A stretch of DNA of 39,954 nucleotides, from the NCBI RefSeq assembly GCF_947503125.1, contig NZ_CANNCR010000041.1, forward strand, positions 1 to 39,954, written 5' to 3'. Positions 1 through 39,954 of this stretch are shown here, in pieces; position 1 is the first letter of the stretch, and each line of letters starts with the position of its first letter. The stretch comes from an uncultured Metabacillus sp. Lineage in GTDB: Bacteria > Bacillota > Bacilli > Bacillales > Bacillaceae. Below the pieces are notes generated by a model. It made no database searches, had not been told where the DNA came from, and was given only the letters and a program-made list of their open reading frames with translations. A program made the translations under genes and the position numbers.

Positions 1-72
1 AGGTAAAGTACACCTTCTATTCCTGTTCGCCTTATGCTTGTCGCCGATAGGCAGGCGCCTTGCGCTTTTTTT
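1..72 (+). repeat. Dispersed intergenic repeat, partial copy 1
   Basis: The stretch ends in GCGCCTTGCGCTTTTTTT. This matches the closing GGCGCTTGCGCTTTT of the copy at 6863-6990 and, inverted, the copy at 6140-6355. It belongs to the GC-richer dispersed repeats often seen between Bacillus genes. It lies directly behind the stop codon of the small minus-strand gene and is cut by the window edge, so its full extent is unknown. Confidence 0.5.
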
Positions 73-250
73 AATATGGCGGTTCCTCTTTTACAAGGTC
101 CCGTGCTTCTTCAATATTGGCACCGTCGTCTTTTCGATGGACCGAGCCGCCAGATAGTCCTTCATTTATCATTCTGTCAATATCTAAATACACTTCATCT
201 TTTCCTTCATAGTTCAAATCTTGTTTGACACCTTCAACCTTTTTTCTCAT
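71..250 (-). CDS. Small conserved hypothetical protein (59 aa)
   Basis: An open frame of 59 codons starts MRKKVEGVKQDL and ends VKEEPPY, preceded by a strong AGGAGG ribosome binding site seven bases before the ATG. The product is hydrophilic and acidic, with no membrane segment or signal peptide. It lies downstream of yheE in the same direction and is probably the last gene of the yhe run. I do not recognise a named family. The good ribosome site, the protein-like composition and the conserved neighbourhood support a real gene. It may be a spore-related small protein by context, but that is only inference. Confidence 0.6.
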   Translation of the reverse strand: MRKKVEGVKQDLNYEGKDEVYLDIDRMINEGLSGGSVHRKDDGANIEEARDLVKEEPPY

Positions 251-303
251 TTTACAACCTCCTCATCTCTGTTAGCTTGTGCATGAGTCGGTTTCATCAT
301 TCA

Positions 304-513
304 TTATTCGTACACATGGAAAAGCATGAGTTCATGAATCTGTGATTGAATTTCCGTTTCTTCCTCTTTTGGAGGCGTCGTTGCTGCCCATTCGATTTTT
401 CCATTTTTATGATATATTCCATCGTAATGAATCCCTCTAAAGTAAAAGGAAATTCGCCAACCAGGTAAGCTTGCCTGTTTTATCAATGGTTTATATTGAA
501 AATGTGTAATCAA
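304..513 (-). CDS. yheE: YheE family protein (DUF5342)
   Basis: A 69-residue protein starting MITHFQYKPLIKQ, with the aromatic-rich core WRISFYFRGIHYDGIYH and an acidic tail. This matches my memory of Bacillus YheE (about 72 aa, DUF5342), a small protein of unknown function. The start is TTG, nine bases behind a clear AAAGGAG site. An ATG between the two opens a frame that stops at once. It follows the YheC/YheD genes on the same strand, the neighbourhood seen in Bacillus subtilis. No signal peptide or membrane segment is visible. The function is not known, and a spore-related role is inferred only from its neighbours. Confidence 0.8.
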   Translation of the reverse strand: MITHFQYKPLIKQASLPGWRISFYFRGIHYDGIYHKNGKIEWAATTPPKEEETEIQSQIHELMLFHVYE

Positions 514-646
514 ACCATATTGCTCCTTTCACAGCTCGGCTTAAGGCGGTTAGTTGTCCGGGGATTTCAACTAAACTAACAGGAAAACCGAAAGATGGTG
601 CAGTTCGGTCTCCTTGCCTTCTTTGTAAATAATACGGCAAAAAAAC

Positions 647-1708
647 TTAAAACTCCTTCTTGTTTTGACTGGTACTATTTGCTAAATCTGCAAACAATTT
701 AACCGTTCGTTCAATTCGTTTCGTTTGAATATCGACCTCATCAAAAATCATTGGTTTTGAATTTACCTCAAATAATATTGGCTCCCCTTGAGGTGTTATT
801 CCCACATCCATTGAGAATTCACCGACAAAGCCATACCTCTCTATCAGCTGCCTACCGACTGTTTCAGCCAGCCAATCTAATTTATCCTCAGAACACCGAT
901 CTTGGACCTGTTGGAAGGGAATGATTTCTCCGCCATTTGGTACATGTGTGATAATTGAGTTTTCGTCCGCTTTTCGAACACCAATTCCGATGATTTTGTG
1001 AACTCCTTTTTCATACAGGCAGAGGATTCGTAAATCATATTTGCAATCATCTATCGTATCGGTTTGAATTTCTTTTTGAAGGAGGTAGGGCTTTTTCATT
1101 AATAGTTTTTCAGTGTCTTGCACAAAATCAGCCTGTACATAATTGATTGTTTGATTTTTTTTGTGAATGTAATAGCTCGTGCCATCATAAGAGAGCTTGT
1201 AAACTCCTTGCCCTTTATGACCATTAACAGGTTTTACATAAAGGGAGTGGTACGTATTCAATTTTTCGAGCACATCATTTATCGTCGTAAACATCCATGT
1301 TTTTGGGAGGTAACCGTTTAATGTAGTTGATTTAACAAGGGCAAGATAGACTTCCCATTTATCAAAAAAGCACGGATTAAAGAAATATTTTCCATCATTT
1401 TCAAAGGTTTGCTTTAGAGAAAGGAATAGGGCAGATGACTCTTCTTTCCTAAACGAAATCTTGTTATAGATGAGGTCGGGGATGGGGAAAGTACGTTTTC
1501 CCCATTTGTCAGCATGCTCGTAATAAAAATACCCGTTCACATCGTGTTCGTTGAAGTCATTAGTTGTAAAAATAAACGACAGACCGCCAATTTTTGTTAG
1601 TTCCTTTTGAATGGCTTTAAAAACCTTCAGATTACCGCGAAATGAGTCTTCTGTTTTGCCTGGACTTGAAAGAATCCCAACAAGCGGAAAATAGCTAGCG
1701 TTCTTCAT
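647..1708 (-). CDS. yheC: YheC/YheD family endospore coat-associated protein (ATP-grasp)
   Basis: A 353-residue protein of the YheC/YheD ATP-grasp family, whose members are described as endospore coat-associated in Bacillus. The N-terminal part starts NASYFPLVGILSS. The middle has a lysine-containing nucleotide segment around YVKPVNGHKGQGVY, and the C-terminal part has the ATP-grasp metal-binding stretch GEFSMDVG...LFEVNSKP. The length is close to B. subtilis YheC (363 aa), so I use that symbol with caution. The ATG lies eight bases behind a GAGGAA site. It overlaps the end of the upstream paralogue by 14 bases, so the two are translationally coupled. The substrate that is ligated is unknown for this family. 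Confidence 0.85.
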   Translation of the reverse strand: MKNASYFPLVGILSSPGKTEDSFRGNLKVFKAIQKELTKIGGLSFIFTTNDFNEHDVNGYFYYEHADKWGKRTFPIPDLIYNKISFRKEESSALFLSLKQTFENDGKYFFNPCFFDKWEVYLALVKSTTLNGYLPKTWMFTTINDVLEKLNTYHSLYVKPVNGHKGQGVYKLSYDGTSYYIHKKNQTINYVQADFVQDTEKLLMKKPYLLQKEIQTDTIDDCKYDLRILCLYEKGVHKIIGIGVRKADENSIITHVPNGGEIIPFQQVQDRCSEDKLDWLAETVGRQLIERYGFVGEFSMDVGITPQGEPILFEVNSKPMIFDEVDIQTKRIERTVKLFADLANSTSQNKKEF

Positions 1709-3065
1709 ACATCAATTCCTCAGGGTTGTATATTGCCTTCTTTGATAAAAATAATCCATATTCAAGTGATGCTTTACGGGAAAGGATATCCGCTTCCTTG
1801 AGATCGGGATGACAAAAGATCGATCTTCCCGGCTTCGAGTTTGCTTCAAACATCCAGACACTTCCGTTTTGATCAATCCCTAAGTCAAATCCAATTTCTC
1901 CAACAAATCCTTGAACTTTGTCATCGATGCTTTTACTTAAAATAATCGAGGCATCTGTAAGGTTCCGAAGAGCTATTTTCCGTTCCTGTTCATCCTTATA
2001 AATTTCTTCAAGTGTTTTTACAACACCGCCGTTATTTAAATGTGTCGTGACACTTCCTTTTCCTGCTATTTTTGCGGCGATTGCCGTTACCTTCCAAATA
2101 CCTTCTTCGTTCTTATTTGTGTGGACCCTAAAATCAACAGGCTTTCCATCAATACGCAGCAACTTAATTCCCTGTTGGGCAATATAATGAGAAAGCTCAT
2201 CTTTAAACGTTACCTTTAAGAAATGTTCAATAGAAGGATATTTTCTTAAACGATTCGTTTGCTTTTCATCGCGATATCTACAATAGTATTGGTTATCTTC
2301 TCTTGAATACATAAGCTGATAGACGCCATTCCCTAAGCTGCTATTTGCCGGCTTTAAATAAATGCTTTGATAAGAAGCAAGCATTTCTTCCATCCTGCTA
2401 ATCGTAGGAGGGTGGTAGGTTGCCGGCAAATATTTAGCTGCTGCTGTGTCGTGAATTAAGAGTTTGTGGATCATCCATTTATTAAAAAAACCAGGATTAT
2501 ACCACGGAATCGAGTAGTCCTCTGTGAAGCGCTTTTTTACTATTTTAAATACTTGATGATTTTCTACACGGCGATTTGGGAGTCGGTCATAAACCGCGTT
2601 TGGAAACGGAAAGAGTACTTGCTTCCATCCATCAGTATCGTAAGTAAATCCATTGATTGTGCCTTCCTCCCAATTAATATGGTTGGACCCGAAAACAAAG
2701 GAAAAGACCCCAACCGATTGGTCCATGGATAAATATTTAGCGAAAAACAACGAGCGTTCCCCCAGCGGACGATGGGCGGATTTAGTAAAGCCTGCTGTGA
2801 AAACCCCTACTAAGGACCCTAAGTGCAAATTTCCATCTTTGAAAAAAAGATGGATTTTTCCTTTATCCGGCAGCATCAGATCTGTTGCTATTTCTATTGG
2901 TAATACAATTTGATTCTCAAGACCTTCCTTATACAGAACCTTACAAGGAACTGATCTGGATCCGAATGATAGTTGATTGATTTGACCGTATTTCATTGTA
3001 GCTGATGGCAAGTGTATACGATCATCTTTGGAGCTCGTTATTTGGATGGTATATGTTGTACTCAT
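1695..3065 (-). CDS. yheD: YheC/YheD family endospore coat-associated protein (ATP-grasp)
   Basis: A 456-residue YheC/YheD family protein, close in length to B. subtilis YheD (about 453 aa). An N-terminal domain of about 100 residues precedes the ATP-grasp part. The ATP-grasp part contains IYLKPANSSLGNGVYQ, an arginine segment VDFRVHTNK, and the metal-binding end GEIGFDLG...MFEANSKPGR. The ATG follows immediately after the TAA of the upstream paralogue and has an AAAGGAG site nine bases before it, so the genes form a tight operon. Membership of the family is clear. The exact enzymatic reaction is not known, and the spore coat role comes from family knowledge. Confidence 0.85.
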   Translation of the reverse strand: MSTTYTIQITSSKDDRIHLPSATMKYGQINQLSFGSRSVPCKVLYKEGLENQIVLPIEIATDLMLPDKGKIHLFFKDGNLHLGSLVGVFTAGFTKSAHRPLGERSLFFAKYLSMDQSVGVFSFVFGSNHINWEEGTINGFTYDTDGWKQVLFPFPNAVYDRLPNRRVENHQVFKIVKKRFTEDYSIPWYNPGFFNKWMIHKLLIHDTAAAKYLPATYHPPTISRMEEMLASYQSIYLKPANSSLGNGVYQLMYSREDNQYYCRYRDEKQTNRLRKYPSIEHFLKVTFKDELSHYIAQQGIKLLRIDGKPVDFRVHTNKNEEGIWKVTAIAAKIAGKGSVTTHLNNGGVVKTLEEIYKDEQERKIALRNLTDASIILSKSIDDKVQGFVGEIGFDLGIDQNGSVWMFEANSKPGRSIFCHPDLKEADILSRKASLEYGLFLSKKAIYNPEELMYEER

Positions 3066-4172
3066 TTAGTTCGACTCCTTTATGGCTGCTTGATTTCGCA
3101 AATAGCTGCAATAGGCTAGAGGTGCTTGATAAAGTTTTTCGATTGATTTGGGGTTTGTAGCTATCATTGTTTTCCTGCCTGGCTTTGAATTCATATCTAA
3201 GATCCATACTGAGCCATCCTTCGCATAGCCAATATCAAGCCCGATTTCAAATAAACGGTCGCATTTCTCTTCAAGCAAAGGCGGTAATTTCGAGATGATC
3301 GTGCGAAGCTCATCTTCTAATAAAACAATTTGCTTTTTTGACAGGGAGGAGGACCATTCTTCATAGGTGATTGCTTCACCACCGCTATTTAAATTTGAAA
3401 GAAAGGAGCCGTAGTATCCTTTACGAACCCCTTTGCCAACAAGGGCCCATTTTCCATGCTGGTTTTTTTGCAAGAATAGTCGTATATCAAACGGATATCC
3501 TTGATTATCTAAAAGTGGCAGAAGTGGCTGGAGAAGGTAAGTTTGCTGCTGGATAAGCTTTTCACACCAGTCTGAAAATTCCTTTAATGAAACGAACAGT
3601 TTTGTTTTTTTATCCCGGCCCTTATGGAAGGTAATCATAATAGAGTCAGATAATTGTTTGACTGCGACAATCCCGGCACCTCGAGAACCAGTGAATGGCT
3701 TTAAGAGACAAGTAGAATGTAACTTTAAATGGTGAATGATTTGAACAGCCTCCTGCACGAGCTCTGTGTTGGGAAGATAGCAGCTAATGATAGGGTCGCT
3801 TTGTAACAAGTTGTAAATCTTCCACTTATCTGGTAATCCTATCCCTAAAAAGGTTGTTTGCGGATTTTTTTTAAGCCATTCCACTATCGGTTTGCTCTTT
3901 TGAATAGTTTGCTTCTGATTGAAAAAGCAGCGATCATAAATAAACGTTGGGATAGAGAACTTTGCTTGTATCCAGCTTTGTAAATGATGATCAAATTTCT
4001 CACCATCTATAAGTAAGGTGGAAGGGTCGATGGAGGTAGGTTCAAATCGAACACATTGAATTTGATATGGTTCACTTCGTTTTGCAATTTCAGTAGCATA
4101 TGAATTTTCATGATTTTTATTAATGGCTAAAAAACCTAATGTTAGTTGTTCCAAACTGGTCACTCCATTCAC
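3066..4172 (-). CDS. YheC/YheD family ATP-grasp protein
   Basis: A 368-residue third paralogue of the YheC/YheD family. The nucleotide-binding segment reads LLKPFTGSRGAGIVAV, followed by FDIRLFLQKN and the metal-binding end EIGLDIGY...ILDMNSKPGRK. An aspartate stands here where its sisters have glutamate (EVNSKP or EANSKP), a conservative change. The reported start is GTG without a good ribosome site. A TTG six codons in, with GGAG about eight bases before it, is an alternative. The stop codon abuts the next gene's ATG. It heads the coupled three-gene run ending at 647. No signal peptide or membrane segment is seen. Confidence 0.8.
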   Translation of the reverse strand: MNGVTSLEQLTLGFLAINKNHENSYATEIAKRSEPYQIQCVRFEPTSIDPSTLLIDGEKFDHHLQSWIQAKFSIPTFIYDRCFFNQKQTIQKSKPIVEWLKKNPQTTFLGIGLPDKWKIYNLLQSDPIISCYLPNTELVQEAVQIIHHLKLHSTCLLKPFTGSRGAGIVAVKQLSDSIMITFHKGRDKKTKLFVSLKEFSDWCEKLIQQQTYLLQPLLPLLDNQGYPFDIRLFLQKNQHGKWALVGKGVRKGYYGSFLSNLNSGGEAITYEEWSSSLSKKQIVLLEDELRTIISKLPPLLEEKCDRLFEIGLDIGYAKDGSVWILDMNSKPGRKTMIATNPKSIEKLYQAPLAYCSYLRNQAAIKESN

Positions 4173-4358
4173 TGTACTAGTTAGTCCATAAAATTGCCAG
4201 CAGTGAGAAGGTACTTCATCCCACTGATGGGTGTGCTGAGACTTATCACGCTTGAACCTCTACCCCCTATGGCTTTCGTCTGACTAGATATCCTGTCCTT
4301 CTCCTTAGAATGACAGGCAGTTATTCCTGAACTTAGTAGCTTTTATGAATCTTGGATT

Positions 4359-5723
4359 TTACTGTCCGTTAAGTTGGGAAAGAAATAGGCAATAATTTAT
4401 AATTGAACGTGCCGAAGGTCTAACTCTTTCGCTTTTTTGATCATTCTCTAATTTTGATGGCTTCGTATTTACCTCAATGATCCACGGATGTCCCTTTGGA
4501 TCCAGCCCAAGGTCAATGCCGAATTCTCCAAATTCTCCGCCGGCATGAAGTGATACAGTGTTTACAATTTCAAGAGAAAGCTCAGCTAACATTTTTCGAA
4601 GATGACGGCTTTCGTCTTTCCCATATAACTCACTTAAAACGGATTTAATAGGATAAATCTGTCCGCCCCTTGCCAGGTTTGCTACAAACTGGTTATCTTC
4701 TGAAACTCTTGCAACAGCTGAGGTAACCTTCCATTGATGAAAATCTTTTTTATGGCAAAGGAAACGAAAATCAAGTGTACGATTTTGGTATTTATTAAGC
4801 TGAATTGTTTCTTGTAACAAAAAGCGTCCTTTTTTTAGACGGGGAGAAAGAGCGGAATATAGTTTTTGCAGGTTTGTAAATTCAGTGTTGATTTCACCGG
4901 AAAAAGTGGTGAAGTCTAGAAAATAGGTTTGATCATCCTTTTCCTTGACTCGAAAAATCCGTCTCCCTTGGCTGCCATTTATCGGTTTTATAAATATATC
5001 TTTATTAACAGTGAGCATATATTCTAAAGAAGATTTCGACTCATATAATTGGCTCATCGGTAAATAAGGCTTCAGATGTTCAGATTCAGATAATATTTGA
5101 TGAACCTCCCATTTGTTTAAAAACCGTTCATTAAAATAGGGAACATTATTTTCAATGATATCAGAGATAACCTGTAAAAATTCTTTCGAGCGCTCCCGCT
5201 TTCTTGAACTTATTCGATTGTGTACGACGTTTGGATAGGGAACAATGCTTTTTTTCCATTCCGATTCATGGAGATAGTATCCTTCAATTTGTTGATTGTT
5301 GTATGTCGTTAAAGAAAAAATATAAAAAAAGACCCCTTTGTTCATACAATATGCTGCAAGCTCCTTACAAAATTCATGAATGGATCCAAATCTTACACCA
5401 TCTTCGGTCGTTTTTATTTCAGTTAATAAACCAATGACAGGGCCAAGCTGGAGCTGCTGATTATTTTTTAGTGTTCCTTGAAGTGAAAAGGAATGTATGG
5501 GTAAGCAAAGCTTATTTAACACATCTTCACTAAGAGATAATCCAAAGTGATCCTCTTTAATAAATACGATTGGACAGGTGACAGTATGCATTCCACACCC
5601 AATTTTCAAGGAGGTTAGATTTTTAGGAAGATGTAATCTCTGTCTAAGCTTTTCACTCATTTCACACCAAGTAGATCTGGGAGCATGTTGTAAAGGTGTC
5701 ATTTCTATTATTTCGTATGTCAT
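4359..5723 (-). CDS. YheC/YheD family ATP-grasp protein
   Basis: A fourth YheC/YheD-type protein, 454 residues from the ATG at 5723. I prefer this start over the upstream one at 5756 because a GAGGGG site lies just before it, and because the protein then starts MTYEIIEMTP. Key segments are IFIKPINGSQGRRIFRV, an arginine-rich LDFRFLCHK and the metal-binding end GEFGIDLG...IIEVNTKPS. Its architecture, with a long N-terminal domain, resembles the 456-residue sister. A 186-base gap separates it from the downstream paralogue, so it may have its own transcript. Role as for its sisters: probable spore-coat-associated ATP-grasp enzyme of unknown substrate. Confidence 0.82.
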   Translation of the reverse strand: MTYEIIEMTPLQHAPRSTWCEMSEKLRQRLHLPKNLTSLKIGCGMHTVTCPIVFIKEDHFGLSLSEDVLNKLCLPIHSFSLQGTLKNNQQLQLGPVIGLLTEIKTTEDGVRFGSIHEFCKELAAYCMNKGVFFYIFSLTTYNNQQIEGYYLHESEWKKSIVPYPNVVHNRISSRKRERSKEFLQVISDIIENNVPYFNERFLNKWEVHQILSESEHLKPYLPMSQLYESKSSLEYMLTVNKDIFIKPINGSQGRRIFRVKEKDDQTYFLDFTTFSGEINTEFTNLQKLYSALSPRLKKGRFLLQETIQLNKYQNRTLDFRFLCHKKDFHQWKVTSAVARVSEDNQFVANLARGGQIYPIKSVLSELYGKDESRHLRKMLAELSLEIVNTVSLHAGGEFGEFGIDLGLDPKGHPWIIEVNTKPSKLENDQKSERVRPSARSIINYCLFLSQLNGQ

Positions 5724-5784
5724 ATAAAACCCCTCATTTGATCGCCTTACGGACAAGCACCATAATGTTCATAGGCAGTTATTC

Positions 5785-6030
5785 TATAAAACATCGTATG
5801 ATATCTATACAAAATTGGTGAAGTTTCGGAAGGTAGATGGCTATGAACTATTTAATGACGACATTTCAGAGGGTGCCGTTCGGGAACAAGTTGAAACATT
5901 TGCTGTTTAGCGCCTTGAGGATATGATCTTATCGATTTCGAAAAGGGAATTTAAGATGATTACCTATTTAGGTGCACTATTAGGCGGGATCATTGGCGGG
6001 TTACAAGCAATTTTCGTGATACTGCTATAA
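5785..6030 (+). pseudogene. yheB: yheB remnant (DUF445 family), C-terminal part only
   Basis: Reading from 5785 gives 82 codons in one frame, ending [19 protein letters not shown]...ILL, which matches the C-terminal end of DUF445 membrane proteins such as YheB. One in-frame TAG interrupts it after EQVETFAV, where the family continues in the same frame. The N-terminal three quarters of the gene (YheB is about 377 aa) are absent; the coding sequence runs straight into the upstream intergenic region of the YheC/D gene. In B. subtilis yheB lies beside yheA, and yheA follows here at 6412. The match is from memory of the family pattern, but the continuous reading on both sides of the stop is directly visible. 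Confidence 0.72.
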
Positions 6031-6139
6031 ATTGAACGTTTAAAAATTTTTGGTATGAATGGAGTTCCTATAAGCATAAAATGCAATATTGCTAATAGTT
6101 TGTTATAGTGTAGATAGAGCCTGCATAGGTTAAAAGAAC

Positions 6140-6355
6140 AAAAGCGCAAGCGCCTTGGTCATCGCCGTACAAACTGGAGGAGCATCGACTGAGATAAAGG
6201 AAACACGGTAAGCGAAGCGAACCGATGTTGACTTATCGTAGGGAGATGATCTGAAGTTTGATAGGCGATAGGCGCTGGCAGTCAAAAACGCGACGTCCTG
6301 TCGCACTGACTGCACTTGCACATCCTGTGCTTCGGAGCTGGATGTCGCAGCGCTA
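6140..6355 (-). repeat. Dispersed intergenic repeat, copy 2 (inverted)
   Basis: The segment begins AAAGCGCAAGCGCCTTG and ends GAGCTGGATGTCGCAGCGC. Read on the minus strand these are GACATCCAGCTC near the start and GGCGCTTGCGCTTT at the end, the same termini as the copy at 6863-6990. It is richer in G and C than its surroundings and has no credible gene. It lies between the yheB remnant and yheA, and with copy 3 it flanks yheA in inverted orientation. Confidence 0.6.
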
Positions 6356-6411
6356 ATCCACAATTGAAGAATTTTATAATTTCCTAAGCGACAAGAAAGG
6401 AGGCTCATCAT

Positions 6412-6759
6412 ATGTCAGATAATTTATATGATGTTGCATACAATTTAGAGAAGGCATTACGTGAAAGTAACGATTTCAAAGAGTTAAAACGTCTTTATGA
6501 TGAAGTAAATGCAGATGAATCATCGAGAAAAATGTTTGATAACTTCCGTGATATTCAATTAAACCTTCAGCAAAAGCAAATGACTGGAGAAGAAATTACA
6601 CAAGAAGAAATCGAACATGCACAAAAATCTGTTCAATTGGTTCAACAACATGAAAAAATATCTCAGCTTATGGCTGCCGAGCAGCGCTTAAGCATGGTGA
6701 TAACAGATTTGAATAAAATTATTATGAAGCCGCTAGAAGAGATGTACGGAGCTCAGTAA
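6412..6759 (+). CDS. yheA: YheA, YlbF/YmcA family protein
   Basis: A 115-residue, wholly alpha-helical, charged protein starting MSDNLYDVAYNLEKAL, with a central FDNFRDIQLNLQQKQMTGEEIT. This is the recognisable pattern of YheA (UPF0342; about 117 aa), related to YlbF and YmcA. Those relatives form a complex with YaaT that affects RNase Y activity, competence and sporulation in B. subtilis; the role of YheA itself is not settled. The ATG follows an AAAGGAGG site. A rho-independent terminator at 6792-6820 ends the transcript. The gene is alone between two inverted copies of a dispersed repeat, its usual partner yheB being only a remnant. Confidence 0.92.
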   Translation: MSDNLYDVAYNLEKALRESNDFKELKRLYDEVNADESSRKMFDNFRDIQLNLQQKQMTGEEITQEEIEHAQKSVQLVQQHEKISQLMAAEQRLSMVITDLNKIIMKPLEEMYGAQ

Positions 6760-6791
6760 ACGAGGAAAATACATAGAAAATGGTGTTTAAG

Positions 6792-6820
6792 CAGAATGGG
6801 ATCTTTCCATTCTGTTTTTT
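6792..6820 (+). terminator. Rho-independent terminator of yheA
   Basis: CAGAATGG and CCATTCTG form an 8 bp stem with a 7-base loop, followed directly by TTTTTT. It begins 33 bases after the yheA stop codon. Confidence 0.9.
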
Positions 6821-6862
6821 ATCGTTTACCAGGAAATTATAAAATTCTTAAACTGTGAATAA

Positions 6863-6990
6863 GCGCACGACATCCAGCTCCAGCGCCTGGCCCCTCTAGG
6901 GTCTAGCCACTCATGAATTGAAGGCAAAGAACGCCTTCTATTCATGAGCGTCTTATTTGCCCTAGGCTGATCAAGGCGCTTGCGCTTTTC
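6863..6990 (+). repeat. Dispersed intergenic repeat, copy 3
   Basis: The copy runs from AGCGCACGACATCCAGCTC to GGCGCTTGCGCTTTTC. It contains an internal inverted pair around AAGGCAAAGAACGCCTT and TCATGAAT/ATTCATGA, so the transcript would fold. It shares its termini with copy 2 (inverted) and its end with copy 1. The gap between yheA and yhaX (6760-7075) is made up of the yheA terminator, this repeat and the yhaX promoter region. Confidence 0.6.
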
Positions 6991-7075
6991 TAATATTCTC
7001 TACTGTTGTTCTATTTTCGCGAAAAAGGACATAACCTCTTATTAGGTTAAGACATCAGTAGAAGGGGGAACCACA

Positions 7076-7945
7076 GTGACTCATTATCGGTTGCTTGCAC
7101 TAAATATTGATGGAACATTGCTTCGTTCGAATGGTCGCCTCCAGCCGTCAACGAAAGAAGCGATTGAGTATGTTAAGGATAAAGGAATCTATGTCACTCT
7201 TGTAACGAATAGACATTTTCAATCTGCCAAAAAACTTGCAAAAGCATTAAAGCTGGAATCGATTTTAGTGACACATGGAGGAGCATTTATTTCTGATAAT
7301 CTTGATAAGCCTTTATTTGAAAAAAGTATCTCTGAGGAGCAGACGTTTAATCTTGTGCAAGTGCTAGAAAATTTTAAATGTAATATTAGAATCACCCATG
7401 AGCGCTTTTCAATCGGAAATCGAAAAAAAATCGCATCGAACTTACTGAGTAAATCCATTTTGAATACATCTGATTCGATGTTTTATCCGGTGCAATTTGT
7501 TGATTCTTTAGGTGATTCACTGCGGGATGAGCCAGTAGCTGCAAGGAGAATTGATGTACATTTCTCCAGTGAGGAAGAAAAGGAAGAGGCAGCAGGGTTA
7601 ATAAGTGAAGCATTTGATTCAATTGAAGTGAGAGATCATCAAGCGAAAAAGCTAGAAATTGTGAAAATAGGTGTTTCAAAAGAAAGTGGACTCCGTGCAT
7701 TAGCGAGTCATCTAAAAATTCCTTTAGAAAAAACGGTTGCGATTGGTGATGCTGAGGATGATATTGGTATGATTACCTCAGCAGGCTTAGGTGTTGCCAT
7801 GTGGAATGCACCATTTGAAGTAAAGCGCGTGGCGGATTGGGTCACAAGATCGAATAACCAACAGGGTGTAGCATATATGGTAAAAGAGCATTTCCGCAAG
7901 CAGCAAAGATTAGAATTCTTAGAGAAAATAAAAATAGATAAGTAA
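7076..7945 (+). CDS. yhaX: Cof-type HAD family protein, YhaX-like, with altered nucleophile motif
   Basis: A 289-residue HAD-superfamily protein of the Cof/sugar-phosphatase type, matching B. subtilis YhaX (about 288 aa, linked to spores) in size and neighbourhood. The start is GTG behind AGAAGGGGG. Motif I should read DxDGT, but here it is ALNIDGTLL at residues 8-16: the nucleophile aspartate (residue 11) is asparagine. Motif II (LVTNRHF, near 42) and motif IV (GDAEDDIGM, near 223) are intact, with lysines before motif IV. Loss of the nucleophile predicts little or no phosphatase activity; it may bind a ligand or have a structural role. A strong terminator follows at once. This is the last core-type gene before the accessory island. 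Confidence 0.85.
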   Translation: MTHYRLLALNIDGTLLRSNGRLQPSTKEAIEYVKDKGIYVTLVTNRHFQSAKKLAKALKLESILVTHGGAFISDNLDKPLFEKSISEEQTFNLVQVLENFKCNIRITHERFSIGNRKKIASNLLSKSILNTSDSMFYPVQFVDSLGDSLRDEPVAARRIDVHFSSEEEKEEAAGLISEAFDSIEVRDHQAKKLEIVKIGVSKESGLRALASHLKIPLEKTVAIGDAEDDIGMITSAGLGVAMWNAPFEVKRVADWVTRSNNQQGVAYMVKEHFRKQQRLEFLEKIKIDK

Positions 7946-7976
7946 GAAGGGGAGGCCTTGCTTCTCCTTCTTAACT
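7943..7976 (+). terminator. Terminator of the yhaX-like gene
   Basis: The stop codon runs into TAAGAAGGGGAG, which pairs with CTTCTCCTTCTTA eight bases on. A short T-containing tail (AACTTTTAT) follows. The hairpin is strong, while the T-run is modest. Confidence 0.75.
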
Positions 7977-8289
7977 TTTATCCCATCTTAACGCGAAGTA
8001 CTCATAAAATTTGAGTTTAGGTGGTACTAACTTCTGAAATTATGGAATGTAAAACTGAAGATTTTAAGAGTATAGTTGAATCTAAGTTCTAGAAAGAGCA
8101 TTGGAATAAATTTGTGAAAAACTCCATAATGATAGTAAACAAGCTTAAGAATTAGCTTTGATCATTAAACATAACACTCCCAAAAAATTTAAGAATTAAA
8201 AATGACTTTGATTGAAAAGTGGTAAATTCAAATCAAATGTTTCGCTGAGATCAATATGGCTAAGATTCTTAATAATTATATGAAGAAAA
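7977..8289. other. Intergenic stretch at the junction of core and accessory DNA
   Basis: No credible gene. The sequence is AT-rich with short frames all broken by stops, possibly decayed coding DNA. It separates the yhe/yhaX block from the carbohydrate island and ends in a hairpin that terminates the minus-strand GH146-like gene. Confidence 0.4.
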
Positions 8290-8322
8290 TTCCCCGTTCT
8301 AGATTTAAGGAGAAACGGGGAA
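8290..8322 (-). terminator. Terminator of the GH146-like gene
   Basis: TTCCCCGTT and AACGGGGAA form a perfect 9 bp stem. On the minus strand the hairpin is followed by a T-rich tail (TTTTC). It lies 43 bases past the end of the minus-strand gene. Confidence 0.85.
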
Positions 8323-8364
8323 TAAATCTTCTTGAGATATGGAGTTTAATCCTTTATATAAGTG

Positions 8365-10644
8365 TTACTTTGTTTTTATATAAAGGTGGTAGTGCTCATG
8401 ATTTATTTCAGCTAGTGGAACAAATTTAATTTGTTCTGCTTCATACATAAAATGATCCGTCCCCCCAATTCTTATAATTTTTTCATGAAGATTCTCTTCG
8501 CTTATTGGTAATTCTAAATAATTCTCCTGATTCGAAATGGCTGCTAAAATATATGGCCCATAGGCAATAGAAACAATGTTTTTCTTATCGGGTGTAGATT
8601 CAAGTCTCAAGGTTGGAGAAAATTGGATAGATACTTTATCACCTTTAAACCACTGTTTTTCAATTACTAAGTATCCAGCTAGTTCTTTTGCATTATATTC
8701 CGATTTATTAACCAAAATTTTCACAGCACCCTTATGCCAATAAGGTAAGCGTATTTTTAACGCATTTTTCCTCAATTTTTTTATATCCAATTCAAGTGAT
8801 CCTGAAAATGGGTTATGAACTTTTTGCTCTATTTGTATGCCGTTTTTCTCATCGTTAATTTCAGAAGAGACAAACAAATTCACATACAGGGATTCTTCAT
8901 CAGAAAAATATAAAGCTTCCGTATATTTGAAATGATTCTCCAATCCTGTACCATGACAGCAAGAATTTTGAACATCATATCCTTTTTGACTGCCTGGACG
9001 GGTAGGCATGAAATACGTGCTTGCTCCTTTACATTCATGATCTGTACTTGAAAGGATATGATTGAACATTGTTCTTTCATAATAATCCATAAATCTTACA
9101 TTATTTTCATATTCATAAAGATTTTTTGTTAATTTTAGCATATTATAGGAAGCACAGGTTTCTGCAGTATTGTCGGAAATATTTGCCCCAATTTGATAAG
9201 GCTGTTTAAACATTTCCCCCTCGCCGGTTCCGCCAATTGAATAAATATGTGCGTTTACAACGGATTCCCAAAAAAAACGAGAGATTTCGTAGTATTTTTT
9301 CTCTTTTGTGGCATCAAAAATTCTCATTGCACCGATCACCTGCGGAATGTGTTGATTGGCATGCAGTGAACCTAATGCATCAATCTTTTGTTCCATAGGG
9401 AAGAATAATCGATCATTGTCAAATAGTTTTGCTGCCTTAATATGCTTTTCTTTTTTGGTATACATGTATAATTCAGCCAGTGATTCATTCATTCCACCCA
9501 ATTCACCAGCAATATACATGCCCCACATTTTTTTCAATTGTTTGTTTGGTAATACACTTAGACGATTGTATACCCAATCCCCAAGTTTATCAGCAATGGT
9601 TAATGCTAAATCAATTTTGGCTATATTGTAACTATCTAATAAACCAGCAAATATTTTATGCAGTGTATAATAAGGAGCCCAAATTTCAGGGTAACGTGTA
9701 TATTTTTCCAAAAGATCGAATTGTTCTTCGGAATAGCCACTGAGAAATCCGTATCCATAGTTTCCATTTGCTTCAAATGCCAACTGAGCTTTATTAAGCT
9801 CAGAAATCATATAGGTTAGTTTTCCAAATATAGTTTTATTATCCGTTGCAGCATAACATAAGGCGAGTGCAGATAGATAATGCCCTGTAGTGTGTCCTCT
9901 AAGTAAACTATCTGGTGAATCCCACCCAATCATTTCAGGAGCACCTTTCGTATCCAAACCGGAAGTTTTTCTAAAGTTATAAAGCATCTGATCGTCATTA
10001 ACAGAAAGTAGAAATGCTAAACGCCGGTCCTGAGCCTTCTTGAAAAGTGTGTTCTCTTTCAATCGAACTTTAGTAGTTGAAATACTAGTTACTTTAGTGG
10101 ATTTGTCCTGATGAATATCAATATTTCTTTTAATATTAATTGTTGCTTTTATTCCATAGTTTGTATCAGTTAATCTTCCATAAACAGCTTTTTCACCTAT
10201 ATCATCATATCTTTTTCTCTCTTCTTCGTTCCACGTAATTGAGTGTGCAATTACATCGCCGCTTTTTGTTTGAATGGCTACTGCTGACGGAAGGTAAAAT
10301 TCTTCATTTACTTTCTTTTCAAGAACAATTGGAAAAACTTTCTCCAATTGAATTTTATTTTCTTCTTCTAAAATATTAACTTCATAAACCTTATCCATAG
10401 AGACTTCACCATATGAAAAAGTTGCGGTTATAGGAACAATTCGGTCTCCCTTACCATATTCTGGTCGACGAATGCTACCTGTTCCATCAATCCAGCGATC
10501 ATCTCTTGAACGCCAAGAAATCTTTGATCCAAATTTTCCTTTAGTAGGAAGTTTTATATCAAATTCTACTGTTTTTAAGTTTCCTAGATACAAAGCTTCA
10601 ATATCCTTTTCAACAATTTCTCTATCACTTAATACATCTAACAT
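8365..10644 (-). CDS. GH146-like beta-L-arabinofuranosidase, cytoplasmic
   Basis: A 759-residue enzyme of the GH127/GH146 group, which removes terminal beta-L-arabinofuranose. Residues 1-95 look like a small bacterial Ig-type domain. The catalytic part follows, with SPDSLLRGHTTGHYLSALAL, WAPYYTLHKIFAGLLD, GELGGMNESLAELY and GSLHANQHIPQ. The zinc site is visible as E495 and C497 (AETC) and C562-C563 (NSCCHGTG); in characterised relatives the cysteine is the nucleophile. I place it in GH146 rather than GH127 because it has SCCHGTG where GH127 has ACCPPN. Relatives are usually secreted, but no signal peptide is seen here, so it should act in the cytoplasm. A cre-like site and a copy of the island's bipartite operator lie upstream. 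It has its own terminator. Confidence 0.85.
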   Translation of the reverse strand: MLDVLSDREIVEKDIEALYLGNLKTVEFDIKLPTKGKFGSKISWRSRDDRWIDGTGSIRRPEYGKGDRIVPITATFSYGEVSMDKVYEVNILEEENKIQLEKVFPIVLEKKVNEEFYLPSAVAIQTKSGDVIAHSITWNEEERKRYDDIGEKAVYGRLTDTNYGIKATINIKRNIDIHQDKSTKVTSISTTKVRLKENTLFKKAQDRRLAFLLSVNDDQMLYNFRKTSGLDTKGAPEMIGWDSPDSLLRGHTTGHYLSALALCYAATDNKTIFGKLTYMISELNKAQLAFEANGNYGYGFLSGYSEEQFDLLEKYTRYPEIWAPYYTLHKIFAGLLDSYNIAKIDLALTIADKLGDWVYNRLSVLPNKQLKKMWGMYIAGELGGMNESLAELYMYTKKEKHIKAAKLFDNDRLFFPMEQKIDALGSLHANQHIPQVIGAMRIFDATKEKKYYEISRFFWESVVNAHIYSIGGTGEGEMFKQPYQIGANISDNTAETCASYNMLKLTKNLYEYENNVRFMDYYERTMFNHILSSTDHECKGASTYFMPTRPGSQKGYDVQNSCCHGTGLENHFKYTEALYFSDEESLYVNLFVSSEINDEKNGIQIEQKVHNPFSGSLELDIKKLRKNALKIRLPYWHKGAVKILVNKSEYNAKELAGYLVIEKQWFKGDKVSIQFSPTLRLESTPDKKNIVSIAYGPYILAAISNQENYLELPISEENLHEKIIRIGGTDHFMYEAEQIKFVPLAEINHEHYHLYIKTK

Positions 10645-10667
10645 TATTTATCCTCCAATCGTTATTG

Positions 10668-10681
10668 GTAAAGCGTTTACA
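10668..10681 (-). promoter_or_regulatory. cre-like / LacI-type operator before the GH146-like gene
   Basis: On the minus strand this reads TGTAAACGCTTTAC, 12 of 14 positions of the cre consensus TGWNANCGNTNWCA, with palindromic arms GTAAA/TTTAC. It lies 23 bases before the ATG, so a bound repressor such as CcpA would block expression. The local LacI regulator could also bind here. Confidence 0.6.
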
Positions 10682-10705
10682 TGAACAGTATACAAAAAAA
10701 GGCCA

Positions 10706-10750
10706 TTATTGTCGGTAGTTAAAAAATAAGATTAGGTGGATTAAATTGAC
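10706..10750 (+). promoter_or_regulatory. Bipartite operator copy A (probable AraC-type target)
   Basis: Contains TTATTGTCGGTAGT, eleven variable bases, then ATTAGGTG and GATTAAATTGAC. The first 14 bases and ATTAGGTG are identical to copy B at 25545. The distance from the G of GTC to the G of GGTG is 24 bases, the same in all four copies. It is 62 bases before the start of the minus-strand GH146-like gene. The rest of this 355-base gap (10751-10999) is AT-rich and shows no gene. Confidence 0.7.
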
Positions 10751-10999
10751 TTTATATTGTAAGCTTCATTGCACTGAAAATTGTTCAATATCCCAACTAT
10801 CTTTCTAGAGGAAGAAGATGATCTATAAGTAAATAAAGGTAGCCAAATGGTAGATAAAACTTGTCTCCTCTGAAAATGTTTAACAAACTTATCAAAGTAT
10901 AAATGAAACATGGATTGTTAGTGAAACGCCTTTTATACGAATAAAAAATCTTTAAAGAGCTTTTTATAGAAATAAAAGGCGGATTTGTTTCTATTTATC

Positions 11000-11896
11000 C
11001 TAGGAAGGACTTTCATTTTGTTTCCAATATTGTTTGCGATAGTTCGCTGGAGATAGGCCATATTTAGTTTTAAAGCATTGTGAGAAATAGCTTAAGCGCG
11101 AAAAGCCGATTTCTTCTGAAATAACGTGTAAGGGCCAATCGGTTTTTAAAAGCAGGAGCCGGCTCTGTTCAATCCTATAAATGGCTAGATATTCTAGCGG
11201 TGTGCAATCAAAAGCCTGCTTCATGCACCGTGCCAAATAGTTTTCATGAACATGAAAATGGGTTGCTAAGCTTTTATTGGTAATGGGTTCTTTATAGTTT
11301 TGTTTTAAATAGATTTCAATCTGCTCGGCCAGCTGAACGGTACTGCTTTGATTGTTTTGATTGTACTCCAGGCTTTGCAGAACCTTCATGAAAATTTGCT
11401 GCGTTTCCCAAAAAGCCAGCGAACGGGCTTTAACCGTTGATTCTAAAAGTAAATTTAACAAATTGTATAGCTCATTTGGGTTAACCAGCTTTTGATATTT
11501 TGGCAAATGAATCGTGTTGTTTTCAGAGTAGTAGTGCAAGGTCGGGACTTGCTGATCTGGATCCAAGGATTTTTGCTCCTTTTGGACACACCATTTGTCC
11601 TTTGTCTGAAAGTGAAACCAGTAAAAAACGGTGTCATTTGCAGATGGTTCAATTGGAAAATGATGTTTATTTGGTTCCAGTATAAGTACTTCTCCAGGTG
11701 ACAACCTCCATTTTTTGTCCTCTTCTCCTAAATATAGATACCCTTCTTTCATAATGATGACATCAAAGTACCTTAAGTTATAACGGTTTGGGTGCCATTG
11801 TCCTTTTTTATAGGTAGTTTGATTCCCCTCAATAAAGTAAGGAAAAGGGGGTACAAGAAACGATAGAAAGGCAGTTTCAGTCATTTCATTCTTCAT
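11000..11896 (-). CDS. AraC family transcriptional regulator
   Basis: A 298-residue AraC/XylS regulator. The N-terminal cupin-like sensor has WRLSPGEVLILEPNKHH and FYWFHF. The C-terminal part (about 195-295) has two helix-turn-helix units: NKSLATHFHVHENYLARCMK, and LHVISEEIGFSRLSYFSQCFK followed by the family ending GLSPANYRKQ. It is complete, unlike the second AraC protein of the island. The ATG sits directly against AAAGG, so an ATG four codons in (MTETAF) may be the true start. It lies between the GH146-like gene (same strand) and the GH127 gene (divergent). It probably senses an arabinose-containing sugar and activates neighbouring genes, and it is one candidate for binding the bipartite operators. 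Confidence 0.9.
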   Translation of the reverse strand: MKNEMTETAFLSFLVPPFPYFIEGNQTTYKKGQWHPNRYNLRYFDVIIMKEGYLYLGEEDKKWRLSPGEVLILEPNKHHFPIEPSANDTVFYWFHFQTKDKWCVQKEQKSLDPDQQVPTLHYYSENNTIHLPKYQKLVNPNELYNLLNLLLESTVKARSLAFWETQQIFMKVLQSLEYNQNNQSSTVQLAEQIEIYLKQNYKEPITNKSLATHFHVHENYLARCMKQAFDCTPLEYLAIYRIEQSRLLLLKTDWPLHVISEEIGFSRLSYFSQCFKTKYGLSPANYRKQYWKQNESPS

Positions 11897-11973
11897 CCTT
11901 TAGTGTGAAATTTTATAAATTTACGTTCAAAATCGATATTTATCCGCTTATATTTTGGTGCTAAAATAGCTGT

Positions 11974-11987
11974 TGTAAACGTTGTTA
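11974..11987 (+). promoter_or_regulatory. cre-like site before GH127
   Basis: TGTAAACGTTGTTA matches 13 of 14 positions of TGWNANCGNTNWCA. It lies about 100 bases before the GH127 start, in the divergent region shared with the araC-type gene, and suggests CcpA-mediated catabolite repression. Confidence 0.6.
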
Positions 11988-12088
11988 AACCAAGGTTAAT
12001 AACAATGATACCGCTTTAATGAATAGAATAAAAGTGGATTTGAAAAATATAAATTTTGATATTTTTTTAGAAAGGGACGAGGCACTTA

Positions 12089-14050
12089 ATGACGATTAAA
12101 TCATCGGTTAATATCACAACTCCAGTCAAGCAAGTAATAGTTGAAGATCGATTTTGGAAAAAATATAAAAGCATTGTTGCTAACGAAGTTATTCCATACC
12201 AATGGAAAGCATTAAATGATGAACTGCCAGATACAGAACCAAGTCATGCAATCGAAAATTTCCGCATAGCAGCCGGCGAGTCCACCGGCGAGTATTATGG
12301 AATGGTTTTTCAAGACAGCGATGTAGCGAAATGGTTAGAAACCGTTGCATATAGTTTACGTGATTTTCCAAACAATGAGTTAGAGAAAAAAGCGGATGAA
12401 GTCATTGCATTATTAGGAAGAGCACAGGCAGAGGATGGATATTTAAATACGTATTATATGCTAAAAGAGCCAAACAATCGCTGGACCAATTTGCGGGACA
12501 ATCATGAATTGTATTGTGCCGGCCATTTTATCGAAGCAGCCGTCGCTTACTATGAAACAACAGGGAAAAAAGAGTTTCTGCACATTATTGAAAAGTATGT
12601 CAATTTAATTGATTCGGTATTTGGGACAGAGGAAGGGAAAATGAAGGGTTATCCCGGCCACGAAGAAATTGAGTTGGCGTTAGTGAAGCTTTATGATGTA
12701 ACAAATAATCAGAAATATATAAAGCTCGCACAATATTTTATTGAACAGCGCGGCCAGGAGCCGATTTATTTTTCAGAGGAAATGGAAAAAAGGAAGACGA
12801 TTGAGAAAGCACCAACTTGGAATGATGAAGAAAATGTCAACTTTGGTTTGGGGTATGAGTATCAACAGGCACATAAGCCAGTGAGACAACAAAAAGAAGC
12901 TGTAGGTCATGCGGTCAGAGCTATGTATCTGTATATAGCAATGGCGGATTTAGCAGCGAAAAATGGTGATGAGTCGTTAAAAAAAACGTGTGAAATTCTT
13001 TGGGATAATGTCATCAAACATAAAATGTATATTACCGCAGGGATTGGATCTGCAGTCAATGGAGAGGCTTTTACATGCAATCATGATCTGCCAAACGATA
13101 GTATGTATTGTGAAACTTGTGCATCAGTCGGTTTAGCTTTCTGGGCAAACCGGATGCTTCGACTGGATCCGAACCGGAAATATGCCGATGTGCTTGAGCG
13201 CGCGATTTATAACGGTACATTAAGCGGCATGGATTTGGACGGCAAGCGATTTTTCTATGTCAATCCTTTAGAGGTAAATCCATTCCAAAAAGTCAGGAAA
13301 GATCAGGAGCACGTAAAGACAGAACGTCAAAAATGGTTTTTCTGTGCTTGCTGTCCGCCGAATTTAGCGCGAATGATTGCTTCTGTTGAGGACAATGTTT
13401 ATACGCAAACAGAAGATGCTTTATATACTCATTTATATATTGCCGGCAAAGCTCAGACCGTTTTGTCTGGTCATCATGTTGAGCTGACACAGGCCCATAA
13501 CTATCCTTGGGAAGGTGATATTGGTGTTACGGTGAAGGTGGAGGAACCGGTACAGTTCAAGCTGGCATTAAGAATACCTGGCTGGTGTCAAACGGCTTCA
13601 GCTAAAGTGAATGGTCAAACGGTATCTGTTAAAGAGTTAGTAAAGGGTTATTTAGTGATAGACCGGGTATGGCAATCAGGTGATACCGTTACGCTTGAAT
13701 TAGACATGCCGATTATGAGGATGCGTAGCAATCCGCTTGTGTCAATGAATCAATGCCAAACGGCCCTGCAGCGCGGTCCGATTGTTTATTGTATTGAAGA
13801 AGTGGATAACGGTTCGAATCTTGCCGCGATTCGTCTTCCTAAGCAAAGCGAGATCATCAGCCAGTATGAACCAGATCTCTTAAATGGAGTTGTCACACTA
13901 ACTGTTGACGGATATCGAGTGGAACCATCAGGTGAGCTTTATAGTCCTCGACAGGAGAAGATGATTCCTCAAAAAATAACCGCTATTCCTTATTATGCTT
14001 GGTGTAATCGTGCAAAAGGGGAAATGCGAGTCTGGATTTATGAAATGTAA
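12089..14050 (+). CDS. GH127 beta-L-arabinofuranosidase (HypBA1-like)
   Basis: A 653-residue cytoplasmic glycosidase of family GH127, close in length to B. longum HypBA1 (658 aa). That enzyme frees L-arabinose from beta-1,2-linked arabinofuranose disaccharides and from Hyp-linked arabinose. Visible landmarks are YGMVFQDSDVAKWLE, the substrate region DNHELYCAGH, the acid/base glutamate E326 (NGEAF), the zinc ligands E342 and C344 (CETC) and the cysteine pair C421-C422 (CACCPPN). The 16-residue distance from acid/base to zinc glutamate equals that of HypBA1 (E322/E338). No signal peptide. Start: ATG with AAAGGGACGAGG upstream. It is transcribed divergently from the AraC-type gene; a cre-like site lies in the promoter region. 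A second GH127 occurs at 33348 and a dead copy near 29.5 kb. Confidence 0.95.
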   Translation: MTIKSSVNITTPVKQVIVEDRFWKKYKSIVANEVIPYQWKALNDELPDTEPSHAIENFRIAAGESTGEYYGMVFQDSDVAKWLETVAYSLRDFPNNELEKKADEVIALLGRAQAEDGYLNTYYMLKEPNNRWTNLRDNHELYCAGHFIEAAVAYYETTGKKEFLHIIEKYVNLIDSVFGTEEGKMKGYPGHEEIELALVKLYDVTNNQKYIKLAQYFIEQRGQEPIYFSEEMEKRKTIEKAPTWNDEENVNFGLGYEYQQAHKPVRQQKEAVGHAVRAMYLYIAMADLAAKNGDESLKKTCEILWDNVIKHKMYITAGIGSAVNGEAFTCNHDLPNDSMYCETCASVGLAFWANRMLRLDPNRKYADVLERAIYNGTLSGMDLDGKRFFYVNPLEVNPFQKVRKDQEHVKTERQKWFFCACCPPNLARMIASVEDNVYTQTEDALYTHLYIAGKAQTVLSGHHVELTQAHNYPWEGDIGVTVKVEEPVQFKLALRIPGWCQTASAKVNGQTVSVKELVKGYLVIDRVWQSGDTVTLELDMPIMRMRSNPLVSMNQCQTALQRGPIVYCIEEVDNGSNLAAIRLPKQSEIISQYEPDLLNGVVTLTVDGYRVEPSGELYSPRQEKMIPQKITAIPYYAWCNRAKGEMRVWIYEM

Positions 14051-14125
14051 ATTTTCTTGAAAGTGGGTGAGGGCTTGGAAGATGTTTAAGGTGACAATTC
14101 CGGGTCCTATAGGAAACTACTGTTA

Positions 14126-14141
14126 GATTAATCGTTTTATC
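14126..14141 (+). promoter_or_regulatory. LacI-type operator O1 upstream of lacI
   Basis: GATTAATCGTTTTATC differs by one base from the near-palindrome O3 (GATTAATCGTTTAATC), exactly 100 bases downstream. The central CG and palindromic arms are typical of LacI-family operators. It is the distal member of a three-site array. Confidence 0.6.
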
Positions 14142-14208
14142 ATAAAAATACAATGGAATTACTTCAGAAGAAGTTATATTTATTTTAATGGCTTAGCATT
14201 TAATAAAA

Positions 14209-14224
14209 GGTTAAACGACTAATA
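14209..14224 (-). promoter_or_regulatory. LacI-type operator O2
   Basis: GGTTAAACGACTAATA reads TATTAGTCGTTTAACC on the minus strand, a weaker form of the TTAATCGTTTAA core. It sits back to back with O3, centres 17 bases apart. Confidence 0.5.
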
Positions 14225-14225
14225 A

Positions 14226-14241
14226 GATTAATCGTTTAATC
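14226..14241 (+). promoter_or_regulatory. LacI-type operator O3 at the lacI start
   Basis: GATTAATCGTTTAATC is a near-perfect palindrome with arms GATTAA/TTAATC. It ends 12 bases before the lacI start codon, so binding would repress lacI itself. Autoregulation by the encoded repressor is the simplest reading. Confidence 0.7.
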
Positions 14242-14253
14242 TAATAAAGAAAG

Positions 14254-15300
14254 GTGAGATTTAAGATAAATATAAAAGATATAGCAGAAAAAGCGAATGT
14301 TTCAACAGCTACAGTATCAAATGTAATAAATCATAGAGGGCGTGTAGGAGAGGAAACACGTAAAAAGATTATTAATATTATTGAAGAATTTAATTATCAA
14401 CCAAATGAGATTGCCAAAAATCTTAAATTAAATAAGACTGATTCAATTGGGGTTATTGTAGAGGATATTTCGGTTTTTAATGCACCTGAGATTATAAAAG
14501 GCATTCATGCAGCAGCGGAAGAAAAAAGGTTATCCATTTTATTAACGAATATGGGTCTTTTCTCAAAAAACGGGAATCAGTTTCCGGATATAAGTAAATG
14601 TAAGGAACTTGCAATGCCATTGTATAGACAATTAGTAAAAAGCCAAGTAGAAGGGATTATTTACATTGGGATTCATCCAAGAGATATTACCGATCTAATA
14701 TCTGATTCAAAAATACCAATTGTATACACTTACTGTTATACCAGAAATAAAAATGACTATTCCGTAAATTATGATGATGAAGGAGGTTCCTATCAATTAA
14801 CAAAATATCTAATAGATAAGGGACACAGCCAAATTGGATTGATTAGTGGATTAATTAATTCGACATCAACATATGCACGCTTACGTGGATACCAAAAGGC
14901 ATTAAGTGAGCATCTGCTGATGTTTAACCCTCAATTTGTCAAAACAGGGGATTGGCAATATGAATCCGGGTACCGAATGACGCAGGATTTGTTAAGTCAA
15001 GAGATCAAACCTACTGCGATAATTGCGATGAATGATTTAATGGCTGCTGGTGCAATTCAAGCAATAAATGACAGTCGCTTTCGAGTGCCGGTTGATATAT
15101 CAGTTTTGGGATTTGATAACAGGGAATTAAGCGGTTATCTTTCTCCGAAATTAACCACTATGTCTTTGCCATTAGAAGAAATGGGGAAAATGGCAATGGA
15201 TATTCTAGATCAAATTAGGAAAAAGCATAACGTCATTCAAAAGAAATATTTATTGGATTGCCAACTAGTTGAAAGAGATTCAGTTTATTCTCATAAATAA
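14254..15300 (+). CDS. LacI family transcriptional regulator
   Basis: A 348-residue LacI-family repressor. The N-terminal helix-turn-helix reads INIKDIAEKANVSTATVSNV, followed by the hinge-like RKKIINIIEEFNYQPNEIAKNL. The periplasmic-binding-type sensor domain carries GVIVEDISVF, GIIYIG and AIIAMNDLMAAGAIQA. The start is odd: only GTG is available, overlapping the AAAGGTGAG ribosome site, while the place where an ATG would be expected reads ATA. Three palindromic sites lie upstream, one 12 bases from the start, pointing to autoregulation. The gene leads the operon of two permeases, the giant glycosidase and the binding protein. It probably responds to an arabino-oligosaccharide or its breakdown product. 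Confidence 0.93.
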   Translation: MRFKINIKDIAEKANVSTATVSNVINHRGRVGEETRKKIINIIEEFNYQPNEIAKNLKLNKTDSIGVIVEDISVFNAPEIIKGIHAAAEEKRLSILLTNMGLFSKNGNQFPDISKCKELAMPLYRQLVKSQVEGIIYIGIHPRDITDLISDSKIPIVYTYCYTRNKNDYSVNYDDEGGSYQLTKYLIDKGHSQIGLISGLINSTSTYARLRGYQKALSEHLLMFNPQFVKTGDWQYESGYRMTQDLLSQEIKPTAIIAMNDLMAAGAIQAINDSRFRVPVDISVLGFDNRELSGYLSPKLTTMSLPLEEMGKMAMDILDQIRKKHNVIQKKYLLDCQLVERDSVYSHK

Positions 15301-15316
15301 AGAGGATATCCCTCTT
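15300..15316 (+). terminator. Weak hairpin after lacI
   Basis: AAGAGG/CCTCTT, a 6 bp stem and 5-base loop, followed by ATTTAAT. It overlaps the lacI stop and is too weak to be a sure terminator; it may allow partial read-through into the transporter genes. Confidence 0.4.
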
Positions 15317-15331
15317 ATTTAATAGTTTATT

Positions 15332-15345
15332 TGTAAGCGGATTCA
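15332..15345 (+). promoter_or_regulatory. cre-like site before the first ABC operon
   Basis: TGTAAGCGGATTCA fits 13 of 14 positions of TGWNANCGNTNWCA and lies 41 bases before the permease ATG. It suggests that the transporter and giant glycosidase are under CcpA control separately from lacI. Confidence 0.6.
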
Positions 15346-15386
15346 TAAAGGGTACCTATTTTATATTTTAAAGGAGGTTAACAAAA

Positions 15387-16346
15387 ATGAAAAATGCACC
15401 TGTTACTAATGCACCAAATAGTTCCAATATAGCAAGATTACATAGAAAAAGATTAAAAGGGAAGTCTTCACTGAAAAATAAATATTTGCCTTATCTATTA
15501 TTAATACCCGTTTTTACTATGATCATAGTTGTCGTTTTTATTCCCTTGTTAACTACAATCATATATAGCTTTCAATCATATCGGTTAACAAACCAAGAAG
15601 AAAAAGCTACTTTTATAGGATTAGAGAATTATATCACTTTATTCCAGGATGAAAGATTTATATCATCTTTAGTTACAAGCTTAATTTATATTGCTGGAAG
15701 TGTCTTGGGGATGTTGATTCTAGCCCTGATTACAGCTCAATTAGCTAACCAGACTTTTAAAGGGAGATCAATTTTTCGTGCAACAATTCTTTTGCCTTGG
15801 GCTGTTGCACCAGTAGTTGCTGCACAATCATGGAAATTTATGTTTGAAACGGACTTTGGAATCATTAATCACATATTAATCTCACTAGGTGCAATTGAGC
15901 GGAATATTCCTTGGCTTGTAACATCTGAGTATGCAATGGGGAGTGTTATTTTAACAAATGTTTGGAAAACTACTCCATTATTGACTTTAATTATTGTCTC
16001 AGGATTACAAACCATTTCTAAAGATTTATATGAGAGTGCTGACATAGATGGTGCCAGTCCTTTAAAAAAGTATTACTATATAACTCTTCCTTTAATAAAG
16101 CCATTTATTTTAATGGGATTAATCTTTACAACACTTCAAACGATAAATGTCATCGATATTATTTATGTTATGACAGGCGGTGGACCTGGGGAAGCGACGG
16201 AAATTTTCACATTATACAATTATAAGGTATTCTTCCAATATCTTGACTTCGGTTTAGGTGGAGCGATGGCTGTTATAGGAGTAACGATCATCGGTATATT
16301 AATTTTCATTTATGGTCGGAACATGAATAAACAAGTAAACAGTTAA
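15387..16346 (+). CDS. ABC sugar transporter permease (MalF/UgpA type)
   Basis: A 319-residue integral membrane permease of a carbohydrate ABC importer. After a basic N-terminus of about 32 residues come about six membrane segments, starting YLPYLLLIPVFTMIIVVVF. The EAA loop is visible as LYESADIDGASPLKKYYYITLP, which docks to the ATPase, followed by the family's MTGGGPGEATEIF. The ATG follows AAAGGAGG. The next gene encodes the partner permease. The operon has a binding protein but no ATPase, as is usual in Bacillus, where a shared MsmX-type ATPase energises several sugar importers. The likely cargo is an arabino-oligosaccharide, by association with GH127 and the GH121-like enzyme. Confidence 0.93.
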   Translation: MKNAPVTNAPNSSNIARLHRKRLKGKSSLKNKYLPYLLLIPVFTMIIVVVFIPLLTTIIYSFQSYRLTNQEEKATFIGLENYITLFQDERFISSLVTSLIYIAGSVLGMLILALITAQLANQTFKGRSIFRATILLPWAVAPVVAAQSWKFMFETDFGIINHILISLGAIERNIPWLVTSEYAMGSVILTNVWKTTPLLTLIIVSGLQTISKDLYESADIDGASPLKKYYYITLPLIKPFILMGLIFTTLQTINVIDIIYVMTGGGPGEATEIFTLYNYKVFFQYLDFGLGGAMAVIGVTIIGILIFIYGRNMNKQVNS

Positions 16347-16390
16347 TAATAGAAATATCTAATCTAGAAAAAGTGTCGGGAGGAAAGGTA

Positions 16391-17209
16391 ATGAAGAATA
16401 GACATGGTCTGTTATTCTGGATAGCTTTAGGCATGATTGTGGTAATAAATGTATTACCGTATTTATGGACCATTTTAACATCATTGAAACAACAGAATGA
16501 AATTTATACTGTGAAAATATTCCCCGAAAAAATCTACTTGGATAATTATATCCAGGTTATAACAGAAAGCGTTTTTTTGACAAATATTATTAATAGTTTA
16601 ATAGTTTCGGGATCAACTGCCTTGATTTGTATAATAATTGGCGTCCCAGCGGCTTACGCATTTGCCCGTTTAAAATTTAAATTTCAAAATTTATTATTTA
16701 TGCTAGTTCTATTCATCACTATTTTTCCTGGAATTTTTATTATCAGTCCATTATTTAGTTTCTTAAAAGAAATAGGTGCGATCGATACATATTTTGCCCT
16801 TATTTTACCTTATGTTGCATATTTCACTCCATTAGTGGTTTGGATATTGACGGGATTCTTTAGAACAATTCCGCATGCTCTTGAAGAAGTAGCGATTATG
16901 GATGGATGTGGGATTTTTAAAGTCATTACACAAATTATTTTACCTCTTTCTTTACCAGGAATATTAACAGTAGGGATCATAGCTTTCACCTTATCATGGA
17001 ATGAATTCTTATTTGCTTTAATTTTTACTTCTTCAGATAACGCGAGGACTGTACCTGTTGCAATATCACAATTTCAAGGTGTCCATTCATTAAATTGGGG
17101 ACAAATGACAGCAGCTGCAATAACCGCCACAATTCCTATCGTTCTCATATCAATTTCTTTACAAAAGTTTATAATCAGCGGTTTAACTGCTGGTGCAGTA
17201 AAAGAATAA
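16391..17209 (+). CDS. ABC sugar transporter permease (MalG/UgpE type)
   Basis: A 272-residue partner permease. I take the ATG at 16391, which follows GGGAGGAAAGG, rather than the in-frame GTG at 16373. There are about six membrane segments. The EAA loop reads ALEEVAIMDGCGIFKVITQI, and the end SGLTAGAVKE is typical of this family. It lies 44 bases after the first permease and forms the channel with it. Downstream are the secreted glycosidase and the solute-binding lipoprotein, so the operon couples outside digestion with uptake. Confidence 0.93.
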   Translation: MKNRHGLLFWIALGMIVVINVLPYLWTILTSLKQQNEIYTVKIFPEKIYLDNYIQVITESVFLTNIINSLIVSGSTALICIIIGVPAAYAFARLKFKFQNLLFMLVLFITIFPGIFIISPLFSFLKEIGAIDTYFALILPYVAYFTPLVVWILTGFFRTIPHALEEVAIMDGCGIFKVITQIILPLSLPGILTVGIIAFTLSWNEFLFALIFTSSDNARTVPVAISQFQGVHSLNWGQMTAAAITATIPIVLISISLQKFIISGLTAGAVKE

Positions 17210-17247
17210 GCAGAATTCTCTTAGGAAAGGAACAGCAATTTAAGGAG

Positions 17248-17310
17248 GTGATTAATAAAAGATACAGCAATTATCTTAATATAAAAATGACAATAAAGGG
17301 AGGAAAGTAG
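17248..17310 (+). CDS. Possible 20-residue leader peptide before the giant glycosidase
   Basis: GTG opens a 20-codon frame (MINKRYSNYLNIKMTIKGGK) whose TAG ends two bases before the TTG start of the next gene. An AAGGAG abuts the GTG, and AGGAAAGG lies further upstream. The glycosidase's own ribosome site lies inside this frame. If translated, it could couple translation to the weak TTG start. It may equally be chance. Confidence 0.25.
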   Translation: MINKRYSNYLNIKMTIKGGK

Positions 17311-17312
17311 GC

Positions 17313-20300
17313 TTGAAAAGATCTAAAAAGAAGGCACTAACAATGGTAACGAGTCTTTTTGTTTTATTTGGATCTATTCCAACTGCATTTGCAGCATATA
17401 ATCCAGGAATACCTGAAGCAGTAGACCCAGGAACCCCTGAATATAACGGGCTTGAAAATCCAGTTCCTGAAGAACCAGTTTTATATGACCCTTCTAAAAA
17501 TATGTTAGGGGAAATTTACAAAGCAGATAAAGATGCAGGTGGTGAAACATACTGGTTCGATCGTATTCTTGAAAGACCTGGCCCAGACGGTGGAAATGAT
17601 TTATTCACACGGGGAAGGGCATTATATATGTTTACACATCAGCCAAGTGCCCTTGGTTTCGGCGGCGGCTATGCATATAGAGAAATGCCGACAGGAAGTG
17701 CTCAAAATATGTATACCATCACATTATCTGACACTTCTCTATCAGAAGTTACTTCTGAAAGAAAACAATACCCAAGTTATTGGTCAAGTTTACACCAAGC
17801 TGAAGGATTAAACATTGAGCAAAAAAAATTCATAACTTATAACAATGTCGCTGTTACGATTTTGAATATTAAAAATACCAGCAATTCAAAGATAACAAAT
17901 ACGCTTATTGTTTCATCTCCAATAGTAAGCACTCCTTCAAAGGATGGAAAAGAATTAACAGGAGTTCAAAAAGCTAGATATGATTTAACTACGATGTATC
18001 CTAGATTAAGTGGAGAAGGGATGACAGTTGACGGTACAAAATTGACTAAGTCTATCACTCTTGAACCAGGCGATTCTACTACTGTAAAAGTTCAAATGGG
18101 GGTAACAACAAAAGAAATACCAGAATCAAAAACCGACTATGAGAGATTTTTAAATTATGATGCAAAAACAGCTTTCTTAACACAACTTGATGAGTACAAT
18201 AAATGGTGGTCTGAGAATGTGCCATATATTGATATTCCTGATCAAAATATTAAGAAGATGTCGTACTATAGAACATTTCTAAATCGATTTAACTACCTAG
18301 ATGCCAATATACCTGGTAATGATTTTCAATTTCCGGTTTCCATTGAAGGTGTTCTAGGATATAACAATGCCATTCAATTAACACAGCCAATGCATATGCA
18401 GGATTTAAAATATTTTAGAAATCCTATTTACTCATATGGTAACTGGGTTTCATCTGGTGAAAGTTCGAAATATTCAGCATTTCAAGATAATCCAGGGGAT
18501 CCTGCTCATTGGAATAATACATATGAGCAATGGATTGCAGATGAAGCGTGGGAGTCTTATAAAGTTCACGGCGGAGATAAAAAAATTCTTAACAACCTTG
18601 CCCGTTATGCGGAAGGAGATGTAAAAGGTCAATTAGACAAATATGATACAAACGGAAATGATCTTGTCCAATATGACTGGGGTTCATTAACCGGGAATGA
18701 TGCAGATGCTGTAGCACTAAATTGGAAAGATAGAGATCAAGACCGGACAGATCAGAGTGCGTTCAACTATTCGGGTGCTTTAGCAGCAGCAGAAATTTAT
18801 ACAATCCTTGGAAACGATCAGAAAGCTCAGGAAATGACTGATTTAGCTGAAAATATTAAAGAATCGATATTAACGATATTGTGGGATGATTCTGAAGGTG
18901 AAAATGGCAAGGTCTTTAAGCAAAGGGATATTGAATCAGGTGAATTAGTGCCTTGGAAAGATCAGCAAAACTTCTCTCCATTCACTCATGAGGTTGTTCC
19001 AAACACAGCTGAATATAAAAAGGCCTTACGATTTTATGCGGATAAGGGACAGTTTCCAATTATGCCATTTTTCACAGCCAACCAATATGATAAGAAGCTG
19101 GCGGAACACGCTGGAAAGGGCGGTAGTAATAACTTTTCAAATATTAACTCAACACTTCAAGCTAGACTATATGCAACAGCTATTAGAAAGTATCCATCTG
19201 AGTACATTACCCCGGATATGTATAGAAAACTGATCGAATGGCTTACATGGACTCAGTATGTTAATGGTGACAACAGATTCCCGGATAACAATGAATTCTG
19301 GAATAGCTATGATGAAGAAACGAAAAAGCTTAACTATCGATCGTGGATTCATCATAATATCCTTGGTGCCTATAACTTTTCACTTATTGAGGATATCGCA
19401 GGAATGCAGCCGCGCGCTGATGATATTTTAGAATTGTGGCCAATTGATATGGGATATGAATACTTTACCGTTAACAACTTAAGATACCATGACAGCGACC
19501 TAACCATTGTTTGGGATAAGCCTGATGGAACAAAGCATTATGGAGAAACTCCTGAAGGATATTCTGTATACATTGACGGTCAACGAGTCATTACGGTTGA
19601 TGATCTAGTACATCTTACTTATGATTCTAAATCTGGAACCGTCACCATCAAAGATGAAAGTAGCAATGCAAAAGTTACGTACAAACAAGCTAAGAGTATG
19701 AAGAAAGCAACTGAGGTAACTCTTTCGGATAATGCTAGAGCAGTAGATATGTTCCAAAAAGCAGGTGTTGATCTTACGCTAGAAACAGGAGATGCAGTAA
19801 ACCTTGCAAAAGGAAAAGCAGTTTCTGCTTCTTATACATCTGTCGGCTCTAGACCTGAAGAACTTACAAAGGTAGAAAATGCAGTTGATGGATTTACGGT
19901 AAGCGGACTTCCGACAACTCGAGGAAACCATTATGCAGCACCAAATCCGATCTGGGGTACAAAAGATTCTCCAAATAAGCAAGATTGGTTTGAAATAGAT
20001 CTTGGTAAGCCAACAGCATTTGATCATGTAAAGCTATATTTCTATAGCGATAAATCTAAAAATAATTACAGAGAACCACTTCATTATACGATTCAGTATT
20101 TGGAAGGAGCTGAATGGAAGAGTGTGCCTCTTCAAAAGAAGAGTCCAATTCAAGCTAATTATAATGAAGTAAAGTTTAATACGATCACTGCCCAAAAGAT
20201 AAGGGTGCTCATGACTCCTTATCCAGGATTTGATATGGGTCTTAAAGAAATTCAGGTATTTGAAACTGGAATGAAAGTGCCGGCAGAACCTAACAAGGCA

Positions 20301-21938
20301 CCAACAGCCGAAATTTTGTTGGATGATAGTTATAACCAAGTCATGAAGGAAAGATTGGTTGCTACAGTATCAGACGATAGTCAACCACTTGATTTTCCAG
20401 AGTTATCTTGGAGTAAAAAATCAGGACCTGGTTCCGTAGTATTTTCAGATCCTACATCTGTAAGTACTGTAGCGAGCTTTTCAGAAGAAGGAACATATGT
20501 AGTAACTCTAACAGCGAATGATGGTGAATTAACTACCTCTGCTGATATTGAAATAATCGTTGAGAAACAGGATGTGAATTTAGGATTAAGTGCAACACCA
20601 TCAACATCATATGTATCCTCATGGGAGGATCTGAATGCCATAAATAATGGTATAGACCCAAAAAATTCAAGAGATAAAACGGGCGGTGCATATGGAAACT
20701 GGAATAATTCTTCAAAAACTCAATGGGTTCAGTACACTTGGGACAATCCAGTAGTCATCAATCAATCATCTGTTTATTGGTGGACAGACGGTGGAGGCAT
20801 TCAAATGCCTGAAGCATATACTCTTCAGTATCTTGATGCTGATGGTATCACTTGGAAGGATGTAGAAGTTATTTCAGGTCTTGTAGTAGAACCAGATAAT
20901 TATAACACAACTACATTTAAACCGGTTGAGACAACGGCATTGCGTATGACGATTACCCGAGGAAATCAATGGACAGGTATCTTAGAATGGAAAGTATTAG
21001 AGCCACCTGTAGTTTCAATTAATCCAAACAATGTGAAGGTTCGTGTACTAACTGGAGAACGACCTGAGTTACCGGCAACTGTTCAGAAAGTTTTTGATGG
21101 ATATACGCAGGAAGTAAATGTTACTTGGGATTCAATTAGTGATGAACAATTACAACAAGGCGACACCGAAATTAGTATCTGGGGAGCATTAGACTCTTCA
21201 TATCAAATGATTCCAGCAACTGTTTATGTTAGAAGTGAAGAAAGTGTAACAATTAACACTATTACAGAAGAAAACATCACAACCGAAATAGGAGTAGCCC
21301 CAAAATTACCAGCGGTGGTAGAAGTACAATACAATGATGGTTCATGGGACAATATGAATGTTGGAGTAAAATGGGATTCAATAGATCCATCACAATATTC
21401 AAAGATTGGCAAATTTACTGTTTTTGGTACAGTTGAAGGGACAGACAAAAAAGCAGTTGCAACTATAACTGTAAAGCCAACAAATGATTATTTTAATAGA
21501 TTAATTGAAAGAGCAAAATCAATTTCTAATGAGAATGGTGAATATACGGAAGAATCCTATCAGGCTTTACAAGATGCAATTGAAGATGTTGAAGCTCTTG
21601 GCACCATTGAATCAGAAGAAGAACTATATGCTGCGGTAGTAGCACTTCAATCAGCAATCGATGCCTTAGACAAAGTCACTATTAATTATGATAAATTGGC
21701 GGGGTTAACTGAAAAATATTTATCAGAATATGGGGCTCCAGGATCACATGGTATAACCAACTCTTTGGTTAAAAAGCTAGAGAATGCTAAGAAAGCAAGT
21801 GAAAGTGGAGACGTTGAGGGTGCTAATGAGTTGCTACAGTCCTATATCGATGAAGTAACCTCTCATAGTGGTAAGAAATTAACAAAAGAGCATGCAGAAG
21901 AATTGATTAAGTGGGCTAAACAATTACAAACGAAATAA
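17313..21938 (+). CDS. Giant secreted glycosidase, probably GH121-like beta-L-arabinobiosidase
   Basis: A 1541-residue exported protein starting at TTG behind AGGGAGGAAAG. Signal peptide 1-28, ending PTAFAA. Residues about 70-780 form an (alpha/alpha)-barrel-type glycoside hydrolase with YRTFLNRFNYLD, QPMHMQDLKYF, EQWIADEAWESYKVHGG, FNYSGALAAAEIY and NEFWNSYDEETKKLNYRSW. Then follow an F5/8-type C discoidin domain (about 828-985), an Ig/PKD-like domain (990-1085), a second F5/8C-like domain (1086-1230), two Big_4 domains (1234-1385), a FIVAR module (1389-1455) and a FIMAH-like C-terminus. The architecture recalls B. longum HypBA2 (GH121), which releases a beta-arabinose disaccharide from Hyp-linked chains. 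GH142 or another barrel family is possible. No LPXTG anchor is seen, so it is probably released or held by its binding domains. Confidence 0.72.
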   Translation: MKRSKKKALTMVTSLFVLFGSIPTAFAAYNPGIPEAVDPGTPEYNGLENPVPEEPVLYDPSKNMLGEIYKADKDAGGETYWFDRILERPGPDGGNDLFTRGRALYMFTHQPSALGFGGGYAYREMPTGSAQNMYTITLSDTSLSEVTSERKQYPSYWSSLHQAEGLNIEQKKFITYNNVAVTILNIKNTSNSKITNTLIVSSPIVSTPSKDGKELTGVQKARYDLTTMYPRLSGEGMTVDGTKLTKSITLEPGDSTTVKVQMGVTTKEIPESKTDYERFLNYDAKTAFLTQLDEYNKWWSENVPYIDIPDQNIKKMSYYRTFLNRFNYLDANIPGNDFQFPVSIEGVLGYNNAIQLTQPMHMQDLKYFRNPIYSYGNWVSSGESSKYSAFQDNPGDPAHWNNTYEQWIADEAWESYKVHGGDKKILNNLARYAEGDVKGQLDKYDTNGNDLVQYDWGSLTGNDADAVALNWKDRDQDRTDQSAFNYSGALAAAEIYTILGNDQKAQEMTDLAENIKESILTILWDDSEGENGKVFKQRDIESGELVPWKDQQNFSPFTHEVVPNTAEYKKALRFYADKGQFPIMPFFTANQYDKKLAEHAGKGGSNNFSNINSTLQARLYATAIRKYPSEYITPDMYRKLIEWLTWTQYVNGDNRFPDNNEFWNSYDEETKKLNYRSWIHHNILGAYNFSLIEDIAGMQPRADDILELWPIDMGYEYFTVNNLRYHDSDLTIVWDKPDGTKHYGETPEGYSVYIDGQRVITVDDLVHLTYDSKSGTVTIKDESSNAKVTYKQAKSMKKATEVTLSDNARAVDMFQKAGVDLTLETGDAVNLAKGKAVSASYTSVGSRPEELTKVENAVDGFTVSGLPTTRGNHYAAPNPIWGTKDSPNKQDWFEIDLGKPTAFDHVKLYFYSDKSKNNYREPLHYTIQYLEGAEWKSVPLQKKSPIQANYNEVKFNTITAQKIRVLMTPYPGFDMGLKEIQVFETGMKVPAEPNKAPTAEILLDDSYNQVMKERLVATVSDDSQPLDFPELSWSKKSGPGSVVFSDPTSVSTVASFSEEGTYVVTLTANDGELTTSADIEIIVEKQDVNLGLSATPSTSYVSSWEDLNAINNGIDPKNSRDKTGGAYGNWNNSSKTQWVQYTWDNPVVINQSSVYWWTDGGGIQMPEAYTLQYLDADGITWKDVEVISGLVVEPDNYNTTTFKPVETTALRMTITRGNQWTGILEWKVLEPPVVSINPNNVKVRVLTGERPELPATVQKVFDGYTQEVNVTWDSISDEQLQQGDTEISIWGALDSSYQMIPATVYVRSEESVTINTITEENITTEIGVAPKLPAVVEVQYNDGSWDNMNVGVKWDSIDPSQYSKIGKFTVFGTVEGTDKKAVATITVKPTNDYFNRLIERAKSISNENGEYTEESYQALQDAIEDVEALGTIESEEELYAAVVALQSAIDALDKVTINYDKLAGLTEKYLSEYGAPGSHGITNSLVKKLENAKKASESGDVEGANELLQSYIDEVTSHSGKKLTKEHAEELIKWAKQLQTK

Positions 21939-21955
21939 CAATGGTTAATTACTCT

Positions 21956-21983
21956 TTCCAAGTAGAAGAAACCCTGCTTGGAA
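21956..21983 (+). terminator. Intercistronic hairpin between glycosidase and binding protein
   Basis: TTCCAAGTAG pairs with CTGCTTGGAA (nine pairs plus a wobble), followed by a short CTTTTG. It may partly terminate transcription or protect the mRNA, giving different levels of the glycosidase and the binding protein. Confidence 0.6.
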
Positions 21984-22065
21984 GGCCCTTTTGTATAATA
22001 AAACTTTAATAAAACTTTGTAAGTTATTATGATTAGGAAATTTATTAGTAGGGGGTTAATTCGAA

Positions 22066-23361
22066 ATGATCAAAACATTAAAGAAGTTTTCCGTATTTAT
22101 GTTATTATTTGCTATGCTACTTGTATCAGCATGTAGTAATGGAGAATCAAGTAGTGGTAGTAACAATGATGTTGCAGGCAACCCAGATTCCGTTACTATT
22201 CGCATGGCTGTATTTGAAAATGATCCAAATGGAATGATGGAAAAAGCTAGACAAAAGTTTAATGAGGAGCACGATAATATTACACTAGAATTTACTCAAA
22301 TGTCCAATGATGCCTCGCAAATGCATGACCAAACGGTAACACAGCTTTCTGCGGGTTCAGAAAATTTAGATATTGTTAATATGGACGTTGTTTGGACAGC
22401 AGAATTTGCTGAATCAGGCTGGTTATTACCTCTTGATGATCGATTTACTGAAGAACTTCAATCAAATTATATTGGACGTCAGGTTGACTCTGTAAAATAT
22501 AATGATAAAACATGGGCAGTTCCTTGGTTCAATGATTTACATCCATTATGGTATCGTGAAGACCTACTCAAAAAATATAATAAAGAAGTACCAGAAACCT
22601 ATGAAGAAGCAGTAGAAGTTGCTCAAGAAATTTCAAAGGAAGAAGGAATCCAAGGGTTCACGATGCACTGGGGACGTTCGGAACAATTAATTGTTAGTTT
22701 TACAGAGTTCCTTCATGCTAACGGTGGAAACTTCTTTGACGAAAACGGCAAAGTCATTATTAATAGTCCTGAGGCAGTAGATGCCCTTCAATTTATGGTT
22801 GACATGATTGAAAAGTATGAAGTAGTATCTCCGTCTGCAATTGGGAGTGCTACTCCAGAGGATTCAAGAATTCCTTTTACACAGGGGCAGTCAATATTTA
22901 ATCCTAACTGGGGTTATGTTTATTCTATTAACCAAGCAGATGACTCAGCGGTTAAGGATAAAACATGGGTAGCAAGTAACTTCATGTTTGAGGGTGGAAA
23001 AAAAGCTAACTCTGTTGGCGGTTGGAATTTTGCCATTTCAAGCAGTTCAAAACATCCCGATGAAGCTTGGGAAGTAATCCAATGGTTTACATCATTTGAA
23101 AATCAAAAAGAAATGATTGTTGGTGGAGGATATGCTGGAACACAACTAGCACTTTATGAGGATGCAGATGTTATTAAAGCAGCTCCATATTTAGAAGAAT
23201 ATACAAAAGCATTTGAAGATGCATCTGTTAGACCAAGTCATCCACAATATTCAAAAATGTCAGATATTGCTCAATCACACATTCACCAAGCATTATCTGG
23301 AGATTTAAGTCCAAAAGAAGCATTAGATAAGTTAGCTCAAGAACTGGAGAAACTCGAATAA
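22066..23361 (+). CDS. ABC transporter sugar-binding lipoprotein
   Basis: A 431-residue extracellular solute-binding protein of the carbohydrate type. A lipoprotein signal ends in the lipobox LVSAC (Cys at about 23), followed by a Ser/Asn/Gly-rich linker. The fold-typical segments are ARQKFNEEHDNITLEF, LDIVNMDVVWTAEFAESGWL and AWEVIQWFTSFENQ. The ATG is preceded by TAGGGGG. It is the last gene of the lacI-permease-glycosidase operon and ends in a good terminator. It should deliver sugars made by the giant glycosidase to the permease pair. The exact ligand cannot be read from sequence. Confidence 0.92.
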   Translation: MIKTLKKFSVFMLLFAMLLVSACSNGESSSGSNNDVAGNPDSVTIRMAVFENDPNGMMEKARQKFNEEHDNITLEFTQMSNDASQMHDQTVTQLSAGSENLDIVNMDVVWTAEFAESGWLLPLDDRFTEELQSNYIGRQVDSVKYNDKTWAVPWFNDLHPLWYREDLLKKYNKEVPETYEEAVEVAQEISKEEGIQGFTMHWGRSEQLIVSFTEFLHANGGNFFDENGKVIINSPEAVDALQFMVDMIEKYEVVSPSAIGSATPEDSRIPFTQGQSIFNPNWGYVYSINQADDSAVKDKTWVASNFMFEGGKKANSVGGWNFAISSSSKHPDEAWEVIQWFTSFENQKEMIVGGGYAGTQLALYEDADVIKAAPYLEEYTKAFEDASVRPSHPQYSKMSDIAQSHIHQALSGDLSPKEALDKLAQELEKLE

Positions 23362-23366
23362 TATGG

Positions 23367-23405
23367 GAAACGGTTGAGGATAATATCCCAACCGTTTTCT
23401 TTTTA
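23367..23405 (+). terminator. Terminator of the first ABC operon
   Basis: GAAACGGTTG pairs with CAACCGTTTTC (one bulged T) around a 12-base loop, followed by TTTTT. It closes the operon a few bases after the binding-protein stop. Confidence 0.85.
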
Positions 23406-23462
23406 GAAAATCCTATAAGGTTTCGATTATCAACTTAAACCTTTGCTCTTCAGATGCATTGT

Positions 23463-25043
23463 TTAGCGTATTTTTATTGAAAATGTTTTTGTTACCGGAA
23501 TGCTTTTTTCATCATAATCTCTTAATTCAACTGTAAAGGTATAGTTCCCTTTTGATTGGTTTTTAGAAACTTTTCCATTGATGGTTCCAGTAAACCTGTT
23601 TAAACTTAATCCTTCAGGAAGAGAGCCTTCTACTATTCTCCAATCATAAAATGGCACACCACCCTTTGCCAATAACGTTTGTGTGTATTTATTTTCTTTT
23701 TTAGCATTATCTAGAGAAGTAGTAACAATTTGAGGCTTAATAAAAGGTGTTAGGTTTCTATTCAGTTTCCATCCGGCATTTTCTGCAACTAATAGAGTGA
23801 GTTTTGTCAACATCCATCTCCTTGTAGGGAAATCATGCTTCCAACCTCCACTTTGACCGCTTATACGATCCCAATATTTTTCGTCACCAGGTATATGGTA
23901 ACTGCTATCAAGTGGAACAGGGTATCCCTGATAATAAACTACATCTGTTTCATTACCGCCTTTCACTTTAAATTCTTGCATACCAGACCAATATTCATGA
24001 AATGCTAGTGAATGCCCAAATTCGTGCATAATTAGTCCATAAACATCTGTTACCTTATATAAATCAGTTAAATACCATTTTTCATCATCTAGTGATGTAA
24101 ATGGAATGGCTCCATCAATAAACTCTAAAATTAAACCTAGAGATCTATGGATTTGTCCCGGAATCATTTCACCGTTTCTTGTATGGTAATTTCCATTATT
24201 AGCCGGATACCCTGTAGACCATGGATCATTCAGTCCTCTCATAGCGATCCACATACCGTTATAAGGTACATTGTTTGTTACTTCTACATGATTTTCCCAA
24301 TTATCACCCGGAATCATAATACTTTCAGAGTTTGCGGGAACCTCATCAAAGGGTTCCATATCAAAAAAGTAAAACCAGTCTTTAACAGCCTGTTCTGAAG
24401 CATTTCTGATTCCTTCATCCTTAAAGTATCCTGTAATTGTGTCAGACCGATAATCAAAATGCAGAGGGAAATTTGTTTCTTTATTATCATCCTGATCCCA
24501 AACTCTAATAGGTATGTTTTGAGTATGTCCGTTGCCAATTTTGTCCGAAGTTTTAAAAGTTAATTTATATTTTTCAACTTCATTCGGACCACCAATACGG
24601 TCAGGATGAATCGCTAATTTAAAATCCTTTTTCTCTTCAGCGTTGGAAAATGTTAAAATTTTTGTCGCCCCATCTTTAGACAACTCGCTTGGCAAATCCA
24701 TCATTAAACGAGAGGTTCCTGTTGCTTTAATTGTTATGGTTACAGGAAACACTGCATCTTTTGGCGGTTTAACTGTAAGTTTTACATAAGGGTTTGCGAT
24801 ATATCCCTGCCAGTCTACCAGTTCAACACCATAGTCGTTGATGTTTCTTTCGAAAATATCATAGATCTGAGTATTTGAAAGTTCACTTGAATTTGGTTTA
24901 GTTACTGTTTTTTTAGAAGCTACATTGCTATTTGACTGATCTAGTAAAACATTATTCGATGTTTCCGCAAAACTTTGATGAACAGAAAGCACTAAAGATA
25001 CAATCATTGAAAGAATTAAAACTATAGATAATTTTTTTTTCAT
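23463..25043 (-). CDS. Secreted zinc metalloprotease with C-terminal Ig-like domain
   Basis: A 526-residue exported protein. I use the ATG at 25043, six bases after GGAGG, rather than the one at 25055. The signal peptide ends near SVHQSFAET. Residues about 60-180 are beta-rich, possibly Calx-like. The central protease part has HEFGHSLAFHEYW: H340, E341 and H344 form an HExxH zinc motif, and H349 or E350 may supply the third ligand. The spacing differs by one from the metzincin HExxHxxGxxH. The C-terminal 90 residues, with LPEGLSLNRFTGTING, are a putative He_PIG Ig-like domain. It faces the ABC operon tail to tail. It could open up plant cell-wall glycoproteins for the island's glycosidases; that role is inferred from context. 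Confidence 0.8.
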   Translation of the reverse strand: MKKKLSIVLILSMIVSLVLSVHQSFAETSNNVLLDQSNSNVASKKTVTKPNSSELSNTQIYDIFERNINDYGVELVDWQGYIANPYVKLTVKPPKDAVFPVTITIKATGTSRLMMDLPSELSKDGATKILTFSNAEEKKDFKLAIHPDRIGGPNEVEKYKLTFKTSDKIGNGHTQNIPIRVWDQDDNKETNFPLHFDYRSDTITGYFKDEGIRNASEQAVKDWFYFFDMEPFDEVPANSESIMIPGDNWENHVEVTNNVPYNGMWIAMRGLNDPWSTGYPANNGNYHTRNGEMIPGQIHRSLGLILEFIDGAIPFTSLDDEKWYLTDLYKVTDVYGLIMHEFGHSLAFHEYWSGMQEFKVKGGNETDVVYYQGYPVPLDSSYHIPGDEKYWDRISGQSGGWKHDFPTRRWMLTKLTLLVAENAGWKLNRNLTPFIKPQIVTTSLDNAKKENKYTQTLLAKGGVPFYDWRIVEGSLPEGLSLNRFTGTINGKVSKNQSKGNYTFTVELRDYDEKSIPVTKTFSIKIR

Positions 25044-25111
25044 TTTTACCTCCATTCTGAAATTACTACATTTTCCAAATATGTCTGTGTGATTGGCTAA
25101 ATTGAATGTTT

Positions 25112-25291
25112 TTAGCTCACGCTATGGCCATACATCAGCGATCTACGCAGCGAATTCATGACAATGGTATAAAACTGAGGCATCAAGGGTTTATTTGGCA
25201 TGCCTTCCTTTTTTATGTCCTTGATATACTGAAGTAAAACCATTGGCTTGATAGTTAAATTTGGGCAACTTCTGTCTAATTTTCTATAAAA
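25112..25291 (-). pseudogene. Unassigned open fragment, possible gene remnant
   Basis: Within the 600-base gap between protease and AraC genes, the minus strand holds about 58 sense codons without a stop, including PNLTIKPMVLLQYIKDIKK and FYTIVMNSLRRSLMYG, ending TAA. It has no start codon with a ribosome site and is broken upstream. It reads like protein but I do not recognise the family. It may be debris of a mobile or lost gene. Confidence 0.3.
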
Positions 25292-25544
25292 CTCTACATT
25301 GGAAAGAGAGTTTTATAAAACTTTTGAAACTACCCCAACTTTCATGATTTGATTTTTAATCAAAGTTACAATATTATGAATACGCTTTCGATTGTTAATG
25401 AATTTATACCACCTCCTTTAAAGTATGATAGCTGTGTCTTCAGCTTTTGTGGTAAAATAGTATTAGAGTTTTACACCTTATAGTTAACGGTAGCGGAATA
25501 TTCAGAATAATTCGACTGATTAAAATGATAGCATTTGGAACCTA

Positions 25545-25589
25545 TTATTGTCGGTAGTACAACATTTACATTAGGTGTATAAAACCGAC
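25545..25589 (+). promoter_or_regulatory. Bipartite operator copy B (probable AraC-type target)
   Basis: TTATTGTCGGTAGT, eleven bases, ATTAGGTG, then TATAAAACCGAC. It ends about 60 bases before the second AraC-type gene and may also act on the divergent protease gene. GTC-to-GGTG distance is 24. This is the best-conserved copy and also carries a partial inversion, GTCGG...CCGAC, at its ends. Confidence 0.75.
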
Positions 25590-25650
25590 CTTTTTAAAAA
25601 TAATCCCGAATGAAAGAAGGATAAATGAAATTACAAATAGAGGATGAAAC

Positions 25651-26487
25651 ATGTTGAGTCAATTCCTAAAAACTGATGTAAATACACCTATCGAATTTAT
25701 TTCATGTGGACAATTTTTATCAAGGGAACCTTGGACACACACAAAACGAAACCTAAAAAGTTTTGTAGTAATTATTGGCGTGAAAGACACTCTATACATT
25801 TCTCAAGATGGCACGCAGTATGAAATTAATCCAGGGGATATCTTACTTTTGTTAAGATCACATACCCACCATGGTCATATGGTGTGTCAACCTGGGGTGT
25901 CATTTTATTGGTGTCATTTTAATTGCAATAACCACTTTACATTAATTGACGATAAGACTATGGAAGAAAAGGTAATATCATTTCGTTCTAATCCTGCTTA
26001 TGATCGATCTAACGCGCATATTTTTATACCAATCTATTCAAAACCTCAAAGAATTGAGCGAATTAATATACTATTTAATCAATTAATAGATGTGTCTAAT
26101 GCAAACTACTATAACAAAAGAAGTCTTGACTATATAATCACAACTTTGTTAATTGAAATATCAGAACAAGCTCTTACCAGTTTCCAAACAACAAAAGAGA
26201 AAACAAAAGCTGACAAAAATCTAGTGAAGATCGTTGAATGGCTCCGTATACATTCAACGGATAATATCTCAGTTACTTCGATAGCAGAACAGTTCAATTA
26301 CAATAAAGATTATTTATCACGTATTTTCAAGCAAAAAATCGGAATAAATATCCAAGAATATATTCATATTCTCAAAGTATCTAAAGCAAAAGATCTATTA
26401 TCTTCTACCAACCTTGGCATTAAAGAGATTGCTTATACCATTGGAATTTCTGATGAAAAATATTTTATGAAGCTCTCATTTAAATAA
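25651..26487 (+). CDS. AraC family transcriptional regulator, C-terminus shortened
   Basis: A 278-residue AraC-type regulator. The sensor half has YEINPGDILLLLRSHTHH and FYWCHFNC, similar in layout to the other AraC protein of the island. The DNA-binding half (about 190-278) has VTSIAEQFNYNKDYLSRIFK and IKEIAYTIGISDEKYFMKL, then ends SFK. Family members normally continue about 12-20 residues (GxxPxxYR...), and that end is missing here. The second recognition helix is kept, so the protein may still bind DNA, or the gene may be decaying. Copy B of the bipartite operator stands just upstream, suggesting self-control. It is divergent from the secreted protease. Confidence 0.85.
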   Translation: MLSQFLKTDVNTPIEFISCGQFLSREPWTHTKRNLKSFVVIIGVKDTLYISQDGTQYEINPGDILLLLRSHTHHGHMVCQPGVSFYWCHFNCNNHFTLIDDKTMEEKVISFRSNPAYDRSNAHIFIPIYSKPQRIERINILFNQLIDVSNANYYNKRSLDYIITTLLIEISEQALTSFQTTKEKTKADKNLVKIVEWLRIHSTDNISVTSIAEQFNYNKDYLSRIFKQKIGINIQEYIHILKVSKAKDLLSSTNLGIKEIAYTIGISDEKYFMKLSFK

Positions 26488-26500
26488 AGAATAAAAAATA

Positions 26501-26520
26501 ATAGAGGGGCAATATGCTCC
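26501..26520 (+). terminator. Weak hairpin after the second AraC gene
   Basis: GAGGGGCA and TGCTCCTC pair over seven of eight positions with a tiny loop, 14 bases after the stop. No strong T-run follows, so termination is uncertain. Confidence 0.35.
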
Positions 26521-26779
26521 TCATTGTTGATTCATATTCTGTCTATTCCTTTATTGGTCAACATGTTCCCTCAATTGAGTAATTTTCGCATCTTTTTCCC
26601 TATAATTGGTTTGATTTCTCAAGAACATATACTGGAACCTCATCTTCTTTTCCATAGTTGAGACATTCAAAATATTCCTGCTTAAATTTAGTCAGTTTAT
26701 AACATTCCACAATTAAGAGAACGGAAAGAAGTTAATTTTTGAGGAGCTCCAACTTTCAACGTAAAAAAGGAGAAAGTGA

Positions 26780-26887
26780 ATGATACTTCCCTTAAGATAT
26801 GCAAGTCAGCAGGAGATTATTGATAAAGACCAAGTAGAAGGAGTGCGTGTTGCAGATATTGATGATAAATATATCAAATTTTTATAA
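26780..26887 (+). CDS. Small ORF (35 aa) or N-terminal gene remnant
   Basis: ATG stands seven bases behind a strong AAGGAG and opens 35 codons (MILPLRYASQQEIIDKDQ to KYIKFL). The good ribosome site suggests it was once, or is, translated. I recognise no family. It could be the start of a lost gene, since further protein-like scraps lie in the DNA up to 27,060. Confidence 0.35.
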   Translation: MILPLRYASQQEIIDKDQVEGVRVADIDDKYIKFL

Positions 26888-27230
26888 AAGGTAAGAATAA
26901 TCCACCTTTTATTAATTTTAGGCTACTGACAATCAATTCTTGATGATGCTACAATTTGATGGAAATGGATTCATAAGAGTTGAATAAACCACCGTTATTT
27001 GCATTAAATGACCTAAATGTTGAAAGCTTATATACAATTGGACTAGGTTTAAAACAACTAAAGGTGGTTATTCTTTAGGTTGGCATTTAATGTTCTTCTG
27101 TTGAAATAGAAGTACAAGCAATCTTCTTATTGGTCCAAAAATATTATCTTACTGGTAAAAGAATAGTAGTTGAATGTTATAAATGAAAACAAGTTAGTAA
27201 AAAAACACAACTAATTTGGGAGTGGAATTA
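26888..27230 (+). other. Gap with gene debris before the M24 peptidase
   Basis: Short frames such as NKPPLFALNDLNVESLYTIG near 26,980 read like protein but are broken by stops and shifts. No complete gene is visible. The last part holds the promoter region and ribosome site (GGGAGTGG) of the following peptidase gene. Confidence 0.35.
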
Positions 27231-28295
27231 ATGAGTAAAATAAAGAAACTTAGAAGCACGTTTGAAGATTTAGAAATTGACGGAATTATTATTGCTAGCC
27301 CAACGAATCGAAGATATATGACTGGATTTACTGGAACTGCGGGTGTTGTAATTATCTCAAGGGAGGAAGCAGTATTTGTTACTGATTTTCGGTATGTAGA
27401 GCAAGCTGCCTGCCAAGCAAAAGGGTACAATATTGTACAGTATAAAGAAGATTTAATAGCAGAAATAGCAAAACAGGTTGTAAGTCTAGGAATTACCAAA
27501 CTGGGATTTGAGGAAGAACATCTCTCGTATAAAGAATTCCGAAAATACACTGAAGCGATTAATGTCTCTTTTGTACCTACTTCTGGGGTAGTTGAAAAGC
27601 TTCGTGAAATCAAAACGGAAGAAGAAATTTCCGCTATTAAAAGTGCAGCAGCAATAGGAGATATTGCTTTTACACATATATTAAACTTTATTAAACCTGG
27701 TATAACAGAAAAAAAAGTTGCTAATGAATTAGAGTTTGTCATGAGAAGAGCAGGGGCTACATCCTCTGCTTATGATATCATAGTGGCTTCAGGATATCGT
27801 TCAGCCCTACCACATGGCATCGCATCAGATAAGGTCATTGAAAAAGGTGATATGGTTACCCTTGATTTTGGTGCATATTATAATGGATATCGTTCAGATT
27901 TAACGCGAACTGTAGCTGTTGGAAAGCCGAATGGAAAATTAAAAGAAATCTATCAAGTTGTTTTGCAAGCACTTAATAAAGGTGTCACTGGAATACGGGC
28001 AGGACTTACGACAAATGAAGTAGACGCTCTACCACGCAGCTACATTCAAGAAAAAGGTTATGGAGATTATTTTGGACACGGTGCAGGTCATGGAATAGGA
28101 CTAGATATTCATGAAAATCCATTTTTTAGCACACGAGGAAAACCTCAAAAAATAGAAGCAGGAATGGTTGTAACTATAGAGCCTGGCATTTACATTCCCG
28201 ATCTTGGTGGTGTAAGAATTGAAGATGATTTACTTGTTACTGAAAGTGGAAATGAAGTACTTACTCAATCAATAAGAGAGTTAACTATAATATAG
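27231..28295 (+). CDS. M24 family Xaa-Pro peptidase (aminopeptidase P type)
   Basis: A 354-residue cytoplasmic metallopeptidase. I choose the ATG at 27231 over the TTG at 27216 because GGGAGTGG lies between them. The N-terminal creatinase-like domain starts at IKKLRSTFEDLEIDGIIIA. The C-terminal 'pita-bread' domain has all five metal ligands: D212 (LDFG), D223 (RSDLTRT), H287 (GHGIGLDIHE), E317 (TIEPG) and E331 (RIEDD). Such enzymes cut X-Pro bonds, and some accept hydroxyproline. It stands alone between the AraC-type gene and a decayed stretch. A second, diverged M24 gene is at 35697. Two proline-specific peptidases in an arabinosidase island fit the use of Hyp-rich glycopeptides. Confidence 0.93.
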   Translation: MSKIKKLRSTFEDLEIDGIIIASPTNRRYMTGFTGTAGVVIISREEAVFVTDFRYVEQAACQAKGYNIVQYKEDLIAEIAKQVVSLGITKLGFEEEHLSYKEFRKYTEAINVSFVPTSGVVEKLREIKTEEEISAIKSAAAIGDIAFTHILNFIKPGITEKKVANELEFVMRRAGATSSAYDIIVASGYRSALPHGIASDKVIEKGDMVTLDFGAYYNGYRSDLTRTVAVGKPNGKLKEIYQVVLQALNKGVTGIRAGLTTNEVDALPRSYIQEKGYGDYFGHGAGHGIGLDIHENPFFSTRGKPQKIEAGMVVTIEPGIYIPDLGGVRIEDDLLVTESGNEVLTQSIRELTII

Positions 28296-28468
28296 ATTTT
28301 ATCTGATCAGTAATACTTGATGGATCCAGATTAACAACAGGACAAAATCGTTCAGCATTAACCTAATATTTCTAGTAAGAAAGTAGATTACATGGTAAGA
28401 AAATTGGACACTTTAAAATGCACTACTTCAAAAAAATGTGGTAATAAATAGGAATATTATTTTGACAT

Positions 28469-28523
28469 GCTCCCCTTAAGGTAGACAGATTAAAAATAAA
28501 AATCTGTTTACCCTAAGGGGAGC
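28469..28523. repeat. Near-perfect 23 bp inverted repeat
   Basis: The arms 28469-28491 and 28501-28523 pair at 21 of 23 positions around a 9-base AT loop. The outer ends are GCTCCCCTTA and TAAGGGGAGC, the inner ends CAGATT/AATCTG. It has no T-run and lies about 170 bases after the peptidase gene. It could be a strong mRNA hairpin or the fused ends of a lost insertion sequence. Confidence 0.7.
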
Positions 28524-29161
28524 TATTTATGTTCAATCTAAAATTTAACCATAATTTGAATCTACTGTTTATGGAAACTTTGGCATATAAGCAGTTAGTA
28601 GGATAGAATATTTTCCCCTAGTCGGTAATTTTCAGAGAAATTTAACTGCTATTATTTGTTTGTTTAAGGATATAATCCGTTTTAATTTTTCAAGAGTTGC
28701 TGTTCTACAAAATCTTTTTCTTATGTATTGAATGATAATCTCCGTATTGTCTAAAATTATCAGCACTGTAAAAAAAATTTTACAATGATTGTATAAAATT
28801 TTTAAATATTATCTTTTACTATAGTCTCAATCGTAATTTAAAACTTGGCACACATTTTGCATTTATAGAGATGTATTCTTTTCTCTAGAAGGGAGGGACT
28901 ATAAAAATTGTGACGTCCTTGTTAATGGTAGGGAAATTATAGGCTGTTTAAGAGATGGACCGTTATTGTGAAAGGGATGGTAACTATTAGCTATTGAAAA
29001 GGATCCTGGTTTTGAATATGGTTGTCGTTATTACCAATAAAAAGGTAGTTTTAATTGTTGATTTTCTCATTGTAGTACAAGTTAATTATCAAATGAAATT
29101 TTACGGTTATCAATTAAATGAATAATTCTTCGAATAAGCTTCCAAAACCATTAAATTTATA
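28524..29161. other. AT-rich stretch without an intact gene
   Basis: No complete gene. One GTCGGTA at 28621 resembles the first half of the bipartite operator but lacks the second half. Around 28,905-29,035 short frames such as CDVLVNGREIIGCLRDGPLL and IEKDPGFEYGCRYYQ read like broken coding sequence that I cannot assign. Confidence 0.4.
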
Positions 29162-29205
29162 GTCGGATTTATACACCTAATGTAATAGTTGGACCACTGA
29201 CAAAA
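29162..29205 (-). promoter_or_regulatory. Bipartite operator copy C (probable AraC-type target)
   Basis: On the minus strand: TTTTGTCAGTGGTCCAAC, then ATTACATTAGGTGTATAAAT and CCGACT. It matches copy B over most of its length, including the 13 bases ACATTAGGTGTAT, and keeps the 24-base GTC-to-GGTG distance. It stands upstream of the dead GH127 copy. Confidence 0.72.
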
Positions 29206-29269
29206 TTTAGGGACAAATGATATTATTTTAGTGGATAACACAATTCTAAAAATTAAGATTATTATGAAT

Positions 29270-29283
29270 GGTAAGCGATTTCA
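29270..29283 (+). promoter_or_regulatory. cre-like site before the GH127 pseudogene
   Basis: GGTAAGCGATTTCA matches 13 of 14 positions of TGWNANCGNTNWCA. Together with operator copy C it looks like the control region of the former GH127 transcription unit. Confidence 0.5.
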
Positions 29284-29473
29284 AGAGAGAGTTCATATAG
29301 GTGAAATTATTATTATTTTATTTGATAGTTAGTGGTTTCTACTAATCATTTTTATTAATCAATTTAAAATGAGCTTATTCTTTCATTCAAATATTGGCTG
29401 GATGAAAATAAATGGAAGATACTGAAATTAGTAAGTCAGTAAATATTAAATTAACAGATCATTTAAAAACAAC

Positions 29474-29804
29474 AAAAAGGGCTACCTTATTACTTTTTTT
29501 ACTGTAAAAGAACCTGGAGGGAAAGTTGAGCAATCTTCCTAATCGCCATGAAATGTAATGTGTGGGTCATATGATTGAAACCGCTTTCTCCTATTATCAG
29601 GGTACTGGAAAACAAAACTTCTAGATATTATGTGCTAATCATATAGATTCTGTCTTCAGTAAAGCAACTGTGTATGAAGTTCATCAAGAAATAGAATTAG
29701 CAGTAGTAAGACTTTATAGAATGACAGGAAATAAACGTTACTTAAGACTTAATATATTTTTTATTAATAATCGAGGTCAAAAAAGATCAAATTGTTTTCT
29801 TTAA
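29474..29804 (+). pseudogene. Degraded GH127 fragment
   Basis: The reading KKGYLITFFTVKEPGG corresponds to the DGYLNTYYMLKEPN stretch of the intact GH127. After a one-base shift it continues SNLPNRHEM, stop, CVGHMIETAFSYYQGTGKQNF, stop, then ANHIDSVF and HQEIELAVVRLYRMTGNKRY, ending FFINNRGQK. These align in order with NLRDNHELYCAGHFIEAAVAY, IDSVFG, HEEIELALVKLYDVT and FIEQRGQEP of the enzyme at 12089. There are two stops and one frameshift; both ends of the gene are missing. Only about 110 codons, N-terminal to the active-site residues, remain. It is closer in places to the copy at 33348 (LYRVTGEKRYLKL). Confidence 0.88.
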
Positions 29805-29830
29805 ATAATCTATTATTTTTAGAAAAGTAA

Positions 29831-29871
29831 GATTTATACACCATTTGTCATTCTCCCTCTACGGACTATAA
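29831..29871 (-). promoter_or_regulatory. Bipartite operator copy D (probable AraC-type target)
   Basis: On the minus strand: TTATAGTCCGTAGA, eleven bases, then AAATGGTGTATAAATC. It is the most diverged copy but keeps TTATxGTCxGTAG, GGTGTATAAA and the exact 24-base distance. It ends 120 bases before the second binding-protein gene. Confidence 0.62.
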
Positions 29872-29991
29872 TTCTATACTTCAATTAATATTTCAAAAAG
29901 ACTCAAAATTTTCTAAAGTTTTTTATTCACTAAACATCCTTGAATATTACATATAACTTAAATAAGAAAAAATAGTGAAAGGTGTGGGAAT

Positions 29992-31380
29992 ATGAGAAAA
30001 CGTAAATCCTATCTTGTAATTTCGATTGTCGTTATATTGATTGTTGGACTATTAAGCGGTTGTTTTGGCGGCAGCAGTGCAACAGGAAATGAAGAAGAGA
30101 GCAATGGAAATAAAGATGCTGTTCAACTAAAGTTCACGTATTGGGGAGGACCTCTTGAGAAGGAGTCAATTGAAGCGTTACTTAAATCCTTTAACGATTC
30201 TCATCCGAACATTCAAGTAAAAGGACAACAAGTTCAAGGGAACTATTTAGAAAAAATGACGACGATGGCTTCTTCGAATACTCTTCCGGATTTGGGCTAT
30301 TTCCCAGAAGGAAGCCTACCACCTTGGCTTGAAAGCGGTGCCATTAAAGATTTAAAACCACTGTTTGATTCAGGTGAATTCGGAGACAAATTAAAATACT
30401 CAATTTTTCAGTTTGAGGAAAACGGTCCAATTGCTGGTTCCAGTGTGGCTAATGAAGTAGCAAATATTTATTACAACAAAGATTTATTTGATGAAGCAGG
30501 GGTAGAATACCCGCCAACAAAAGCAGAAGAGGCCTGGACATGGGAGGAATTTGTTGAAGTAGCTAAAAAACTGACTGTAGACCGAAATGGCAAACATCCT
30601 GGTGAAGATGGATTTGATCCAAAAAATATTAAAACTTATGGTGTTAATAACTTTACTTATCATTATGAGACATTCCTTTTTAGTAACGATGGAGGGATTA
30701 TTTCCGAAGATGGAAAGGATATTATCCTTGATAAACCTGAGACAATAGAATCCTTACAGAAAATGCAGGATTTAATGTATGTTCATCATGTAATGCCTAC
30801 TCCAGCTAATTTATCCACTATTCCTAATGTGGATACAGCACTTCTAACAAAGCGTGTTGCCATGAATATTGATGGTCATTGGGCGTTGCAGGAGCTTGGT
30901 AAAGCTAAAAAGGAAAAGAATTTAAATTTAGGAATCGGTGTATTGCCAAAAATGAAAAATGCTGTAACAACAAGTTATGGAACGCCAATTGTGGTGTTTA
31001 ATACTGACAATACAAAAGCAAATTGGGATGAAACAAAGGAATTTTTGAAATTTGTAATGGATCCTCAGAATAGTTTACCGTTAATTACTGGTGGATTATG
31101 GATGCCTAATGAAGAAAAGTGGTATCAGGATCCTGAGTTAATTAAAAAGTGGACTGATACCGAGATTCACCCAGAAGAATTTAAAGAATCAGTCATCGAT
31201 TGGGCTATGAACAATGTTCGTCAAAACCCAAACTATTATTGGAAGGACCGTTCTGAAGCGAGTCAAATTATTACTCCTGGATTAGACCAAATTTGGACGA
31301 ATAAAAAGAAAGCGGAAGAAGTTGTGAACGATGTCATTATGCCAAAATTAAATCAAAAGTTTGGCGATGAATACAAATAA
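29992..31380 (+). CDS. ABC transporter sugar-binding lipoprotein
   Basis: A 462-residue carbohydrate-type solute-binding protein. The lipoprotein signal ends LLSGC (Cys at about 24), followed by GGSSATGNEEES. Family segments are FTYWGGPLEKESIEALLKSF, IYYNKDLFDEAGVEYP, AWTWEEFVEVAKKLT and VAMNIDGHWALQEL. The ATG follows AAAGGTGTGGG. It is first in the second transporter operon, ahead of two permeases and GH127. It is not closely similar to the binding protein at 22066, so the two importers probably prefer different sugars or chain lengths. Operator copy D lies upstream. Confidence 0.93.
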   Translation: MRKRKSYLVISIVVILIVGLLSGCFGGSSATGNEEESNGNKDAVQLKFTYWGGPLEKESIEALLKSFNDSHPNIQVKGQQVQGNYLEKMTTMASSNTLPDLGYFPEGSLPPWLESGAIKDLKPLFDSGEFGDKLKYSIFQFEENGPIAGSSVANEVANIYYNKDLFDEAGVEYPPTKAEEAWTWEEFVEVAKKLTVDRNGKHPGEDGFDPKNIKTYGVNNFTYHYETFLFSNDGGIISEDGKDIILDKPETIESLQKMQDLMYVHHVMPTPANLSTIPNVDTALLTKRVAMNIDGHWALQELGKAKKEKNLNLGIGVLPKMKNAVTTSYGTPIVVFNTDNTKANWDETKEFLKFVMDPQNSLPLITGGLWMPNEEKWYQDPELIKKWTDTEIHPEEFKESVIDWAMNNVRQNPNYYWKDRSEASQIITPGLDQIWTNKKKAEEVVNDVIMPKLNQKFGDEYK

Positions 31381-31403
31381 TGAATTCTTTTTTGAAAATA
31401 GGT

Positions 31404-31432
31404 TTGTTACGAAGTGCATAGCTTCGTAACAA
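31404..31432 (+). terminator. Intercistronic hairpin after the second binding-protein gene
   Basis: TTGTTACGAAG and CTTCGTAACAA form a perfect 11 bp stem with a 7-base loop and no T-run. Such a hairpin between binding-protein and permease genes typically stabilises the upstream message or attenuates read-through, keeping the binding protein in excess. Confidence 0.65.
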
Positions 31433-31500
31433 GCCACTAAAATTAAGTTTTGTTTAAAAAACGATCGATGCTCTGCTGTGTTTATTTAAGGAGGGATCAA

Positions 31501-32451
31501 ATGAGTATTGGAAATATACCTATAAAATCTAATAGTACAAAAGTGGGGGTTAAAGTAAAAAGCAATCTTAAATTGCGTCAAAAAGAAATATTTTGGGGTT
31601 ATTTTTTTACCCTTCCAGCTATTTTAGGATTATTAATTTGGACAATCGGCCCTATGCTAGCAAGTTTGTATTTTAGTTTTACGGATTATAAGGTAGTTGG
31701 AGATTATCAATGGATAGGATTTCAAAACTATGTGGAGATTTTTAAGAACGATCTAAATTTCAAAAAATCGCTGTTTGTGACTTTTTATTTTGCTATAGGA
31801 AGTACAATATTTACCCTCATAGCAGCATTATTCGTAGCAATACTTATGAACATAAGTATAAAGGGCCAATCCATATTTAGAACAATGTATTATTTACCTG
31901 TTATCGTACCAGCAGTTGCCTCCAATATACTATGGCTATGGCTATTTAACCCTGACTTCGGTTTATTAAACAGCATATTAGATTTTTTCCATCTTCCGAA
32001 GCTAATGTGGATTTATGATGAAACGACCGTAATTCCTTCATTAATATTATTGAGTATGTGGGGATGCGGTGGTACAGCATTAATTTTTCTTGCAGGGCTG
32101 CAAGACGTGCCTAAGCAGCTGCTTGAGGCAGTTGATATTGACGGAGGAAATTGGTGGCATAAATTTAGATTCGTCACTGTTCCATCGATATCACCGGTAA
32201 TCTTCTTTAATCTTATTATGGGTCTGATCGGCTCCTTTCAAGCATTTACACAAGCCTATGTCATGACAGAAGGCGGACCGAATAACAGCACGCTATTTTA
32301 TGTTTTTCTGATTTATCGCGAGGCATTCCAGAAAAATAATATGGGATATGCAAGTGCGCTTTCATGGATTTTGTTTATAGTAATCTTTATTTTTACATTG
32401 TTCATCTTTAAGTCTTCTAAAAGCTGGGTGCATTACGGGGGAGGAAAGTAA
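31501..32451 (+). CDS. ABC sugar transporter permease (MalF/UgpA type)
   Basis: A 316-residue membrane permease. The ATG at 31501 follows AAGGAGGG; the in-frame TTG at 31450 has no such site and is rejected. About six membrane segments begin at IFWGYFFTLPAILGLLIW. The ATPase-docking EAA loop reads LLEAVDIDGGNWWHKFRFVT, and the family motif MTEGGPNNSTLFYVFLIY follows. It pairs with the permease one base downstream. No ATPase gene is in the operon, so a shared one elsewhere is likely. Confidence 0.93.
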   Translation: MSIGNIPIKSNSTKVGVKVKSNLKLRQKEIFWGYFFTLPAILGLLIWTIGPMLASLYFSFTDYKVVGDYQWIGFQNYVEIFKNDLNFKKSLFVTFYFAIGSTIFTLIAALFVAILMNISIKGQSIFRTMYYLPVIVPAVASNILWLWLFNPDFGLLNSILDFFHLPKLMWIYDETTVIPSLILLSMWGCGGTALIFLAGLQDVPKQLLEAVDIDGGNWWHKFRFVTVPSISPVIFFNLIMGLIGSFQAFTQAYVMTEGGPNNSTLFYVFLIYREAFQKNNMGYASALSWILFIVIFIFTLFIFKSSKSWVHYGGGK

Positions 32452-32452
32452 G

Positions 32453-33283
32453 ATGAAATTAAAAACTGTAAATCGAATAATTTCGCTATCTGTATTAATT
32501 GTAGGTGCCGTCATAAGCTTAGTTCCCTTTGTATGGCTTATTCGCAGCTCTTTAATGACTTCGACGGAAATATTTGAGTTTCCGCCAAAACTTTTCCCTA
32601 AAGAGTTTCAGTGGTCAAACTATATTGAAATATTTTCCATTATTGATTTTTTGCTTTACTTTAAAAATACTTTAATCATTTTAATTCCTGTTCTTATTGG
32701 GACGATTATCACCTGCTGTATGTGCGGCTATGGCTTTGCCAGACTGAAATTTCCAGGTAGAGATATTTGGTTCTCTCTTATTATTGCAACAATGATGCTC
32801 CCAGGAGCTGTTACTCTGATACCTACATTTTTAATGTGGTCAGAGTTAGAGGCTATTAACACATTTTGGCCGTTAATTATTCCTGCTTTTTTTGGCGGCG
32901 GCGGTTTCTTTATCTTTTTAATGCGCCAGTTTTTCATGAACATTCCAAGAGAACTGGATGAATCCGCCTTAATTGATGGAGCAAACCATTTTCAGATATT
33001 CACAAAAATATTACTCCCATTAGTTAAGCCGCCAATGTTAGTAGTAGGTTTCTTTACTTTCATGGGTGTATGGAATGACTTTTTTGGACCATTGATTTTC
33101 TTAAATGATGAAGCAAAGTATACGTTAGCTCTTGGTCTTTTACAATTAAAAGGTTCATACGCAGCTGATTGGCATCTCATGATGGCAGCAGCAGCAGTCA
33201 TGACCGTTCCTGCAATTGTCATTTTCTTTATCGGACAGCGTTACTTTATTGAAGGGATCAGTTTAACTGGTATAAAGGGTTAG
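32453..33283 (+). CDS. ABC sugar transporter permease (MalG/UgpE type)
   Basis: A 276-residue partner permease starting one base after the previous stop, with its GGGGAGGAAAG ribosome site inside the upstream gene's end. The six membrane segments include ISLSVLIVGAVISLVPFVWL and the glycine-rich FFGGGGFFIFLM. The EAA loop reads ELDESALIDGANHFQIFTKI. The end EGISLTGIKG is the usual one for this family. It is followed after 64 bases by GH127, so uptake and hydrolysis are encoded together. Confidence 0.93.
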   Translation: MKLKTVNRIISLSVLIVGAVISLVPFVWLIRSSLMTSTEIFEFPPKLFPKEFQWSNYIEIFSIIDFLLYFKNTLIILIPVLIGTIITCCMCGYGFARLKFPGRDIWFSLIIATMMLPGAVTLIPTFLMWSELEAINTFWPLIIPAFFGGGGFFIFLMRQFFMNIPRELDESALIDGANHFQIFTKILLPLVKPPMLVVGFFTFMGVWNDFFGPLIFLNDEAKYTLALGLLQLKGSYAADWHLMMAAAAVMTVPAIVIFFIGQRYFIEGISLTGIKG

Positions 33284-33347
33284 TCATAAAGATAACCTTT
33301 ATTTTTTCTATAAAAATCGTTTTCTATTTAGAAAGGAGTTCACAAAA

Positions 33348-35249
33348 ATGAATTTACTGCAACAAAAAATATTAAAACCGGTATCTTTCACGAATGTAGT
33401 GATAGATGATGTCTTTTGGTCACCGCGAATTAAAGTGAATCGGGAGCAAACCATTCCTCATCAGTATAAGCAATGTAAAGAAACTGGGAGAATTGATGCA
33501 TTTAAACTTAATTGGAAACATGGTATGGAAAATGAACCCCATATATTTTGGGATTCTGATGTAGCCAAGTGGCTGGAAGCGGCAAGCTACAGCCTTGCCA
33601 CTCATCCTGATCCTGAGCTTGATTTGCTGGTAGACGAAGTGATTGCCTTAATTAGTTCTGCACAACAGCCTGATGGCTATCTTAATGTTTACTTTACTGT
33701 GGTTAAACCAGGTGAACGTTGGACTGATTTGCGTGATGCCCATGAATTATATTGTGCCGGACATTTGATGGAAGCTGGGGCAGCTCATTTTGAGGCAACA
33801 AAAAAACGAACACTTCTTGATGTAGTCTGCCGCTATGCCGACCATATTGAATCCATTTTTGGCTATGAAGAAGTAAAGAAGAGAGGATATTGCGGCCATC
33901 AAGAAATCGAACTGGCCCTTGTAAAATTATATCGAGTAACCGGCGAAAAACGTTACTTGAAATTAAGTCAATTCTTTATAGATGAACGTGGACAAGAACC
34001 TCATTATTTTACGCTTGAGAAAGAGGAAAGTAAAGGATTCTTTGACAATTTTATGAATCACTTGGATAACATCAAAGAGTACAACCAATCTCATAAGCCA
34101 GTGAGAGAGCAAAATAAAGTTGTTGGACATTCCGTAAGGGCGATGTATATGTATTCTGCAATGGCTGATCTTGCTGGAGAAATTGGCGATGAATCACTAT
34201 TAAAGGCATGTGAACGACTATGGGAGCATTTACATATGAAAAATATGTTTATAACAGGTGGAATTGGATCAACAGGTAAAAATGAGGGATTTACTTACGA
34301 TTATGACCTCCCAAATGAGACGTCATATGCAGAAACCTGTGCAGCTATTGGATTGGTTTATTGGAACCATAGAATGCTTCAATTGGAATGTGACGGGAAA
34401 TATGCAGATGCCATGGAACGTGCTCTTTATAATGGTGTGATTAGCGGTGTCTCTTTAGACGGCAAAAAGTTCTTTTATGCTAATCCTTTGGCAAGTTTAG
34501 GTGACCGACATCGAAAAGAATGGTTTGGATGCGCCTGTTGTCCTCCTAACCTTGCCAGGTTGCTGGCCTCTTTAGGAAATTATATTTATTCACAAAACAT
34601 TGATGACATTGTTGTGCATTTATATGTCCAGGGCGAAGCAACGTTTCATTTACATGGACAGGAAATAAAATTGAAGCAAAAAACTGATTATCCTTGGAAT
34701 GGAAAAATCTCTATCACTCTTGATTTAGAGAGTTCAGCTACCTTTGGGGTAAAACTGCGAATTCCAGAATGGTGTAAAAAGGCACAACTTAAGGTGAATA
34801 ATAAAGAAATTGAAATTACTGACCTTTTTGATAAGGGATATGTGCGTATTGAGCGTGAATGGAAAAATAACGATAGAGTAGAATTAGAGCTATTTATGCC
34901 GATTGAAAGGATATATTCTCATCCGAAAGTTAGGCAAAATGTAAATACTGTAGCGATTCAAAGAGGACCGATTATTTATTGTTTAGAATCAATTGATAAT
35001 AGTTGCTCTTTACATGAAATTTCTCTACCGCCGGAAGGAGTACTTAAATCTGTTTATGATGAAACACTTCTTGGAGGTGTTGTAAAGATCATAGGAGAGG
35101 CAGAACTAGTTGACGACGATGATTGGGAGAATAAGCTTTATTCCACCAATAAACCAAAAAACAAGCCTTTCCAAATAACCGCAATCCCATATTATGCATG
35201 GGATAATCGAGCATCTGGGCAAATGAGGGTTTGGATCCATGAGCGATAA
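33348..35249 (+). CDS. GH127 beta-L-arabinofuranosidase (HypBA1-like), second copy
   Basis: A 633-residue cytoplasmic GH127 enzyme with the same landmarks as the copy at 12089: WDSDVAKWLEAASYSL, DLRDAHELYCAGH, acid/base E313 (NEGFTYDYDLPNE), zinc ligands E329 and C331 (AETC) and the cysteine pair C397-C398 (CACCPPN). The two intact copies agree throughout but are clearly diverged, so this is not a recent duplication. The ATG follows AAAGGAG. It is the last gene of the second importer operon and should cleave the imported sugar to L-arabinose. No signal peptide is present. The presence of two copies may reflect different linkages or aglycones (sugar or Hyp-peptide). Confidence 0.95.
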   Translation: MNLLQQKILKPVSFTNVVIDDVFWSPRIKVNREQTIPHQYKQCKETGRIDAFKLNWKHGMENEPHIFWDSDVAKWLEAASYSLATHPDPELDLLVDEVIALISSAQQPDGYLNVYFTVVKPGERWTDLRDAHELYCAGHLMEAGAAHFEATKKRTLLDVVCRYADHIESIFGYEEVKKRGYCGHQEIELALVKLYRVTGEKRYLKLSQFFIDERGQEPHYFTLEKEESKGFFDNFMNHLDNIKEYNQSHKPVREQNKVVGHSVRAMYMYSAMADLAGEIGDESLLKACERLWEHLHMKNMFITGGIGSTGKNEGFTYDYDLPNETSYAETCAAIGLVYWNHRMLQLECDGKYADAMERALYNGVISGVSLDGKKFFYANPLASLGDRHRKEWFGCACCPPNLARLLASLGNYIYSQNIDDIVVHLYVQGEATFHLHGQEIKLKQKTDYPWNGKISITLDLESSATFGVKLRIPEWCKKAQLKVNNKEIEITDLFDKGYVRIEREWKNNDRVELELFMPIERIYSHPKVRQNVNTVAIQRGPIIYCLESIDNSCSLHEISLPPEGVLKSVYDETLLGGVVKIIGEAELVDDDDWENKLYSTNKPKNKPFQITAIPYYAWDNRASGQMRVWIHER

Positions 35250-35275
35250 AATAATGAATGATTAAGGAATAAGGG

Positions 35276-35640
35276 ATGCGAGGAATGCTCCCTATTGATT
35301 TGAATGTAGTTTTCTATATGGGCCTATATCCTTTTACTTATTCGATTGGGATATCTGCTGCAACAATCATTGCACAACGAAAAAAAATTGAAGGTAAAGG
35401 ATTGGTGAGCAATGGACTAAAGTCCTTAAGCAAGGCGGCAATATAAAGGGATTGGAATTATATAATATGGAGGATCTGGACATGTCAACGACTAGCATTA
35501 ACAAGCAGACATTGACGCATGTTGGCACTATTGTTGATCATTTGGAGAAAAGCTTTTAATTCTGATTCAGATAGAAGTGTAGAGTTAGAGATTGTGAAAG
35601 AAATTTATGATGAAATATTCAAAAGATCCTTGAAAGCAGG
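35276..35640 (+). pseudogene. Overlapping coding fragments, probable decayed gene(s)
   Basis: An ATG at 35276 with AAGGAA before it opens 56 codons, including DLNVVFYMGLYPFTYSIGIS (membrane-like), ending at 35446. An overlapping frame to 35559 reads GEQWTKVLKQGGNIKGLELY and MSTTSINKQTLTHVGTIVDH. A third shift continues DSDRSVELEIVKEIYDEIFK. The order and composition suggest one or two genes broken by frameshifts. I cannot name the family. This fills most of the 447-base gap before the second peptidase gene. Confidence 0.4.
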
Positions 35641-35696
35641 AATTTTTACTTTGTGTAACATTGCTTAACTTATCCTTTGTTTAGGGAGTGTTTACG

Positions 35697-36806
35697 ATGA
35701 ATAATCAACATCGAGAAAGACTGGCATTATTACTCCAGTATCTTGAAAGCGAACAAATAGATTTAGCCATTGTCATATCACCAAAAAGTGTTTTTTATTA
35801 CACTGGCTTTTATTCTGATCCGCACGAGCGGTTTATGGCATTAGTGCTCGACTTACGTAATCAACATCACTATTTATTTGTTCCAGCACTTGACTTGGAG
35901 GCAGCAGAAGCAGTATCATCGGTAAAAAAAATTATCCCCATTTTTGACGAACAAAATCCGTATCAAGTCTTAAAAAATAAAATTGGGGAAGGTGTAGAAA
36001 CGATTGGATTAGAAACCAAAAATTTCAATTTATACCAGCAGGAGGAGTTCAATTTATTTTTTCCGGGATTCCTCTATAAAGATATTGGACAGTTCATTGC
36101 AGTTCAGAGGATGAGGAAGACTCCAGATGAATGCGCCATGGTTCAAGAAGCGGTTTATGTTATTGAAAAAGTACTTACTGAAGGGATTAACCGCGTTCAA
36201 GTCGGCATGAAGGAGTTGGAATTAACGGCAGAACTGGAATATTTAATGAGGAGGTATGGGGCAGAAGGGCCATCGTTTTCAACGATTGTTTTATCGGGTG
36301 AAAAATCTTCGCTGCCTCATGGGCATCCAGATCACAAGAAAATTAATCGTGGTGATTTTTTATTAATTGATATGGGAGTCATCTTAAATGGCTACTGTTC
36401 AGACATTACCCGTACTTTTGTCGTAGGAGAGAGTACGGGCGAACAAAAGAGAATATATGATATTGTCCGAGAATCTGTTCACGCAGGGATCAATGCTGTA
36501 AAGGCAGGTAATACAGCAGGAAGTGTCGATATTGCAGCTCGCGATGTCATTAAGGCTAATGGTTACGGACAATATTTTAATAATAGGGTAGGCCATGGTT
36601 TGGGAATGGAAGTACATGAGGAACCATCTATCCATGAAAAAAATAAATTGGAATTGGAACCGGGATTTTTGTTTACGATAGAACCCGGAATCTACATTCC
36701 TGGTTATGGCGGGGTACGAATTGAAGAAAATGTGTTTATAGAAGAAACGGGAAACGTAAAAGTGTTAACTTCTTTTCCTACTGAGTTTACAGTGTTAGAC
36801 CTTTAA
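35697..36806 (+). CDS. M24 family Xaa-Pro peptidase (aminopeptidase P type), second copy
   Basis: A 369-residue metallopeptidase. I choose the ATG at 35697, eight bases after AGGGAG, over the GTG at 35688. The N-terminal domain has IDLAIVISPKSVFYYTGFYS. The catalytic domain has the full set of metal ligands: D225 (LIDMG), D236 (CSDITRT), H300 (GHGLGMEVHE), E329 (TIEPG) and E343 (RIEEN). It is clearly diverged from the peptidase at 27231, although the ligand spacing is the same. Both are predicted cytoplasmic. Its place after the second importer/GH127 operon suggests it processes proline- or hydroxyproline-containing peptides left after deglycosylation. Confidence 0.93.
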   Translation: MNNQHRERLALLLQYLESEQIDLAIVISPKSVFYYTGFYSDPHERFMALVLDLRNQHHYLFVPALDLEAAEAVSSVKKIIPIFDEQNPYQVLKNKIGEGVETIGLETKNFNLYQQEEFNLFFPGFLYKDIGQFIAVQRMRKTPDECAMVQEAVYVIEKVLTEGINRVQVGMKELELTAELEYLMRRYGAEGPSFSTIVLSGEKSSLPHGHPDHKKINRGDFLLIDMGVILNGYCSDITRTFVVGESTGEQKRIYDIVRESVHAGINAVKAGNTAGSVDIAARDVIKANGYGQYFNNRVGHGLGMEVHEEPSIHEKNKLELEPGFLFTIEPGIYIPGYGGVRIEENVFIEETGNVKVLTSFPTEFTVLDL

Positions 36807-37025
36807 AGAAATAACCCTCCATTTGAATCGGTCTTTAGAAAAGAGAATTGAATTAGTATGCAGCCATACCTATTTAAGTGGGTGATAAATGAAAGGAGAA
36901 ATATGTGTATTAGGGTTATTTTTATAGGAATTTTGTTTTGTTTACTTCAAGAATAACATGAAAGTTCAATTAATACACGGCCATAAATCTTGATTTTAGT
37001 AAGTGGGATGGAGGGATTTATCTAA

Positions 37026-37334
37026 ATGAAATCATTAAGGAATGGTAGTCAATCACATATATTTAAATTAAAGAGTAATAAATTGATAGTATGTTTAATG
37101 ACGTTGTTATTTGCTTTTCAACCATTCTTGACAAATTTTCCATATGCGTTCGCAGAAAATAATTTAACACTCGAAAATGAAAAATACAGGATGAAAATTG
37201 GAAATAAAGGAGAAATTTTTTCTTTAAAATTACCAAATGATCTATTTGATACAGAATACTTTATGAATAGCCAAAATTCTAAATTCCTCAATCCTATGTT
37301 GTCGTTCCAAAAGATGGTGTTTCCCAACGATTAA
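37026..37334 (+). pseudogene. N-terminal remnant of a large secreted protein
   Basis: This piece gives 102 codons with a signal peptide (segment LIVCLMTLLFAFQPFLTNF, cleavage near AFAENN). Then comes a beta-rich start (LTLENEKYRMKIGNKGEIFS) of a kind found at the front of large polysaccharide-acting proteins, perhaps DUF5695. The protein-like reading holds to about NSQNSKF (37285) and is then out of frame; the rest to the TAA at 37334 is nonsense. The continuation is found in another frame from 37283, after a large piece has evidently been lost. The ribosome site is GGGATGGAGGG. Confidence 0.7.
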
Positions 37335-39649
37335 ATATGATTACTGAGAAATTTGGCATGGAACTTCAAAGAGATAAATTTGACACAGCCACTGTTTCTC
37401 CAAAGAAGGATTATCTTAAGTTTTCTCTAAGAAATGTAACACCTGGCACTAAACATAATACAGAAGTTAAACTTACTGGCTTAAAAGCTGGAAGTTACGA
37501 TGTTGTTGTAAATGGTGAAGTTGTTGATAGAATCAATACTTTCAAAAATGAAACAACCTTTGCAGTAAAAGTCGGCAAAAAAGAAACATATGAAGTGGAA
37601 TTGATAAAAAAGACATCTTATCCCAATAAAGCTCCAGAGGTAAAAGTTGAAAAGGTTAGTGAAGTGACTCTTCCAGAATCATTCCAATTAGTTGGAAAAG
37701 TAACGGACGATGGTCTCCCTAACAATTCTTTAGAAGCAACTTGGAAATTAGATAAAGGTCCAGTTGGTGCAACAGTTGAATTTAGCGACAAAAATGAATT
37801 AGTAACAAATGTGGATGTATCCAAACCAGGAAAATATGTATTTAAATTAACTGTGAGTGATGGAGATTACTCTGGTTCTGCTGCTGTTTTAGTAAATGTT
37901 CTTCCAGTACCGCCAGTACCTGAAGTAGTAGCTAAATATGAATTTAATGCAAATGATGGAGAAACAGTAACAGATTCCTCAGAAAATGGTATGGATGCAG
38001 TGGCACAAGGCGGGGTTGACTGGCAACGGGGATTATTTGACAATTCTATAAAATTGAATGGGACAAATGGATTTGTCAAACTGCCAGAAGGTATTGTAAG
38101 AGGCGTTGAAGATATTACGGTTGCTACGTGGATTAAAGCGAGTGATACAATGCAGAATCAAAGTATTTTTGATTTCGGAAATGATCCGGATAACAATATG
38201 TTCCTTTCTGTGAGAGCAGGAGGCAATTCACTGAGTTATACTATTAATTCTGATGGTGATGAACAACGTATAAATGCTTCAGCGCATATTGCTGTGGGTC
38301 AGTGGAAGCATGTTGCAGTAACACTTTCCGGTAACACTGGTATCCTTTATGTGGATGGTAAAGAAGTCGGTAGAAATGAGAAAATGACATTTAACCCAGC
38401 TGATCTTGGTAAAACATTATCCAATTATATTGGGAGCTCCAAGTATGGTGATAAATTTAAAGGGGAATTAGATAATTTTGTTATCTGCAGCAGAGCTCTT
38501 AATACGGAAGAAATAAAGGAACTTTCCGCTTTACCTTTAGATGCATTGGTATCAATTGATCAGGTAGATATTACAACATCTATTGAGGAAGCTCCTAAAC
38601 TTCCTGAAGCAGTTACAGGCAGATTTGGGGATGGATATGAAATAAAATTGCCGGTAACTTGGGATGAAGTCAGACCGGAACAGTATGCTGGTGAAGGTTC
38701 ATTCGTTGTAGAAGGTACAGTAGAAGGAACGGAAATAAAATCCAAAGCTAATGTAACCGTTGTTTTAGATATTAAACCATTTCCGGAATTAGTTTCCCGA
38801 CTAACCTTTGATAATCTAAATGGAACAACGATTCCAGATTTATCCGGTAAAAATCATAATGGAACCATTGTAGGAAATTTAACACCTGAAATGAATGGTT
38901 ATAAAGGTGGATCACTTAACTTTGCTGGAAATGGTGGAAATTACGTTGATATGGGAAAAAGTGAGGAATTAATTCCATCAAATATTACTGTTTCATACTG
39001 GATTAAGCGTACTGAACAATTTACAGGCGAAAATATGCTGATGTGGTTCAAGCCAGAAGGTAACTGGGCAGGTAATGGCCTCTTTATCACATATAACGGA
39101 GATTCAAGTACTGTCATAGTTGATGGAACTTCATCGTTCTTTGTCCGGGAAAATCCTAATCAATTTTTACCGTTAAATGAGTGGACTCATGTCATTGTGA
39201 CATTTAACTCTGATACCAACGAAGCAGCTATTTATAAAAATGGTGTGAAACAGGCACTGGGATTTGGCGGTACACCAGATAAAATTACGGCAAACACACA
39301 AGCAAAGAAGGTAGGTGTTTCAGGATATGGAAATGGTGCTCAATTACATGCATCTTTAGATGATTTCCGTATCTATAGTGGAGCAATGACGGAAAAACAA
39401 GTCAGGGCTTTATATGAAGCAAAAGATATTGTCAATGTAAGTCCTGTAAAAGTGACAACAAAAGCTGGAACGGCTCCAGAACTACCTCTAAAAGTATCGG
39501 TCACCTATGAAAATGGAGGAGAAGGTACGGCCTTTGTTAAATGGGATGAAATGGAACCTACAAAATATGCTCAACCTGGTGAATTCACAGTAAAAGGTAG
39601 AGTAGATGGAACTAGATTAGAGGTTACAGCAACAGTAACTGTTGAATAA
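37283..39649 (+). pseudogene. C-terminal part of a secreted LamG/Ig/Big_4 multidomain protein
   Basis: The frame is open from 37283 (IPQSYVVVPKDGVSQRLN) with the first ATG at 37337, which has no ribosome site. The 770 residues from that ATG comprise the end of a catalytic-type region (LRNVTPGTKHN, to about 95), an Ig/PKD-like domain (about 95-190), a LamG domain (195-395), a Big_4 domain (400-470), a second LamG domain (475-690) and a final Big_4 domain (695-770). LamG folds bind carbohydrate. There is no signal peptide or anchor of its own. With the piece at 37026 it appears to be the two ends of one gene that lost its middle, where a catalytic domain would be expected. Alternatively it is a real second gene using an unseen start. 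Confidence 0.72.
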
Positions 39650-39670
39650 GTAGTAATCATGGCTTAATCA

Positions 39671-39713
39671 AAAACCTTCTGAGTAGATAGTAATTAGCTC
39701 AGAAGGTTTTTAT
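39671..39713 (+). terminator. Terminator after the LamG/Big_4 gene
   Basis: AAAACCTTCTGAG and CTCAGAAGGTTTT form a perfect 13 bp stem, with the T-run included in and following the right arm. It lies 21 bases after the stop codon. Its strength suggests the gene upstream was well expressed before it broke. Confidence 0.9.
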
Positions 39714-39869
39714 TGTTTCTATTTAATAATATAAAAATTAAAATAGCGGAATTTTGTGTGTATACAGTAAGCCCGTAATCAAATAACGCATATAAACGAG
39801 CAGGTACCTCCGGTACCATAGATGTATCAATCATAGGAGGTGCCATACTTATGCCAACCACAAAATTAA

Positions 39870-39954
39870 CCATTGTCTGAGTATTGCGGACAGATTGAGC
39901 CATCAGTGCGGAGATTTGAGCCACTATTTGCGGTCAACTGAGCCATTAAGTGCG
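39870..39954 (-). mobile_element. End of an IS21-family-like insertion sequence (partial)
   Basis: TGAGCCA occurs at 39896, 39917 and 39939, each preceded by GCGG nine or ten bases earlier, giving tandem units of 21-22 bases (TGCGGnnnnnTGAGCCA). Multiple short terminal repeats of this type mark the ends of IS21-family elements. The istA/istB genes would lie beyond the window edge. The DNA between the terminator and these repeats (39714-39869) shows no gene, only a small GGTACCTCCGGTACC palindrome. Confidence 0.6.

Follow-up and report, generated by a model that had tools for sequence, protein, structure and literature searches.

Five copies of a conserved 40-bp element in a 39,954-nucleotide stretch of Metabacillus DNA (the window, that is, the whole stretch analysed) very probably represent class II activator sites of AraC2, an AraC-family regulator encoded in the window, and its orthologous group, at activator-dependent promoters serving the use of beta-L-arabinofuranosides. 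The sites, their geometry, the promoter boxes and the co-occurrence with AraC2 are features of the compared sequences themselves. A first-pass annotation of the window had proposed that its scattered gene units form one regulon, and the shared element, which within this genome is specific to the window, supports a putative regulon of this kind.

Five copies of one element in the window

The first-pass annotation described four copies of a bipartite operator (sites A to D), and the places, strands and distance of exactly 24 bases from GTC to GGTG that it gave were confirmed on the sequence for all four. Searching the 5,441,460-base genome with the fixed-spacing pattern GTCNGTNG-N16-GGTGKATWAA returned 4 exact matches, all on the window's contig and within the window, and none for the reversed pattern, compared with chance expectations from base composition of ~0.007 matches per genome and 0.00005 per window; the motif is not scattered genome-wide. 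The number of copies nevertheless rises from four to five, as a mismatch-tolerant scan recovered site E (26897-26930, minus strand as originally written), one mismatch away from the annotated pattern. The description of sites A and B as sharing their halves while the eleven bases between differ proved loose, as 5 of the 11 spacer bases match.

The direction in which the element had been written was reversed, with -35 and -10 boxes at a fixed spacing found only on the other strand. There, each site reads GTM-N9-CACC-N16-CYACNGAC, beginning with GTC in A, B and C and with GTA in D and E; the GTCNGTNG half is the reverse complement of CNACNGAC, which continues into the -35 box. This box (CCGACA, CTGACA or CGGACT) is made up of the motif's last five bases and the next base, and is separated from the -10 box by 17 bp (A) or 18 bp (B, E, C and D), so that each of them has the appearance of a promoter preceded by an operator (Table 1). 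The poorer -35 box of site D (CGGACT) counts against the activator-site reading. In the original orientation, no -10-like peak appears among 56 distinct araC2-adjacent sites (highest value, 6 of 56).

Table 1. Sites, promoters and genes in the window, with sites given in promoter orientation.
Feature	Position	Strand	Remarks
Site A operator	10711-10750	-	GTC...CACC-N16-CTACCGAC; upstream of GH146-like gene
Site A core promoter	10687-10715	-	-35 CCGACA 10710-10715; -10 TATACT 10687-10692
Site B operator	25550-25589	-	Between AraC2 and minus-strand gene
Site B core promoter	25525-25554	-	-35 CCGACA 25549-25554; -10 TATCAT 25525-25530
Site E operator	26891-26930	+	Fifth copy, absent from first-pass annotation; 40 bp
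Site E core promoter	26926-26955	+	-35 CTGACA 26926-26931; -10 TACAAT 26950-26955
Site C operator	29162-29201	+	
Site C core promoter	29197-29226	+	-35 CTGACA 29197-29202; -10 TATTAT 29221-29226
Site D operator	29827-29866	+	
Site D core promoter	29862-29891	+	-35 CGGACT 29862-29867; -10 TAATAT 29886-29891
AraC2, AraC-family regulator	25651-26487	+	Proposed cognate protein; without last ~20 residues of aligned orthologues
GH146-like gene	8365-10644	-	Pfam GH127 catalytic domain; predicted target of A
530-aa protein	23463-25055	-	He_PIG domain; HEFGH and signal-like N terminus by eye; next downstream of B
Weak remnant	26992-27155	+	Like 276-aa ORF of L045/L064 (E 4e-4); between E and M24 gene
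M24 peptidase	27216-28295	+	Xaa-Pro peptidase type, below NCBIfam cut-offs; next intact gene after E
Broken GH127 remnant	29468-29783	+	Behind C
Probable operon	29992-35249	+	Behind D; solute-binding protein, two ABC permeases, GH127; operon suggested by spacing

Conservation of the element

Among 60 genomes searched, including that of the window (G000), the exact pattern occurs in two, the other being Bacillus sp. SA1-12 (G011), in which five sites (two exact, three with one mismatch) keep the same order. Allowing up to 3 mismatches to the longer pattern gave 5 (all in the window), 5, 2 and 2 matches in G000, G011, G003 and G008, respectively. The reversed control gave 2, 3, 2 and 3, no fewer than the true pattern in G003 and G008, and only matches with at most 2 mismatches were taken as sites in G003 and G008; the G003 site has 2 mismatches. 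The G011 locus, otherwise collinear with the window, has no counterpart of a 12.5-kb segment (10957-23448) that holds AraC1, GH127, LacI, two permeases, a 1541-aa protein and a binding protein. The G011 counterpart of 37026-39649 is a single 1595-aa ORF, and the window has ORFs of 102 and 770 aa there that match its first 90 residues and residue 811 onward, which fits an internal deletion.

We also collected loci with AraC2 relatives, keeping 79 from the best 80 of 118 stretches of the genome collection; these relatives come from Bacillaceae, Paenibacillus, Cohnella and some Clostridia. The loci were scanned with a matrix built solely from the window's five sites, with the reversed matrix as a control. 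The first-pass annotation had suggested a search of related islands, and the motif recurs in them: at a threshold of at least 18 bits, there were 62 sites in 53 of the 79 loci and none with the reversed matrix, whereas thresholds of at least 15 and at least 11 bits gave 72 sites in 60 loci (reversed, 2 in 2) and 90 hits in 68 loci (reversed, 20). One of the loci (L043) is the G011 locus itself and is therefore not independent of the window's nearest relative.

A site of at least 11 bits lies no more than 450 bp upstream of the AraC match in 57 of the 79 loci, facing away from it at a distance of 7-160 nt. Given this position just ahead of most araC2 orthologues, AraC2 may affect its own expression. 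The adjacent site is missing in 22 loci, including L046, which has no site and stops at a contig edge, L074, whose site has a 15-base instead of a 16-base spacer, and L047, L058, L060, L061, L063, L073 and L090, which carry a non-adjacent site elsewhere in the locus (just 15.3 bits in L090). The remaining 13 (L100, L108-L110 and L112-L120) have AraC relatives that are 31-37% identical. No hit of at least 11 bits was found anywhere in 11 of the 79 loci, namely L046, L074 and nine with clostridial relatives at 31-35%.

A putative operator half merged with the -35 box

The 67 sites scoring at least 18 bits (62 plus the window's five) collapse to 59 distinct 40-mers, with window site A represented by its identical G011 copy. 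The downstream flank, which carries the -10 box, and the A that completes GACA are outside the matrix columns. A TA...T box lies 18 or 19 nt past GAC in all 59 distinct sites (30 and 29, respectively), and at any other offset from -1 to 39 it never appears in more than 6 of them; across 1,000 rounds of shuffled flanks, the mean was 3.9 sites and the maximum 11. When sites sharing 60% or more of their spacer and flank sequence were thinned out, 46 remained, every one of which has the box. A looser count over the 59 sites, requiring at least 4 of the 6 bases of TATAAT, gave 29 each at offsets 18 and 19, 15 at offset 16 and 14 at offset 21; the secondary rises at 16 and 21 count against the activator-site reading. 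The A completing GACA is present in 52 of 59.

Conservation within the element is concentrated in GTC (columns 0-2), CACC (12-15) followed by TAWTNT, and CTACNGACA (32-40). These columns include a direct repeat of AC (13-14 and 34-35) at exactly 21 bp, or two helical turns. Of the 59 sites, 56 carry both copies of AC and 33 both copies of ACC; the matrix by which the sites were selected contains these columns. An AraC-type dimer makes four helix-turn-helix contacts ~10.5 bp apart, and three of the four expected contact places would be conserved here, the third (columns 22-31) being little conserved, a point against this reading. The earlier notion of a bipartite operator with an AraC layout thus stands in so far as this is a regulatory element with half-sites 21 bp apart; the whole is a promoter-operator unit, one half of which includes the -35 box. 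A conserved 'half' spotted by eye can turn out to be a promoter element.

Binding, activation and the type of ligand are inferred. An AraC-type dimer would bind the two direct half-sites, 21 bp apart, that contain the AC repeats. The downstream half would merge with an imperfect -35 box (CNGACA or like), which is the class II position, with the -10 box 17-18 bp further. Bound to its ligand, probably an arabinose-type sugar, the protein would recruit RNA polymerase at the five promoters. No CcpA operator was found inside any of the sites; the window has three strict matches elsewhere (0.73 expected), and three or more arose in 2 of 100 shuffles. A degenerate cre-like stretch follows the -10 box of site A, as judged by eye only.

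AraC2 as the putative regulator

On the sequence evidence, only the second AraC protein, AraC2, is indicated as the putative regulator. A site of at least 15 bits is present somewhere in the locus in 32 of 33 cases at AraC identities of at least 44%, in 19 of 23 at 38-43%, in 5 of 7 at 36-37% and in 4 of 16 below 36%. Several of the low-identity loci (L108, L109, L110, L112 and L117) have a divergent GH127-type gene yet no site, so that the motif follows the regulator and not the enzyme gene. The same association was seen with a strict core written from the consensus of AraC2-linked sites, which misses three of the window's own five. This core occurs in 8 of 397 genomes drawn from the order (G000 and seven others; control, 0), and all seven others encode an AraC2 relative at E <= 1e-50. 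Such a relative was found in 1 of 25 hand-picked, non-random genomes without the core, and that genome holds a looser site of 25.8 bits.

The G011 orthologue of AraC2 has the C-terminal double helix-turn-helix domain (HTH_18 over positions 2-79 of 80, with two HTH_AraC stretches), whereas in window AraC2, HTH_18 reaches position 64 of 80 with one HTH_AraC stretch. AraC_binding, the N-terminal sugar-binding cupin, is matched at E 1.1e-8 in the G011 orthologue and at 1.3e-4 in window AraC2. Alignment with three orthologues places the end of window AraC2 ~20 residues early, inside the second helix-turn-helix, and the regulon may therefore be inactive in this genome, which counts against the activator-site reading here. 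The C-terminal loss looks like a short deletion at 26440-26490, although an assembly error may lie behind it. No other close AraC2 copy was seen in the same genome among the matches listed, and intact copies are present in relatives.

Alternative explanations

It is quite unlikely that AraC1 (11000-11896), or both AraC proteins, is the cognate regulator. AraC1 belongs to the AraC family, neighbours site A and has a GH127 gene as its divergent partner, and window AraC2 is truncated; however, the segment containing AraC1 is missing from the G011 locus, in which all five sites are still there, and the best AraC1 matches in G011, G003 and G008, all of which have sites, are 44, 42 and 24% identical. 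In addition, between AraC1 and its divergent GH127 gene there is no match within 4 mismatches of the first-pass pattern. If AraC2 is the regulator, it might instead act as a repressor that sits over the -35 box and blocks transcription until the sugar is present, as a downstream half overlapping the -35 box would, taken alone, also suit repression. AraC-type activators, however, have an upstream half at a fixed 21 bp and an imperfect -35 box, which is the layout seen here, and we consider repression unlikely. Repeats at 21 bp have also been reported for the rhamnose regulators of the AraC family in Bacillales (PMC3870299).

The presence of several copies within 19 kb, on both strands and in some cases beside dead genes, would fit an origin from a mobile repeat, with ends or remnants transferred between gene units, but this idea is scarcely credible: the halves and their spacing hold while the bases between the halves diverge, the -10-like box keeps its distance in every distinct site, the element recurs in many genera and no transposase was found among the 23 window ORFs scanned with Pfam. 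A structured RNA leader with GTCGGT...ACCGAC arms, in place of a protein site, is extremely improbable too. The outer arms are complementary in some sites (GTCGGT/ACCGAC in B), but columns 3 and 36 show no covariation (22 of 59 sites have A-T or G-C there, and 27 of 59 combine A with C), Rfam gives no match at the sites, and an element upstream of the -10 box would be outside the transcript of its own promoter. Taking the GTC...GAC arms as an inverted repeat or a hairpin was rejected on the same lack of covariation, the window's Rfam match lying away from the sites.

Relation to known systems

At araI1-araI2 (pBAD), E. coli AraC occupies a direct repeat of half-sites at 21-bp spacing whose downstream member touches the -35 box, and class II overlap with the -35 box is textbook for AraC. 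The AraC2 group resembles it as an AraC_binding protein with two helix-turn-helix motifs, a likeness of layout, but its predicted targets differ, being beta-L-arabinofuranosidase-type enzymes and an ABC importer. The G011 orthologue is not an equivalog of AraC, scoring 93.2 bits with NCBIfam model PRK10572.1 against a cut-off of 208. The 21-bp AraC repeats and the -35 overlap are already known.

The AraC-family RhaR of Bacillales is described as having direct-repeat motifs with a 21-bp periodicity, called unique (PMC3870299). Our system is similar in family and in that described periodicity, whereas its predicted targets, unlike the rhamnose genes of RhaR, are mostly GH127, GH146-like and solute-binding protein genes. 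In Bifidobacterium, comparative genomics assigned beta-arabinooligosaccharide regulons to BauR1 and BauR2, presumed repressors of the LacI family (PMC5928203). Those regulons, like ours, were predicted by comparative genomics and combine beta-L-arabinofuranosidase genes with a transporter, but the regulator here is of the AraC family. For a GH127 locus of Roseburia, the regulator listed is of the TetR type (PMC5320581). No description of the motif or regulon was recognised in our search, which covered literature other than subscription journals and RegPrecise. Our results provide a predicted operator and regulator for the GH127/GH146-type beta-L-arabinofuranosidase genes of Bacillales, comparable genes being linked elsewhere to LacI (Bifidobacterium, PMC5928203) and TetR (Roseburia GH127 locus, PMC5320581) regulators. 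The motif would allow regulon members to be called by sequence and defines promoters that can be put to the test, each with a single predicted start point.

Predicted target genes and state of the putative regulon

Of the genes before which the first-pass annotation had placed the sites, those at A (GH146-like gene), C (broken GH127) and D (binding-protein operon) are indeed faced by the promoters. Site B, by contrast, faces away from the AraC gene, onto the minus strand towards 23463-25055, and E is directed at the M24 peptidase gene, with a weak remnant in between. At four of the promoters the next gene downstream is intact: A would drive a GH146-like enzyme, B a HEXXH protein that is probably secreted, E an Xaa-Pro type peptidase and D an ABC importer together with GH127. 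C fronts the broken GH127, and this dead target counts against the activator-site reading. For the GH127 protein encoded at 33348-35249, a match among solved structures is the GH127 beta-L-arabinofuranosidase 4qjy (E 3e-219), and an orthologue of the GH146-like gene stands behind a like site in G011 and in Neobacillus niacini. Site B is ~470 nt from the next gene, which also counts against that reading; the stretch in between (25056-25524) is collinear with G011, and no match to a gene was found there in a comparison with ORFs of at least 150 aa from L043-L121, L007, L008 and the window. The HEFGH protein had no match among solved structures.

A divergent ORF, defined as the longest minus-strand ORF of at least 80 aa ending at most 900 bp upstream of the AraC match, with start codons set mechanically, was present in 75 of the 79 loci; as these were picked by length and position alone, some are not genes. 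The commonest divergent partner is a GH127 beta-L-arabinofuranosidase (52 of 75), the closest window protein being the GH127 of 12089-14050 in 46 cases and that of 33348-35249 in 6. Others were closest to the binding protein (4), the GH146-like protein (1) or the 530-aa protein (1), and 17 match no window protein, suggesting that specificity may vary within the AraC2 group. Where a site is not next to araC2, the gene behind it is most similar, among those of the window, to the GH146-like gene (L043, L044, L053, L059 and L063), the binding-protein gene (L043, L047, L058, L060 and L061) or the M24 gene (L043); the genes behind such sites in L052 and L073 have no window match. In G003, L047, L058, L060 and L061, the binding-protein gene behind a site is some kb from araC2, and the ligand may thus differ within the family.

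Window-type M24 peptidases occur in 4 of the 79 loci, all with an AraC identity of at least 77%; together with the HEFGH protein, they tentatively suggest that this clade uses hydroxyproline-arabinose glycoproteins. The truncated AraC2, the broken GH127 behind C and the remnant behind E indicate that the regulon may be decaying in this strain. A fuller account, to which we give roughly even chances, is that of a previously undescribed AraC regulon for beta-L-arabinofuranosides in Bacillaceae, Paenibacillus and Cohnella, whose promoters keep almost the same geometry throughout, with the second half-site fused to the -35 box and conservation at three of the four expected contact places. In this genome and in the four loci whose AraC2 relatives are closest, the regulon is accompanied by Xaa-Pro type peptidases, as would suit a pathway that consumes plant hydroxyproline-arabinose glycoproteins, and in the present genome the promoters would remain while the activator decays.

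Some further features of the window were noted. A remnant of the C-terminal ~80 residues of a ~610-aa protein, whose frame is open in L008 and L044, lies at 35312-35556. At 6267-6331 there is an Rfam match to Bacillaceae-1 RNA, barely over threshold (35.3 versus 35 bits), and four adjacent YheC/D-type ATP-grasp genes occupy 647-5756 on the minus strand.
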